Of a stretch of DNA of 64,000 nucleotides, positions 1 to 64,000 are shown piece by piece; the stretch's first letter is position 1; every line of letters begins with the position of its first letter. The notes beneath the pieces are model-generated. The model was not told the DNA's origin. It ran no database searches and was given only the letters and a program-made list of their open reading frames with translations. The stretch is from positions 18,401,069-18,465,068 of the forward strand of contig OZ038463.1 of assembly GCA_964036295.1 (NCBI GenBank), in the 5' to 3' direction. Source of the DNA: Plumapathes pennacea. Lineage: Eukaryota > Cnidaria > Anthozoa > Antipatharia > Myriopathidae. The position numbers were made by a program, and so were the translations under genes.

Positions 1-2145
1 GCAAGCCAGATTTATTTTTTATTTTTGGCAGCTTTTATTGTTATGTATAGGGTTTGAAAGTGAATTAAACACCACTATATCGTTGAACAGAAACATCAAG
101 TTTTAAAAAGTCAGACCGTAGAAGGATGTTCCGTTGCACGAACGGATTTTTTACACGACAAGTCCACCGATTGATCGACTGATTTTATCGATACTGCAAA
201 TACAGCAACTCTGTTAGCCTGGTCAGGTTGACATGCTCACGATTTACATATGAAGAATGTCGTACACATAATCTGGTGCACGTATTGCGCACAAAGCAAT
301 TGCACAGAAAACAAATTACCGCTGTAATAAATAATAAGTAACTAGAAATACGATAATCGCAGATACCCCCTCACTCCGTCCTGCACTAGCATATATTAGA
401 AGTTTCGACGCAAAAAAATAAACAAAGAAGTAATGTGTCTATAGGATTTTATACGGCCTTTGACGTAACCAGTTTGTTGTAGTTGACGGAGCAAGCGTGT
501 TAAAATAACGTTTTACTACTTGTACTATACCAAGTGCTGAACACTTAAAGGAGAAAAAGAGTGGTCTGAATTATAGTAACTTTGTGTCACTAGTGGTTTA
601 CTAATTTTGCACAGAAAAATATATTTAAATTTCGCAAACCCCACCCCGCCTGGCCTCTCTTGCGTTACGCTACGCATTTTCTCACCAAATTTCCGAGTGA
701 GTCCACAACAAACCACGTCAAACCAGTGGAAATTAGCTTATTTTTACCCCAACATTTAGAAAACAAATTTCAAATTTCAAAAAATTATTCTTGTGATTAA
801 TCGCTTTACCACTCTATAATGGATCAGCTCTGACCCAATAAGAAAACAACATATATATCAGCATCAATTCCTTTTATTCTTAATTTCATTGTCATCATCA
901 TCATACAGCACACTATTCATTGTGTGCCCTTTTTATCATATTTTTGCGTTATATAAGCTCCATCAAGTGCTCCTGCCTGGTACGAAAACCCAAAACCTTT
1001 TAGGAAAAAGTAGGAACGTGGTCTCCAACCAAAAGCATGCAGGAGCACAATCCCTTGGGGGATAAGAGAATAATAACTATCATGAACTTAATACAGGTAA
1101 ACAGCCCTTTCACTCCCAAGCCTAAATGCAGAATCTCTCAGCTTTTTCAAAATACATTATATAAAATAAATTGTGTAGTGAGAAATGACAGTTTAGTCAG
1201 CAATCACTTAACCAAAAAGGTACAAAAAGCTACATATTCTCTATACTGTACAATACAGTACACTTTCAACTGAAGGAGAAAATTGAATATGATCACTCTT
1301 AGGTGTGAAAGGGTTTAAACTTGTTGTTACAACATTGGTTACTGTCTACCTTGGTGTTGGCCTTACTCACATGTTGTTGCCACTTATATTACATAACTGT
1401 ACTGAAGTTTTCGTTCATAAAAAGCAAACAACCCTCTAACAAATAAGTAAATAACAAAACCTTGTGTCAAAAAGGTACACATAGAAAAAAAATACTTGGC
1501 TCTGAGCATGTCATCCATTTGAGCACAATACAGTACCATTCCAAATTTTAAGAAAACATACAAATATACCGAATTTTTTTTGTGGAGTACTCAACAGAAT
1601 ATACAGAATATACCAGCCAATGTTTTTGAGAACATTTTCCTTTGGCATTCTTGTTAGATCAGACAATCGGGCCGTACATGTCAGCATTGAGTTCATTTTT
1701 GGCTCCTGACAATCTTACACTTTCATGATGTCAGTGACTTGGTATATGAGGATCCCTTAACAGCACAGGAGTTGACTTCTCAGCATGATTCCTTCACTTT
1801 AACATTTCCTTTAGCATGATCTTTGGAGATGAAAACACATGTTCAGGTTTTTGTCTTTGGTACATATTGTTGCAAATTTATCATACAGTACTTACCTATA
1901 AACAACATAGAAATTGAACTTCCATTTGGACCGAAATGTAAGTTGAGCCAAGGAACCTCTTTCTTTGCTCCTAAAAATCAGAAAAGGCACCAAGTTTTAA
2001 GTGGATTAATAAGATAATTCACATGATGTACACAATACAATGCACTTTCATAGCTAACCTGTACTATTCATCCACAATTGACATAAATCTTGGAAGGATG
2101 CTGCAAAGGAACTGGTGCACTGTAAATAAATACTTGTTGTCCGGG
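1..2145. other. Unassigned AT-rich flank
   Basis: No supportable gene. Short open frames here (up to 86 codons) show no recognisable domain and no start or splice context that convinces me. The DNA is AT-rich and ends at the 5' LTR of the gag-only retroelement. I see no tRNA, satellite or TIR in it. Confidence 0.6.
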
Positions 2146-2715
2146 TGTCAAGGATTATTCTTTATTATAAAGAATAATATTTCGGATATCCTGGAGCGAA
2201 CTTGTATTTGCAAACGGAAGAGCTCAAATTTGACCTTCGGACTTAGGTTTACAGTAGCCTTTAGGAGCATAGTTCATAACTGAGGTCAGCGAAGCATTTG
2301 CGTGTGCAGCACAAACCGCAGGAAAGGCATGGCACCAGGTTCGCAACGAATGTGCCTGTCGGTAAGCTTTACCTGCACGATTTGAGCTAAGCTACCAAGT
2401 GGTTGCACGGCATCGTGATGCACAGACACCCTCGGAGTCTTTGTAGTCGCCTATGCCGCGGAAATTCCGTCCATTCCTTTCCGGTCTAATCTCATTGTGG
2501 TTTTGCTATCCAATTTAGTTGTTTACCCAACAGGAAGTTTGTAACCGCCGTACGTGCTCCCTGAGCAAATTTAACCGCTAGTTTGTAGTGTAGAATTCAG
2601 TTGTGACTTGGGGCCCGAGCTCTCCGTTAGTCTCGAAGCTCTAGAGCTCAGCAGTTTCACGAATAAAGAAGTCAACGAGTCCAGAAGCGAGTCCCCTAAA
2701 ATCTGCTCCGTAACA
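2146..2715 (+). repeat. 5' LTR of gag-only element
   Basis: 570 bp with TG...CA ends. It matches the 3' copy at 4710-6071 once the 783-bp insertion there is removed; the block around GAGCTCTCCGTTAGTCTCG near the 3' end is conserved in both. It supplies the empty site that defines the insertion in the other LTR. Confidence 0.88.
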
Positions 2716-3251
2716 GATTTCTGGTGGAGAATCCGGGCACAACCGTTCCCGGTAAGACCTCTCAGTCTTGTAGTGAGTGTATCGAAGTTGTGAGTGTACT
2801 GTCAAGCCAGGCAACATGTAAAGTGTAAAGTAAGAACAATATGTAACAAAAAAGTCCAGAAAAAAAAAAACTCGGAAAAAAAAGGAAAAGAAAAAAATTA
2901 TGTATGTTATAGTTATATAGTCAACTGATTGATGTGTCGTTCCAAATGTTTGATAATCAATGCTAGGCGTCTATTTTAATGTTCATGCAGCAAGCTGACG
3001 ATTTTTCCAAGTTGATCTTGATCTCGCTGTGAGTTGATACGATATTGTTCGCGAGTTCGTCTTGGGTTAATCTAAGGTCTCAAACTGTTGACTCGAAGCA
3101 AAACTAAGGCTTTACTGACTTCTCAAAAGCAAAACCGGGTTTGGATCTAGACGAACCGGTAGCTCAATCGGTCTTGTCAGAATTAGAATCAGATTCAGAA
3201 TAAGAGTCGACGGAATCATTTCCTGACGAAATTGAAATAACAGAAAGTTTC

Positions 3252-4301
3252 ATGGCAGACGGCGGAGACCCAACAGCTCAGGCCACGGTACCCTTAATGG
3301 CAAAAGATGTTCTCCAGCTATTGGAGGACCAAAACCAGCGTTTTGCCGAGAAATGGAACACTTAAACAATCGCTTTGGCAAAAATTGTCGAAAACTCAAG
3401 CAAACCGACTGGGCCTCCCAAGTATAATAGCGTTAAGTTACCCACATTTTCCGGTAGCTTTAACGAAGATGTCAATGAATTTTTGACCAATTTCGAACGG
3501 GCAGCCACCTTTCATGGGTGGCAAAACGAACGAAAAGCGCAGGCGCTGCCCCTGCATTTAAAAGACAACGCCAGTATTTGGTTTAACACCAGTCCCGATT
3601 TAGCCGACAAGTCGTACGAGGGACTGATGGAAGCGATGAGAAATCAATTTCACTCGGCATCCGATAAATGGCTACTTCGCCAAAAATTAAACGATCGGGA
3701 ACAACTGTCAACCGAATCAGTAACGGAATATGCCGCAGACATAAGACGAACTTGTCAGCGAATCGATTTACCGCGCTCCGAAAGTGTAAACCATTTTTTG
3801 CAGGGCCTGAAACCCGAAATCAAGAATTATGTAGTGCTTCAACGGCCAGGGACACTAGAAGAAGCGGAAAATCATGCAAAATTAAAAGAGTCAGTGCCCG
3901 AGCCTAAAACGGACGACAAAATTGACGATTTGGTAAAAGCACTAACGCCATTGTTAAAATCGGCTCCGCCATCCACAATAGCTGCGTACGAGACCCACCA
4001 GTCATCTAGCAATCGCGTGAGCGAACGATCCCTGAACCGCGACAACATTGCCCATATTGTGCGCCAAGAATTGCGTCGCACGAGCGACAGCCGCGCCAAC
4101 AACAGGGGAAACACAAATCGTAACAGACGTACTTTTGACGGCCGTCCGATTTGTAATTATTGCAACAAACCAGGCCATGTGGCCTACGCCTGTCGTCAAC
4201 GGCAGGGACAACGGGACCCCAGGCTCCCAAATTATAACCCCGAGAGATATGCAGGCCAGTCGGAACAGCACCCGACAAGGCATTCCCCACCTTTAAACTA
4301 G
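3252..4301 (+). pseudogene. gag: Retrotransposon Gag, premature stop
   Basis: Capsid and nucleocapsid precursor of an LTR element. The ATG at 3252 opens a frame that is stopped by TAA at 3363-3365; the same frame then runs 308 codons to 4301. The C-terminal part carries a CCHC zinc knuckle (CNYCNKPGHVAYAC) after an Arg/Asn-rich stretch, as in nucleocapsids, and the central part resembles Ty3-type retrotransposon gag. Length is in the normal gag range. No pol frame follows: 4302-4709 holds only short unconvincing frames. The stop would remove most of the protein, so this copy is probably dead, although a family member could still act in trans. Function of the conserved parts follows family knowledge; the break is read directly. 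Confidence 0.85.
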
Positions 4302-4709
4302 ATTTGTTCTTATGTGAACGGGAAGCACATAAGGCCTTTGTAAGACAGCGATTAAATCAAAACGTGAACGAAAAACCGGAAACGCCCTTGGTTTGTGATA
4401 AACCAGAGAGAAACAGAGACGCGCAACAGCCTACGAACCAAATTTATTTCATGTCACGCGAGACTCCCTTCCCGACAGATGTAAAAACGAAACCATAAAA
4501 TATAGAGAAACGAACCGAATTTAAAGGCTACCATGCCCGCTCCGAGTACGATACGGCATTCGCTCCCCGGTACTTTTTTTATATATTCTTAGAAACACTT
4601 ACGTATGCAACCACAAGATCTCCCTCCAAATGTATTCTGCCAAATTGTTTTCTGTTTTTTTTTTCTTCTTTTTAGTCGCCGGAGTCGACTTTACAAAACA
4701 GTGGGGTAA

Positions 4710-6071
4710 TGTCAAGGGACAATTCGGAAGGTTTATTATAAAGAAAAATATTTAGGCTATCCTGAAGCGAACTTATATTTGCAAACGGAAGAGTTCAAAT
4801 TTGACCTTCGGACTTAGGTTTACAGTAGCCTTTAGGAGCATAGTTCATAACTGAGGTCAGCGAAGCATTTGCGTGTGCAGCACAAACCGCAGGAAATGCA
4901 TGGCGCCAGGTTCGCTACGAATGTGCCTGTCGGTAAGCTTTACCTGCACGATTTGAGCTAAGCTACCAAGTGGTTGCACGGCATCGTGATGCACAGACAC
5001 CTTCGGAGTCTTTGTAGTCGCCTATGCCGCGGAAATTCCGTCCATTCCTTTCCGGTCTAATCTCATTGTGGTTTTGCTATCCAATTTAGTTGTTTACCCA
5101 ACAGGAAGTTTGTAACCGCCGTACGTGCTCCCTGAGCATATTTAACCGCTAGTTTGTAGTGTAGAATTCAGTTCATCGCCAGAAATTCCGGACATTTTGC
5201 GTCCACGATTGCTTCCGGTCTTTCCCAGCGGCGTGCGGTATGAGCATGCGCTATTCACGCATTCAACATTGTTACATACTTTGCCTCAGTGGGGTGGGGG
5301 AGGGATGGGTTTCTCCGGTTCAAAAAGAGACTGCTACGTTTAGAAGACGTACCGCTGAACGACCTAGTTGAAATTAGCTTTCGTTTGGTGCAATTTTCAT
5401 GCGATTTGGAGCTTCCCAGCCCAAAATATCAACATCCGAAGTCAGCGTATTTCACGGGAGGTATTCGCCATGGCTGGCGAACTGGTGAACTGGTGAACTG
5501 CAAATTCAAACACAAAAAGTACACATCGAATTTGCTCCAGGGGACTGACTGAGGCTTCACAGTAGATGTTCAATCCTTCGACAATCAGGTACGGGGTAGA
5601 CATTTTGCGTTGTACCCAAGGTTCTTGTATTAAATGCAGCTTAAAAAGTGACAGTAGCCGGTTTTGAGCGTATTCTGCTATCAACCCCTTCTTACGTCGG
5701 CCGAAATTTTAAATTCAAAAAAGTACACATCGAATTTTACCGGAGATAAATATTTTTTGTACTGTTGTGTTTAGGAAGCTTTCCTCTTCCGAATGCTGCC
5801 CAGACATTTTTACAAACGTGCTTCAGTTAAGCGAAAAGCGCAATTTATTATCAGATCCCATACAATTCTTTGTTATTTCTTGAGCGGCTGTCAGCGTGAA
5901 ACCTGATGCCTCTTCCGAGATGGCGCGCAACCGGATGTCTGAAATTTCTGGCGATGTTGTGACTTGGAGCCCGAGCTCTCCGTTAGTCTCGAAGCTCTAG
6001 AGCTCAGCAGTTTCACGAATAAAGAAGTCAACGAGTCCAGAAGCGAGTCCCCTAAAATCTGCTCTGTAACA
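4710..6071 (+). repeat. 3' LTR of gag-only element (interrupted)
   Basis: Starts TGTCAAGG after a purine tract and ends CTGTAACA. Without the 5174-5956 insertion and duplicated TT it is about 577 bp, close to the 570-bp 5' LTR, with scattered substitutions. Confidence 0.87.
5174..5956. mobile_element. 783-bp TIR element inside an LTR, TT duplication
   Basis: Ends are inverted: left CATCGCCAGAAATTCCGGAC, right reads on the other strand CATCGCCAGAAATTTCAGAC. The intact 5' LTR has TTCAGTT then GTGAC; here TTCAGTT precedes the element and TTGTGAC follows it, so TT is duplicated. No transposase-like frame is present, so it is non-autonomous. Superfamily not assigned: a 2-bp TT duplication is not the TA of Tc1/mariner. 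Confidence 0.8.
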
Positions 6072-6604
6072 CTGGTATTAGAGGTCAATTTTTCCTCAAA
6101 ACACTGCTATAAATGTTTTTGGTTATTCCCGAGCGTAATATCAATTGTACATGGCGTAAAAACAAATGCACATCATCATATGGACAGCTATAGAAACTTC
6201 ACTGCATAGATCATAAATCACTGTAAATTAATTAGGCACTGATACTGTAGTAAAAATTGGCAAATATTCTAAATAACACAAAGTACAACTTTTGCAATGG
6301 TAAATCAAAGTACAAACACATGTATACAGTATTGTGTTCTCTTCGATCCTTGTGTATGAAAATGCAGCAAATAATAACAAAACACATTCAGTGGTCTGAT
6401 AAACATGAGTTCAGATTCAAAATTTTTTGGAACATTCAGGAACAAAATATCACCATGTATGTTTGTTCAGCTGTTCTTCGTTGTAAATAAACAATTACAA
6501 AGAATGGCCGTGTTGCAATTAATGCATAATTTTGCCAATTTGGCCATCAATACACAGAATCCAAATATAAATACAACAACCATAAAAGACATACAGAATA
6601 GTTT
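6072..6604. other. Unassigned AT-rich spacer
   Basis: Between the gag-only LTR and the Helitron-type exon. Short frames only. The last bases, read on the minus strand, are the start of an intron that follows the exon at 6615-7530. Confidence 0.5.
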
Positions 6605-7530
6605 TCAATTCTTACCTGCGCCTTGCTTCCTGATGATAAGAACGGGCAGATCACTCACATTGGCTGGAAGAGTGGTGAGAAATCCCTGAACATCCTGTGG
6701 CAAGTTGAGGACATGACCTTTGTACCCACGCTGGCCGCCGTGTTTCCGGTAAACACACATGATGGGGAAAGCTCTGGCGATCAACATATCCTCTACTTCG
6801 GTGAGGTCCTGTAGTTCTGCAGGCACTGTTCCAGGATCCATGTCGTTGTCAGCCGAGGACACGAAGTCTTTTTATCGCGCTTGCACCTGGTGCAGGTGTA
6901 GTTCTGCTCGGACATACTTTGGTTGGTGATCGGCCATGTTTCTTTGCATACCTTGCAGTGTAAGTGTCGGAGATTTTCCTCAAAGCGGTGAAAGGCAGTG
7001 AGTTCCTCCTGTACCCACTCTTGTTCGTGAAATGGAGGAGTTTCTGGATTTGCCCACCCACGGTTATGCAAATATTGTTGTTTCTGTCTGCGACGTTCTT
7101 CGAAAACTGCAGCACGTTGTTGTCGGCGTCGAGTGTTGGCTCCATTTTGAGCTTGAAGCCTGCGGGTATTCTGTTCAGACGATTCATTGGCACGTCGAGA
7201 AGCTACTTGCTGGCGATTGGATTCTCTTTGCGGAGTTCTCTGCTTGGCCCGCCTTTGTTTCTGAAGTTCCCGATTTGCTTTCAAGCGTTGTTCTCTTTGT
7301 GGAGTCCTTTCTTCGACCCGCTTTTGCTTCTGAAGCTCCCATTTTGCTTTCAAGCCTTGTTCTCTTTGTGGAGTCTTTTCGTCGGCACGTGATTGTCGTC
7401 CTTTCTCTAGACGTATTTGGCGCTGTTCGATTGTTTCACGATTTCGCCTTGCCCGTGCCTGTTCCCTTCTCTTTTGAAGACGAGCTTCGCGAGACCGTTC
7501 TGTTTCAAGTTTTCTAGTTTTCAAATTCAT
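6605..7530 (-). pseudogene. Helitron/PIF1-like protein, N-terminal exon, frameshifted
   Basis: Two overlapping minus-strand frames make one degraded exon. The first (7530 to 6793) is an Arg/Gln/Glu-rich coiled region with repeated RTPQRE units, then a Cys-rich patch (CKVCKETWP, CTRCKRDKK). The second (6862 to 6605) carries NDMDPGTVPAELQDLT and the segment MLIARAFPIMCVYRKHGGQR. I recognise this set from the N-terminal region of Helitron-associated helicase proteins (DUF6570-type). The switch between frames near 6850-6870 is a one-base shift. The second frame ends at a textbook splice donor on the minus strand (GCAG then GTAAGAATT, about 6615). No helicase or Rep domain follows, so only this exon survives. 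It could be the remains of the autonomous partner of the short Helitrons nearby; that link is inference. Confidence 0.6.
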
Positions 7531-8099
7531 TTTCGTGAACGCAGTTCAATTGTTGCTTCGTTCAAAATCTTAAAAACACTGGCGGAGACGTTAATCTATA
7601 ATCGACAGTGATTACGTAATTGCCTTATTAGGACATTGCTTTAGGCACCTGGCCTAAAAGGTCGCATCGCACACACCCACACACGAACATTAGATTTCGA
7701 GATGGCGACAGGCTTGGAGCCTTCAAATTAATGCATTAGAGTCGTGATTATTTCCCTCACTTCGTTCGGGGATCACTGAGTTGGACTTATCGAAACGACA
7801 GCATATGGCACGGGTACAAATATCTGACTTGACACTTCACTTTGTCGCCCTCAGCTGGTTCTTTAGGGTCAGAAATGTGCTTCAAAATTGCCTGAAGACA
7901 TAATGTACCGACGAGAGGTTGCTTTAAACCGCCGTCGTTGGTGTTGTTCTGGCTGTTTTACGTTGTATTTAAAATAATCAATCAAGATCATCTAAAAATC
8001 GATTCTCGCAGAGCCTTTGATTTCGTCGGGCATGCGCGTAAGACATCGGAGGGTCTGGGTACGAGATTGAAAACGTAGCAATACGCAGCCCTTAATATC
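7531..8099. other. Unassigned spacer
   Basis: No gene, repeat or RNA recognised. It separates the Helitron-type exon from the BEL/Pao fragments. Confidence 0.5.
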
Positions 8100-8460
8100 T
8101 TGTAGCCTTCACTACCCTCTCGATGCTGGAGTTGTGGCTGGTGGTAGTGCTGACGACGGTTACTGCAACACTTGCTTTGCTGGATTTCAACTCTTGGTTA
8201 ACTTGGCCAGCAGAACTGTTCTTTAACTGTTTCGGCCATTCTCTATCAGCCTTCAACAAGAAGAAAATACTACGCCACTACTTCTTGCTGTTCGCTAACT
8301 CGGCTGCCGTAGCTCTCCGTGATGCAATGTCTGTTGGATTTCTTTGGTGGGGCAGTACTTCCATGATTGCACTGGGACGTTTTCCGAGCCTCTGTCACTC
8401 GGTTCTACACAAACCGCTTGTGTATCTTATTCTTTGCGGGTTGATCTTGGGCTGATGTGT
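8100..8460 (-). pseudogene. BEL/Pao pol fragment
   Basis: On the minus strand a broken frame contains NPTDIASRRATAAELANSKK followed by WWRS and, after a gap, a WPKQ motif. This matches the conserved region after RNase H in BEL/Pao polyproteins (NPAD-ASRG ... LWW-GP). Stops and frame changes interrupt it. Together with 8470-9070 it shows that most of the reverse transcriptase was deleted between two ends of the same polyprotein. Confidence 0.6.
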
Positions 8461-8469
8461 CGACTCTCA

Positions 8470-9070
8470 ATGTATGTGTTGAGTTGACGCTAACTATACA
8501 CTCTGGGCTACACTTGCAGTTCAGGTCGACTGGTCCTGACACAACCGTCTGCACCAGTGAGAACATCAGCTTCAACTTCATTAGATGTAGCGGGTATTTC
8601 TGCTAGCTGCAATCCTTGCAGGTGCGGATATTTGCCATGTTAATTCCACTGCTTGGTTACTGAAGGCAGTTCAAGTGGTGGGTACACTGTAGGCATTTAC
8701 GTAAAGCTCCATGCCATCAAATCTGGTATTGGATAGTTGTACTAAATCACAATTTCTCAATTTGGGAGACTCATCATCAAGTGTCTTGATCAATATAACT
8801 CATCTGTTCCAACCAGGGGCTTCGCTGTGAAGCGTACGCTCGCTGACTGCAGGAGTCAAGGATAACTCTGACATTCACTTTCCTTTTTCTTGGTTGGTCA
8901 ATGGTTCTACGAAATGGGGTTCTGGCAGTTTCTAACAACACAGAGATGTTGCTATTCATGCACATACGAGTTGGTGTTTCCTTCATTTCTGGGTGGCAGC
9001 TGTCTTTTTCTTTGGTCGTGCTGTGCTCCACTGTCATGCTTGCGACGATCTTTCTTACAGAGAACTTCAT
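8470..9070 (-). pseudogene. BEL/Pao protease-region fragment
   Basis: A 97-codon minus-strand frame (9070 to 8777) includes VLLETARTPF and KVNVRVILDSCSQRAYASQR, the BEL/Pao aspartic protease pattern (LDSGSQ in active copies; here DSC). The broken continuation towards 8470 keeps FSNQAVELTWQ and EVEADVLTGAD, which are also typical of BEL/Pao. Several stops interrupt it. Orientation agrees with the 8100-8460 fragment. Confidence 0.6.
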
Positions 9071-9126
9071 GATGGTGGTTCAAATATTTGAGATGCGATA
9101 AGCAGTTTCTTGCAGTTTCTCTCTGT

Positions 9127-9191
9127 TCTATAGCTCAATTAAGCAGCAGCCTAGGAAACTGCTCTCAATAAGAGAAAGGCCTAGCCTTGGA
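9127..9191 (+). repeat. 65-bp dispersed repeat, copy 1
   Basis: Begins CTATAGCTCAATTAAGCAGC and ends GAAAGGCCTAGCC. A second copy lies at 12815-12880. The segment TAGCTCAATTAGG resembles a tRNA A box, so this may be the head of another SINE, but I cannot define its ends. Confidence 0.5.
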
Positions 9192-9195
9192 GGAG

Positions 9196-9370
9196 GCAGT
9201 GTGGCCGAGTGGTTAGAGCGCCGGACTTGAAATCCGGAGGTCCCAGGTTCAAGTCCCGATCTGACCACTAGCTGAATTTGTAACACGATAGCCCCGAGTT
9301 CAAATCCTCAGCCATACTATGTAAATAGCCAACTGGTTAGCCTCCAACCAGTTGGGATCCTTAACGAAAT
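9196..9370 (+). repeat. tRNA-derived SINE
   Basis: The head is a tRNA-like sequence with an A box (TGGCCGAGTGG, 9202-9212), an anticodon arm CCGGA-CTTGAAA-TCCGG (anticodon TGA, serine-like) and a B box (GGTTCAAGTCC, 9246-9256). A non-tRNA body follows, including CTAGCTGAATTTGT, GTAAATAGCCAACTGGTTAG and CCAGTTGGGATCCTTAAC. The tRNA acceptor stem does not pair well, so this is a SINE and not a functional tRNA. I associate this body with anthozoan genomes; that is recollection, not a search result. The 3' boundary is approximate. Confidence 0.75.
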
Positions 9371-9465
9371 TTCTTTCAGTTTATGAAATTTCGTTTCTGC
9401 ACTTTCAAGTCTCCCCAATTAGCACGGCAGTGCTAACTACATTGAGACTTAAATAAAGTGATTTA

Positions 9466-9506
9466 TCTCTATATAATAATACGCTTAGCAACCGCTGACC
9501 GCGTCT

Positions 9507-9543
<37 letters not shown>

Positions 9544-10524
9544 CAAATTGGTAATTTCGATTGGTGACGTAACAAATTAAACCGGTAATTAGATAATGGG
9601 TGGTTGAATTTCTGACGCAACAGTAATGCTTGCCTACTCGTTAGTCATAATTACCATACCGTCAGTTTGAATTGAATCGCCGGCACAAGCAAGCCAGAAA
9701 TCTTCTCCACCGTTGCCTTTCAACCAAGTCGAGGACGCGACTACTGAAGGTGAGAATTCCGCTTGAGTTTAAAAAAATAATTTTAGCTGTCAGGTGACTG
9801 GATGACCGCATGTTTGAAAAACGGGGAGATTTTGATGTCGACCGATCGGTGGTTCGGCGAGTTGAGTACGGTCGAGTGGCATACATGCACTACAGAAATT
9901 TGTACTTTGATGCGGTAAACTGCGTTCGAGATGCTTGAAATGGAATTCAAAAAGGAAAAAAAAGACAAAAAAAATATTAGGTAAAAAGAAATCCGTTGAG
10001 GACGCGATTACTGAAGGTAAGAATTCCGTTTGAGTTTAGAAAAAGAATTTCAGGTGTGTGGTGTCTGGGTGTCGGGGTAATGCTGCCGCATGTTCGGAAA
10101 ACGGGAAGGTTTGGATGTCAGACGATCGGTGGTTCAACGAGTCGAGTATGGTCGAGTAGTACATGCACTACAGGAAAATTTGTATTTTGACGCGGTAAAC
10201 TGCGTTTGAGATGCTCAAAATTGAATTCAAAAAGGAAAAAAGAAAGAAAGAGTTTCTAAAAACGGGGAGATTTCGAATGTCGATCGATTGGCGATTCATC
10301 GAGCGCTACGGGTCGAGTGCTACAGAGAGAGTTTGATGTCGATCAGTCGGTGGTTTGACGAGTCGAATACGGTTGAATGGTAAATGCTCAAAGAGGTTTG
10401 TACTTGAACACAGTATAGTGCGTTCGAGATGCTCAAAATGGAATTCAAACAGGAAAAAAAAAAGAAAGAAAAAACATTAGGAAAAAAGAAATTCGATCCC
10501 TGTATTTTACGGGGGTCCTGCTAG
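9466..10524 (+). mobile_element. Non-autonomous Helitron (copy A)
   Basis: Starts TCTCTATATAATAATACGC, ends with the hairpin CCCTGTA/TACGGG followed by GTCCTGCTAG, and sits between A (9465) and T (10525): the Helitron signature (5' TC, 3' hairpin plus CTRR, A/T insertion). A TG microsatellite lies at about 9510-9541. The interior has two related blocks, each with a GACGATCGGTGG-type segment. No Rep/helicase. This copy is the empty-site reference for the insertion inside copy E. Confidence 0.85.
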
Positions 10525-10714
10525 TTTTATTTTATTCTTGCCACATGACCAAATCTAAAGCACACAAAACAAAACTTTCCTTTCGCTCGAAAGGCTCGAC
10601 GGGTTGTCACATGGGTTTGTCAAATGCATGTTGCATTTGACTGAGGGGTGCTGTTTACCACAAAAGGTGCAGGACGGACCAGTAGACATGGTAGTGTAGA
10701 AAAATAATAATAAA

Positions 10715-11276
10715 CTAGCGGGACTCCCGTAAAATACGGGGATCGGATTTCTTTTTTCCTAATACTTTTTGTCTTCTTTTTTCCGTTTTGAATTCCATTT
10801 TGAGAATCTCGAACGCAGTTTACCGTGTCCAAGTACAAACTTCTGTAGTGCTTTTACCACTCAACCGTACTCGACTCGTCGAACCACCGATCGTCCGACA
10901 TCAAAATCTTCCCGTTTTTCGAACACTCCGCAGCATCAGCCCGACATCCAGTCACTTGACACTCTGAAATTCTCTTTTTAAACTCAAACGGGATTCTCAC
11001 CTTCAGTAATCGCGTCCCGTGGGTTTGGTTGAAAGGCAACGGTCGAGAAGATTTTCTGGCTTGCTTTTCCCGGCGATTCAGTTCGAATTGATGGTATGGT
11101 AATTATGACTAACGATCTTACGCGAGCATTAACGTTGAGCCAAAAATTCAGACCACGCATTATCTAATTATCGGTTTAATTTGTTGCGTCACAAATCGAA
11201 ATTAACAATTTGTTACACACACACACACAAACATGAGCCGCGGTCAGCGGTTGCTAAGCGTATTATTATATAGAGA
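10715..11276 (-). mobile_element. Non-autonomous Helitron (copy B, array member)
   Basis: Read on the minus strand it runs from TCTCTATATAATAATACG to the hairpin CCCGTATTTTACGGG and CCCGCTAG. It abuts copy C with no intervening base and carries an AC/TG microsatellite at about 11214-11229. Confidence 0.8.
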
Positions 11277-11884
11277 CTAGCGGGACTCCCGTAAAATACG
11301 GTGATCGGATTTTTTTTCCTAATATTTTTGGTCTTTTTTTCCTCTTTGAATTCCATTTTGAGCATCTCGAACGCAGTTTACAGTTTCCAAGCACAAACTT
11401 CTATAGTGCATTTACCACTCGACCGTACTCAAAATCTCTCCGTTTTTCGAAATTCTTTTCTTTCTTTTCTCCTTTTTGAATTCAATTTCGAGCATCTCAA
11501 ACATAGTCTACCGCGTCAAAGTACATGCTTCACTATAGTGCATGTACCACTCGATCATACTCGACTCGTCGAACCACCGATCGTCCGACATTAAAATCTT
11601 CCGTCTTTCGAACATGCGGCAGCATCACCCCGCCATCCAGACACCTGAAATTCTTCTTCTTAACTCAAATGGAACTCTCACTTTCAGTAATCGCGTCCCG
11701 TGGGCTTGGTTGAAAGGCAACGGTCGCGAAGATTTCTGGCCTGCTTTTCCCGGCGATTCAATTCGAATTAGTAATTATGCACTAACGAGTACGCGAGCAT
11801 TTGTTGCATCAGAAATTCAAACCACGACATTATTTAATTACCGGTTTAATTTGTTACGTCACAAACCGAAATTATATCAATTTG

Positions 11885-11925
<41 letters not shown>

Positions 11926-11966
11926 AGCCGCGGTCAGCGGTTGCTAAGCGTATTATTATATAGAGA
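11277..11966 (-). mobile_element. Non-autonomous Helitron (copy C, array member)
   Basis: Same termini as copies A and B. Its 5' TC (minus strand) touches the CTAG-type end of copy D and its own CTAG touches the TC of copy B. AC microsatellite at about 11887-11922. Length differs from B and D through internal deletions. Confidence 0.8.
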
Positions 11967-12604
11967 CTACCGGGACCCCCGTAAAATACGGGTATCGGAT
12001 TTCTTTTTTCTAACCCTAACATCAAAATCTCTCTGTAGTACAATAACCACTCGACTGTACCACTCAGTGAATCGCCGATCAATCGACATCAAAAGCTCCC
12101 TGTTTTTCAAAATTCTCTTCTTTCTTTTCTCCTTCAATTTCGAGCATCTTAAACGCAGTTTACCGCGTCAAAGTACAAACGTCCCTGCAGTGCATGTACC
12201 ACTCGATCATACTCAACTCGTCGAACCACCGATCGTCCGACATTAAAATCTTTCCGTTTTTCGAACATGCGGCAGCATCAGCTCCTTATCCAGACACCTG
12301 ACAGCTGAAATTATATTTCTACACTAAGACGGAATTCTTATCTTCAGTATTCGCGTCCTCGGAAAGGCTACGGTCGAGAAGGTTTTTTGGCTTGCTTGTT
12401 TGCTTGCTTGATTCAATTCGAATTGACGATATGGTAATTATGACTAACGACTACGCGAGCATTGGTTGCGTCAGAAATTCAAACACATTATTTAATTACC
12501 GGTTTAATTTGTTGCGTCACAAATCGAAATTATCAATTTGTTACACACACATACACACACTTGAGCCGCGGTCAGCGGTTGCTTAGCGTATTATTATATA
12601 GAGA
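11967..12604 (-). mobile_element. Non-autonomous Helitron (copy D, array member)
   Basis: Outer member of the three-copy array. The plus-strand end CTACCGGGACC is a variant of CTAGCGGGACT. Its 5' TC lies next to T12605 on the plus strand, so the whole array 10715-12604 sits between A10714 and T12605, as expected for one Helitron insertion event. Confidence 0.8.
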
Positions 12605-13072
12605 TCGATGGCTATGAACAAGAGTACCTGGGTGTCTCTGGACCATCCTGGACTGCCCTGCATCTCAGTGCGTTCGCAAACACGAAGAATTCAGATTGGG
12701 TCGCCCTAAACCGAAAAAGCGAAATCTTTACGTCAACAGGCCCTTAATTTGTTGGCTTTGACTTCACAATTGTGTCGTTATCTTTTTAGGTACAGGTTGT
12801 GATGCGACGAAGTCGGTTCTGTAGCTCAATTAGGCAGCAGCCTAGGAAACTGCTCTCAATAAGAGAAATGCCCTAGCCTTTAGTTAATGGACAACATGCA
12901 AAGGTATATATTGATTTGACTGCTGGCAACTCCGGACCAAAATCCACCACATGCAAAGCATTGTATACTCGCATACATACCTCCATGCATACAAATAAGC
13001 TACAAGCAATAAAGTACACAATTATGTATAGATTATATAATTTGTACATATTATTTGCAATAAATATAGTTA
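12605..13072. other. Spacer before the gypsy element, with a dispersed repeat
   Basis: No gene. The only recognised feature is copy 2 of a 65-bp repeat at 12815-12880 (TCTGTAGCTCAATTAGGCAG). The last bases GTTA (13069-13072) are the left target duplication of the gypsy element. Confidence 0.6.
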
Positions 13073-13247
13073 TGTAAAATCTGGTATTTAATCGTCAAAC
13101 GGGTTCACAGAACTGGAGTAACTTGAACACAACTGAGTCTTCAACAACAACACGAAAAAGACGCAACTCGCAACTCGCGTCAGAACTACGACATTTACGG
13201 TAACGCCAGCACTACGCTAGCTCTTAACGTTCTAAGTCTATATCACA
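13073..13247 (-). repeat. Gypsy 3' LTR
   Basis: 175 bp, TG...CA. It is 7 bp shorter than the partner at 47485-47666 because it has one fewer CAACTCG unit, with a few substitutions besides. Preceded on the minus strand by the polypurine tract at 13248-13260. Confidence 0.9.
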
Positions 13248-13484
13248 TTATCCCCTCCGTAATTTGCTGGGGGCAAGTCTCTTGGACTTCTAGAAATTCG
13301 TTTCATAGTCCTCTGTCCATGCCGGCGGTTTCCTTGAACGGGAAGGCCTAGCTGTGGTCTGAGGCTCCACAGGAGCTGGACTAGTGGATGTAGAACTTCT
13401 CTCTACATTGCTGCTTGATGACATCATAGTCATTGGTGGGGCACTTAAGATTTCCTGTCCTGGCTCACTAGTCGACGGGGAACC

Positions 13485-16400
13485 TTAACTGTCCTGCCCT
13501 GATCCACTTGTTAGTGGGGAGCTTAAATTTTGTCCCTGACTGTCACTGGTCACTGGGGAGCTCGAAATCTGCTGTCCCGGTTCCCTCATTGGTATTGAGC
13601 TTAAATTTTGTCCATGAGTGCCGTTGGTCACTATCAGAAACCACTCTTCTTCCTCTTCCTCATCTTCCTCTCCACTGACTGCTGGACGTGGCACTGGAAC
13701 TGTGGTCCTTGATGCTGGAACTGTGGTCCTTGCTGCTGGAACTGTGGTCCTCGATCTTGTTTGTTCCCCTGTGTGAGTGTCTGGGGGAATGCTTCCAGCT
13801 TCCTTGGGTGCAAAGCAGGGTTTCAAACTGTTGAAATGCACAACCAACCGCTTTCGTCCACCCTCCTTCTGAATACGATAGACCACATCCGAAATCTTCT
13901 TAATGATCACATATGGCCCTTGCCATGGCCGTGCTAGCTTCCGTGAAAGTCCCTTCTTAACAGCCGGAACGTGTCTCCAAACTCGGTCACCAACATTGAA
14001 GGGGTCTCCTGCAGCCTTGGCATCGTAATAGTCTTTATACCTCTGCGTTGCCACAACCATCTTTTCCCTGGCCAGCTCATGTGCATGATGGAATCTAGCT
14101 TTCATGTCTTGCACAAACTCCGGTACCGATTGAGAAAGACTGGACTCCGGGGTGTCACCAACTATCAAGTCAACTGGTAGACGGGCCTCTCTCCCAAACA
14201 GCATTCGATGCGGTGTGATGTCAGTTGTTTTGTGCTCAGCAGTTCGATAGGCAAGAAGAATCTGAGAGAGCTTGGTGTCCCAGTCACTTTGATTCTCATT
14301 CACAACCTTTGATAGCATGTCCTTGAGTGTCCGATTAATCCTCTCGACCATTCCATTGCTCTCTGGATAGTAGGGTGTGGTGCGAGTCTTGTTTACTTCC
14401 AGCATGGTAGCCATATGCTGGAAGACATGAATTTCGAAGTCTCGGCCTTGGTCTGAGTGCAAGTGCTGCATAACGCCGTAGCGTGATACCCATTCGTCGA
14501 CGAGCTTCCTTGCTACCGTGGAGGCCTGATGGTTTTCTACGGCAAAGGCTTCTGGCCACTTTGTGAAATAGTCTGATACCACCAAGACGTATCGATTGCC
14601 CCTGCACGTTGTCGGAAGTGGACCAAGTATGTCCAGAGCCACTCTCTCCATCGGATACCCTGCACAACTCGTTTGTAGCGGCGCTCTGGTTTTCCTTGCT
14701 GGTGAATTCCGCTCCCCGCATCCCTTGCAGCTTCTGCAATGATCTTCTACGTCTTGGTACCAGCCCTTCCAGTAGTACCGTGCCTTCACGCGTTCTGCCG
14801 TCTTGTTCACCCCCAAATGTCCCGAGATTGGAATGTCATGTAAGAGTTTCAGCACATCAGGCATCAAGCTCCGAGGCAGGCAGAGCTGCAGGACACCGAT
14901 TTCCCATCCTCGCTTTCATACCGACGGTAAAGGAGGTCGTTCACCAGTGCGAGCCTTCCGAATTGGCTCCACAAACTGCCTACCACTGGACCGGCACCGG
15001 ATATTTCACTCCTGGGTGGTCTTCCTCCCTTCTTAAGCCATGTCATGGCTGAGCGTACGGCAGGATCTTGCTGTTGGTATTGCCGCAACTCCTCATCACT
15101 CCACTGGTTCAGCCAGGTTTTCCTTGTTGTCGCTTCGGATACACTTCCTGCATGGCACTCTCCTACCGTATCTTCAGAGCCAAGGGCCACTTCCGATGTT
15201 TTGTCCTCCGGCCACGGAAAACGAGACATACCATCGGCGTTTCCATGCAGTCTTCCAGGGCGATGGTCGATGCCAAAATCAAACTCAGCCAATCGCTCCA
15301 GCCAGCGTGAAACCTGACCCCTTGGGTGTTAAAAGCTTCTCAGCCACTGCAGTGCACTGTGATCCGTTCGCACAGTGAACCTTTTCCCTAACAGGAAAGG
15401 TTCAAAGTGTTCGATTCCCCAGACCATTGCCAGAAGCTCTTTCCTGGTGGTGCTGTAATTCCGTTCAGGCTTCGACAACGCCCTCGCTGCATAGGCGATG
15501 ACCCTCTCTGAACCTTCATGAACCTGCGACAAGACAGCTCCAATCCCGACATCATTGGCATCTGTATCTAAGACAAATGATTGGTCGAACCTGGGATAGG
15601 CCAGTATTGGTGCGCTCATTAGCCGTTCCTTGAGGGTGCTGAAGGCCTTTTGACACTCTGTTGTCCACTGGAAGACGGTGTTTTTGCGTTCCAGGTTGTA
15701 CAGTGGAGCTGCCACTTCTGCGTAGTTAGGGATAAACTGGCGATAGTATCCAGCACAGCCCAGAAAGGAACGAAGCCTCGAGACATCACAAGGCGTCGGC
15801 CAGTCTTGTAGCACTTTGATCTTCTCCGGGTCTGTGGAAATTCCCTCTTTGCTTACAATGTGACCCAGCAGCAGTGTCGATTCCTTCAGCAACTGGCACT
15901 TCTTTGCATTGAGCTTGTATTGAGCAAGTCCTGCGTGTTCAAGTCGCTGCAGCACCGCATCCAGCTTCTGATGATGTTCACTGAGGGTACCAGCGAAAAC
16001 GACGATGTCGTCCAAATACACCAGACAGTCGAGCCAGTTGAGGCCACGCAGAATAGTATTCATGGCTCGCTGAAAGGTCGCTGGTGCATTTGTGAGTCCA
16101 AACGGCATCCTCTTGAACTGAAAGTGTCCGTTCGGTGTGGAAAAAGCAGTCTTTTCCCTGTCTTCCTCCGCCACTGGAATCTGCCAGTAGCCCCTCACTA
16201 AGTCAGGTAAAGTAGGCAGTAAGTCAGTAAAGTAGGCAGCTCCAGCCAACGCTTCCAGGATGTCCTCACACCGAGGTAATGGGTATACATCCTTCTTGGT
16301 CACCTAGTTTAGTCTCCTGTAGTCAACACAGAACCTCCTGGACCCATCTTTCTTCGCCACCAACACAACAGGAGAAGACCATGGAGAGGTAGAGGGTTCG

Positions 16401-16860
16401 ATAACGTCACTGGCGATCATCGTTTCTATCTCCTGCCGCACCTCTTCTCTTCGATGGAATGGTAGCCTCCGAGGTGGTACTCTAATTGGTGGAGCATCAC
16501 CGGTGTTGATACAATGCTCTCCTGCAGCTACTTCTCCCAAGTCTTCAGGTCCCCAAGATACAACTTTACTGTGGCTTGCTATGATTTCGTGAACACGATC
16601 CCTTTCGTCCGCTGGTATTGATGGATTGTCAATTACAAAGAGTTCAGCAATCTTTTCCTTGAGTTGATCGGCATTCCCAGGCTGAGCCGCCATACAAGTT
16701 GACGCCAGCCTTCCGGGTCTCGACGTGGTAACAGGAACTTGTCCCTTTCTCGTCCGTTTCTAAGAGCGGACATAAATCTCCCACCGAACTCCCCCGGTAG
16801 ATCCGTTTCGGTGTCTGGTGATGATTAAAAACTCGAACTGGTATCGAACCATCACGCACT
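13485..16860 (-). pseudogene. pol: Gypsy pol: RT, RNase H, integrase (broken)
   Basis: Reverse transcriptase, RNase H and integrase of the gypsy polyprotein. Visible: RT motifs VVLVAKKDGS, GLTNAPATFQR and YLDDIVVF; RNase H start FVLDTDAND; an HHCC zinc region (HDIPISGHLG ... CKGC); an integrase core with DILGPLP, SDQGRDF and PESNGMVERINRT. A C-terminal tail holds three RTTVPA-type repeats and an acidic run. Breaks: TAG at about 16304, TAA at about 15329, a frameshift near 14890, another near 16690, and a short in-frame duplication around the RT motif before GYWQIPV. The upstream part of the polyprotein is on the far side of the Polinton. Confidence 0.9.
16855..16860. other. Left target duplication CGCACT of Polinton 1
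   Basis: CGCACT directly before the left inverted repeat; the same six bases follow the right inverted repeat at 45918-45923. Six base pairs is the Polinton standard. Confidence 0.95.
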
Positions 16861-17050
16861 AGTAGTATGGGGTCCGAAAAATGACCCACTTTGCATACTA
16901 ATGAGATGCCTTACCCTCACCCCCTGGGGATGGTTTTTGTCACCCTAAAAATGGGAACTGAGGGGGTGGGGGTGGGGTGAATTTTGTCACTGTAGGAGGG
17001 CAACTGAGGGGAGGGGAGGGTGGGGAGAAGGGTTGACCGGAAGTACAAAT
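16861..17050 (+). repeat. Left terminal inverted repeat of Polinton 1
   Basis: The first ~130 bp match the reverse complement of 45787-45917 with a few substitutions and single-base indels. A G-rich stretch of about 45 bp is present only in the left copy, after which TGACCGGAAGTA aligns again, so the recognisable repeat reaches about 17050. The outer 60 bp are almost identical. Confidence 0.9.
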
Positions 17051-17148
17051 AAGAAAAATTAATGATGTGAAACAACGTGCTTTTAATGGCAGCAAGATGA
17101 AAATACAATTAAGAAAAACAAATGATACGAAATAAAAGTCAGGTGTCA

Positions 17149-17937
17149 TCAGTGGCGATGACTGCATGTTGAAATGCGTTGTTTGTAGGTTTTCAAGGCA
17201 TCAAGAGCAGAATTGAGGAGTAGAGTGGTCAGTGTTTTGGGTTCACCATTGCAGCTTCGCGCGTCGACCAAGGTTTCAGTGAAGGTGTCTGAGGATCCTA
17301 GGATGGAGATAGGGAAGGGAGCTTTGATGGCATGTTGGAGAATGTGGCTGGTTAGAAGTCTGGCGAGACGTCCATTGCCATCGCCGAAGGGGTGAATGTC
17401 TAGAAGTCTATAGATGAACCAGGCACAGAGTTTGAAGGAGTCGTAGAGTGTCAGGAGACCAAATTCGTGGAGATCATTGAAGCGATCATAGAGTCTTTCT
17501 ACTCGATGTTTAATTAGATCAGGGGGCGAGTAAGTGTATTCTTTTCCGCCAAAGGTAGTGCTGCGTACGTATGGACTGAATTGGCTGGGGTGCTTGTTAC
17601 CAAAAATACGGGAATGCACTTCGCAGATGAAGTCAGGTGTCATCAATGGCGGGGTTACCACAAAATCGAATTGACTGTCCGTGGAGTATTGTGTATAGAA
17701 TTCTTGTCGGAGAAATTTGTAAGCCAACTGGAGATCTTGAAGGCACGCTGTTTTTTCTTCTGTATCTCGGATATGATCGAAGAATTCCGTCATTCTATCA
17801 TCGTGACAATATGACTTGGGAGCTGTTTTTTCAGACATCAAAGCTTGAATTTGGTCAGCTAATTGCTGTCCTGTGACGCCAAAATCAATAGACGCTTCAA
17901 AGTTTAGCACGTCCGCCACGACTGACATGTTTGCCAT
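17149..17937 (-). CDS. Fic-domain protein
   Basis: A 262-residue protein with the complete Fic catalytic motif HPFGDGNGRLAR at residues about 182-193. In Fic enzymes this loop binds the nucleotide phosphates and its His transfers AMP (or another nucleotide-derived group) to a hydroxyl on a target protein. The surrounding helices (VERLYDRFNDL, ILQHAIKAPFP) fit the Fic fold. I see no clear inhibitory S/T-xxx-E-G/N helix. No signal peptide or membrane segment. It is the outermost gene at the left end. Its promoter (17938-18034) has a TATA-like TATTTATAATAG, a composite CRE/E-box palindrome and a perfect TGACGTCA. Role by analogy: modifying a host protein during element activity; target unknown. 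The frame is intact. Confidence 0.85.
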   Translation of the reverse strand: MANMSVVADVLNFEASIDFGVTGQQLADQIQALMSEKTAPKSYCHDDRMTEFFDHIRDTEEKTACLQDLQLAYKFLRQEFYTQYSTDSQFDFVVTPPLMTPDFICEVHSRIFGNKHPSQFSPYVRSTTFGGKEYTYSPPDLIKHRVERLYDRFNDLHEFGLLTLYDSFKLCAWFIYRLLDIHPFGDGNGRLARLLTSHILQHAIKAPFPISILGSSDTFTETLVDARSCNGEPKTLTTLLLNSALDALKTYKQRISTCSHRH

Positions 17938-18005
17938 AGTTGCTATGTTGGAGTGAAAATATTAAAAGTGAAAAAACGGTATTTATAATAGAAAAACGAT
18001 ACGTC

Positions 18006-18031
18006 ATCCCACGTGGTATGTCATGACGTCA
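18006..18031. promoter_or_regulatory. E-box palindrome plus CRE upstream of the Fic gene
   Basis: ATCCCACGTGGTAT at 18006-18019 and a perfect CRE TGACGTCA at 18024-18031. The longer block ACGTCATCCCACGTGG (from 18001) recurs at 18840 and 21271. Confidence 0.65.
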
Positions 18032-18034
18032 AAG

Positions 18035-18774
18035 TTAAACTTCAGTTTCTTTTAGCTGGTGAATTAGAGATGCTTCAGTGGCAGAGTCGCGCCTTTGTTT
18101 TAATTGTGCTTGGATGTCACGCTTGATGTCCTCGGTTTCTTGTTCTGAATCGATGTGACAATGGTGTTGACCGTGAGTTAGAGTGGTAGAGTCGCGTCGG
18201 GTACGGGGAATGGCTACCACACACTCGGGGTGAAAGATCCACAGTTTGCCGCTGTGAGGTGTTTCAAAACATTGTAGACAAGGCATGCGAACGTTGTAGC
18301 CTACGACGTTGCTGCAGTTAACGCATTCGATGTTTTGAATCACACAATAACAGTTTGGACCCCAGTGCCAATCACCTGTAAGTTCTACGGAACTGAAAGA
18401 AAATAAAAATTGCATAAGTAGACGAAAACAATGAATTAAATGGTAAAATGAAAAACTTACTCTTTTAGAGGCATGGAAGAGGTGTAGTACCACGGCTGAC
18501 ATATGAAACGATCGTGTGTGGATATGGCCCAGTGTTGATCGCGTAAACCTTTCACGCTGAAAATATGGTCACAAGTTTTGCAGCAAATAACCATGACGGC
18601 TTCGTCTCGAAAAACTTGCCAGTCAGTACCGCCTTCAATAGGACCGTAACCTCGTCTCTCAACGAGTTTTTCTTGATTCTTCCACGCATTTATTCGCATC
18701 AGTTTTTGTTGCCGGGTCATTGGCGGGTCTGGTATAGTCTTCCATTTATCAATATTCATGTACATGTTTGCCAT
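18035..18774 (-). CDS. Cys/His-rich accessory protein with one intron
   Basis: Coding exons 18774-18461 and 18392-18035, joined across a 68-bp intron with donor GTAAGT and acceptor TTTCTTTCAG; the joined frame gives 223 residues and stays open. Exon 1 has CCKTCDHIF and a nearby HW...H; exon 2 has three CxxC-type pairs (CVNC, CLQC, and a later HPEC), so it probably binds zinc. The C-terminus is charged and probably helical. No family recognised. It shares the start MANM and a promoter block with the Fic gene. Position suggests an early accessory role; function unknown. Confidence 0.75.
18393..18460 (-). other. Spliceosomal intron (68 bp)
   Basis: Minus strand: exon ...AAAGA, then GTAAGTTTTT ... 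TTTTCTTTCAG, then exon TTCCG. Splicing keeps the frame open, and the intron is AT-rich compared with its exons. Confidence 0.75.
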
Positions 18775-18951
18775 GTTTTTGTTTTGCTTGAGTGAAAATT
18801 ATTCAAAAGTGAAACAGATTTTATAATAGAAAAATGATACGTCATCCCACGTGGGATGCCATCACGTTGGTATCCCACGTGGGGTGACGTAAGCAAAGAT
18901 AAAAATAGTTGCGTTAATTTGTTTATAAAAACAGGTAGCGGAGAGAATGAA
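18775..18951. promoter_or_regulatory. Divergent promoter with two CACGTG palindromes
   Basis: Lies between the minus-strand gene at 18774 and the plus-strand gene at 18952. It contains ATCCCACGTGGGAT (18844-18857), ATCCCACGTGGGGT (18872-18885), a CRE-like TGACGTAA just after it, and a plus-strand TATA box (TTTATAAAA, about 18922). The left part resembles the Fic promoter base for base over about 90 bp. Confidence 0.7.
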
Positions 18952-19739
18952 ATGCATAACGCGAAAATGAAGTCAATCGTGTTGCTTGTAGTTGCGCTGT
19001 TTCTGTATGTCTTTTTTGTATCGGGGCGTTTCTTTCGAACACACCAGGACCGAGCAATGGCCAAAAGTTTAGCTCTCGCGATGCAGCGTTGGCAGCATTT
19101 CAAAAGATGCAGAATACCCAGACTATGCAGAAGGTGCAGAATGGAACGAATAGAACGAAGGAAACGGTAACGACTCCGCCAGGCTATGTACCATTTCGAG
19201 TGGGTCCGAACAAAACGATTCCTGTCAAGAATGGTTCAGTCGAGTCGCTTGGAACCTTTGACTCATTGGATGCAGCATTGGCGGCGTTTAACAAGCTACA
19301 GAATGTAACCCAGAAGAAGTCAACTAGAAAGCGCCGTGGAATTCTCGGATCATTACTACCGCTCGTCAAGATACCATCACCAACACAGCCACCGATTACC
19401 GGTCACGAGTCATTGCTGATTCTCTTTTGTCGCAGCAAGGCCTGGCAAAAGTTCGAGTCTGAGTCCATAAGCGAGTTCAAGATTTGGCTGATGCGCTTGC
19501 CGGAGCCGGTGCGATCCATTTTCATTCGCAAACTGTTTCTGCGGACGGATTTCAATGCACAATTGCAGCAAGTGGCGGAATGGATGCGGTGGCGAAAAGC
19601 CGTGGAGATATTCGACAAGGGCTGGGACAAGAAGGATTGGCCTTGTAATAATGCGGGTATGCGAGGTGAATGCGATCCATCTCTGTTGCTTAATAGTGAT
19701 GTGGTTCTTCGCTATGACATTCCGTGTCAGGAACTTTGA
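18952..19739 (+). pseudogene. Signal-anchor protein with DAALAAF repeats, frameshifted
   Basis: The ATG at 18952 follows a TATA box and opens with a hydrophobic segment (SIVLLVVALFLYVFFVSG), a likely signal anchor. That frame runs to 19170 but turns basic and looks non-coding after about 19060. From about 19040 another frame, open to 19739, carries two related units, SSRDAALAAFQKMQN and DSLDAALAAFNKLQN, then a KKSTRKRRG patch and a Trp-rich C-terminus. The two parts look like one gene with a one-base shift between 19030 and 19085; a programmed shift cannot be excluded. Family not recognised. An AATAAA follows at about 19792. Confidence 0.55.
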
Positions 19740-19946
19740 ACTTTTTGAAAAAGCGATGTTAAAAGTGTATTTTAAAAACACCATGTTTTGAAATAAAGAT
19801 TTTTTATTGTTCAATGTTTTTACATGTTTTATTTTTGTTTATCGAATGCCTTGTGAAGAAAGCGACCAAAGAAACTGTTATCAAATTGTCTTTGTTGTTC
19901 TTTTTCTCGCCTTTCTTGCTCTGCTTTGGTAATCCAGAGGCTTCCG

Positions 19947-20279
19947 TCATTCTGTTTCTTTTGCTTCTTCTTTTGCTTTTATAACAACACCACCAAATGC
20001 ACAGCGTACATCGTGTTCAGCTTCGCGGTACAGTGTGGTCATTTCTTGTTGTTGTTCTTCGCTTGTCATATGATAAAATATCAGTTCTTGCATGCGTGGG
20101 GAGTAAGTCTTGATAAGTTCCCGCCGCCGGTCTTCAATAAAGCCTTGTTTGCTTTGTGGAGTGAGATAATTCCAACTGTAGGAATATTTGGGGCGATGTG
20201 TGGCCATGTAGTCTTGAAATTGTTGGTGACGTTCTGCAATGTTTTGACGCGCTATTTTCATTTCTTGTCTAAAATTCAT
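19947..20279 (-). CDS. Unknown charged 110-residue protein
   Basis: ATG at 20279. Rich in Gln, Glu and Arg, mostly helical by composition, with HRPKYSYSWNYLTP near residue 28. It ends inside an AAAGCAAAAGAAGAAG tract. In the next frame, downstream of this tract, an open stretch (to about 19847) reads like a continuation with a GRFLHKAF ending, so the A-rich tract may hide a one-base slip. No recognised family. It lies in the left accessory block next to a 34-codon gene. Confidence 0.5.
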   Translation of the reverse strand: MNFRQEMKIARQNIAERHQQFQDYMATHRPKYSYSWNYLTPQSKQGFIEDRRRELIKTYSPRMQELIFYHMTSEEQQQEMTTLYREAEHDVRCAFGGVVIKAKEEAKETE

Positions 20280-20290
20280 TGTTTTTTAAC

Positions 20291-20395
20291 TTACCCGACA
20301 ACGACGCTTTCTACTTGATAGTTGTAATCCGTGTTGTATTCAGCGTATTCAGCTATGTAGGTATCGCAGCGGTCGCATTTAAGAAAATACAACAT
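20291..20395 (-). CDS. Small 34-residue CxxC protein
   Basis: ATG at 20395, TAA at 20291-20293. The N-terminus holds KCDRCDTYIAEY, a single CxxC, then a Tyr/Asn-rich acidic tail. The stop overlaps a good donor (GGGTAAGTT), so this may instead be a first exon; a matching acceptor is not obvious nearby. Function unknown. Confidence 0.4.
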   Translation of the reverse strand: MLYFLKCDRCDTYIAEYAEYNTDYNYQVESVVVG

Positions 20396-20446
20396 GCTCG
20401 CCGAAAGATAAATGTCGAATGAGAATAAAAGTAAAAATGTTTTTAT

Positions 20447-21069
20447 TTATGATTTCTTTACAAATGTAGTTACATACAGAGTGGTAGTGCTGCTGGTTAA
20501 GTTCAGTTCTTCCAGAGTTTCTTTGAATAAGGTTTCTTCAAGTTGTTTCCAGCGCTGCTCGTTGAGATAGGCGTTTTGGCTGCTATCACCTTTCATCTTG
20601 GCCAGTTCTTTCTGTTCGACACTGTTCCATTTGGCTTTCATTCGTGTGTAGACTTCATGCCAATGAGGGTAGTCAATGGCGCCACACACAATTCTTTGGT
20701 CCAAGCTCGAGTCGAGGCGGTACGAAAGTCTGGGCAATATTCGCTGCTTTGCTCATTGTGCATCACGTACTTGGCAATGGCGTCGAAGAGGACGAAGCTG
20801 AGTTGGCTGGCGGTCTGCAATAAGCTTTTTTGGGGAACAAAGTTGAGAGCGACGATCGCTTCTTCCAAGAGAGTTCGTTCGAACTCTTTTTGTTGCGCTT
20901 CGTTTTGTTCTTGCTCACGCTCTTCTTGGTCTCTTTCTGTGTATCGGTTGTGATACTGTTCGTTCATCCAGTCATAGATTTTTTTTCAATCTTCGTCACA
21001 GGGTTTGTAACGAATGAAAGAGTTTTGAGTGTATTTCGGAAATACACAGCGAGGTTTGGAGTTAGCCAT
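20447..21069 (-). pseudogene. Unknown accessory gene with stop and frameshift
   Basis: ATG at 21069 opens MANSKPRCVFPKYTQNSF. The frame meets TGA at 20986-20988, continues open (20967 to 20638) through a Glu/Gln-rich helix, then shifts frame near 20735 into a segment with DYPHWHEVYTRMKAKW and an end at 20447. Read together they describe one protein of about 205 residues, now broken twice. It shares the first three residues MAN with the Fic and 18774 genes. No family recognised. Confidence 0.55.
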
Positions 21070-21376
21070 AGTGATGAAAGCAATGGAAAGAAAAAACATT
21101 GACGGCGCGATGTGGAAAAAAGTAGAAAAAACGCGATTTATATAGGGCTTTCCCCGCTAAAAATAGGTTGCACCACGTGGGATGATGTATATAGGTTTTT
21201 CCGGATAAAAATAGGTTGTTGTTGTTGTTGACATTGACCCCACGTGGGATGATGCACGTGCTACTAGGTGACGTCATCCCACGTGGGGCGATAAAAATAA
21301 AAAACATGCTCACGAATCCCTTGGAAAAAATATCTTAAAAAGCGCGATGCTACAAAAGAAAAAATTATTCAGTGAC
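21070..21376. promoter_or_regulatory. Divergent promoter with three CACGTG palindromes
   Basis: Palindromes at 21172-21183 (ACCACGTGGGAT), 21237-21250 (ACCCCACGTGGGAT) and 21276-21289 (ATCCCACGTGGGGC), the last directly fused to a perfect CRE TGACGTCA (21269-21276). GCTAAAAATAGG and GATAAAAATAGG (21157-21215) resemble MEF2 sites. It serves the minus gene at 21069 and the large plus gene that follows. Confidence 0.7.
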
Positions 21377-21441
21377 ATGGCTCAGGCGATGCTGGATGCG
21401 AGTGTTTTATTCCTTTGAATAAGACACCGCGTAAACGAAAA

Positions 21442-24351
21442 ATGCCAAATGGGTCGGCGGCGAAAAAGTCAACAAAGAAAGCAGCGGGAAAGAAGAAAAA
21501 GGTGGAGAAGAAGACATCCGGCGTTGCCGGAGCCAGTGATGGCCCCCCTCTTGGAAAAGTTATACCGATTGACGTGTTCGTCTACGAAAAGAGAAGCGTC
21601 CCCTGGTACGACAACTGGCCCTGGGTCTACAAGTCTGAAGGAAAGCGTATGCATGGCGTGACCGGTGATCTGATTGAGGCGTCGAAAGGTGTGTTTACAG
21701 ATCCCTACGACGGAATTATTGTTACAAGCACATCACTGTTCAACGATCCATGCAAATATATGCCCTGGTACAATGTGGCGCCTTCGTGGCTAAGAGCAAC
21801 CCAGGAAAATTTTCGGAGAAATAATCACGCCTTGAAGATCAGCATTCTAGCTCCCTTTGGTCCCAGCCCGCCTTTAGGCGTGGGATATTATGAAAACGAA
21901 ATGAAGAAGCGTGCCGCGGCTTGGCTGAAAGTACCCCCCAGTGACCCAGATCTACGCCGAAGTCCTCAGTGGTATAATGAAGAACCGTATTCAGAGACGG
22001 GACCTATATCATTCTGGCGCACTCTGCATCCCTGCGAACGGTATCACATACTGTTGAAAGAGATTGTGGTGATTCGCGAGCTGTTCGAAGACAAGCCGGA
22101 GTGGAACAACCGCTTTCCGTTCTCGACCATTTGTCCTACGAGTAGCATAACGCCCATAATGCGATGGGAGCGGTACAACGTGTTGAACGGGAAAACGTGT
22201 CAGCCTCCGGAATTACGCGATTCTTGCGATGATCCTTATCCTTATCCTTATCCAGCCTTAGTGCCCGAGTCAGAAGCGGAGGCGGCATTACCGTGGTATG
22301 ACAAATATCCGTGGGTGAAGATTGCCTGTGTGGATCCTCGCACGCCCGACCCGACGCATGACCCGTTTCGTCGCGCGAATGTGCTCAACGGACAAGAAGT
22401 GTACCCCCCTGAATTGAATGCACCTGGCAAAGGCGATTGGTACAACGTGTCGTTGGCCAAAATTAAAGAGCGGGAGAAGGAGGAGATGCCTAAACTGAGA
22501 AAAAAGAAGAAACCTGAGGCGAAAGTGGAGCCCGTGAAAGGGATAGGCTTTCGAGCGCTATCTGAAAAGCAAATTCATGCGAAGCGCAAGAAGTGGATGC
22601 GCAGTGAAAAGGATCAAGAAAGGATCCAGTACGATGACATCGGCGGAACGCGCAAACTGTTTGTGAACGTTGCGTGTCCTGACGGTGAGCCAGGATGTGA
22701 AGTGTTACACAGTCGTGATGCCACCCCTGAGGAAACCGCCCAGTGGAAATCACAATTCCGCGGTGTGTTTGGCAATTATGAAGATATTCCGAAAGAGTTT
22801 TTGGAAATGATTCTCAAGGGGTCCGACGACGAAGGCGTGTATTATTGCACGTTCACGACAAAGAAGTATTTTCGAAAAATGGCCACGGTTGCGTACCAAA
22901 AGCTGTATCCTGTTGATCTACAGGAACTGGTGATGGCAAGAGATTTTCTGTCCAGCATCGAAGACAAGGAGATTCAAAAGAAGACGCGCCAGATGATCAA
23001 GGAGTCCCCCTATGCTATCAACTATGGGGAATATTCAGATCTGAGTACGGATCTGCTGGAGGAAATCACCTTTACGGGTACCGTGGACGAGGACAATCTG
23101 TACATGTCAACTAGCCAGACAACCCTCTTTTCCATGTCGAGATCTTTTCAGGAGTTAGCACGTCGAACCACATCCACCTACGAAAGCGTTGAGGAAGCCG
23201 TGGCAGCGCTGGAAGCCATTCCGCCACCCCCTCCCCCATCATCACCAGAAAAAAGAACGGGTCTGGATGTTGTGCAAGACGTGTATGCTATTCCAGAAGA
23301 GATCTTGAATGCGACAGATACGATTAAGGAGATCAACGAGCGGGTAGCAGAAGAAGAGGATCAGCAGAATGGTCTAGAGAAGACAAAACAGCAAGTGGAG
23401 ACTAGCAAGAAATGGTGTCAAAACATCCGGAAGGAGATTGAAGCGATGGAAAAGAATCTAAGAAATTTCAAGATGTGGAAAGACAAAACTGTGGAGGAAT
23501 TGGAGGAGGGGTACTATGAACTGGATTACAAGAAAGAGCAATTGGAGATCTTTCTGAATGATGGAAAGCCTGTAGTGAAACCGCTGGAAAAAGGCATCAT
23601 TGCCCGAATGGCTCGCGACGACTACGAAGAATGGAAGAAAGAAAATAAAGAAAAACCCAGCAAGGTCTACGAAGACTGGCGTCGGGGGTTGGACGAGGCT
23701 GCGAAAAAGAAGTCGCTAGAGTTGAGTGAGAGTCGGAATCGTCGCCGCACATTGCGCCAGCAAATGATTCGGAGTCGCGCTATTCCACCCTTGATGCATT
23801 GCTTTTGGGGAATTATCTTGGAAGAAATGCGAGCAACTATTGTTCGTTTTTGCCGCAGTGCCTGTTTGGGTTGTCGTTCTTCTTCCTGGAGGTTGCATGA
23901 CGCATGCACTCAGTCTATGCGTTCTGTCTGGAGTGAGCATGCGTTTCAGATTTTGAACGAACTGAATCTGGCCAGTATGGAGATGATGTGGAATGAAGTG
24001 ATGGAACAGCACCATCTTGATGTGACCGTAACTAAGAGCATTTTAACCATTGCGCCCCCAGCAGATTTGATTCGCATGTGGCAGCGGGAAACACGTTGCG
24101 ACCCACCCCCCGTCACTTTGGCAGCCATGTATGATGTGATTGCGCGTCAAGTGCCTGACCCTCCCCCCGAAGGTTCTGAAGATGCTGCGCTACTTCAGGA
24201 TTTCCCCACTTTGTGGGGCGCTTCAAGTGAACTGTTTCATCAACTGTATCGCCGCGTGGATGCGTTCATGTCTGACTATAAAGTGTCTGACATGTTTTTT
24301 GATGAGCATTTGAGTGATGTGGTGAAAGAGTTGTCAGAAAAGAGGCAGTAA
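21442..24351 (+). CDS. Large unknown protein with PWY repeats (969 residues)
   Basis: The longest plus-strand gene. The first ATG in the main frame is 21442; the frame is open from 21415. An ATG at 21377 in another frame gives only 13 codons before TGA and may be an upstream ORF or the true start followed by a slip. Order: Lys-rich N-terminus; a Trp/Tyr-rich region with five related units (PWYDNWPWV, PWYNVAPSW, PQWYNEEPY, PWYDKYPWV, DWYNVSLAK; residues about 55-340 of this start); a basic linker; a mixed alpha/beta region; a proline run near 600; a long coiled coil (about 630-790); a Cys/Trp-containing C-terminal region. No enzymatic motif, signal or membrane span seen. No family recognised; size and coiled coil suggest a structural or scaffold role. 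Confidence 0.75.
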   Translation: MPNGSAAKKSTKKAAGKKKKVEKKTSGVAGASDGPPLGKVIPIDVFVYEKRSVPWYDNWPWVYKSEGKRMHGVTGDLIEASKGVFTDPYDGIIVTSTSLFNDPCKYMPWYNVAPSWLRATQENFRRNNHALKISILAPFGPSPPLGVGYYENEMKKRAAAWLKVPPSDPDLRRSPQWYNEEPYSETGPISFWRTLHPCERYHILLKEIVVIRELFEDKPEWNNRFPFSTICPTSSITPIMRWERYNVLNGKTCQPPELRDSCDDPYPYPYPALVPESEAEAALPWYDKYPWVKIACVDPRTPDPTHDPFRRANVLNGQEVYPPELNAPGKGDWYNVSLAKIKEREKEEMPKLRKKKKPEAKVEPVKGIGFRALSEKQIHAKRKKWMRSEKDQERIQYDDIGGTRKLFVNVACPDGEPGCEVLHSRDATPEETAQWKSQFRGVFGNYEDIPKEFLEMILKGSDDEGVYYCTFTTKKYFRKMATVAYQKLYPVDLQELVMARDFLSSIEDKEIQKKTRQMIKESPYAINYGEYSDLSTDLLEEITFTGTVDEDNLYMSTSQTTLFSMSRSFQELARRTTSTYESVEEAVAALEAIPPPPPPSSPEKRTGLDVVQDVYAIPEEILNATDTIKEINERVAEEEDQQNGLEKTKQQVETSKKWCQNIRKEIEAMEKNLRNFKMWKDKTVEELEEGYYELDYKKEQLEIFLNDGKPVVKPLEKGIIARMARDDYEEWKKENKEKPSKVYEDWRRGLDEAAKKKSLELSESRNRRRTLRQQMIRSRAIPPLMHCFWGIILEEMRATIVRFCRSACLGCRSSSWRLHDACTQSMRSVWSEHAFQILNELNLASMEMMWNEVMEQHHLDVTVTKSILTIAPPADLIRMWQRETRCDPPPVTLAAMYDVIARQVPDPPPEGSEDAALLQDFPTLWGASSELFHQLYRRVDAFMSDYKVSDMFFDEHLSDVVKELSEKRQ

Positions 24352-24441
24352 AAAGTTGTTTGTAAAAGATTTTTATTACAAAATGTAAACTCGCCGTTTG
24401 CGAGGATCTTTTATTAAAAGATACATAGTGGATTCCTTTGC

Positions 24442-24825
24442 CTATCTGTGGTCGTTTGCTTCGGGTTCTTTGAGCGACTGGGGTGAGGGGGAGAGGGGGG
24501 GATACGGCTTTGGGGTTTGCGTGTGGCTGCTGGGATGCTGGGGGGAGGGTTTCTTGGGCGGCGCTGTGGCCATGACCACACGGGGTTGAGACGCGGCCGG
24601 CTGCTGTTCTTGATGCTCCTGGAATTTTTTCAGTTCATGCATAAAGGTGTCACGTTTTTGGGTCACTGAAGCGGCTGGATTGTCCAGGATAGCTTGGAGA
24701 CGTTTGCCTGTGGCTTGAGCATTGTAGTGGCGTTGATCAGGGGTCATACTCATAGGAGCGCTCCATTCGGGAGTGTCATATCGCTTCCTTTTTTGGGAAG
24801 AGGGGATCACAATGGTTTCGGTCAT
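24442..24825 (-). CDS. Small Pro/Gln-rich late protein
   Basis: 127 residues from ATG 24825. N-terminus with an SQKRKR basic patch, a helical middle (MHELKKFQEHQEQQ), then a low-complexity Pro/Ser/Thr tail. It starts 4 bp after the stop of the upstream gene, so the two probably share a transcript. No family recognised. Confidence 0.6.
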   Translation of the reverse strand: MTETIVIPSSQKRKRYDTPEWSAPMSMTPDQRHYNAQATGKRLQAILDNPAASVTQKRDTFMHELKKFQEHQEQQPAASQPRVVMATAPPKKPSPQHPSSHTQTPKPYPPLSPSPQSLKEPEANDHR

Positions 24826-24828
24826 TTT

Positions 24829-25176
24829 TTAAAAAGCGTGTTTGACTACTTTTCGAATACCCCAACGCAAGACCACGTGTAACGGAAGTCTTCCTGTTTG
24901 TTTGTTGCCTCGGAAGAGAGACTGGAGTCGACAGCGCTGCGTTCTGTGGTCACAGGCGGTTTCCAGGGCATGTCCGAATATTTGTCGTTTCACGCCTTTT
25001 ATGAGTTTGGGGGGTAAGGGGAGGGTGCCCATCTTGATTTTTTGCAAGACGTCTTGGGCAGCACGCAACTGTTGGGGACCAGCACGTATCAAGAGGCTGG
25101 GGTCGTGTTCGAGGTTGCACAAAAAATGCTTGTGTTTTCGCATGAGGGGGGTGGGGCCACGTTGCGGGGTCGCCAT
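24829..25176 (-). CDS. Conserved Polinton small protein (115 residues)
   Basis: Basic, helical protein next to the ATPase. The layout (a helix ending in QQLRAAQDVLQKI, then GTLPLPPKLIKGVKRQ, then a basic segment) resembles a small protein I know from many animal Polintons that sits beside the ATPase and capsid genes, often with an N-VPL-QK(R) core. The usual glycine-rich tail is absent. TATA box TATAAAATA upstream on the minus strand at about 25205-25215. Likely structural or core associated; assignment by resemblance and position only. Confidence 0.55.
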   Translation of the reverse strand: MATPQRGPTPLMRKHKHFLCNLEHDPSLLIRAGPQQLRAAQDVLQKIKMGTLPLPPKLIKGVKRQIFGHALETACDHRTQRCRLQSLFRGNKQTGRLPLHVVLRWGIRKVVKHAF

Positions 25177-25209
25177 GATTAATGTTTTTAGGAAAGGGAG
25201 CGCGGTATT

Positions 25210-25920
25210 TTATAGAGTTAAGGACGGGGAAAAGAGTCGAGTGGGTCCGTGCTGTTCGTTGGGGATTAAGTTGATGCGAAGGCGGCAGTCATCATCAGTG
25301 TCCATGGCGAAATCAATTGTAAAGTTCGAGTAAGGTTTGCGATAGGTGGTGCGTCGAGTCCAATTCATGATTTCACGTACTTGTTCTGCGGTGTAACTGC
25401 TGTGTTAGAATCGCCGTATGACGTCCATGTTGCGAAGTTCAATGATGAAAATAGCTACAGACACATTGCGAGCTATGTCTACATTGTGTTTTCCTTGGTG
25501 ATAGGGGTTTTGGGAGGTCATGATGGTAGTTACACCCTGATGGTGTGATTTTTCTACGAATACGCGTTGAATGGTATCATCATTGACGGCTGACCCCATT
25601 TGATCATCTAGGACCAGAATACGCACTTCGTTCTTGGGCGTCTTTTGGGGGAAGTCTTCTTCGATGGATTCGGGGAGTCCCTCTTTGAATTCCACGCCCA
25701 TTTTTTTCAAGTAATCATAGGCGGGTTGCCAAGAACCGTAGCGGAACACAATTTTGGTCACGGGCCATTGGTAAAATGTAATGAGAGTGGTCTTACCACT
25801 GTTAGAAGGTTCAGAAACGAGAATGCGCGCCGGGTGTTTGAAACGCAAGTTGAGTTCATGCGCATGTTTTTTGATGGTCTTGGGATACGTCAGCTGTGAC
25901 GTTGCGCGTCGTTTAGGCAT
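25210..25920 (-). pseudogene. Genome-packaging ATPase (A32/FtsK type), one in-frame stop
   Basis: P-loop ATPase of the virion-packaging family. Walker A region SEPSNSGKT near residue 38 (first Gly of the usual GxxxxGKT replaced by Ser), Walker B VRILVLDDQMG near 97, and a downstream TIMTSQNPYHQG segment typical of Polinton ATPases. TAA at 25405-25407 stops the frame after 171 codons; the same frame is open for a further 64 codons to 25210 and still looks coding (acidic, DTDDDC). The family is usually about 230-250 residues, which fits the whole span. The copy is therefore probably truncated. It lies between the small basic gene and the protease, a normal Polinton order. Confidence 0.85.
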
Positions 25921-25956
25921 AATGACACTGGGAATGAAAAGAAAAAATGAACATTT

Positions 25957-26517
25957 TTATTTATGCATTTTGTAGGTACAGGTTTGTCCTTTGGCTAGAC
26001 TAATATCAGAAATAACATCCTGGGGGTCCAAATCAGTGCTGGCCAAGTGAGCCATGTGGCGGTCGTTTTGGACGAACGCGAGAGGTTTCAGATAGGGTAG
26101 AGATTGAAAATCATAGCGTCCTTTGAGACCGCGTTCGGCGGCCACCACGATGCAGTAATAACCGCACGCGTTGCTCATGCCCTGGTACTGAATTAGATTT
26201 TGATGGGACGTGGAAAAGTGTTTTTGAAAACAATTGAACCAGGGGTTGCGATACTGTTGAAAATCTTGTCCGTAACTGTCAAAGATGTGCAATTGTGCGG
26301 GATCGTCCGCTCCCATGAGAATCCAATGTTCCCCTGACTTGGAGGCCGGATGCGTATTGACTACGAGCAGCCAGGGTCGAAAGTGACCGTGTGCGTCTAG
26401 CGGGAAAGGGGGTGGGAGTTCATCACAGGCAAACACGCCTCGAAACAGGTGTTGTGTGAGAGGGTGTTGGGATAAGAGTTGGTTGATTTGATCGGTCCAG
26501 AGGGCAGTCACATTCAT
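25957..26517 (-). CDS. Adenain-like cysteine protease
   Basis: Virion maturation protease of the adenovirus/Polinton type. ATG at 26517 (a longer open frame begins upstream only at a GTG). Catalytic set visible in the right order: His in GEHWILM (about 64), Asp in DSYG (about 80), Gln in YQGMSN (about 112) and Cys in NACGYYC (about 118). 186 residues, close to the 200 of adenain. Intact. In adenoviruses this enzyme cleaves at (M/I/L)xGG or similar sites; many proteins of this element carry a QRGG motif that may be its substrate. Starts a few bases after the preceding gene ends. Confidence 0.9.
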   Translation of the reverse strand: MNVTALWTDQINQLLSQHPLTQHLFRGVFACDELPPPFPLDAHGHFRPWLLVVNTHPASKSGEHWILMGADDPAQLHIFDSYGQDFQQYRNPWFNCFQKHFSTSHQNLIQYQGMSNACGYYCIVVAAERGLKGRYDFQSLPYLKPLAFVQNDRHMAHLASTDLDPQDVISDISLAKGQTCTYKMHK

Positions 26518-26521
26518 GTTT

Positions 26522-26794
26522 TCAAACACGCTCTTGGAATTCCACAGACCCCAACATGTCCAGTTTCAGCAAAGCGGTGTCAAAGAAGAGAAGCAAAGCT
26601 TTCAGTTTCTTTTGGGCACCTACTCCGCCTGGACCGTCAAAGTAGAGTGTGAAGGACTGCGTGCCGTGGGGTTGTTTATAGAGTTGCGGGTCTGCTGGGC
26701 TCTCAGCGGGGGTGAAGTTGAAGATAATGAAATGGTATTTTTGGTCAAATTTTTCTTGAGGCATGTAAATACCATGTATCTCATGTGTTCTCAT
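26522..26794 (-). CDS. Unknown 90-residue protein between MCP and protease
   Basis: ATG at 26794 overlaps the last 14 bases of the major capsid gene in another frame. Beta-rich N-terminal part (KYHFIIFNFTP, FTLYFDGPGG), helical end. No motif recognised. The tight packing suggests co-expression with the capsid gene. Confidence 0.6.
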   Translation of the reverse strand: MRTHEIHGIYMPQEKFDQKYHFIIFNFTPAESPADPQLYKQPHGTQSFTLYFDGPGGVGAQKKLKALLLFFDTALLKLDMLGSVEFQERV

Positions 26795-27989
26795 ACATTT
26801 TCATGAATCTGCGATAGGGTTCTGCTGGGTTTTCTTTCAAGTCAATTATGTCATAGCCACCATCTCCATTGGTTTCCACTTTTACCAGATTGTGTTTTCC
26901 AAATGTGTAGGGGTTTGCTTCCCGTCCGTTGCCACCGTCGGCATCGTCATCAGCAGTCTCAGGTTTTTCATAGTTGACTTGGGGCTGGAGCATGAGCACA
27001 ACATAATTGGGCATCACTCCTACCCGCGCGTTGGGGATGTGATATTTTTTCACACCATTTGTGATGTTGTAGTCTTTCAGTTCCGGTCGTGTGATCACGT
27101 ACGTGGCTTTGCGGCCGCCGGGGTGGGTCAGTTCTCTTTCAAGGGGGGCAATGTGGGCTGGGTTCATGATGGCTTTATGCAATTCAATGAAGATTTTCTC
27201 ATCGTCATTGATAGGCACTAGTTTGCCTTGCCATGCTTTGGCGGTCATCAGGGGCCAGTTGCTGTTGTGAAAGTGAATTTTCAGGTCTATTTCCACATTG
27301 GGTGGAAGGAATTCAATGCGAGCCAGTTCAGGAATCTGCTTGAAAGGAATAACAAAATCATTTGGCCCCAAATATCGGGTTTTGTTGTTACCAGTACCAG
27401 CCGTTTTGGTCATCCACTGTTCCCAGCGATATTTAAATTGCAACGTGCCATCTGCTGAACTGGTACCGTCTGCCACGCTGTCATTTGTGTCAATGTCTAG
27501 GAATGGAGTGTAGCCCTGTTGCCGCCCCCAACTCTTTCTGTCTGCTTCGCTCATGTAAAACCAGGCGTACCACCATTCTTTGTAGCCAAAATCCTTGGGA
27601 GTGGGAGTTCCGAGCGATTTTCCATTCAATTTTATTTCCATGTGCGAAATGGAGGAAGGAGCAGTATTTTGAACTGCTCCAATGAGATGAGTGGTCCAAT
27701 CCTCGCCGATTTTCTTTCCATCTGCTGACACCAAACCCAACCGCAGTCTCAGAGAAGAACGCCGCAAATTAATCAAATGTGCTCTTTTCAAACGAAAATG
27801 GAGGGGCTTCATGGAATCATTGAGAGGGTACACTTCTTCCCTTTCAAAAGCGTACAAGGTGTCATTGATGGGGGGAGGACTGAACAAATTGAGTCCGGGA
27901 TTCATGAGTGAAGTAGTAGTAATGACGGGTGCAGTCAAGACTGCTTTTCGGCGAGGTGGGGCTCGCTTGCCTCCACGCTGTTTAGGCAT
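26781..27989 (-). CDS. MCP: Major capsid protein, double jelly-roll (hexon-like)
   Basis: Main shell protein of the Polinton virion. About 402 residues from the ATG at 27989 (an ATG three codons upstream is also in frame). N-terminus MPKQRGGKRAPPRR is basic and contains QRGG; then LNLFSPPPINDTLYAFERE, the typical entry of Polinton MCPs; central segments GPNDFVIPF and NVEIDLKIHFHNS belong to strands of the second jelly roll. Intact. It shows little similarity to the MCP of the second element at 62466-63704. A TATA-like TATAAATAGA lies upstream at about 28015. Fold assignment is from family knowledge. Confidence 0.88.
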   Translation of the reverse strand: MPKQRGGKRAPPRRKAVLTAPVITTTSLMNPGLNLFSPPPINDTLYAFEREEVYPLNDSMKPLHFRLKRAHLINLRRSSLRLRLGLVSADGKKIGEDWTTHLIGAVQNTAPSSISHMEIKLNGKSLGTPTPKDFGYKEWWYAWFYMSEADRKSWGRQQGYTPFLDIDTNDSVADGTSSADGTLQFKYRWEQWMTKTAGTGNNKTRYLGPNDFVIPFKQIPELARIEFLPPNVEIDLKIHFHNSNWPLMTAKAWQGKLVPINDDEKIFIELHKAIMNPAHIAPLERELTHPGGRKATYVITRPELKDYNITNGVKKYHIPNARVGVMPNYVVLMLQPQVNYEKPETADDDADGGNGREANPYTFGKHNLVKVETNGDGGYDIIDLKENPAEPYRRFMKMYENT

Positions 27990-28033
27990 GATTAACAAAT
28001 GAGGGTAATGACATTCTATTTATACATTTTTTC

Positions 28034-28813
28034 TTACAACCAGATATTATTTGTTTTGTATCCCTTTTTCATCTGTTTTTTCATTGTTGCCTTTTTTGCG
28101 TAGTCTTTGGCTGTCAGCTTGTATTCTGGCAGGTATCCCTTTCCGCGCTGTTTTTTTCCTTGCAGAAAGTCGCGGCCCCTGGTTTTTTTCCCCATGACAC
28201 TGCCCAAATAGCCTTTTCCTTTTTGTCAATTTCCTAAGAAAGGGGGTGGTCGTCTGTAATTGACACCTCCTTTTTGTTTTTTGGCGCGTTTCCTTTTGCG
28301 ACCTCTGCCCGTTTGCATCCAAGAAGGACCCTCTTTTTTAATAGCCGTGGCGGTTTCTGGTACAGGGGTGCCTGCTGTTGTGCTTGTAGGTACAGTGCCT
28401 AGGGCAAGTGTTGGTAAAGCAGGGGTAGTAGCAGGTGTAGGAGCTGTCATCATGGGTAAAGTGGGAGCTGCTTGAGGGGGAACTGGTACAGCAGGGGCCA
28501 TTCGAGGTGCTGTTGGTGCAGTTGTTTTGCGAGCAGCTGGTACTGTGGGCGGGGTTGTGGCTGGGGTAAATTTGGGTTGGACGGCTTGTTCAATGGGCGT
28601 GGTCGTGGAAGGTGATGGAGCGGCATCTTCGGATAAACTTTTTAAATCTTTTGCTAAGCGACCACTGGACACGTATTGTTTGGCTTGTTTTTCAAGTTGT
28701 TGTCCAGCGGCTTTGGCGGCAGTTCCTGCCAGATCTCTCCAAAACCCACCCCCACGCTGTTGGGGGTAGGCTGAGGCCCCATAATTGTGACGGAACTTGA
28801 ACATGTATCGCAT
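28034..28813 (-). pseudogene. pVI-like minor capsid/core protein with in-frame TGA
   Basis: ATG at 28813. N-terminal PQQRGGGFWRDLAGTAAKAA is a glycine motif followed by an amphipathic helix, the arrangement of adenovirus pVI after protease cleavage. A long Pro/Ala/Thr linker follows, then the basic patch GRGRKRKRAKKQKGG. TGA at 28226-28228 stops the frame after 195 codons; the frame then runs 63 codons more with repeated Gly-Lys-Gly-Tyr units, which may be a separate small basic gene from its own ATG or the lost tail. TATA box TATAAATATG upstream. In adenovirus pVI lyses membranes and links hexon to core; that role here is inference. Confidence 0.65.
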
Positions 28814-28853
28814 GATGGTAAAATGGTAAAAATAAAGAACGTGTACCTCATAT

Positions 28854-29300
28854 TTATAGGCAGATTAACGTCTTTTTTTTTTTCCAGAGTTTGGAAAGGT
28901 GTCCAAAATTCGATGCGGCTAAAAAGCCACCACCCCACAGGTCCGCTATGGGTTTGGCCTTCCAGGACCGGACGCGCCAGATGCTTCCATGATATTTCTT
29001 TCTCTTTCTTCCCGATGTCACTGCTGATCCTAATTCTGACGCATTACTGGCTAAGCCTGCAGCGAAACCAGCAGGACCTGCAGAAGTGCTCATGAGTAAT
29101 TTTGCTCCTACAGCGCTTCTTTGCTTTTTCCGCGGTTGAGTGTAGTCAAGCCCGCGTTGACGTCGTTGTTCTTCCGAGTCTGGACCCAGACTGGGAATGA
29201 CTAGGGAACCTGCTTGTCGAAACCATCTTTCCACATCACTCATACCACCACGTTGAGCGCGTTTGCGCTGCTTGCGCTTGCGTGGTTGTCCTTTAGCCAT
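28854..29300 (-). CDS. Basic core protein with QRGG motif (148 residues)
   Basis: Starts MAKGQPRKRKQRKRAQRGG, then an acidic helix, a Gly/Ala/Ser-rich middle (GPAGFAAGLASNAS) and a second basic region. The QRGG after a basic leader is shared with neighbouring genes. It resembles adenovirus-type core proteins in composition only. TATA box GGATATAAATAAA just upstream (about 29337). Confidence 0.65.
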   Translation of the reverse strand: MAKGQPRKRKQRKRAQRGGMSDVERWFRQAGSLVIPSLGPDSEEQRRQRGLDYTQPRKKQRSAVGAKLLMSTSAGPAGFAAGLASNASELGSAVTSGRKRKKYHGSIWRVRSWKAKPIADLWGGGFLAASNFGHLSKLWKKKKTLICL

Positions 29301-29340
29301 CTTTTTGAACAAGTCTTTTCTATTTTCTCTTTTCTTTTAT

Positions 29341-29520
29341 TTATATCCTTGGCAATCCCATGGCTGACAGTATCGCTTTACGTACTTTAACATTAGCACT
29401 TTGTGCTTTTAACATACCTTTAACACATCGAATAGGAATTTTTTTACAGATAGAGGCAGCTATGAATGGATTTCCACCACGCTGTCGACGCTTTCGACGA
29501 CGTTGTTTACGTTTACACAT
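29341..29520 (-). CDS. Small basic core protein (59 residues, pX-like)
   Basis: ATG at 29520, TAA at 29341-29343. N-terminus CKRKQRRRKRRQRGGNPF, then AASICKKIPIRCVKGM and a short hydrophobic end. The Arg-rich leader followed by GG fits a small adenovirus pX/mu-like DNA-condensing peptide that is trimmed by the protease. Packed 1 bp from the next gene upstream. Confidence 0.65.
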   Translation of the reverse strand: MCKRKQRRRKRRQRGGNPFIAASICKKIPIRCVKGMLKAQSANVKVRKAILSAMGLPRI

Positions 29521-29521
29521 G

Positions 29522-29779
29522 TTACAAGCTGTTCAAGTATTTGGGTAGCGGGGTGTTGTCAACAACACCTTTAAAGGCTTGTTTGGCCAATAGACGACCT
29601 GGTGTGGCAAAGGTGGGGCTTGGTCCACTTAAAAACATGGACATGACTTCGTCCACATCATCAATTTTTCGGCGTTTGTACTTGCGAACAGCACCCCCTC
29701 TCTGTTTACGACGGACAAGTCGTTTTTTGCAATGTTGTCGACGCTGCTTTTGTTTACGAATAATGACCAGTATTTTCAT
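29522..29779 (-). CDS. Small basic core protein (85 residues)
   Basis: ATG at 29779. Leader RKQKQRRQHCKKRLVRRKQRGG, read as two blocks, ends in QRGG; then KYKRRKIDDVDEV and a C-terminal part with LAKQAFKGVV. Same plan as its neighbours. Nucleic-acid binding is likely from composition. Confidence 0.65.
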   Translation of the reverse strand: MKILVIIRKQKQRRQHCKKRLVRRKQRGGAVRKYKRRKIDDVDEVMSMFLSGPSPTFATPGRLLAKQAFKGVVDNTPLPKYLNSL

Positions 29780-29803
29780 TCGTTTCTCTCTTTTATTTGT
29801 TTT

Positions 29804-30028
29804 TTACTGCATAATGATTTGGGGGCGGCGACCACGTGATACACGCACACGGGTTCTGCGTTTGCGACGTCCTCCATCCTGTTTGCGTTTTTCTTGGACG
29901 GGGTAGGGACGAATGGTACCAGAGCCCACTTGACGGCGTCTCTTTTTTCCCAACACCCTTGTGGAACGTGTTTGAGGGTAGAGGGGTACGCCTTGCAGAC
30001 GGTTGTACTTTGAACTGATTTCTACCAT
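29804..30028 (-). CDS. Arg-rich core protein (74 residues)
   Basis: ATG at 30028. N-terminal half neutral (ISSKYNRLQGVPLYPQTR), C-terminal half strongly basic (KRKQDGGRRKRRTRVRVSRG) with a GG in the middle. TATA box ATCTATAAATAAGAG upstream at about 30065-30080. Probably a virion DNA-binding protein; no family identified. Confidence 0.6.
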   Translation of the reverse strand: MVEISSKYNRLQGVPLYPQTRSTRVLGKKRRRQVGSGTIRPYPVQEKRKQDGGRRKRRTRVRVSRGRRPQIIMQ

Positions 30029-30066
30029 GGTGCTTTTGTTTGCTAATGTATTAAGGGGTGACACTC

Positions 30067-31131
30067 TTATTTATAGATATTTTTTCGTTGGATGTGTAAT
30101 GTCATGAAAGTGGTGGCAGTGTCGCTGGGGGTAAATTCCAGTGGATGCCCGTCTTCATCTTTAAACCAAATGTGAAAGTGATGGAAGGTACCCGCCCTAA
30201 TTGGGACATAATGAGGGTGATAGACCACGTATTCGTGGACCGGCTTGTCGGGGTTGAGAGGTGGTAAGACATCCATGAAGAGGAGAGGTTCTTTTTTACC
30301 ATTCACATTACTGTTATGAATGAGATCAGAATAAACGCAGATTTGGTGACGGACCACATTATTTTGATTTTCATAATATTCCAAACTATGGCGTCGAATG
30401 ATGGGATCAATAGGGTTAGCACTGGTGGAGTGGCCGTTCTTGGTTAGGGGCAAGAATTGATCCAGAGGCTGAAACAGTCCGCCGGGGGGAGAAGTGATAC
30501 CCAGACTGGTTTCCTTTTCTTTGGTCAAATATTGGAATTCCCCATAGGATAAATGAATGTAATAGCCCGACAATTCAGGGGCACGTATGCCTACACCTAG
30601 AAGCGTGGCTAAAAACGGGTTGACAAAAAGAATGAATTGATTTGACATATCGTGAAGAATGCAATAATGTGCAAAATCTCGATGATTGTGTGCTTTCGAC
30701 GATAAGCGTAGAAATCGCGGTCAACAAGCATCTGTAGTAATTTTAACAATCATATCTACCACATTGTCGGCCACCTCGTACTCTCCTGAAGGTAAGGTAA
30801 ACAAAACCACTTTTCGATTGCCTAACCATTTGCCATGTGGTTCTGCTTTGACTTCAATGGCCAAAGTATCTAGACGAGGGGGTATAGGTCGGTTGCTCAC
30901 AGGAGGGCGCCGCATCAGCAGCCATTGTGCTTTGCGTGAGTCCAAGACGCCAAGTGTTGATGTTTTTTTGTGAGGTATAAACGAGTTGGGAATTGTCAGC
31001 GATTTGAGAGCCACTTCTGCATCCTCGGAAAACGTAACACGATGGGGAAAGGGTGCAATAAAATTCCCGGGCGTGTTGGTGAAGGACAGCGCGTGTGCCG
31101 CATTGCTGGCTAGAAAGAGGACATCAGACAT
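30067..31131 (-). pseudogene. Minor capsid protein (penton type) paralogue 1, in-frame TGA
   Basis: ATG at 31131. N-terminal block FLASNAAHALSFTNTPGNF then PFPHRVTFSEDAEVALKSLT is the signature of the Polinton penton-like minor capsid protein (short N-terminal arm, NTP..F, then the first strands). TGA at 30721-30723 divides the frame into 136 and 217 codons; the second part ends with a beta-rich domain (GTFHHFHIWFKDEDGHPLEF). In total 354 codons, close to paralogue 3. TATA box GTATAAATAAAC upstream. Penton-type proteins occupy the capsid vertices. Confidence 0.75.
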
Positions 31132-31154
31132 GCTGAAAAAATGAAATTTTTTAT

Positions 31155-32371
31155 TTACGCATGTTTATTTATACTTTTTCGAAAATGTAATTGTACACGG
31201 CTGACACCTGTGTCTCCCAAGGTTAGTGGTTGGCCGCGATCATCTTCCCACCACACTGTAAGAGTCTGCCGTATTTCAGGTTTCATAGCTTTATAGGATA
31301 CGTTCATTTCTTCCCAATGTTGTATAGGTGCCTCTGGTACTAGTCCGGGATTCTTAACCACAGCCAATAAAGAATCTTCAGCATTATTGACTATTTGTGT
31401 TCGAATAAAATCACCATGCAAATAAAAACACTGTCCAACTCGCTGTGCCTCGCGCGGCCCCCAGAGTTCACTAGTCGGCCATTCTGGTGGTTGATGGTCG
31501 GGATGAAAATCATTGACTAATTCTCCAAATGTCTCGTTCAAATTGGCGGCAAAGGGGTCAAAAAGTAAGGGGCCCGCATGAAAATGGTCCAGCGGGTCCA
31601 TGTGAAAAATGTATGGTGGACGGGAAGCTACATCCCCCAATAATCCACCCCCAGCCCCGCCATGTTGCTTCCACGTGCCACAAAGGCGTTCGTGATAGGT
31701 CGAAAATGACCATACGCCCCTTTAGGGTCTACGTGGCGCGCTCACGGATCCCAAAACCATGTTACCCCATAAAAATAATTAATGGGATCGCGAGAGGCAA
31801 ATCGTAGGCAGCGTTCCAAGTTGCGGTTGATCTGGATAACAATTGTCTGATCGGGAGTGGTTTCTTCGATATGACCCAATCCAGGTACATAAGCTTTCTT
31901 GAACATTAAGCTAGGTTTTTGATGAGGAAGGTCCTCGTAGACGTCATTGATTTGTCGAATTATTTGTTCTGCCACATCCTCGCCTGTGAAGTAAAGTCCC
32001 GGCTTCAGCGACATGACTAAAAGATGACCCAAGGGTCGCGCTTTTTTGATCCAATCATCAGCAGGTTGAGTAATCCATTTGGCATAAGACCCCAGTTTCA
32101 TTTTCTCCCACTCGGGAAATTGTTGAAACCCGTGAACAGCTTTTCGAAGTTTGCTTATCGTACTCTCTCCTGCATCCATACCCACGCGTGTGACTACCCA
32201 TGTCATGGGTCTTTGAGGTTGAAACCAGGTGGTCGGCAAGCTTAATTCTTGGACACCTACTTCCCAGCCTGTGAAATCCACTGGTTTGGGCAGTTGATTG
32301 GTAAATTTTTGGGGAGTGTTTATTCCCACATATCGAGCATTACTGAGCAACTCAACAATAGGAGTCACCAT
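31155..32371 (-). pseudogene. Minor capsid protein (penton type) paralogue 2, stop and frameshift
   Basis: ATG at 32371. N-terminal block LLSNARYVGINTPQKFTNQL then DFTGWEVGVQELSLPTTW is the clearest penton signature of the three. TGA at 31742-31744 and a one-base shift in a G-rich stretch near 31650 separate it from the C-terminal domain (31640 to 31155), whose end (WWEDDRGQPLTLGDTG, then VQLHF) parallels the end of paralogue 1. TATA box CTATAAAAGG upstream at about 32410. Confidence 0.75.
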
Positions 32372-32410
32372 GTTTTTTAAAAAATGATGTGTTCCTTTTT
32401 TGGTTTCCTT

Positions 32411-33514
32411 TTATAGACTGTCCCAGGCTCGTTTGTTGCTAGGTCGTTTTGTGACATAGACTATCACTGTGGTGACTCCCCAGCCAAAATCAATTTCTTC
32501 TCCTTCCTCGTCAAAAAATTGAAACGAGATATCTTTAATGACTTTATCTTCCGTCTGTATAGGAATAGGATTAGCAACGCGGTGTGTATATGCCGCGCAG
32601 TTCAATCGTTCTTTGTCCCCCGGATTAGGAACGATGGCCAGCAAACCTGACAAGATACTGCCGACAACCACATTTTTACCCAGGGTGGAATACAGCAAAA
32701 AACGACCAATTTGTTCGTCACTCATGGTGGTAGCGCTTGCATTCATCAAAATAGCATTGTTCTCCTTAATGGATTGTCTAGTGCCGCTCCGGTCAATTTG
32801 TCCGTCGGAGGTGCACATGAAAGGGCTGTCTAGATAGCCACCTCGCGCTGGCAATTGGTTTTCCTTGACCAGTTGACCTCCCCACACCCCTTCATCAGTC
32901 ACCAACCAGCGTCGTGGCAACAGGTCATTAGGGTCTTGTCCAAAACGAAGCAGTTTTGCCATCGTGTCATTCACCCATATTTTGTAATCGTGTCCATCAG
33001 TGTCTTCAATGGTGATGCGTTGTTTGTTGACAAACGACCCATCACCGTTTCCATTTTCAAAAGTAAACCGTAATTTCTTAAAGTGATTTAGAGGGAAGGC
33101 GCTGTACGTTTGTCGCATCATTTGCAAATAGACGTTTTTGTAGGGTTTATTGTTTTCCAGCGTGAACAGGACAGAGCGTACCTGTTTCTTTTTTTGACCT
33201 TGACTGTCTGTTGTTTCACACCGCAAATATTTTGAATGCTCGTTCATTCTCAAATTTTTCCAACTGATATATTTGGCGCCATCGTATCCGCCGGTCATCA
33301 CCCAGCGAGGTGCCTTGATGTCTCGATGTTTGCGAGAGATGGCATTCCACGAGGTAGGAATAATGACACTCATCACTTGCACTTGCATTCCCGTCAAATC
33401 AATGGGATACGGCAGTTTCACATTAAAATTCGCAGGAGTGTTGACTTGTCCGTTACGCGATTCACCATTGCTAAAGAAAGTCATCGTCTGTCCCTCCACG
33501 TTGTGAACACTCAT
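32411..33514 (-). CDS. Minor capsid protein (penton type) paralogue 3
   Basis: 367 residues, intact. N-terminus TFFSNGESRNGQVNTPANF, LPYPIDLTGMQVQVMS and PTSWN match the arm of paralogues 1 and 2. The middle has a glycine-rich GNGDGSF loop; the C-terminal domain (ISFQFFDEEGEEIDFGWG) again resembles the ends of the other two. The start overlaps the integrase stop (ATGA). Three tandem copies are unusual; one is normal in Polintons. Confidence 0.8.
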   Translation of the reverse strand: MSVHNVEGQTMTFFSNGESRNGQVNTPANFNVKLPYPIDLTGMQVQVMSVIIPTSWNAISRKHRDIKAPRWVMTGGYDGAKYISWKNLRMNEHSKYLRCETTDSQGQKKKQVRSVLFTLENNKPYKNVYLQMMRQTYSAFPLNHFKKLRFTFENGNGDGSFVNKQRITIEDTDGHDYKIWVNDTMAKLLRFGQDPNDLLPRRWLVTDEGVWGGQLVKENQLPARGGYLDSPFMCTSDGQIDRSGTRQSIKENNAILMNASATTMSDEQIGRFLLYSTLGKNVVVGSILSGLLAIVPNPGDKERLNCAAYTHRVANPIPIQTEDKVIKDISFQFFDEEGEEIDFGWGVTTVIVYVTKRPSNKRAWDSL

Positions 33515-34650
33515 TTTAGATTCTTTTTAGGGATCCACAAATTGTACTTTTCCGGATAGCCTACCCACTTGATCAACACTTCGGTTACTTTCTTACCCCT
33601 CACGGTTCGCCGTCGTTCGTCTAAAACTTCTTCTACAGCAAAATCCTGTTGGGGGTTATAGGGAACCTTTTGTACTTCGTCTCCGTAAAATCGACCCTCG
33701 ATAGGAGTACTATCTAATTCTTCCACTAAATAGCGCGGGTTTCCTAAAGTGCGCACCACGCGACGCACTCGATACAGAGCTTCGGTCCAGCGCCCGTAAT
33801 AACTTCTTTGAAACACATTGGCTTTGGCAATGCTCAAACGAACGTAATCACCCACACGTAACTGAGGACGTTGAACGTGTCGGCCTTTTATACTGTACAG
33901 ACGCTCGTACACTTGATATTGATTCCAGGTGGTCACATCCTGGGGAGCCATTCCAATGCTTGAATGCGGTCTTGAATTGTAGCCTTTTACAAACTCCTGC
34001 AATTGTTTCACATAGTTCATTTGACGTGTGTGAATGATGAAATTAATTATTTTCTGCTTAAATTCTCGATTAAAACGCTCCACAATTGCCGCTTTGTTCT
34101 CGCTAAATGTGCTATAGTGATGAATGGACTGTTCTTTCAACCACGCTTGCATACTCTTGTTGTAAAATTCTTTGCCCCGATCCGTGTGCAAGTTCGTGGG
34201 CTTGGTCTGCGCTTCGTTCACAATGGACTCAAACGCAGCCACGACAGCACTCCCCGTTTTGTTCTTGAGAGCACGCACATAAGCCAGACGCGACAGCACA
34301 TCCACTACCATCAGTAAATAGCGTATGCCCTCATTGTCGGGCGCCAGAGCTTGCATGTCCAACAGATCTGCCTGCCATGTTTCATGCATCCCCGTCACAT
34401 AGGTAGGGTCCCAGCGATTGCGACGGGGGGCCGGACGCTGTTTGGTATAGACGCGCTGCGTGCGCAGCCACGCTTTCGTTTCAGCATTTGGAATACCGTA
34501 GCGACGCTCGGCCTCACGAGCAAACACGTTCAGCCCTGAGAACGTTAAAGGACTGGCTGGATCCGTATACAGCGCAGAGAGAAACGCGTTCCGGTTTTTA
34601 CGGGGTGGGGGCTGGTATGTCCATTGTTTCGAACGATGGATCTCCGCCAT
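33511..34650 (-). CDS. Retroviral-type integrase with C-terminal chromodomain
   Basis: Catalyses insertion of the Polinton. 379 residues: N-terminal helical region with WLRTQRVYTKQRP, DDE core with D in HETWQADLLDMQ, D in LHTDRGKEF and E in ENKAAIVERFNREF, an SH3-like region (LRVGDYVRLSIAK), and a C-terminal chromodomain (VEEVLDERRR ... LIKWVGYPEKYNLWIP). Chromodomains in integrases bind methylated histone tails and bias insertion towards that chromatin. This fits insertion into another retroelement, though one case proves nothing. All key residues are present and the frame is intact. Confidence 0.93.
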   Translation of the reverse strand: MAEIHRSKQWTYQPPPRKNRNAFLSALYTDPASPLTFSGLNVFAREAERRYGIPNAETKAWLRTQRVYTKQRPAPRRNRWDPTYVTGMHETWQADLLDMQALAPDNEGIRYLLMVVDVLSRLAYVRALKNKTGSAVVAAFESIVNEAQTKPTNLHTDRGKEFYNKSMQAWLKEQSIHHYSTFSENKAAIVERFNREFKQKIINFIIHTRQMNYVKQLQEFVKGYNSRPHSSIGMAPQDVTTWNQYQVYERLYSIKGRHVQRPQLRVGDYVRLSIAKANVFQRSYYGRWTEALYRVRRVVRTLGNPRYLVEELDSTPIEGRFYGDEVQKVPYNPQQDFAVEEVLDERRRTVRGKKVTEVLIKWVGYPEKYNLWIPKKNLK

Positions 34651-34688
34651 TTTTTAGTCTGCATGTTTTTTAAGAACAACGCGTTCTT

Positions 34689-37600
34689 TTATGGAGGACG
34701 CTGCGTGCCGTAAGGCAATGTGTCATAGGGATTACAATGGGAGGGGTGAGCACTTCCGTCCGACAAAAGACTGGCCACCATCATTCGCTTGCTAATGACC
34801 GCACGATACGTCTTGGTACGTTCCCGAGCAAAGACGCGTTTCTGAGCATTGTGACTTTCCCGCACAATGCTGTTGAGATAGACAATGTTAATGGTATGCG
34901 CATTGGCAGCGTCTCGAGGCGCCATACCAGCACGGACGTCTTCGACCACATTGACGATCGTATCACGAATGGTGTCCGCCGTTAATTTGCGACAAGCGCG
35001 CACCGTTTGCGAAATACCGCGCACTTTCACTTCTCGATCCCCATTGTCTAATTCATACGCATAATTCTTAGGGCCTGCGCTGACAAACATCTTGATAGCG
35101 CGTCCCGGCTGAATCTCGTCTGTCAGATCACCAAAAAACTCTCCCGTCTTAATCAAGTCGCGCTGATCTCCTGGACCCGTAGTGAAGATGATGGAATCCG
35201 TGTCCATATACAAGACACGTTTGTCCAGAGGATTTAGACATTGCACATACAATTTCTTGCGCGCCAACCAAGTGGTCCAGGCCGCAATCATGACAGACAC
35301 GTGAGCGGGACATGCAGCATCGTCTACATGTTCTTCGCGGTAATTAGGCACCACCATCAACATGGTCTGACCGATGGGAAACACAGCATGAATGTCAATC
35401 TTGGGATTCGTGGCCAAAGCCATCCATTCGGACACATCCGTCAGGTACTCGGTTTGCATCTTGTTCGTTTGCTGCCCTTGCTTGCCCCACATGCCGTTCA
35501 ACTCTTGTTTGCTAATTGCCCGATTGCCTTCGTCACGCTCCATCTTCTCGGGGTCCAAATACACACCCGAGTGCGCTGCGTACGCAGCAATGAAGGCAGC
35601 ACGTTTTTCTTCTATGTCTACGCCCGTGGGCCATCCGCTGGCCTCTTCTTTCAATTTCTGAAACGTTTGAATGTAGCTGCGAAACAAATGACGCGAGCGT
35701 TGCGGATAATGCCAGACTTCCCATACTTTATGGATGCGATAGCCTTTGCGCAATGCCAATTTCACCTCTTCACTGACCCAGGTACCACGCAAACACCGCT
35801 CTCGAGGGGTGTGGTCACAATACCCCTGTTTCAACTCTTGAGCACACATACCACAGAGGGGAAACATTAGCTTGTTGTTGCATCGATAGGGCAACACTGC
35901 ATTGTACAAATCACCTGGCGGTTCGATATCACACTTCACAAACCCATAGGTCTGATGTACATCGGTCAGTGTGTGATTCCAGTACTGTCGGATTTCTGGG
36001 TGACCAATGGGGTAGGGGTCATGGTCGTCTGGATCCCAACTGCCCATGGGTTCACTGGGGCCCACTGAGGGGGGTACGCTGGGGTCTAAAGGCTCCATTC
36101 TTTCCATTCTTTCGTCACGACTTATGTTCAAATTGCAATCAGGATACAGCGACTTAAAATCATAATAATTGATTTCCTCCTCAGGACCTTCTGCACTTGC
36201 ATACAATTTGGTACAGCCTGTTCGCCCCCCAAAAAACGCATCACGCAGTCGCAACGGCGACACCAAATCCGCGCGTTCACACCATGTCTGAATAGTTGGG
36301 TCCTCTTTCTTGCGACGCTCCCATTCGCACTCCCACATGGTTTCCACTTGGTAACCGCAGGCTTGCAAACCTTCTTCCTTAAGCCGTGTCCGCCGGTGAA
36401 GTTCTCCCATGCTCATGTTCAATTTCGTGTTTTGATCGTCACCGCGATAACACTGTTCACAGCCGTGGAAATAACAGCCCCAGAACTCATAGCAACAGCG
36501 CGTCTGGGCCTGGTACCCATCCACGGGGCCCGTCCCCGCGTCCCGAGGTCGGTACTCGCCCCCATTCCACGCGTGCTGGATGCGACCGCCATGCTGATGG
36601 TTGAGCCAACTCAACCACTCCAGCGCCTTGTAGGATTGGTTTTGTTGCGGAAAATAGCCCGACTCCTCCTCGTGAGGAATGCTTTTAGGCGGCATGTGAT
36701 AGGCACGAAGGACTTTGTTGCATATGCCAGCCAACGTAATACTGTGCTTGAAAGGGTTGACACCATTGATGCGTTGAAATTTGCGGCAATATTCCAACAC
36801 ACCCTCTCTCAAAATGGTCACATCCACAGAACGGTAGGCTCTCAATGCCTCTTGCATGTTGAACACCGCCCCCGTGTCCACTTGTTTCTTGTACCAGGCC
36901 ATAAACACGGGCTGTTTGTCGCAATGCATGCCGTCCGGGTCGTACGATTCAATGGGGGGCATGGGGCCAACATAGTCCATGTTCTGGGGGGTGTGAAACA
37001 GATGTGGGAAATAGCCCTTGGCCAGCAGTGATTGTTCGCCTTCCAAACGCAAACCAAACGTTTTGGGAAATTCACTGAGGGACCTGAGAATGAAACAGAG
37101 ACTGTCCACAAACCGGAATCTCTCCCAGTACAGACTCAGGATTTTGCCCCCTTTCATAATGACTTGGGGACAATGGTCGCTTTCCAGCAACGTCCGTAAA
37201 ATGAACTGAAAATCAAACCCCTGCCCGTTGTGAGCGATCACTGTAGCCCCATCTTCATGGTACTCACACAGATAGTCGAGAAATTGATACACGCAATCTT
37301 CGCCTTCAAACACATGTTCCTCTTCGCGCAGTGTTGTCTGGGCAATCAGCAAAGTAGGTTTATGTTCACCCGTCTGTTGCTGTGTCTCAATATCATAGAA
37401 CACAAAATTGACAAAATTGTCAATGTCTCCCTCCACCAGTTGCTCTTTCAAAAGATCAATAGGTTGATTGAAGGGGGGCACACGGCGGACAGGTTCCAAG
37501 CGGCCGTCTTTGTGTTTCTTCTTGTCCACTTTGACAAGGGGAAACAAAAACACAGGCACAAAGCAGCGGTGTCCCCCGGGTTGATTGCTTTCACACACGC

Positions 37601-38882
37601 GACAATACTGCTCTCCACACACGTGCGGAGGTCAATTAGCGCGCTGTACATACTCGCGACCACATGTTTCACAAAATCGCCATTCGTTGGTGCACTGACC
37701 ATGTTTTTTGTGTTTTTTGTGATTTTCCAAACACTGCGGTCCGTAAAAATAGCGACGACAAATTCCACACTGCTGTTCGCGCCGTTCATTTGTTTGGCGG
37801 TCTTGACAGCAATTGCTCTTGCAAGCCTCGCACAGAAGAGCGCATCGATGTTTCAAACGATGGTTGTGTGGTTTGTTTTGCAACTCGCAAAAATGTTTAG
37901 CCCCCATGTAGGCATTCATTCGAGGGATAAACACGTAATGACCGTCGTACAATACTAGATTCAAAATGTTGTGCGTGCGCACATCCTCTTCGTGCTGTTC
38001 CTTAAAGAAAAGAGCGTGATTCATATTGGTAGCATAGACGCGAATGATAAATCCCTTGGGTCGCAAATACTGAGCAAATTTCGCAAGTTCCGCTTGTCCT
38101 GACCGCTGATACACACCTACGTCACAAGCCAAACACAATTCGGCCGCTTTCCGTTTCCACAGCTCCGGATTGTTGCGCAATCGCTTCATCCCCCGACGCA
38201 CTTGTGCTCCCTCATTGTGATAGAGCATACCATACACCAAACATCGGGCCAAACACATCTGATCGTCTGCATCGAGAGGGGGACATACGACGCTTTTGTC
38301 ACGTTTCAAATTGTTCATAATGTTCACACCGCGCAGTCGTTTACCACCACCCCCCGCTGGCTGTCGTATGGCCGGCACATTGACAATAACGCTGTCATCA
38401 ATCTGGAAATCACGATGCGATTGCATCACCCGTCCAAATGTTTCATTGATTACCGTATCGGTCAAACGATAAGCTGGCATAAACGAAACACGAATCGGCA
38501 TTTGTAATTGCCGCGATCGAAACGTTATCAGAGCATAGTCATCGTTCTCCAAATTAGCTTCCGCCATGGCGCGATGAACAAGAGCAATCAACGCTTCGTT
38601 CAAATGTTCCATATTAGTGTGCAAATCACCGGCTTCGATGGCCGCTAATTGTCGGGCCCCGGGATGAAATTGCATGTCGTACTGTCGCACTCCAAATCGA
38701 CGCGATTCGCGTTCCGTGCGGTGTCGTAAATCCCATTCCAAATGTCCCGCCGCTGCTGCTGCGGCTTCCTCTTCTTCACCACCCCCCACTTGAATATCCA
38801 TATCTTCTAAAGGGTCCATCTCGAGTGGCTCCTCCAGAACAGCGCCCTCTCTTATAAGCTGCTCCAACCAATCGTCGTCCAT
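34689..38882 (-). pseudogene. PolB: Protein-primed DNA polymerase B, one in-frame TGA
   Basis: Replicates the Polinton. The frame spans 1,397 codons from ATG 38882, interrupted by TGA at 37632-37634. Upstream part (416 codons): acidic N-terminus, then a region with DDQMCLARCLVYG and a Cys/His-rich array (CEACKSNC, CGICRRYF, CETCGREY) as in the N-terminal extension of Polinton polymerases. Downstream part (977 codons): exonuclease motifs FYDIETQQQ and AHNGQGFDFQF and YRSVDVTIL; polymerase motif A YYDFKSLYP (about 487 of this part), B KQELNGMWGK (about 703), C YMDTDSIIF (about 804). All catalytic motifs are intact, so the only visible lesion is the stop. An ATG-equivalent restart at 37622 is not evident. 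Confidence 0.9.
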
Positions 38883-38933
38883 ATCCTATAAATAAAACCA
38901 TCTTTTTTAAATTATAATCATAATCACTTTATC

Positions 38934-39344
38934 ATGTCCGAAGACTGGAACTACGACAACACGCATTGGCGTAATACTCGTCGTATAGGATGGACTCAGA
39001 AAGTAAGGAATGCAAGAGATGCAAGAAGTAGACGATATACTCGCGAAAGCTATGATCAATTTTGGAGAGATGCAAAGAAATGGGCGACTCCGTCCCCACA
39101 CGTTCGCACACACAAGCGCCGTGCACGTACACACAGTGATTACCTCTACGGTAACGTTTTGCGCCCACGACCAGGATGGCAAGCAGCATTTCAAACAATG
39201 TACACGAACCAGATCAAACGGCGGCGTAAGCGCAAACGCAACACCAGAGAAGCTGCTCACAGAGCCACTCAAAGAGCATACAGGCGCGTTGTAAGAAAAA
39301 CACTTAAAAAACTCCCCTACACTACTGCTGCTGCATCGGCCTAA
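38934..39344 (+). CDS. Arg-rich protein, MSEDWNYDN paralogue 1
   Basis: 136 residues. Starts MSEDWNYDNTHWRNTRRIGW; the rest is very basic (KRRRKRKRNTREAAHRATQR). Likely a nucleic-acid-binding virion protein. Its first 20 codons match those of the next gene, and the spacing from the polymerase start (51 bp) makes a compact divergent promoter. Confidence 0.65.
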   Translation: MSEDWNYDNTHWRNTRRIGWTQKVRNARDARSRRYTRESYDQFWRDAKKWATPSPHVRTHKRRARTHSDYLYGNVLRPRPGWQAAFQTMYTNQIKRRRKRKRNTREAAHRATQRAYRRVVRKTLKKLPYTTAAASA

Positions 39345-39398
39345 ATTTTATAAAAGGCATTGCATCATCGTTGTTATCACCATTACATCATTAAAAAC

Positions 39399-39656
39399 AT
39401 GTCTGAAGACTGGAATTACGACAATACTCATGCACGGGACGTACGCAACACAAGAAGAATACGTTTTAACACCCCTAACAACCGTGGTCGCCGCAAAAAC
39501 CGCGGTCGAAACAGAAACAGCAGCAAGTGGAAAAAAGCTTTCCAGGAACTGGCGCAAATTAAACATCGTTTCAATCAATTAAAACGGCGCAAGACACCGC
39601 GCGTTTCTACTCACACATGCATTGTTCAAAAGACGGGAAGACGTAAAAGACGGTAA
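39399..39656 (+). CDS. Arg-rich protein, MSEDWNYDN paralogue 2
   Basis: 85 residues from ATG 39399. Same start MSEDWNYDNTH then RNTRRIRF, followed by GRRKNRGRNRN and a basic tail ending KTGRRKRR. A tandem duplicate that has diverged outside the N-terminus. Confidence 0.65.
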   Translation: MSEDWNYDNTHARDVRNTRRIRFNTPNNRGRRKNRGRNRNSSKWKKAFQELAQIKHRFNQLKRRKTPRVSTHTCIVQKTGRRKRR

Positions 39657-39704
39657 GAGGCTATAAAACAAACTGCTTCACTTAAAAGAATAAACACTTT
39701 CATC

Positions 39705-40130
39705 ATGGACACGGCCAAGTACCGCTTCAAGCAAGCCTTGCACGATTACCTTCACGACCGCGATCTCCAAAAACTTTTCAATCGAACCTGTACAAGTGGA
39801 TTGGCCATTCTTTTCCAATACTGTCGAGGTATTCTCAAAAACATTCATCCCAGCTTAATCACCATTCTGGCTCGACGCATGAAAAAGTATTTGGGCATTA
39901 CCATCCCCCCTCCCGGTTGCCACGTGACAGAAGAAAAAGATCATCAAGAACGCGAAAACACAATCATTCAAAACATCTTAGATGTGACTGACCGCTCCCC
40001 CAGCGTGCTGGATGGCGACCAAATTGATGGCCCCGCCCCACCCCCCTTAGAAACTTTGTTTGACGTCACCACCATCACCCCCCAGGAATACATGACACTT
40101 CCACTTGAATCACTTGTAAAACAGGTTTAA
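39705..40130 (+). CDS. Unknown 141-residue protein
   Basis: ATG 39705, preceded by a TATA-like CTATAAAACAA. Helical N-terminal half with LAILFQYCRGILKNIHPSL (moderately hydrophobic) and RRMKKYLGI; acidic, Pro-rich C-terminal half with DGPAPPPLETLF and TPQEYMTLP. No family recognised. Third plus-strand gene in the right accessory block. Confidence 0.55.
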   Translation: MDTAKYRFKQALHDYLHDRDLQKLFNRTCTSGLAILFQYCRGILKNIHPSLITILARRMKKYLGITIPPPGCHVTEEKDHQERENTIIQNILDVTDRSPSVLDGDQIDGPAPPPLETLFDVTTITPQEYMTLPLESLVKQV

Positions 40131-40277
40131 CAAAAACTTTTTCAAAAATAACAGCTTTTCTGTCGTCACTGAACAAATACGACTACTAGACAAAACAGTG
40201 TTTTTCACATCTGTCGCTGTTTCTTAGCAGACGGCTTTTCCTCATCTCCTCCTTCTTTCTCTTCTTCTTCTTTCTTT

Positions 40278-40919
40278 TCATCGCCGCGAGGCATCAAAAA
40301 AATTCACACTCGCTTTTACAAACCCGCCATGCACTCTCATACATATTTCTGGAAAGTATTTACAACATCCCAGATGACGTGGAACCAACAGTGGACTGAT
40401 ATCTGTATCATGACGGCATTCAAACAGAGTGCCATCATCATACAGACTGCATGCGCGACAACATCGCAGATCATGCACATCCAAAACACGCACTGCTGCC
40501 CAGGTCAAAAAACACTTCTCGTCATAACCCAGGACTGCCCAATCACTGCGGCACTGACTCATCATCCACCAGCACCGGTCCCAGCGCCCCTTTTCCACTA
40601 TCTTATCTTTCTTGACCTCACAGAGATACTTTTCATCAGGAAACAGCTTCTTGCAAGCCAAGCGCGACACTTCAATATTATTCAAAAACTTGCGCCGCTT
40701 TCCCTTAGCCCAGGTAAACTCTTCCCATTGATAAGGCGGTTTAGACATATCCCCCACGCTTATTTGAGGAAGATCATTAGCTTTCCATCGACCGTCCTGA
40801 ATAAAGACGAGAAAACCAAACCATTAACATTGCAACATTTTTCAGTTGCATTTGTTGTCATTTAACTAATTAAATTAAGTATTTACCTCAAGCACAATTT
40901 CGGACGGCCCTGCCTCCAT
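40278..40919 (-). CDS. Cys-rich accessory protein with one intron
   Basis: Exon 1 40919-40887 (11 codons, MEAGPSEIVLE), intron 40797-40886, exon 2 40796-40278; joined product about 183 residues. Exon 2 is rich in Cys and Trp (WDRCWWMMSQCRSDW, LRCCRACSLYDD, HLGCCKYF), probably metal-binding. Upstream, ATTTAATTTATAG can act as a TATA box in both directions for this gene and the one at 41033. Function unknown. Confidence 0.65.
40797..40886 (-). other. Spliceosomal intron (90 bp)
   Basis: Minus strand: exon end CTTGAG, donor GTAAATACTT, acceptor CGTCTTTATTCAG, exon start GACGG. It lies between codons and joins a short ATG exon to a long frame that has no convincing start of its own. Confidence 0.6.
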
Positions 40920-41032
40920 GGCATCTGAAACGGAATCTTGGGCGGGCTGACTTTGACTGGTCCCTCCTCTACCTTGATTGCGTCCTTGGAATGTCTATAA
41001 ATTAAATAATTTACCATTAGTTATCATTAATC

Positions 41033-41417
41033 ATGAATTACAACGCACTGGCTAACTTAGCGAATAATATACGCACAACTGCGAACATGGAACAAGCTGC
41101 GACTGACTTAATCCGAGAACTTCAATCGAATAATCAACCCGAGATTGAACACGCACCAATGACAGGACTTAACCCCCCCGTACCCTGCCAAAAAAACACC
41201 ATCGCCGCCAAAGAAAAAGAAAAGAAAACAAAGCAATGACGAATGGAATCGTGTCTTTAGCAAAAAAGGCAAACATAAAGCCCGCTACACAGCCATTCGC
41301 CCCGACGATGAATGGAGCGATATCTTTGATCGCTTATACCGTAACAGCCAAAAGCGCCGCAAAGATCGCAGAAGACGTCGGCGAAAAAATATCAGAAAAA
41401 AGAAAACACTTACTTGA
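41033..41417 (+). pseudogene. Basic accessory protein, frameshift at a C7 run
   Basis: ATG 41033. After 48 codons the frame passes CCCCCCC (41173-41179) and becomes unconvincing, ending at 41239. One base over, a coding-looking frame runs to 41417 with NDEWNRVFSKKGKHKARYT and a KDRRRRRRKNIRKKK tail. The homopolymer is the likely site of a one-base slip, in the genome or in sequencing. Product would be about 125 residues and nucleic-acid binding. Confidence 0.55.
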
Positions 41418-41423
41418 TTTCTT

Positions 41424-41680
41424 GTTCTTCTTCCATCAGCCATGATCACAGTTTTTGTGCTGACTTCTCCAAAAACCGCTCTTTTTATAACAAGAATATG
41501 CTTACGTCAGACCCACCTGCAACACAGCCCACGTGGGTGTCTAAAAATACATGATTGTCTAAAAATACATGTTTGTCTAAAAATACATTGTTTGTCAAAA
41601 ATAAAATTCTTGTGACATCATCCCACGTGGTATTATTTATTCCATAAATACAATAACGCGCTGTAATTATTTTTTACAGC
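41424..41680. promoter_or_regulatory. Promoter with two CACGTG palindromes and a CTAAAAATACAT array
   Basis: GCCCACGTGGGT (41527-41538) and ATCCCACGTGGTAT (41620-41633, preceded by TGACATC). Between them the unit TTGTCTAAAAATACAT occurs about three times plus a degenerate copy (41540-41605). TTATTCCATAAATA precedes the gene at 41681. Confidence 0.65.
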
Positions 41681-41875
41681 ATGGATGAAGTGCTAAAAAA
41701 GATTCAAACACGATTAGAAGAGAAAGAACAAATTCAAACACGATTAAGATTAAAAGCACAAGCACTCTCAACTCTCGCTGATTCACTCGAAAAAGAAATT
41801 ATACGGCAAAAACTTCGACTCCAAATCAGACGAAGACGAAGGAAACAGCGATGTCCCAAAAAATGTCGAAGATGA
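41681..41875 (+). CDS. Small coiled-coil protein, Arg-rich end
   Basis: 64 residues: helical Lys/Glu-rich repeat (KIQTRLEEKEQIQTRLRL, two copies of IQTRL) and a C-terminal QIRRRRRKQRCPKK patch. It overlaps the next gene by 25 bp in another frame. It may be the start of that gene with a slip, but both frames are open and plausible. Confidence 0.5.
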   Translation: MDEVLKKIQTRLEEKEQIQTRLRLKAQALSTLADSLEKEIIRQKLRLQIRRRRRKQRCPKKCRR

Positions 41876-42585
41876 GCAAACCGCTCAAACCGTTGAAACG
41901 CCGCCGACACTCCGACGAGAATGAACCGACAGCCAAAAAACAGAAACAAATTGTCTGGCAAAATGAGTGGGGAAAAGATGCGATCAATGATTTCAACTGG
42001 GAAAAACACGTTGATCAATCCATTCTACTCTATCACCGTCAACAAGAAACGCTCACCGACGATGAAGTCAATGCCTACTGTGACCGCTACCAGGAAGAGA
42101 TCGACTGGGTGAACTGGGGAAAAATAACGCCTCCCACCTGCTACAACGACAGCAGCCATGAAAAGATGAAAGCAGAAATCCAGGAACTCAAAGAAAGCGA
42201 GGAAGGGAAAGAATGGCTAAAGAAAAAGATTGCGAAAGAAAAGCAACGACTAATCCAAGAGAAGCAACTATTGGAACTGGATATCAGCATGCTGAAACAA
42301 GAGATCGCAGAGGACATGAAAGATATGTTCTATCCAGCTCCAGACATCAACCCGGATTGGGATAATGAAGTCGAGCGTTTTCGTCAACTAATGGATTGGG
42401 TCGATGAGTCCAAAGCAACCACGCGCGAAGACTTTGTCTGGTGGATGTTTGGCCTGGCCAAGGACAGACCTGAACTGGAAGAAGAAATCATGGAGAACCA
42501 CTACATGAAGCCGTGGTTTGAAGACAAACTACAAGTCATCCTGGATTATGGATTATTTGAAAAGAACAAAGACAGTCGTGCATAA
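41851..42585 (+). CDS. Unknown 244-residue acidic/Trp-rich protein
   Basis: ATG 41851 (others at codons 5 and 8). Basic N-terminus KPLKRRRHSD, then a charged helical body with WQNEWGKDAINDFNWEK, WVNWGK and EDFVWWMFGLAKD. A coiled-coil stretch lies near residues 115-150. No family recognised. Shares Trp-rich, charged character with the minus-strand gene at 42672. Poly(A) signals of both converge at 42590-42660. Confidence 0.65.
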   Translation: MSQKMSKMSKPLKPLKRRRHSDENEPTAKKQKQIVWQNEWGKDAINDFNWEKHVDQSILLYHRQQETLTDDEVNAYCDRYQEEIDWVNWGKITPPTCYNDSSHEKMKAEIQELKESEEGKEWLKKKIAKEKQRLIQEKQLLELDISMLKQEIAEDMKDMFYPAPDINPDWDNEVERFRQLMDWVDESKATTREDFVWWMFGLAKDRPELEEEIMENHYMKPWFEDKLQVILDYGLFEKNKDSRA

Positions 42586-42671
42586 AAGTTTGTTTTATTT
42601 TGAAGTCATGTAAACAAACATGAATAAAAACACTGTTTTTAAAATCAAATTGTGTTTACCATTTTTTGTCC

Positions 42672-43166
42672 TTAATCTACTAAACTTAATTTATAACACG
42701 CTTCTTTAAACAGTTCTTCTTGCTCCTCCATCCAGTCGCTCTCTTCCCAGTACTTGTTCATCAATTCGAGCTGGCGATCACTGTACCGTGCGGCCCGTAG
42801 AGCGCTTATTTCACTCCAGATATATCGCTGCTTGTCGCGTTCTTTTCCCTTCACCCAGGATTTTCTAATAGCCGCATCTTCTCGCCATTTTTTTCGCTGC
42901 TCGTGAATCAGATCGTGCATCTCTCGAAAATCCGCCAAATCATCGTCAGCCGTTAATTTTTCGTATTTTCGTCTCCCCACATATTTCAAGCTGACTTTTC
43001 CAATGACCGCAGCAGGTCTTATTATTCTCTTTTTCCTTCTTCTTTTTGTTATTTTCTCCTTCTTCTCTATTTTCTCTTTCTTCTCCTCTGTCTTCTCCCC
43101 CTTCTCTTCTGTTATCTTAACTTTCTTTAGAACCGGTTCGCTCACCTCCATCTCAAAAGACAGCAA
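42672..43166 (-). CDS. Unknown charged protein with basic N-terminus
   Basis: ATG 43166 or, five codons on, 43151. Lys/Glu-rich leader, KRRRKKRIIR patch, then helical segments MHDLIHEQRKKWREDA and YWEESDWMEEQEELF. 164 residues. No recognised domain. Convergent with the 41851 gene. Confidence 0.6.
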   Translation of the reverse strand: MLSFEMEVSEPVLKKVKITEEKGEKTEEKKEKIEKKEKITKRRRKKRIIRPAAVIGKVSLKYVGRRKYEKLTADDDLADFREMHDLIHEQRKKWREDAAIRKSWVKGKERDKQRYIWSEISALRAARYSDRQLELMNKYWEESDWMEEQEELFKEACYKLSLVD

Positions 43167-43267
43167 CCCACAACTGATTCAATTTTTATTTTCTAATTTC
43201 TATTATTAACTATTTTCAAAAGACTTTTAAAAAGTGTAGTGGTGTGTAAGCAGACCGCAAAAGTTAT

Positions 43268-43312
43268 AGATTTCCCGCCGGAATCGAACCGACCTCTCCG
43301 AAGAGAGTACCA
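43268..43312 (-). other. tRNA T-arm-like segment
   Basis: Minus strand: CTCTCTTCGGAGAG hairpin, then GTCGG-TTCGATT-CCGGC and GGGAAATC. The T arm is perfect, but no matching D arm, anticodon arm or 5' acceptor strand was found upstream. Probably a tRNA fragment or a chance/retained 3' structure, not a working tRNA. Confidence 0.35.
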
Positions 43313-43427
43313 GAAGAGAAATTTTTGTGTGCGGTCCATGTGTGCACATGTTGTTTGTTTTTATTTTTTATTTACAACACGAAAAAAGGCAAAACGACAA
43401 AACGGCAACAGGATCAAAAAACGACTT

Positions 43428-44265
43428 TTAACAAACACCATAATTGTGTTCAACGTTGGCATGGCAAAAACAATGCTGTGATCCGTGCTGGCATGTGGGG
43501 CGGTCGAAAGCAGACCGCAGCTCGTAGTGGCTCGTGGTGGTAGTGGTGTCCGCTATGGCGTTGAACGCGTCCAACAAATTCTGCACGGCATCCACTGTCC
43601 CCCTTAAGTCATCCTCGGTGAGGATGCGTGGCCCATCCTCGTCGTCCTCGTTCATTAAAATTGGCTGCACTTTTGTCGGTTCCGTTGGGACACCGTCACA
43701 CCAAGCTTGAACGGGATCGTCAGTGCTGTGGTCGGAATATTGTGCAGTGCTATAAAGTAAAAAACATGAATGAGAAAAAGATGCAAAAACCATGAACATC
43801 ATTTTTAATTCAAGCTACTCACGCATAACTGTCGAAGCTAAACTCTGACCCGTCTGGTGCTGTTTCACTCAGCATTGGGTCATTGTCAAGCGCCGCCATC
43901 ATCTCAGCACCGGTATCAGAACTGAGCAATGGACTGATTCCGCTCACTTCAGAAACACTGCTCTCAACCGTAATCACCGATGGATTCGTCGTAATCGCGT
44001 CTCCGGCTCTCCGAACAGCATCCTTTACTACGTCCCTGACGGTGGAATCAATGGCCGGTCTTACCGGGCACTCATCCATGTAGTGTTGTCCGGCAAATGC
44101 CGGACAAGCAGGATCCTCGCACATTCTCGCGGGAGCAAGCGTCTTCAATACTCTTACTAGTTTGCTATAGGATTGCTTGCCATCTGGTAGGATGTATGGC
44201 TCCAGTTCGTATGCCACCTCTAGAGCCATTTCCTCCCATGTCATGTCGGACAAACTCTTTGCCAT
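43428..44265 (-). CDS. Unknown acidic accessory protein with one intron
   Basis: Exon 1 44265-43823, intron 43750-43822, exon 2 43749-43428; joined product about 254 residues and open throughout. Exon 1: MAKSLSDMTWEEMALEVAYE, a Cys/His cluster (MCEDPACPAF ... HYMDEC) that may bind zinc, then a Ser/Thr/Asp-rich stretch. Exon 2: acidic, NEDDEDGPRILTEDDL, ending with TCQHGSQHCFCHANVEH, a second metal-binding candidate. Its promoter holds the heat-shock element and CACGTG palindromes. No family recognised. Confidence 0.65.
43750..43822 (-). other. Spliceosomal intron (73 bp)
   Basis: Minus strand: exon ...AGTTATGC, donor GTGAGTAGC, acceptor TTTTTTACTTTATAG, exon CACTGC. The frame is maintained across it. 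Confidence 0.7.
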
Positions 44266-44779
44266 CTTTTCTTTGTGAAATAATCTTCCAAGCGAAATAA
44301 ACAGATCAAGAACCAAGTCGAAAGGTGTCAAATTTCACGTGCGAATGGTTTTTATACTAGCTGTCAACAAATCCAGTTTCAAACCTGTTTTAACTCACCC
44401 ACCACTCACAGCCAAGAACAATTTCGCGCCTAAACTACCATGTGCTCACTTTGATTGACAGATAAGCCGCTAATCCAATCAGAACTGTACACATTCCACA
44501 CCACGTGGAGGCCAACTCAAACTGGTCTGTAAGTAGTTTTCCGCCGGTCAGTAAAGTAGTTTTCCGGACAAAACCCATTATAGTGTCAAAGAACTTTCTA
44601 GAACATTCTATTTCTAGAACTTTCTAGAACAACAACAACCCCACGTGGGATTCTTTCACTAATGAACTCATTAGCGTCGTCAATAAATTTATTTTTAAAA
44701 CCCACGTGGGATAGTTGCACGTAAAAACCTTTATAAACAGCTTTTTAAAAATATAACATTAACAAAACTCATTGTTTCC
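44266..44779. promoter_or_regulatory. Divergent promoter: heat-shock element and CACGTG palindromes
   Basis: Gene-free 0.5 kb between a minus and a plus gene. CACGTG palindromes at 44499-44510, 44638-44651 and 44700-44712. A dense nGAAn array lies at 44591-44629. Near 44525-44570 the unit AGTAGTTTTCCG occurs twice. A TATA-like TTTATAAACAG lies at about 44731. Confidence 0.7.
44591..44629. promoter_or_regulatory. Heat-shock element, eight nGAAn units
   Basis: GAAct TTCta GAAca TTC, then one extra base, then TTCta GAAct TTCta GAA. Units start at 44591, 44596, 44601, 44606, 44612, 44617, 44622 and 44627. Alternating GAA/TTC at 5-bp steps is the consensus for HSF1 trimers; three units suffice in animals. 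Confidence 0.75.
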
Positions 44780-44905
44780 ATGTCCATATTGGAATTAACG
44801 GAATACCTTATTTTTATTATCGCATTTATTTTTGCATGCTGGCTTTTAACACTTTACATTTATATTATTTGCTGGCTGCTACAACATGATCGGAATTACC
44901 GCTAA
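44780..44905 (+). CDS. 41-residue single-span membrane protein
   Basis: ATG 44780, TAA 44903-44905. A short acidic start (MSILELTEYL), then about 25 hydrophobic residues (FIIAFIFACWLLTLYIYII), then QHDRNYR: a type of small one-pass protein common in DNA-virus accessory blocks. Overlaps the next gene by 20 bp in another frame. Function unknown. It is the first gene after the heat-shock/CACGTG promoter. Confidence 0.6.
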   Translation: MSILELTEYLIFIIAFIFACWLLTLYIYIICWLLQHDRNYR

Positions 44906-45545
44906 ACTAAACGATGTTGAATGGACCGATTGCATCGTCTCACGGACCTCAGTCATTTACCCGCGGATGATGGTTCACCAACTCGAACTAGATGACCAGA
45001 AACCATCGTACATTATTATAGAAGACAGCAATCAGCGCCGCTTCCATGTCCTACTAGCAAACCCCTCGAAACCCGAACGCTTCCTGACCTGGCTAGACGA
45101 CAAATGCCGAGAAGCTCGCAAAACACCGCCTAACAGCCAATCGATCCGCTGCATCTACGCCATGTTGCGTTACCTACAACGCCGCAAATTCAACATGATC
45201 GTCACCAACTATCCCACCGCTCGAGACTACTACGAAAAAATCGAGAATCCCTCCTACGCAGACGCCTTCAACAGCGACTCGGAAATCGCCACCGGTGTGG
45301 TCAAACAGATTGAAGGCATCGTCAACGACATCGAGAACGGGAAATATGCAACAGCCCAACCCGCATATACCATCACTCCTACTCCAAGACACGTTATCTA
45401 TCCTGTTGGACACAGTTATTGTCTCCTATGCGGCCATTACCAAAATCTGGTTCGCCAAACACGGCCTTTTTGCCCCAGATGTGAACGCCGCCGTTATGGC
45501 TTATCCTGTACAAACATCTACTCTTGTAAAGGACATGGCAAATAA
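44886..45545 (+). CDS. Unknown protein with C-terminal zinc ribbon
   Basis: 219 residues from ATG 44886. N-terminal mixed alpha/beta domain (DQKPSYIIIEDSNQRRFHVL), a helical middle, and a C-terminal CLLCGHYQNLV ... FCPRCERRRYG with two CxxC pairs 15 residues apart, a zinc-ribbon layout, followed by more Cys. No enzyme motif seen. It is the outermost gene at the right end, mirroring the Fic gene at the left. Confidence 0.65.
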   Translation: MIGITAKLNDVEWTDCIVSRTSVIYPRMMVHQLELDDQKPSYIIIEDSNQRRFHVLLANPSKPERFLTWLDDKCREARKTPPNSQSIRCIYAMLRYLQRRKFNMIVTNYPTARDYYEKIENPSYADAFNSDSEIATGVVKQIEGIVNDIENGKYATAQPAYTITPTPRHVIYPVGHSYCLLCGHYQNLVRQTRPFCPRCERRRYGLSCTNIYSCKGHGK

Positions 45546-45786
45546 AAACTTTTATTTCTTCACTCTGTCTCGGGTGGCGCGCTGTGGCGCCCTGTGTAAC
45601 CCCTATTCCCTCTAACCCGCAACCCTTCTCAACTTTCCACAGTTCGAATCCCCGGTCCGACAATGACCAAAATAAATTAACCACTGAGGCTCACTATGGT
45701 AAGTAAAACTCCTATTTCCCCCACTACCCCCTCTCCCCCAGGGCGCCCTTTGCACACCCCATTTTTTCTACTTCCGGCCAACAGCT
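45546..45786. other. Right subterminal spacer of Polinton 1
   Basis: No gene. Contains AGTTCGAATCCCCGG, a T-arm-like fragment (45641-45655), and C-rich tracts that lead into the inverted repeat. An AATAAA lies at about 45541. Confidence 0.4.
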
Positions 45787-45917
45787 AGTGACAAAATTCA
45801 CCCCACCCCCCACCCCCTCAGTTCCCGTTTTAGGGTGACAAAAACCATCCCCAGGGGGTGGGGGTAAGGCATCTCATTAGTATGCAAAGTGGGTCATTTT
45901 TCGGACCCCATACTACT
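45765..45917 (-). repeat. Right terminal inverted repeat of Polinton 1
   Basis: Reverse complement of the left end; the terminal 16 bases are identical (AGTAGTATGGGGTCCG). Similarity is continuous for about 130 bp, and the GACCGGAAGTA/GGCCGGAAGTA block at about 45770 extends it. Confidence 0.92.
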
Positions 45918-45923
45918 CGCACT
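45918..45923. other. Right target duplication CGCACT of Polinton 1
   Basis: Same hexamer as 16855-16860, on the far side of the element and within the gypsy coding sequence. Confidence 0.95.
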
Positions 45924-47470
45924 GTCGCCACCACCTTCAGTATTCCCACTGAGTATCGTTCCTCAAAGCGTGGTTCCGGCTCTAACACGCCAGAAAATGT
46001 CTCAATTGCACTTCCCTTATCAACTCTGCAGGCAATGTTCATCATAGAATGTGGTGGGATTACCACTGAATCAGCCACTGTCACATGGCACACATCCCAG
46101 CTCGGTTTGCAAATCAAGGCACTCTGCTTGCCCTTGCTTTCCACTGTGCCCTTTACAAAATCAATTACGCAACCATGTGGCTTCAGGAAATCCACGCCGA
46201 TAAGCATTTTCTGCGCCAAATCCTCACACACGTACACCTTGTGCGGAGCGGTGATGCCAGCCATCTCAATCTTCACGTCCGCAACTCCACACATATTCAA
46301 AGGAGAGTTATTAGCTCCCAGAATGGGGCGGTCCGCACGGCGTACTTGGGCATGCTGTGACCTCACTCTGTCAAATAACTCCTTGTGGACTAGCGTAACC
46401 GCGGCTCCTGTGTCGACCAGGGCTTCAACTTGTGAACCATTTACACAACAAGACACGAACACGGCATTCTCCGTGGTAACACTTGAGACCCGTCCCACTG
46501 GTTGGGAATTGTGACTTGATTGGGTTCCTGGCGCGGGCGGACTCACACACGTGGTGGAGCCGCCCTGTATCCGTTTCCCTGATCCTTCTCCTGCTGAGGA
46601 CAGTCGCGCCGAAAATGGCCTTTCCTTCCACAACGGAAGCATCCGTCACGGGGTCCCCTTGACGACGGCTTCCTTGCACGCTGATCCCGTGACTCCAAAA
46701 CCTGTGTCAACAGGGCGTTCTGTTGTTGGAACAGTTCTTTTTGTCCAATTTGGTGCCCATGCCCCTGAGCCCGCGGCACTGACGTCAGCGGCTGCCTCGC
46801 GCACGTTTGTGTTGTTGACCGCCATCACCGAAGCGTTTTGATTAGTTTCAACTGCAAAAAGGGCTTCGAGGCGTAGAGCCTGGCACACCGCGTCATCCAA
46901 GGTTGCCGGGATGGTTTGACTGACACCCAAACGCAGTTCCCGTGATTGTAGAGCGTTCACGAACTGGCCCACCAGCTCTTCCTCCAGTGAGTTTCCATCT
47001 CGCCCGACAAATGCTCGCGTTGCCAAATGACGTAGATTGTTGGCCAGCTTTACTAAACTTTCTCCCTTCTCCCTCTTCCTGTTAAGGAAGGCCAGCTTGT
47101 GGACGGCACGTTGTTGCTTCGGCTGAAGGCGACGACGCAGAGCTGACACGAGATTTTCGTACGTGTTTCTGTCGCCAACCGACAAACCAAGATAGACTCG
47201 CTGAGCGTTGCCTCTCAGCGAAACGGCTAGTTGCTGGCACCGCTGCTCCGGGGACCATTGGTTAATGTCCGCACACAGTTCAAAATGGCTCAACCAGTCG
47301 TCGAAATCGACGTCTGTGGCGAAGAACAGATCTACTTTTCCTCGCGGCGCTTTCACAACCAAAGACACAGTCGACGAAGACTCTCGCGAACTCGTTTCTC
47401 CTGCTCGCATTTGCTCCAGGCGGACTCTTAGCTGTTGAATTTCCTCTCGCAATTCTGCTTCAGACGCCAT
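45924..47470 (-). pseudogene. gag: Gypsy gag and protease (frameshifted)
   Basis: Upstream half of the gypsy polyprotein. ATG 47470 opens gag (LREEIQQLRVRLEQM, then FDDWLSHFELCADIN and MAVNN-type spacer). A frame change near 46760 leads to the CCHC knuckle CFRCGRKGHFRRDC; another near 46640 leads to an aspartic protease with VDTGAAVTLV and MLIGVDFLK. The open frame runs into the Polinton inverted repeat, so the last ~25 codons of the naive ORF are Polinton sequence. The rest of pol is at 13485-16860. Confidence 0.88.
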
Positions 47471-47484
47471 ACCGCTTCCACCAA

Positions 47485-47666
47485 TGTAAAATCTGGTATT
47501 TAATCGTCAAACGTGTTCACAGAACTGGAGTAACTTGAACACAACTGAGTCTTCAACAACAACACGAAAAAGACGCAACTCGCAACTCGCAACTCGCGCC
47601 AGAACTACAACATTTACGGTAACGCCAGCACTACGCTAGCTCTTAACGTTCTAAGTTTATATCGCA
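47485..47666 (-). repeat. Gypsy 5' LTR
   Basis: 182 bp, TG...CA, followed outside by GTTA. Two bases inside on the minus strand begins TGGTGGAAGCGG, the primer-binding-site candidate, which overlaps the gag start region. Confidence 0.9.
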
Positions 47667-48524
47667 GTTAAATAAACTTTCATTCATGCAAGTACTAGCA
47701 GGACCCCCGTAAAATACAGGGATCGAAATTTTTTTTCCTAATGTTTTTTCTTTCTTTTTTTTTTCCTGTTTGAATTCCATTTTGAGCATCTCGAACGCAC
47801 TATACTGTGTTCAAGTACAAACCTCTTTGAGCATTTACCATTCAACCGTATTCGACTCGTCAAACCACCGACTGATCGACATCAAACTCTCTCTGTAGCA
47901 CTCGACCCGTAGCACTCGGTGAATCGCCAATCGATCGACATTCGAAATCTCCCTGTTTTTAGAAACTCTTTCTTTCTTTTCTCCTTTTTGAATTCAATTT
48001 TGAGCATCTCAAACGCAGTTTACCGCGTCAAAATAAAAATTTTCCTGTAGTGCATGTACCACTCGACCGTACTCAACTCGTTGAACCACCGATCGTCTGA
48101 CATCCAAACCTTCCCGTTTTCCGAACATGCGGCAGCAGTACCCCGACATCCAGACACCACACACCTGAAATTCTTTTTCTAAACTCAAACGGAATTCTTA
48201 CCTTCAGTAATCGCGTCCTCAACGGATTTCTTTTTACCTAATATTTTTTGTCTTTTTTTCCTTTTTGAATTCCATTTCAAGCATCTCGAACGCAGTTTAC
48301 CGCATCAAAGTACAAATTTCTGTAGTGCATGTATGCCACTCGACCGTACTCGACTCGCCGAACCACCGATCGGTCGACATCAAAATCTCCCCGTTTTTCA
48401 AACATGCGGTCATCCAGTCACCTGACAGCTAAAATTATTTTTTTAAACTCAAACGGAATTCTCACCTTCAGTAGTCGCGTCCTCGACTTGGTTGAAAGGC
48501 AACGGTGGAGAAGATTTCTGGCTT

Positions 48525-48786
48525 CAATCAAATGCAAAAGTAGTTGAGACACTGTGCATATTTTGAGCAATTTATCGGCTTTTAAGTTTTGTTGATTTCT
48601 TCCCCCCCTCCCCCCTTCTCAATGTTGTTCGGGCCTGAAATCTCGTTGTGTGATATTGGATACTCAACATTGAAACGGGGGAGGGGGGGAAAGATGCTGT
48701 CAAATAAAATCCAGATAAGAGTGAGGGAATAGAAGAGAAGAATGGGTCTTTTTCTGCGAGTGTCTCAACCATTTTGCATTTGATTG
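48525..48786. repeat. 262-bp inverted-repeat block (copy 1 of 3)
   Basis: Ends CAATCAAATGCAAAAGTAG / CAATCAAATGCAAAATGG. The centre is a second, imperfect palindrome: CCCCCCCTCCCCCCTTCTC-AATGTTG facing CAACATT-GAAACGGGGGAGGGGGGG. Copies 2 and 3 are at 50160-50421 and 51795-52056. Confidence 0.85.
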
Positions 48787-49371
48787 TCTGAAGCGGTTAA
48801 TGTGCTATTTCTCTGTGGATATTTGAGGTATCTGCATAGCATTTGCAGAACGTACGCATGGTCCGACTACCGTTTGCACAACAGTTAGAAATGTGTTACA
48901 ACGGCAGTTTTCGAGATTTGGGAAGGAAATTCCTTTGTAAATTGAATGTTTTTAAACGCACGTAATTGTCACAGCTGGGTATCCATCTTATTAAACCTTC
49001 CTTTACTCACTGTCCATTGATGTGAAAGTTCAGTGATGCACGTCATGTCATTTTCTGGTTTTCAGTAACAATTCTGGAACAGTTGATGCAGTCTTTACGT
49101 GTTCGGCCCTCACTTTAGGCCTAAAATGGGCTGTAAGGTATACGTGCGTAAGAGCAGGCGTGACTCTGTTTACGCGCGAGCGGGTTAACGCCTAAACAAT
49201 TTTAGGGAAAGAAATCACACTCAGCACTAATGCACTTTTTTTAATAATAATTTGTGTGTGCCATATAAACCTGGGGTTTTCACCTGTTTTCAAACATTCT
49301 CGCTGAGTTTATACATCGTTTAGGCAATTCAATCGTTATCTGAGTGCATCAAAATATCACAGAAACGAGAC

Positions 49372-49497
49372 ATGGAAGACATTCAACCGTATTTGTCAGA
49401 ACTAGAGGGTTGGGATGACGGTCAAAAATTTCCCTCTAAACCAAGCACTTCATCGCCCATTGGACAGGCATCTGAATTGAATGAGACACATAAATAA
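49372..49497 (+). CDS. 41-codon ORF in the 1,635-bp unit
   Basis: ATG in a fair context about 100 bp after a TATA-like CATATAAACC (49262). It starts MEDIQPYLSELEGWDD and ends at TAA. The same ORF lies at 51007-51132 in the second unit. It could be the first coding bases of a lost, longer gene. No family recognised; a chance ORF is possible. Confidence 0.3.
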   Translation: MEDIQPYLSELEGWDDGQKFPSKPSTSSPIGQASELNETHK

Positions 49498-49692
49498 TGA
49501 TGTGAATGACTAGCGAGAAACTGAGATACTGTCTGTGCGATGACGAGTATTCAATTTTAGCCATCAGATTCCCGCAGAGGCGCAGAAAGACATTCCACCG
49601 TGCCCAAAATGCTTCTCTTAGCTTATTTTCGGCCGAAATTGAGTGAACGATCATCACAATGTCCAGCAGATTCATATCCATGAAGATTTCAA

Positions 49693-49792
49693 CGGTCTAC
49701 CACGGTCTACCACGGTCTACCATGTAAACAAAAGATTATTTACATAATTCCTTTTGTTCTGATGGTAGACCGTGGTAGACCGTGGTAGACCG
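49693..49792. repeat. 31-bp perfect inverted repeat made of CGGTCTACCA iterons
   Basis: Left arm 49693-49723 holds three CGGTCTACCA units; right arm 49762-49792 is its exact reverse complement; the 38-bp loop has a further ACAAAAG/CTTTTGT pair. An identical structure lies 1,635 bp on at 51328-51427. Confidence 0.92.
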
Positions 49793-52205
49793 TTGGTTTT
49801 CCGTCAAAACAGTTTTTTTCCCCGCCAATTAGCTTTAAAATAGTGACAGTTCATTGAACAAGACGTAACATACACGAAGTAGCCTTCATAGTGTTTATTT
49901 CGAGCCGTATTTGTGGCAAACATACCATCAATTAATAACACACCGGAAGTAATATAGTACTAGTCTTATCCCGTCATTTCCGGAAATTTCGAATTTGATA
50001 CAATTTGGAACATTGAGAGCTAGTCGCCCCTCCTCCAAAGAACCATGGGACTTATTTTTCCTAATAGAAGATAACACAGTGATGAATCATGCCAAAAATC
50101 GCCTTCCATAATTGAAAAACGACGCTCTGAGCCAGCATTTTCGACACACGACTTTCAGACAATCAAATGCAAAAGTAGTTGAGACACTGTGCATATCTTG
50201 AGCAATTTATCGGCTTTTAAGTTTTGTTGATTTCTTCCCCCCCTCCCCCCTTCTCAATGTTGTTCGGGCCTGAAATCTCGTTGTGTGATATTGGATACTC
50301 AACATTGAAACGGGGGAGGGGGGGAAAGATGCTGTCAAATAAAATCCAGATAAGAGTGAGGGAATAGAAGAGAAGAATGGGTCTTTTTCTGCGAGTGTCT
50401 CAACCATTTTGCATTTGATTGTCTGAAGCGGTTAATGTGCTATTTCTCTGTGGATATTTGAGGTATCTGCATAGCATTTGCAGAACGTACGCATGGTCCG
50501 ACTACCGTTTGCACAACAGTTAGAAATGTGTTACAACGGCAGTTTTCGAGATTTGGGAAGGAAATTCCTTTGTAAATTGAATGTTTTTAAACGCACGTAA
50601 TTGTCACAGCTGGGTATCCATCTTATTAAACCTTCCTTTACTCACTGTCCATTGATGTGAAAGTTCAGTGATGCACGTCATGTCATTTTCTGGTTTTCAG
50701 TAACAATTCTGGAACAGTTGATGCAGTCTTTACGTGTTCGGCCCTCACTTTAGGCCTAAAATGGGCTGTAAGGTATACGTGCGTAAGAGCAGGCGTGACT
50801 CTGTTTACGCGCGAGCGGGTTAACGCCTAAACAATTTTAGGGAAAGAAATCACACTCAGCACTAATGCACTTTTTTTAATAATAATTTGTGTGTGCCATA
50901 TAAACCTGGGGTTTTCACCTGTTTTCAAACATTCTCGCTGAGTTTATACATCGTTTAGGCAATTCAATCGTTATCTGAGTGCATCAAAATATCACAGAAA
51001 CGAGACATGGAAGACATTCAACCGTATTTGTCAGAACTAGAGGGTTGGGATGACGGTCAAAAATTTCCCTCTAAACCAAGCACTTCATCGCCCATTGGAC
51101 AGGCATCTGAATTGAATGAGACACATAAATAATGATGTGAATGACTAGCGAGAAACTGAGATACTGTCTGTGCGATGACGAGTATTCAATTTTAGCCATC
51201 AGATTCCCGCAGAGGCGCAGAAAGACATTCCACCGTGCCCAAAATGCTTCTCTTAGCTTATTTTCGGCCGAAATTGAGTGAACGATCATCACAATGTCCA
51301 GCAGATTCATATCCATGAAGATTTCAACGGTCTACCACGGTCTACCACGGTCTACCATGTAAACAAAAGATTATTTACATAATTCCTTTTGTTCTGATGG
51401 TAGACCGTGGTAGACCGTGGTAGACCGTTGGTTTTCCGTCAAAACAGTTTTTTTCCCCGCCAATTAGCTTTAAAATAGTGACAGTTCATTGAACAAGACG
51501 TAACATACACGAAGTAGCCTTCATAGTGTTTATTTCGAGCCGTATTTGTGGCAAACATACCATCAATTAATAACACACCGGAAGTAATATAGTACTAGTC
51601 TTATCCCGTCATTTCCGGAAATTTCGAATTTGATACAATTTGGAACATTGAGAGCTAGTCGCCCCTCCTCCAAAGAACCATGGGACTTATTTTTCCTAAT
51701 AGAAGATAACACAGTGATGAATCATGCCAAAAATCGCCTTCCATAATTGAAAAACGACGCTCTGAGCCAGCATTTTCGACACACGACTTTCAGACAATCA
51801 AATGCAAAAGTAGTTGAGACACTGTGCATATCTTGAGCAATTTATCGGCTTTTAAGTTTTGTTGATTTCTTCCCCCCCTCCCCCCTTCTCAATGTTGTTC
51901 GGGCCTGAAATCTCGTTGTGTGATATTGGATACTCAACATTGAAACGGGGGAGGGGGGGAAAGATGCTGTCAAATAAAATCCAGATGAGAGTGAGGGAAT
52001 AGAAGAGAAGAATGGGTCTTTTTCTGCGAGTGTCTCAACCATTTTACATTTGATTGTTGCTTGTGCCGGCGATTCAATTCGAACTGACGGTATGGTAATT
52101 ATGACTAACGAGTAGGCAAGCATTACTGTTGCGTCAGAAATTCAACCACCCATTATCTAATTACCGGTTTAATTTGTTACGTCACCAATCGAAATTACCA
52201 ATTTG

Positions 52206-52240
<35 letters not shown>

Positions 52241-52281
52241 AGCCGCGGTCAGCGGTTGCTAAGCGTATTGTTATATAGAGA

Positions 52282-53324
52282 TATACATTCAAAAGTGCTT
52301 ATCATCTATTCATTTCAATTCGTGCAGATATTACAGTGAGAGTGCAACCCTGCCTTACGACAGCCACATTCTTTTGTCCCGACCAAACGCCAAGTCATTT
52401 TCTTATCAGAAAACAAAACCGTTAATCCGACCACCCTGTTTAATGCGACCAACGATCACTTTATTGGAAATCCAAACGGTTAACGAAATGCATCGATCAA
52501 AATGAGGCCGAGTGATGGAGTACAAGAACTCATCGTGCACAATTTGACGACACATCCGGAAACTATTGTGGACGCCACCGCCAAATTTGAAAGCTAATTA
52601 GGCAAACATCGCTCGGAACAATAAGGAAAATGGCCGAAAACGGCCGAGGTGGCTTTGCTCGTTCACATGCATTCCGTAATTCGCAGTAGTCTTTTACCAT
52701 ATGGCATTTTTACTAGAGAGGCCAAGAAAAAATTCTTGCCCAGTCTACGTTTTCTCCCGTTCCTGCAGCTATTTTAAAAATGGTATTGGATTTTGATTAT
52801 TTCACCATCTAGCTGGTATGGAAAACCGCTTCTGTTGCATTTTGAGTGGGAACATCTCTTAAAAGCATTGATTAATTTTCAGTTTACCATATGGCCTTGG
52901 TTGTGTGGAGTTTGAAGACGTCTCTTGCGAAGCTTTGTGGAATCACAATGATTAGAAGTATTATATTTTATTTTTAAACCTACAATCAGTGACAAAAGTC
53001 TTGGGACACTCGCACAGTTTCAGTAATTTCTCTACTGTTTCAGTTGAAAGACAACCCCCCTCCCCCCTTTCAATGTTGAAGTGGCCTGAACTTTTTTTCC
53101 CAAACACACGCAACATTGTACAGAAGGGAGGGGGGAGAAAAATGGTTTCGCGACTTTCAGTACGCTTAGTCAATGCACTTGTGTCTGAGTAGTTACTAAA
53201 CGAGACTTCTGACTCATAACCCTAGGGTTAACAACCCACCTCACGTGTGTGCTAGCACAATGATATTACAAAGACCTATCACTTAATCTTATCGAGGCTT
53301 ATTAATAGGTGAATTTTATTTTTT
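52282..53324. other. Spacer with decayed DNA-transposon-like sequence and a hairpin unit
   Basis: No gene. 52320-52500 has TTAATCCGACC and TTTAATGCGACC units that recall ends of pogo/Tigger-type elements (weak). 52985-53200 holds a hairpin described separately. The left end of the second Polinton-like element should lie near the end of this stretch. Confidence 0.45.
52985..53190. repeat. Diverged relative of the 262-bp hairpin block
   Basis: Begins AGTGACAAAAGTCTTGGGAC and has the same core as the 262-bp blocks: CCCCCCTCCCCCCTTTCAAT-GTTG, then GGCCTGAA, then CAACATTG and GGGAGGGGGG. The outer ends differ. Confidence 0.6.
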
Positions 53325-53489
53325 AGGGGAGACATTACACACATCACTAAATTTGAGACTGAGCCAGAAAAAATAAGTGGGTTTTACGATGAGCCAGAAT
53401 TCTAGTGCCTGATAATAGGCTAATTTTCAAAATAAATAAAAAAAATGATTTTTCCAAAAAGGACTTAAGGAAAAGAATTAATATACAAA

Positions 53490-54002
53490 ATGACCACATT
53501 AAACGAACTAAGAAGAGGGATCGCGAAGGATCTTAACATTAAGGGCAGGTGGAAGATGAGTAAGAAAGAGCTAGAAGAAGCTATTTTGATTGCACAAGGT
53601 CAAGACGTGGTTCCATCAAATTACGAAAGTATAAAACGCAGCCGTTGTGAACATGGTAAGGACAGGTATTATTGTGTAATTTGCAATGGAAAAGGAATTT
53701 GTGAACATGGAAAGAGAAGGCGAATTTGTAAAGATTGTAATGGTGTTGAAATTTGTATGCATAAAAAGTTTAAGTATACTTGCAAGCTTTGCAAGGGTTC
53801 TCAGATTTGTGTTCATAATAGATTTAAACAATCTTGTAGAGAATGTGGAGGCAATTTGTATTGTTTACATGGTAGGAGGAGGTTTTATTGTAGAGATTGT
53901 GGAGGCAAAAGTTTTTGTCTACATGACAAGCGTAAGTATAGCTGCAAAATTTGTAAAGAAGAAAATGATAAAGAAAATAATAAAAACATTATTAATCTTT
54001 GA
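53490..54002 (+). CDS. Six-repeat Cys/His (CxH-x6-CxxC) protein
   Basis: 170 residues. N-terminal helical part LNELRRGIAKDLNIKGRWKM resembles a SAP-like motif. Six tandem units follow, each CxHxK/R-x4-CxxC: CEHGKDRYYCVIC, CEHGKRRRICKDC, CMHKKFKYTCKLC, CVHNRFKQSCREC, CLHGRRRFYCRDC, CLHDKRKYSCKIC, at a period of about 19. Repeats of this kind are known from giant viruses and virophage-like elements and probably bind zinc and nucleic acid. TATA-like AATTAATATAC upstream. Intact. Role unknown. Confidence 0.8.
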   Translation: MTTLNELRRGIAKDLNIKGRWKMSKKELEEAILIAQGQDVVPSNYESIKRSRCEHGKDRYYCVICNGKGICEHGKRRRICKDCNGVEICMHKKFKYTCKLCKGSQICVHNRFKQSCRECGGNLYCLHGRRRFYCRDCGGKSFCLHDKRKYSCKICKEENDKENNKNIINL

Positions 54003-54081
54003 AACTTATTATGAAATTTATAACTAACTTGGTTATAATTTTTTTATTTACTTAAAGTTTTGTATTTATAAAGTGAGAACT

Positions 54082-54711
54082 ATGAAAATCGAAGACTTGA
54101 AAACTGAAGATTTAAGATTTACTGATTTTGAGACAAAGAAGAACAAGAAGGGCGAAGAATTTTACATTATGAAAGTTTACACGGAAGGTGCTAACGGTAA
54201 AAGTAGACCAATAATTTTAGAAAAAGAAACAACGACTTTAGGTTTAAGAACAGTTTTAGACGATTACGGCAAAATAAATCGCTTATATTTTCCAATAACT
54301 TTTATATACACTGATGAAGATTTGAAATGGATTGACAAGTTTAACGAAATTATTAATTACATAGAAGCACATGTAAAGAAAATAGGTGAAAAAGACGAGG
54401 TTGATTTTACTAAGTTTAATCCCTTGAAAATTGAGCCGGGCGAGAATCCAGTGATGTTTCTTAAAGTTGGTTATTACAATAAGAGAGTATTTTGTAATTT
54501 CTATGGCCCAGAGAGAAAACGTTTAACTGTTGATTATATGTTGAACCAACCTTATGACGTTGACGTAAAGATAAAGATTGATTCCGTTTTTGTCAACTCA
54601 AAAAATGCGTATTTACAGGTTAGTTTGACGGAAGCAACTGTTGACCCAGTGTCAAGGTTTAGAAGGATTGAAGTACCTGAGAATATTCTACTTAGCGAAA
54701 GCGAAGATTAG
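54082..54711 (+). CDS. Unknown beta-rich protein, possible ssDNA-binding
   Basis: 209 residues from ATG 54082 (a GTG at 54073 is in frame). TATA box GTATTTATAAAG 15 bp upstream. Repeated beta-strand patterns (EFYIMKVYTEG, RLYFPITFIYTD, MFLKVGYYNKRVFCNFYG, VDVKIKIDSVFV) suggest an OB-like fold, and it is next to a Cys/His protein, so I suspect a single-strand DNA-binding protein. No motif proves it. Intact. Confidence 0.6.
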   Translation: MKIEDLKTEDLRFTDFETKKNKKGEEFYIMKVYTEGANGKSRPIILEKETTTLGLRTVLDDYGKINRLYFPITFIYTDEDLKWIDKFNEIINYIEAHVKKIGEKDEVDFTKFNPLKIEPGENPVMFLKVGYYNKRVFCNFYGPERKRLTVDYMLNQPYDVDVKIKIDSVFVNSKNAYLQVSLTEATVDPVSRFRRIEVPENILLSESED

Positions 54712-54779
54712 CGTTGCGAAATAATTCATAACCACTTTTGTTATGAATTAAATTGTCGTTTGCGCTAAGGTAAATTTAA

Positions 54780-54960
54780 TGATTCTCAAGTGTCAAACGC
54801 GCCCAGGCAGATTTTAGAGTATGTTAATTATGAAAATAGAAATTTGATGATTTTTAAGTGTCCGACGCGTCGGACAGGTAGAATTTAGAGAATGTTGATT
54901 TTGAAAATAGCAAATTGCTAATTTTTATGTGCCCGACGCGTTGGGTACGCAAATTTCAAG
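54780..54960. repeat. Three repeats with GC-rich palindromes
   Basis: Cores TGTCAAACGCGCCCAGGC (54790), TGTCCGACGCGTCGGACA (54860-54877, perfect 18-bp palindrome) and TGCCCGACGCGTTGGGTA (54930). Each is preceded by AATTT..TGAT/TTTTAAG-like and followed by TTT.GA..TGTT sequence, period about 70 bp. They sit between convergent genes in an otherwise AT-rich element. Confidence 0.8.
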
Positions 54961-54994
54961 GTTTTTTGAATTTTGGAAATACTGATTTCTCGAT

Positions 54995-55234
54995 TTAACG
55001 AAACCACCACCAAGCAGCTCCTCCAACGACTACAGCGATTGAAGCCAACTTTTCTTCGTGAATTCCTGAGCTAGTCGAAATAACTGAAGGATTTAATTTC
55101 GTTGCGGTTATCGTTTGCTTTTGGCTTTCGTGCACAACATGATCTGGTTTTACGCTACTATGAGATGAATCTTTTTTTAGGCTCGTATTTTCAATAACTT
55201 TTTTATTCACCGAATCATTCGCTCCAAATTTCAT
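54995..55234 (-). CDS. 79-residue protein with C-terminal membrane anchor
   Basis: ATG 55234 overlaps the upstream stop (ATGA). Ser/Lys/His-rich body, then LASIAVVVGGAAWWWFR at the very end: a tail anchor. No family recognised. It is the last minus-strand gene of the element in this direction. Confidence 0.6.
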   Translation of the reverse strand: MKFGANDSVNKKVIENTSLKKDSSHSSVKPDHVVHESQKQTITATKLNPSVISTSSGIHEEKLASIAVVVGGAAWWWFR

Positions 55235-56685
55235 GTCATCTGTAGTCTTTGTAATTTGTTATTATAACCTTCAACCCTTTCATTATTAATGACTAATTCA
55301 GAAGGAAGCAACCAAGTTCCAGGCGTGATGGCAAAATCTAATTTCACTTTCGCATTTTGAACAGCGAGTTGATATCTTGAGATACTTTTCGAAATGTCTT
55401 CTTCAATTACGGCGCTTTCAAATAAAATCAACATTTCTTGTTGTGCTTCTTGAACTCCTCCTCCATCTCCAACGATTGGATTTCTAACATTTGCTTGAGC
55501 TCCCAAAACACAATAAACAAAAGCTTCGATACTTCGATTAAGTCTTCCAAGTCCTGCTTTTGTGATTCCTTTACCTTTTCTCAAAGCGAACCATTCATGT
55601 TGTTTCCCGTGATGAAAATCGTTTTGAATGCGTTGAATTACCTTATTTGAAGATCCACTTTCATCTGAAAAGTGTAATCCTCCTTTAGGCCATTTGGCAT
55701 CTTTATTCGAAAACCAAGGACTTTTTCTTGTGTTGGAATAATGTCCGTGAGCGTGATCATATGCTTAAATATCTCCTAATCCTCCGTTTGTTCCTCGAGT
55801 CCATCGAAGGTCACTATCAACGGAAATTCCAAACTCTTTGCACAAAGCTTGATGTTTCCCTTTGTCAACAGGATTATTCAGAGCGTCGAAAGCATTGGTA
55901 TTTGGTAAAGCAACACCCAACTCGTAAAGAATCCTTCTTATGGTGAAATACACGTGAAATTCAATTAAACTTTGAACTACCTTTGAATAATTTTCATCAA
56001 GGCCAATGCCGCAACCACAAGTAGCACACCAAACGGCGAAACTTAGTTGTTGTGGCCAAAATTCAATGTTGGGCCCAGCTAACCATCTTTTAGCGTCTTT
56101 TGAATTTTTGAACGTCAGTGTCTCACTCAAGAAGACGTCTTTCATTTTGGCTACGAAGGACTCTTCTGGCGTGACATAAATTTCTAAATCTGTTTGGACA
56201 CTCTTTGCGCTTTGATTGAAAGGTGTCGGATGTAAAGTATAAGTTTCAGTTGTTAATAATAGCGTCAATGGAAATAATACTCTTCTTCCAAGGTCACTTT
56301 TAGCCGTTGGTGAAAGAGTTTCTGGGTTGATTAAAAAACTACCATCTTTCCAAATCACTCTTGTAGCTCCCGGGCCGTTTTCCAAGTCTATCCACTCTAT
56401 CGAAAAAATTCCATCTCCATCACCCTCATCAACAGCTATAAATTTATTTTCTTTTGCATTAGGAAAATGTCTTTTGAATTTTTCCATAGCTGCTTTACCC
56501 TTTTTGATGAGCTCTTCTTGTTTTTCCAAGCTCAAGTGAGATGGAACTTTTAGTCCACCATCACCAGCAGCGTTGTGAGCGAATCCTGGTCTATTATTTG
56601 TAATTCCAGTATATCCGCCGTGATAAATTCCATCATAACCATAAGTATTTAGATTACCCCTTTGATTGAAGAATGTTTTTCTCAT
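55231..56685 (-). pseudogene. Unknown 484-codon protein, one in-frame TAA
   Basis: ATG 56685. TAA at 55765-55767 splits the frame into 306 and 177 codons; both sides have the same codon style and the frame is open to 55231. Features: N-terminal Gly/Tyr/His-rich stretch (YGYDGIYHGGYTG), a charged helix, FSIEWIDLENGPGATRVIW (beta), a Cys patch VWCATCGCGIGL, and after the break an H-rich segment and GGGVQEAQQEMLIL. No family recognised. Length and gene position (capsid block) suggest a virion or host-interaction protein; unproven. Confidence 0.55.
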
Positions 56686-56724
56686 ATTCTATATTTTAAA
56701 ATATAGAATATTCAACTTTTAAAC

Positions 56725-57485
56725 CTAATATGGTGGCGGAGCGCTTGGTTCTAGTCTTTGAACGATTTCATATTCTGGCGTAGCGTCTTTTTGCTCGAAA
56801 GATTGCGTGTTAGTCACGCTTATGCTGACGTTAACGTTTATTTTACCGATTTTTGTGAACTTAAAATTTTTTGTCGAACATTTTTTATATATCTTTCCGT
56901 TAAGTCGTTGATGCTTTGAGTGTTTCCTAAGGCAACCTCGTTTTTTGAAAAACAAAGTATTTCGTTTCTTCGTGATTCATATTCGTCTCTTACAAAGTTA
57001 ATTTTAGCAAACTCTTCGTCACTAACGTTTTCATCTGAAAGAGGATCACTCAACATTTCTTGAATTTTACTAATTTTAGTTTGACCAAGCGATATTAGTT
57101 TTTCATAATTTGTTATTTTTTTAATTGTTTCCTTGTCAAAAGCAATAGCAACTAGTGAAGTTAACCCTAATAGTGCACCTACTCCAATTATGGGAATTCT
57201 AACTACTGCTCCAAGGCCAGTTCCTGAAACGCACGCGCCAGACACTGATAAGACCGAAGATCCAGCTGATGAAAATATGTTTATTTTTCTTAGCCTAGAA
57301 TGACTCTTTAATTTTTTGTCTCTTCTATTTGTGTCAATTTCCAAGTTTTTCTCCATTTTCTGAATAATTTTTTCGCAAGTGGTTAGTCTATAATAACCAG
57401 ATTTGGCTTTATTAACATGATCCTTTGTAAGGTTAGGGTAAACGTTTTCCTCTTTGGTATTGTATTCACTCATTTTTGCTAACAT
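56725..57485 (-). pseudogene. Two-helix membrane protein; PSAP/PPPY tail in a second frame
   Basis: ATG 57485 (another at 57473). Helical N-terminus, then two hydrophobic segments with small residues (SSVLSVSGACVSGTGLGAVV, IIGVGALLGLTSLVAIAF), then NYEKLISLGQTKISKIQEML and NVSDEEFAKINFVRDEYES. I recall this combination from membrane proteins of cnidarian Polintons. The frame ends at 56838. The overlapping minus frame (56955-56725) continues with INVNVSISVTNTQ and ends EPSAPPPY. The two may be one protein with a one-base shift near 56850-56900, or a programmed shift. PSAP and PPxY are ESCRT/NEDD4-recruiting late-domain motifs. Confidence 0.6.
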
Positions 57486-57505
57486 TCATTTAACATTCTT
57501 TTAAA

Positions 57506-57949
57506 TTAATTGTCAGTATGGTGAATGATAACTTGGATGAATGACTCGCTTTTATCGTTATCTGTTAGTTTCTTATTTCTTAGAAAGAAAATCTCAACGA
57601 CGAATTCACTTATTACGCTTTTCAACGGGTTTAATGGAATCATTCTGGTTGCCTTATCGTTTTTTATGTATAATATTGTATTCGTTTGTTTAACTATATC
57701 GAGGGTATCGTTAATATCAATTCCCTTAATGTTTGTAAAGTTAAAACCTTCGTCTATCAAATCACATCTTACTGCCATGGCTGATTCAACGTAAGAGAAG
57801 TCGCAAAATATCTCAATGAACTTTGCTCCTTGAATTTGTTTAGCGAGTTTTACTTTTGTCGTTACGTAATCATCATTATCTTTAATCGTCTTTACTTGAG
57901 CTTTAGGGGGTTTTAATTTTAATAAAAAACTTGTCTGATACATATTCAT
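57506..57949 (-). CDS. Small beta-rich protein, tandem paralogue 1
   Basis: 147 residues, starts MYQTSFLLKLKPPKAQ, contains VKLAKQIQGAKFIEIFCDF and ends FIQVIIHHTDN. Shares start, the KVKLAKQI-GAKF core and the end with the next gene. Mostly beta by composition, one-domain size. A small capsid or vertex protein is possible, but there is no diagnostic motif. Intact. Confidence 0.6.
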   Translation of the reverse strand: MNMYQTSFLLKLKPPKAQVKTIKDNDDYVTTKVKLAKQIQGAKFIEIFCDFSYVESAMAVRCDLIDEGFNFTNIKGIDINDTLDIVKQTNTILYIKNDKATRMIPLNPLKSVISEFVVEIFFLRNKKLTDNDKSESFIQVIIHHTDN

Positions 57950-58020
57950 TACTTTTTATTCTTATTCTTAAATCGCTCAACAACAAAAGTGACGACGAGA
58001 AGGGTTAGTAATTAATACTT
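57950..58020 (-). pseudogene. Fossil tail of the membrane protein gene
   Basis: Minus strand reads LVVTFVVERFKNKNKK then stop, almost the same as the C-terminus of the gene at 58493. It is a leftover of the duplication that made the two paralogues. Confidence 0.7.
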
Positions 58021-58064
58021 CACTCATTTTTGCTAACATTTATTTAAAGTTCTATTAAGTTGAG

Positions 58065-58487
58065 TTATTTTTCTGTATGATGAATAACGATTTGAACGAA
58101 TGCCTCTGAAATTGATCCGCGGTCAAAGATGGCTTTATCTCTGAATATTTCAATTTCAATCTCGAAGTCATTTATTTTACTTTTTGAGCTACTTATGGGC
58201 ACTTTAACAGATGGTATGCTGTTCTCGACAATCAAGAATTTATCTGTATTATTGACCTTTTCCAACACTTTTTCTCCTTCACTCATGTTTGAGAAGAACG
58301 AACTTTCATCGACAAGGTCACAACGAATTATTAAAGGAGAAGTTGTGTATGGACAAGAAATAACCTCAAAGAATTTTGCTCCTCGGATTTGTTTTGCGAG
58401 TTTTACTTTTGCTGCCACACTTAAAACCTGATTTCTATCATTTTTATCATTAGCTTTTAACCTTAATAATAAGTTTGTTCGATACAT
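58065..58487 (-). CDS. Small beta-rich protein, tandem paralogue 2
   Basis: 140 residues, starts MYRTNLLLRLKANDK, contains KVKLAKQIRGAKFFEVIS and ends FVQIVIHHTEK. It begins 5 bp after the stop of the 58493 gene, so it is probably co-transcribed. Diverged from paralogue 1 in the middle. Intact. Confidence 0.6.
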   Translation of the reverse strand: MYRTNLLLRLKANDKNDRNQVLSVAAKVKLAKQIRGAKFFEVISCPYTTSPLIIRCDLVDESSFFSNMSEGEKVLEKVNNTDKFLIVENSIPSVKVPISSSKSKINDFEIEIEIFRDKAIFDRGSISEAFVQIVIHHTEK

Positions 58488-58492
58488 ATTCG

Positions 58493-59869
58493 TTACTTTT
58501 TATTCTTATTCTTAAATTGTTCAACAACAAAAGTGACAACGAGAAGAATCAGCAACCAAGCATGTTTTGAGAGAAAACCTATCGCTTCTCCAGCAGTCTT
58601 AAACAAAAAGCTAACTATTGCTCCAACCATTCCAGGTAGAATTCCAGCCAACTTTTTTCCAATTTCTTTAAAACCTTCTCCAACACCTTTGGCGACTTTT
58701 GTCAAACCAGCTTTGAGGTTTCCCACAATGACTCCAATAATGGTTCCCACAGCGGTCAACACTCCAATGACTGTAAATCCATATTTTTTGAAGATGTATT
58801 TAACTTTTTCCTTGAGACTCAACCTTTCTAAAATTTGTTGAAGATCCTTAATCCTTTCTTCGTTTTGTTTTATGACCGCTTCGTTTTCTTTTCTTGCCTT
58901 AACGACCTCTGCCCTTCATCTTTCTATTTCTTCTTCTAACTTTTTTCGCTCTTCGGGCGAGGATGACTTTTTAATATCGTTCTCAAGGGTCTTAATAGAG
59001 TTCTCTCTTCTAGAGACAAGATCTTTTAATGCCTCGTTATTATCTGCCAATTTCTTTATTTTCCTGTTCAAATCGTCGTTCTTTTCTTTAGTTTCTCTTA
59101 GTTTATTTTTCAAATCGCTTATTTTTTCATTGTTTTTGTTAACGTTAATATCGATATCTTCCATCGACTCTTCTAACGATTTTCCTAAAAAGTTGAGTAA
59201 CTCATTCTGGCTTGGTTTACCACCTACTTTTGCTGGAGTTAACTCTCCATCTTTACCTACGAAGAACTTTGCCGCTCTCTTCCTCTTACCGCTTACCCAA
59301 ACTCTGCAGTATTCGTCTTTACCATAAAGAATCTTATCTAGTTGTAATTTACCATATCTTGCATCCCTTATGTATTTAGCTGCTTCTTCCTTTTCTTTTA
59401 ACTTGGTGTCAATTGTAACACCACTTTTATTTTCATTTTCCAAACTTAGAAGCTCGTACACTTTGGAAGAAGCGGGGCCATCATTATTTAATGGATTGAG
59501 AACGAAATCATCTGGCCCAATTTTTACTACCTTTTACCAGCCTTTATTTTCAGAGCATTTAGTGACACAAGGGTTGCCATCAACAATCGTGTATCTAAGA
59601 CCTTTAGGTGCGCGTAAACCAAAATCTTTCAACATTGAAATAGCTTTCTTCGCCATACTTCTTTCTTTCTGACTACGGTAATCATCTGGGTCAACGACGT
59701 TTACGTATTCGACAGATGTCGTCACTGCAGTTTTTAGTCTATGTTTTTGATGAATAGGGTCTAAATCATCGTCGTGTGAACTAGTTGGTATCAACGGAAT
59801 ATTTTCGCCATCTTCATCTCCATCATGTGTATTAGGATCGAAAGGATTTTCTGGATCTACTTCTGCCAT
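58493..59869 (-). pseudogene. Long coiled-coil membrane protein with two in-frame stops
   Basis: One frame of 458 codons from ATG 59869, cut by TAA at 59534-59536 and TGA at 58916-58918. Part 1: acidic N-terminus (DPENPFDPNTHDGDED) and a small domain with DFGLRAPKGLRYTIVDG. Part 2: IRDARYGKLQLDKILYG, VWVSGKRKRAAKFFVG and a long Lys/Glu coiled coil. Part 3: the coil continues, then hydrophobic Gly-rich segments (VIGVLTAVGTIIGVIVG, GMVGAIVSFLF, AWLLILLVVTFVVEQF), so it is a C-terminal membrane protein. A fibre or envelope-like role is possible; no family recognised. Confidence 0.6.
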
Positions 59870-59905
59870 TTTCGTATCATTAAACTAAAACATTAAGTCA
59901 ATATA

Positions 59906-60325
59906 TTAATAAAACTTCGATACCCCATAAGCCAAACCGGCCACGGTTAATCCAGTAAACAACATTTCTCCATTTTTTTGATCTTTACTCGGAGAGTAAT
60001 AATCGTGAAAATTAGGCTCTTTTGAATCTTCAATATTTTCGTCTGGGTGAGTTTCTGCATATGCCTTTAAAGCCTCGTCTGTTCCCTTAAAATTATATGA
60101 AGCGTTTGATTTATCTCTCTCTTGTTGTTCTCTCCAAAGTTCTACTTTACCCATTTTCTCTTTCCAGTCATTGCAATCCTTTTCGTATTTTTCGATAGCC
60201 AAGTCGTGTCTCTTTTTTTCTTCGTCTTGATCTTTTCCTGACAAAAATCTAGCCAAGTAACTTCCTCCAATAAAAGTTCCTGCGTTTAATATTGCCCCAA
60301 TAGCTACTGTTAAAAATGTTGCCAT
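59906..60325 (-). CDS. Unknown 139-residue protein with two hydrophobic ends
   Basis: Starts MATFLTVAIGAILNAGTFIG (signal anchor or membrane helix), a charged helical middle (DEEKKRHDLAIEKYEKD), and ends MLFTGLTVAGLAYGVSKFY, a second hydrophobic segment. Intact. No family recognised. Confidence 0.6.
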   Translation of the reverse strand: MATFLTVAIGAILNAGTFIGGSYLARFLSGKDQDEEKKRHDLAIEKYEKDCNDWKEKMGKVELWREQQERDKSNASYNFKGTDEALKAYAETHPDENIEDSKEPNFHDYYSPSKDQKNGEMLFTGLTVAGLAYGVSKFY

Positions 60326-60432
60326 TCTTTTTAGAATGGTAACAATTAATCTTTATATAATTATAATCATTTTTTCAAATTAAAAAAATCTTAAGTTGGA
60401 ATAATTTTTTGATCAATGAGGTAATCTCTCGC

Positions 60433-60612
60433 TTAAATTGCCCCAATTAAAACTCCTGTCCACTCAAGCGCATTCATTAAACTTGCAGAAGGATCGGAAG
60501 TTATTGCCTTCCTAAAAGCTTTTTTAGCTCCATAACCAATTAATGCAGAAATTCCAACCAAAGCAACCGCCTCCTTTGCGTTAACAATAAATTTGTCGTT
60601 ACTGCTACTCAT
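60433..60612 (-). CDS. Small two-helix hydrophobic protein (59 residues)
   Basis: ATG 60612. Hydrophobic stretches KEAVALVGISALIGYGA and ALEWTGVLIGAI around a basic turn (KKAFRKAI). Small membrane protein. Intact. Confidence 0.5.
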   Translation of the reverse strand: MSSSNDKFIVNAKEAVALVGISALIGYGAKKAFRKAITSDPSASLMNALEWTGVLIGAI

Positions 60613-60649
60613 ATTTTCAAATACATTGTTCAAAAGTGTAATCTTTAAA

Positions 60650-61081
60650 TCATTCCATATCGATACTTATCTCATTATTTTCTTTAATTTTATCAGAATT
60701 ATCAACTTTTGGGTTTGATTCTTTTGGTGGTTCTACGGGAGGACTATCTTCTTTAACTTCTTTATTTGGAAATATATATTTGTAGCCGCGATATAAAACA
60801 AAAATACCTCCCACAACTCCCGCAGCCACTTGTATTCCATTACTAACTTCAAAAAAACTTAACGGACTAACTTCATTCTTTTCACGGCTTTTCTTTAAAG
60901 CTTCCCTTGCTTCTTTATTTTTCTTGGCTAAAGCCTTGCCAGCCGCGACTTTTTTAGGATCCTTCTTTCTATCTATATTTTCCTTTTTTGTTTTTTTCGA
61001 GTCGCTAGATTCCATGTCTTTGGGAATACTTGTTATTTGTTCTACTTTTTCATTCGTTTCTTGGTTTTCATTTTCTGACAT
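60650..61081 (-). CDS. Unknown Lys/Glu-rich protein with one membrane span (143 residues)
   Basis: Charged N-terminus, Ala/Lys helical middle (AAGKALAKKNKEAREALKK), a hydrophobic segment GIQVAAGVVGGIFVLYRG, then an acidic, Pro-rich tail. Intact. Not recognised. Confidence 0.55.
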   Translation of the reverse strand: MSENENQETNEKVEQITSIPKDMESSDSKKTKKENIDRKKDPKKVAAGKALAKKNKEAREALKKSREKNEVSPLSFFEVSNGIQVAAGVVGGIFVLYRGYKYIFPNKEVKEDSPPVEPPKESNPKVDNSDKIKENNEISIDME

Positions 61082-61104
61082 CTCTTTTGTTTTATTTGAA
61101 ATTC

Positions 61105-61750
61105 TTAAGTCATGTTAGCATTTTTGATCAAAAATGCTAACACATTTATTAATAAAATTTTAAAAATTAAACTTTTTTTGTCTTTTGGATTTTCAATCGC
61201 GTTTTCTTCGTTTAATGATTCGTCTTTAGAAATGACAACATGTTTCGCTACATCTAAACCAACTCTTAAAAGAGCAACAACATCTCCATATTCCTCAGAA
61301 ATCTTGGCGGCATACTTTCCAAATCTTCTTCCTAATTGCTTATTTTTCATCAAATCCATCTTCAAAGAATCGACGTCGTCAAAAGTGAGCATAAATGAAA
61401 GTGCTTTGACGAATCCATCAACCATAATTCCCATTCCATCATTCATCAATTCTTGACCCGCCTTTTCCTCGTAAACCTTAAATAAAGAATCTAAATCGTC
61501 ATCATTCATTTTCCTAATATCAACAGCGTTAACGTTTTCTCCAAAATATTCTTCCAAACCAAATGTCATGGCTACTGAAGCAAGAATGTCTTTTTTTCTC
61601 GTAATTTCTTCTCGTCTCTCTTGACTTACAGGCTCATTTATAGTGACTCTTTTTCTTGTTGTTTTGTTTCTTTTTATTAGTCTTCTCAATATTTACTGTT
61701 TTCGTAACTTCTTCAACGTCATTAACATATTCTTTTACAATGTCAGTCAT
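61105..61750 (-). pseudogene. Unknown helical protein, frameshift near the start
   Basis: ATG 61750 opens a 38-codon frame (MTDIVKEYVNDVEEVTK). Near 61690 another frame becomes coding and runs to 61105: basic start, VAMTFGLEEYFGENVNAV, SFMLTFDDVDSLKMDLM and a hydrophobic end ILLINVLAFLI. A one-base slip near an A-rich tract would join them. About 215 residues. Lies between the ATPase and a run of membrane proteins. Confidence 0.5.
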
Positions 61751-61774
61751 TTTTATATTACTAAAAACGTGGTT

Positions 61775-62422
61775 TTAAATAGTTTCTGGAATTTCGACGT
61801 GATGTGAAAATGGATGATGTAAAGAAAAGCAAATTCTTGAGTATTTCTTATTTTTCAATATCTCGCAAATACTTTTCTTTTCGTTTTTATCAATGCCTGA
61901 GCCAAAACTTTTGAAAACTGAATCCGTTCCATCAGAATCTGGATTTTGAAACGCAACGATACAACCGATATTTTCCCTGAATGGTTTGGCTATACTTGTT
62001 AATTGCTGAGTCAAAACCCAAACGGAAATTCCAATATGTCTTCCACTATATGCAAGTTCGATTAGTTTTGAAGTTCTTTTTTTCACGTCTGAGCTTACGG
62101 CACAATCATCAACAATAATAAGAACTTTTGTTTGTTCACCTTGGTCGTTCATTTTGTTGTCGTAAAATAAACTCGCACAAGTCTCCAAACATTCTTCAAC
62201 TCCCTCGTTATCGTTAGGTATCATGACGAAAAAACACTCATCGCCTGACGCAAACCCTTCATAAGTTTTGTTTGTTGCAAAAGTTGGGCAAATCAAAACA
62301 ATGATATCGAAAATGTACCTAAAATCGCCCCGTAATAAATCTACTAAATACTTGGTTTTTCCACATTTTGTGGGGCCACATATCAATGTATGAAACGGCA
62401 CTTGAGATTTTAAAGTTTCCAT
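61775..62422 (-). CDS. Genome-packaging ATPase of element 2
   Basis: 215 residues. Walker A ICGPTKCGKTKYL near residue 15-27, Walker B KVLIIVDDCAV near 98-108, then IGISVWVLTQQLTSIAKPFR, the sensor region of A32-type packaging ATPases. Intact, with a complete GxxxxGKT unlike the Polinton 1 enzyme. Next to the capsid gene, as expected. Confidence 0.88.
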   Translation of the reverse strand: METLKSQVPFHTLICGPTKCGKTKYLVDLLRGDFRYIFDIIVLICPTFATNKTYEGFASGDECFFVMIPNDNEGVEECLETCASLFYDNKMNDQGEQTKVLIIVDDCAVSSDVKKRTSKLIELAYSGRHIGISVWVLTQQLTSIAKPFRENIGCIVAFQNPDSDGTDSVFKSFGSGIDKNEKKSICEILKNKKYSRICFSLHHPFSHHVEIPETI

Positions 62423-62465
62423 CTTTAAAATCCATACTAAGTTTTAAGTTTTAAATTTTACAAAA

Positions 62466-63704
62466 TTAATCATCAATCATTAATTGTTTGACGGCTCCGC
62501 CTTGAACCATCAAAGCTGCATCAGACACGGTAAAAATGTAACAATCAACAGTTGTGGAAGCAACTCCACCAATGTCGATGTTTAACTTGACTCCGGACTT
62601 TGCTCCACCTACTTTAATACCATCTCCGTGAAGGTTGTTGTCTGGTGTGCTTCTCAAATCAACCCACAAAGCAAATCCATTATTTTGAAAGTCTACTTCC
62701 TTAAAGTGGTCATCAATATAATCAAATCTTTTATTTATCATACTCCACGTGTCATCTCTCAAGATTCCGTCTGAATAATTTTTATGTGGAACTCCATCAA
62801 TGTTTACATTTACAGAATCAATTTGTGGGTTTATAAATTCTTCCGACTTTCTTTCGCCCGCATTTTGTGCTTTTAAGAAAAATAACATAATTCCCTTCAA
62901 ACATCTTTTTGGGTTGTTGATGTGAAAGTTTAGTAAACCACCCGATCCAATGTTTATACTAGCTTTCTTCTCGAAAAATTGCACATATTCAAAGTAAAAA
63001 GTTCTTCCTTCATTGTAGACCTTGCTAGCTTTCTCTGCCAAACTTTGACTTTCAATTGTCGCATATTCAAGCTGCATGTCGGTCAACTCATAAGTGTAAT
63101 CCTTGGTTGTGTCTGAAGTCACGACAACGTCGGTCTTTGGAGCCAACGTTATTTCAAACTTTATGTCTGATCCAGACCCTTGAATGAGTCCGTGAGGGTA
63201 AAAAACGCCGTGATCATCTAAAATTGGGTGACTCAACGGAATGTGATGCCAATCTCCATAAGTGGTTTTGGTTAAAACTTCGTTTTTGTCTCCACTGCTT
63301 CCGTAAAGTTTCGACTTTCTCCTTGTTTCGCTGATTATTCCCATTTTAACATCTTCTTCAATGGTCAACAAGTCTTGATATCCTTTAAAAATGTCGTATC
63401 TGTCCAAAATCATAACGTCCTTTCCACCGAACGACACTTTCATCCTTTTCACCAAATTTCTAGCTGCGTTAAAAACTAAGTGGTTATCAGCAACTCCTGT
63501 TCCTACCTTTACCTTAAACCTCAAAAAAATGCTTCTTGGAACGTAAACCATATTTTCATTCAACTTTGGTAATGTGATATATATCGCGTTTGGAGGTTTG
63601 GCAGAACTTGGAGTTAAAGTTATTCTATTAACCGTTCTCTCGGCTTTCAATGCCTTTGACAACTTGGGCCTTCTATTTGGATTTAGCATATCTGCAACTG
63701 ACAT
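62466..63704 (-). CDS. MCP: Major capsid protein of element 2 (double jelly-roll type)
   Basis: 412 residues, intact. N-terminus MSVADMLNPNRR, then NRITLTPSSAKPPNAIYITL and ARNLVKRMKVSFGGKDVM, then HPILDDHGVFYPHGL and SVNVNIDGVPHKNYSDG. I know these blocks from major capsid proteins of Polinton-like elements in cnidarians. The fold call is family knowledge. No evident similarity to the Polinton 1 MCP. Divergent from the integrase with only 28 bp between the two ATGs. Confidence 0.85.
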   Translation of the reverse strand: MSVADMLNPNRRPKLSKALKAERTVNRITLTPSSAKPPNAIYITLPKLNENMVYVPRSIFLRFKVKVGTGVADNHLVFNAARNLVKRMKVSFGGKDVMILDRYDIFKGYQDLLTIEEDVKMGIISETRRKSKLYGSSGDKNEVLTKTTYGDWHHIPLSHPILDDHGVFYPHGLIQGSGSDIKFEITLAPKTDVVVTSDTTKDYTYELTDMQLEYATIESQSLAEKASKVYNEGRTFYFEYVQFFEKKASINIGSGGLLNFHINNPKRCLKGIMLFFLKAQNAGERKSEEFINPQIDSVNVNIDGVPHKNYSDGILRDDTWSMINKRFDYIDDHFKEVDFQNNGFALWVDLRSTPDNNLHGDGIKVGGAKSGVKLNIDIGGVASTTVDCYIFTVSDAALMVQGGAVKQLMIDD

Positions 63705-63732
63705 AGTCTAAAGACACACAATAAATCTTTAA

Positions 63733-64000
63733 ATGAACAAGATAAACGATATGAAAAAAATTTATTACTCTTCAAAAGGGTATTGGAAAGGATTAGCAGC
63801 AATTAAAAAACTTTCTTTAGAAGCTAGAGTCACTACAGAAGAAGCTAAAAATTGGCTATCAAAACAAGCACTTTGGCAAATTTACAAATCACCACCAAAT
63901 TATGTTCCATCTCCACATTGGACAATTTCTGTTCCGAACGAAGTTCATCAAGCTGATCTATTGTTTCTTCCTCGCGATAAAGTTGGAAAAAAAAATTTTA
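63733..64000 (+). CDS. Integrase of element 2, N-terminal part (cut by window end)
   Basis: ATG 63733, open to the last base. KKIYYSSKGYWKGLAAIKKL, EEAKNWLSKQALWQIYK and the catalytic-core start VHQADLLFLP match the N-terminal region of Polinton retroviral-type integrases (QADL holds the first catalytic Asp). The rest is beyond the window. Confidence 0.82.
   Translation, partial: MNKINDMKKIYYSSKGYWKGLAAIKKLSLEARVTTEEAKNWLSKQALWQIYKSPPNYVPSPHWTISVPNEVHQADLLFLPRDKVGKKNF

Follow-up and report, generated by a model that had tools for sequence, protein, structure and literature searches.

Conserved extended CACGTG palindromes precede most terminal accessory genes of a Polinton and suggest an early-type promoter module read by host factors

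A complete Polinton carries the palindromes

Which genes of a virus-like element have extended CACGTG palindromes at their starts, and what would read them there? We addressed this in a 64,000-nt stretch of DNA (the window), for which an earlier note had described about eleven such palindromes near the two ends of a Polinton and had proposed a shared early-gene switch, bound by a host bHLH factor or by an element protein. That observation largely holds, being partly confirmed, and its interpretation is partly supported; a CRE partner at fixed spacing, a copied cassette at 18.0 kb and the limit to one subfamily were not foreseen. The Polinton is bounded by 131-bp terminal inverted repeats (16861-16991 and 45787-45917) and flanked by a 6-bp target duplication, CGCACT (16855-16860 and 45918-45923). 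An LTR-type retroelement surrounds it (flanking RT/RNaseH/integrase and aspartyl protease ORFs). The main features are as follows.

16861..45917, no strand: complete Polinton/Maverick-type element, 29,057 bp, in which integrase and PolB were found
24352..41050, no strand: core region, with integrase (33511-34650), PolB (34689-37157) and presumed capsid, protease and ATPase genes
17149..17937, minus strand: Fic/DOC domain protein, 262 aa (PF02661, 4.4e-15)
18035..18502, minus strand: Yippee-like zinc finger (YPEH2ZP) ORF (PF14976, 5.1e-16)
21442..24351, plus strand: 969-aa accessory ORF 3' of site C
41851..42585, plus strand: 244-aa accessory ORF 3' of site D
44886..45545, plus strand: 219-aa accessory ORF 3' of site E

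The integrase is of the retrovirus type with a chromodomain (PF00665, PF00385) and the DNA polymerase is a viral-type family B enzyme (PF03175), with Rhodactis coral adintovirus and cnidarian proteins among its relatives; scans of IMG/VR, run both with the single protein and from alignment A1, confirmed no relative. PolB, the rve plus chromodomain integrase and the terminal inverted repeats are features shared with adintoviruses and Polintons. Neither Pfam nor PHROG gave a match for the presumed capsid, protease or ATPase, and for the capsid a comparison with PDB sequences and a protein search were likewise empty. Read by eye, 25405-25920 contains a Walker-A-like motif, and an open stretch upstream of the Yippee-like gene, from about 18774 (MANMYMN...), resembles its exon 1.

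Eleven boxes at five gene-start stretches

CACGTG occurs 24 times in the window against 12.9 expected. Its extended form CCACGTGG occurs 11 times, always inside the Polinton and at the five gene-start stretches (A to E) that the earlier note had named. Dinucleotide shuffles of the Polinton gave 0.40 expected copies of CCACGTGG (maximum 3 in 300) and 0.03 of CCCACGTGGG, which is present 7 times. With up to three mismatches, ATCCCACGTGGGAT has 11 matches in the window and 10 in the Polinton, and the CACGTG core is intact in all of these 10; the full ATCCCACGTGGGAT is found in one of the 11 boxes only (B1). The boxes, listed without strand, are given with the number of fetched relatives that keep CCACGTGG.

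18006..18019: box A (ATCCCACGTGGTAT), before the Fic gene; specific to this copy
18844..18857: box B1 (perfect ATCCCACGTGGGAT), before the Yippee-like gene (minus); kept in 18/20
18872..18885: box B2 (ATCCCACGTGGGGT), before a plus-strand gene at ~18.95 kb; kept in 17/20
21170..21183: box C1, before a minus-strand gene at ~21.07 kb; kept in 9/20, deleted in 11
21237..21250: box C2; kept in 18/20
21276..21289: box C3, before a plus-strand gene at ~21.4 kb; kept in 20/20
41526..41539: box D1, before a minus-strand gene at ~41.44 kb; kept in 17/20
41620..41633: box D2, before a plus-strand gene at ~41.68 kb; kept in 15/20
44498..44511: box E1 (CCACGTGG only), far upstream of a minus-strand gene at 44265; kept in 10/20
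44638..44651: box E2; kept in 18/20
44699..44712: box E3, before a plus-strand gene at ~44.78 kb; kept in 12/20

No ChREBP-type paired E-box spacing was seen among the CACGTG coordinates of the window, and palindrome enrichment gave no strongly repeated palindrome in a second Polinton-like element at 52.5-64 kb. E2F-like words were seen at site E (L166).

Boxes precede accessory starts and not core starts

Every site had been placed upstream of accessory genes. A box lies within 260 bp upstream of 9 of the 11 accessory starts listed and of none of the 17 core starts (Fisher p 8e-6, with divergent genes sharing boxes; starts were placed by hand, seven of the accessory ones a few bases off the ATG). 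The claim thus fits most accessory genes, but the starts near 20.4 and 43.15 kb are unboxed; equal density in core promoters was looked for, and the core count was nil. Divergent genes flank four of the five box stretches, and the nine boxed starts have the 11 boxes between them. A TATA-like word was found at eight boxed starts, with the nearest box centre 16-45 bp upstream in seven and 148 bp upstream in the eighth; the boxes stand upstream of these words, in gene-start stretches and outside the terminal repeats. Core starts have a TATA-like word in 9 of 17 cases and none in 8, so that a description as 'TATA-only' fits just half of the core.

The core (24352-41050) was said to lack any extended copy, and in this element it does: CCACGTGG is absent against 0.27 expected, as it is from both flanks of the Polinton. 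Were the 11 boxes spread evenly, an empty core would have a probability of 8e-5, a value that takes as independent boxes that are not. In relatives, however, 11 of the 29 PolB-centred loci (the window's own left out; L073 and L074 overlap) have CCACGTGG in their PolB region, at identities from about 55% to 89%, some at 55-58%, and its absence from core DNA is therefore not absolute across the family. The further statement that core CACGTG lies only inside coding DNA does not hold: the words at 24874 and 31672 are followed by an ATG at 51 and 73 bp, and CACGTG is kept there in 2/10 and 5/10 fetched copies, respectively.

The boxes are conserved within one subfamily

For each of four promoters (B, C, D and E), 20 relatives were fetched. 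CCACGTGG is kept at 154 of the 200 box positions, retention being weakest at C1, E1 and E3 (9, 10 and 12 of 20). Among columns with at least eight ungapped relatives, identity is 96.8% in 80 box columns versus 86.1% in 1093 other promoter columns, a difference whose significance the column test overstates because the copies share ancestry. Conservation is highest over a unit of roughly YCCCACGTGG(G/T), and 16 of 24 single-base core changes are to CACATG or CATGTG, as expected of CpG decay. Where intergenic DNA can no longer be aligned, a relative at 65-71% PolB identity carries TATCCCACGTGGGATG and one at 77% carries TGACGTCAACCCACGTGG.

The motif is thus kept at homologous promoters within the family, but CCCACGTGGG is absent from two relatives at 46-55% PolB identity. 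The end stretches of four relatives at about this identity (~46-55%) hold one CCACGTGG in eight 10-kb stretches; only a minority of these accessory genes could be found there, so that the motif comparison at this distance decides little. Among the end stretches of five relatives, inverted repeats of element-end length were found in E23 only, and the true ends of the others may lie outside the stretches covered. The motif is limited to one Polinton subfamily. Exact matches to ATCCCACGTGGGAT in 45 IMG/VR stretches were dropped; both of those examined, L002 and L024, have head and terminase genes of phages.

A CRE-like site stands at fixed spacing from five boxes

At 5 of the 11 boxes a CRE-like site was found exactly 3 bp from CACGTG (no strand assigned).

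17999-18006: CRE-like site of box A
18837..18844: CRE-like ATACGTCA, 3 bp from CACGTG of box B1
18885..18892: CRE-like TGACGTAA, 3 bp from CACGTG of box B2
21269..21276: full CRE TGACGTCA, 3 bp from CACGTG of box C3
41613..41620: CRE-like TGACATCA, 3 bp from CACGTG of box D2

This spacing corresponds to one helical turn centre to centre, so that the E-box and the CRE-like site face the same side of the DNA. In the window, 6 of 22 box sides have the site at 3 bp, and none of 14 other spacings has it on more than one side (binomial p 7e-8, in a test chosen after inspection of the sequence); an earlier test over spacings 1-6 gave a weaker excess (5/11 boxes vs 92/963 positions). Among the 157 boxes of the fetched copies, the 3-bp spacing accounts for 77 sides and no other spacing for more than 13. 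The other six boxes of the window have no CRE at 3 bp even when two mismatches are allowed. The composite 16-mer ACGTCANCCCACGTGG has 55 matches in the genome (290 Mb), 54 of them in the A/B or C promoters of the family and one in the 77% relative, and its reversed control has none. No publication was found on a composite of TGACGTCA and CACGTG in connection with virus and CREB.

Site A is a promoter cassette copied before the Fic gene

Site A differs from the other four in origin.

17930..18033, minus strand: copied promoter cassette with box A, CRE-like site, TATA-like word (~17987-17980) and start codon

The cassette is up to 88% like the B promoters, and its start and MANM codons are those of the Yippee-like gene. 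The stretch before Fic measures 104 bp here and 15-40 bp in 12/12 fetched relatives, all of which lack the 18.0 kb box. Site A is therefore a promoter cassette copied before the Fic gene and private to this copy of the element. Searches with the B, C, D and E promoters gave no mutual matches at E <= 0.001, and the boxes of these four sites thus cannot be put down to recent copying. A promoter copied onto a new gene together with its start codon is a possible route by which accessory genes could be rewired.

Host bHLH-Zip and bZIP factors as candidate binders

We favour, at a probability of about 0.64, a promoter module of early type whose reader is a host bHLH-Zip factor, with Myc-Max type as first candidate, joined at some boxes by a CREB/ATF-type bZIP. 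The boxes would be upstream activator sites, rather than sites of repression, in a promoter module that serves most of the terminal accessory genes in a single Polinton subfamily. A host bHLH-leucine-zipper dimer would most likely bind CCCACGTGG, with a CREB/ATF-type host bZIP dimer alongside where a CRE-like site is present, and the bound factors would recruit TBP and Pol II. Accessory genes would then start first, in host cells in which those factors are active, and the unboxed core genes would depend on something else, for instance genome replication or an early product. Boxed accessory starts, unboxed core starts, conservation and recurrence in the two unalignable relatives speak for the shared switch of the earlier note; that it acts early we infer.

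A bHLH-type binder, also named there, fits the sequences because the mismatch-tolerant matches in the Polinton all keep CACGTG. By sequence, the CCACGTGG boxes are E-boxes of the Myc-Max type, with a CACGTG core and C/G flanks, and core and flanks equal the published top 8-mer for Myc-Max (CCACGTGG) and top 10-mer for yeast Pho4 (CCCACGTGGG). In the host genome, two loci together gave three above-threshold matches to Myc_N. The 11 ORFs scanned at or near the termini of the element contain no recognised bHLH or bZIP domain, the split genes at ~20.4, 21.07 and 41.44 kb lying outside this set. Conserved docking sites before most end genes suggest which host factors turn such an element on, and because the conserved site goes with a single class of genes in a single subfamily, candidate host factors can be named.

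A different host factor is an unlikely but serious alternative: a bHLH of the USF, MITF/TFE or CLOCK type, a bZIP of the CREB3/XBP1/ATF6 group, or CSL (RBPJ/Su(H)). CCACGT-type sites can be bound by CREB3/XBP1, and CSL prefers CGTGGGAA. The C/G flanks of the boxes are unlike TCACGTGA of MITF/TFE or GCCACGTGGC of CREB3, and with CSL the left CA should vary freely, which it does not in any of the ten matches. T/A flanks are further disfavoured in that changing GCACGTGC to TCACGTGA cuts Myc-Max and Max binding four- to five-fold (PMC4242493). USF is a possible binder and would still be a host bHLH-Zip, within a wider form of the reading that we prefer.

Binding of the extended palindrome by a protein of the element itself, as auto-regulator of the accessory genes, is distinctly improbable. 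All 55 genome matches of the composite 16-mer are confined to the family or its 77% relative, the conserved palindrome extends somewhat past the 8-10 bp usual for bHLH factors, and the Polinton encodes a Yippee-type zinc finger; yet the absence elsewhere of a motif with 15 fixed bases is about what chance predicts, the scanned ORFs (three split genes aside) have no recognised DNA-binding domain of bHLH or bZIP type, and the box core equals published optimal bHLH sites and stands next to a standard bZIP site. Boxes that are common only through copying of one promoter cassette around the element, and need not be functional, would account for site A; for the element as a whole this is very improbable, given that B, C, D and E have nothing detectable in common and that the motif is better conserved than the remainder of the promoters. 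Service in replication, packaging or chromatin (boundary, silencing) instead of transcription start would suit palindromes near both ends of a linear element and is equally improbable, in view of their position relative to TATA-like words and terminal repeats and of the sole new copy, which arrived with a TATA-like word and start codon before one gene.

Comparison with known promoter systems

Adenovirus has its E-box at the major late unit, and its early units are marked by ATF/CRE sites in their promoters. In the Polinton, by contrast, E-box and CRE can co-occur at a fixed 3-bp spacing, and the sites are repeated at divergent accessory promoters and missing from core starts. The likeness is to the adenovirus major late promoter, in which a DNA virus has CACGTG for a host bHLH-Zip, USF (PMC10570711), upstream of TATA. 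Mavirus/EMALE is likewise a Polinton-related endogenous element with a type-specific promoter motif, TCTA, common to the CroV late promoter (PMC8547959); its factor is attributed to a co-infecting giant virus, whereas the Polinton sites fit host factors of metazoans and are restricted to some of the genes. Myc-Max E-boxes and yeast Pho4 sites stand on cellular genes; here a virus-like element has eleven, of which five are paired with a CRE-like site. For animal Polintons, the portions of the literature covered gave no promoter motif.

More tentatively, the terminal host-interaction genes may be wired to host growth control (Myc-Max type plus CREB/ATF) through the fixed-geometry composite, as a counterpart of the adenovirus early programme; a portable cassette with start codon would newly have captured Fic, and reactivation would follow the proliferative state of the host.

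Relatives at about 50% identity repeat other palindromes, with CTCTATAGAG five times in L082 and CTATTAATAG three times in L079.

Boxes Are Concentrated at Accessory Gene Starts of a Complete Polinton

The stretch lies in a host genome of 290 Mb in 24 contigs. We identified a complete Polinton in it, the insertion of which splits an LTR-type retroelement, with retroelement ORFs flanking both sides:

13485-16693: left retroelement ORFs (reverse transcriptase, RNase H, integrase)
16861-45917: complete Polinton, 29,057 bp, bounded by inverted repeats of 131 bp (92%) and by the duplicated target CGCACT
17149-18502: adjacent Polinton genes for a Fic-domain protein and a Yippee-type zinc finger
24352-41050: Polinton core
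45830-47470: right retroelement ORFs (aspartyl protease and PNMA gag-like)

Pfam matches within the Polinton comprise an integrase with chromodomain, PolB, the Fic protein and the Yippee-type zinc finger; the core capsid, protease and ATPase genes are presumed, being without a match in any library searched. A second, AT-rich Polinton-like gene set is found at 53490-63704, with a PF04665 packaging-ATPase-like match at 61775-62422 and a 71-bp tandem repeat (54804-54941) that includes a CCGACGCGTCGG-type palindrome. CCACGTGG is absent from this gene set.

The extended CACGTG palindrome CCACGTGG, hereafter the box, occurs eleven times in the window, all inside the element and at the five sites named in the earlier note: A (18.0 kb), B (18.85 kb), C (21.2-21.3 kb), D (41.5-41.6 kb) and E (44.5-44.7 kb). 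The mean over 300 shuffles of the element was 0.40 and the maximum 3, which confirms the enrichment. The earlier note had also held that the core lacks the box and that CACGTG is confined there to coding DNA. The first point stood, with no CCACGTGG in the core or in either flank; the second did not, as two core CACGTG words are intergenic (24874 and 31672), retained in 2/10 and 5/10 fetched relatives (related Polinton copies in the same genome), respectively.

Site A precedes the Fic gene only and B, C, D and E each sit between divergent accessory genes, the terminal genes either side of the core. A box was present within 260 bp of 9 of the 11 accessory starts vs none of the 17 core starts, with manual placement of the gene starts and only five stretches shared among the nine that are boxed; the accessory genes at 20.4 and 43.15 kb are without a box. 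TATA-like words were found within 110 bp before 9/11 accessory and 9/17 core starts. They are common to both classes, and it is therefore the box, not TATA, that distinguishes accessory from core starts. Eight boxed starts have a TATA-like word, and the closest box is centred 16-45 bp upstream of that word in seven of them and 148 bp upstream in the eighth (gene at 44265).

The Box Is Conserved at Homologous Promoters

DNA searches with each promoter gave 20-odd copies, of which 20 each were fetched and aligned. The expectation that related Polintons hold the motif at homologous promoters was borne out within the family, CCACGTGG being present at 154 of 200 positions (9 to 20 of 20 per box). 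Mean identity was 0.968 over 80 box columns vs 0.861 over 1093 other promoter columns (p = 1.3e-7, a value that is too small since the copies are not independent). CpG transitions account for 16 of 24 single changes in the box core, a decay pattern that would be expected if integrated copies become methylated. The box is also present in two more distant relatives whose surrounding intergenic DNA has ceased to align.

In the site-E copies (L146-L165) a bare CACGTG at 44336 is retained in 1/20 relatives, with CACGCG in 10 and CATGCG in 5; this position falls inside an E2F-like word close to a TATA-like word. Several TTTGGCG/CGCCAAA words, E2F-like by eye, surround the box in L166, a relative of 65-71% PolB identity.

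A CRE-Like Site at Fixed Spacing and the Proposed Binders

On 6 of 22 box sides in the window (5 of 11 boxes), a candidate CREB/ATF-type bZIP site, TGACGTCA (at most two mismatches), was separated from CACGTG by exactly 3 bp, giving a centre-to-centre distance of 10 bp; each of 14 other spacings tested gave 0 or 1 side. Among 157 boxes in the fetched copies the 3-bp spacing accounted for 77 sides, and no other spacing exceeded 13. The 16-mer ACGTCANCCCACGTGG has 55 matches in the genome (reversed control, 0), 54 of them in family A/B or C promoters and the remaining one adjoining the D-equivalent gene of a 77% relative. As its 15 fixed bases are scarcely expected elsewhere by chance, this distribution reflects family conservation, not avoidance by host genes.

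The best reading is that some host bHLH-Zip factor would bind the box upstream of TATA and that a bZIP protein would join it at some boxes. Host Myc_N matches were found at two loci, and USF provides an adenovirus precedent for a bHLH-Zip binder (PMC10570711). No bHLH or bZIP domain was detected in the element ORFs scanned, a set outside which the split genes near 20.4, 21.07 and 41.44 kb fall. By analogy, the boxed genes may be early genes and the factors activating.

Searches of literature that included few subscription papers found no promoter motif for animal Polintons. Mavirus-like elements have type-specific promoter motifs, theirs being tied to giant viruses (PMC8547959), and in zebrafish a Polinton fragment has been reported to provide a host gene with a start site used in a tissue-specific way (PMC9341505). 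Viral promoters assembled from host factor sites are a known kind, to which the Polinton promoters would belong.

The Fic Promoter Is a Copied Cassette

Four of the box sites are common to the family and one, A, is new: no box was found at the site-A position in any of 12 relatives. Between shared flanks the window copy has 104 bp (17930-18033) vs 15 to 40 bp in these relatives (n=12). Similarity of the extra DNA to family site-B promoters reaches 88%, the best matches being the B blocks at C2:27.82 Mb and C8:6.10 Mb (contigs C2 and C8), and it is 82% to the site B of the window itself. This greater closeness to the B blocks of other elements suggests, from sequence similarity, that the Fic promoter block was copied between elements. 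The cassette contains the box, a CRE-like site, a TATA-like word and the start; MANM begins the Fic ORF of the window copy and likewise the apparent first exon of the Yippee-like gene.

Reach of the Motif Across Relatives

Of the 44 CCCACGTGGG matches listed on contig C1, 21 are in four family members. They occupy the places of B, C, D or E or, in the 65-71% member, lie at distances like those of C and D; a pair of the 21 is just within the core border as scaled. None of the matches listed on this contig lies in either of two members at 46-55% PolB identity. Counting against a strict no-core rule, 11 of 29 relatives' loci also carry CCACGTGG in their PolB region.

Eight 10-kb end stretches of four relatives at such PolB identities contained one CCACGTGG, true element ends being demonstrated for just one of the four. 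A tblastn search of these stretches detected no Fic, Yippee-like, 19-kb or 40-45-kb accessory genes, its lone match being 78 aa of the 969-aa accessory protein encoded downstream of site C. Other palindromes recur in end stretches of ~50% relatives, with five copies of CTCTATAGAG in L082 and three of CTATTAATAG in L079. Two intergenic CCCACGTGGG, 51 bp apart, occur in a tailed-phage contig from IMG/VR (L002:4388-4448), perhaps as an operator of the phage's own.
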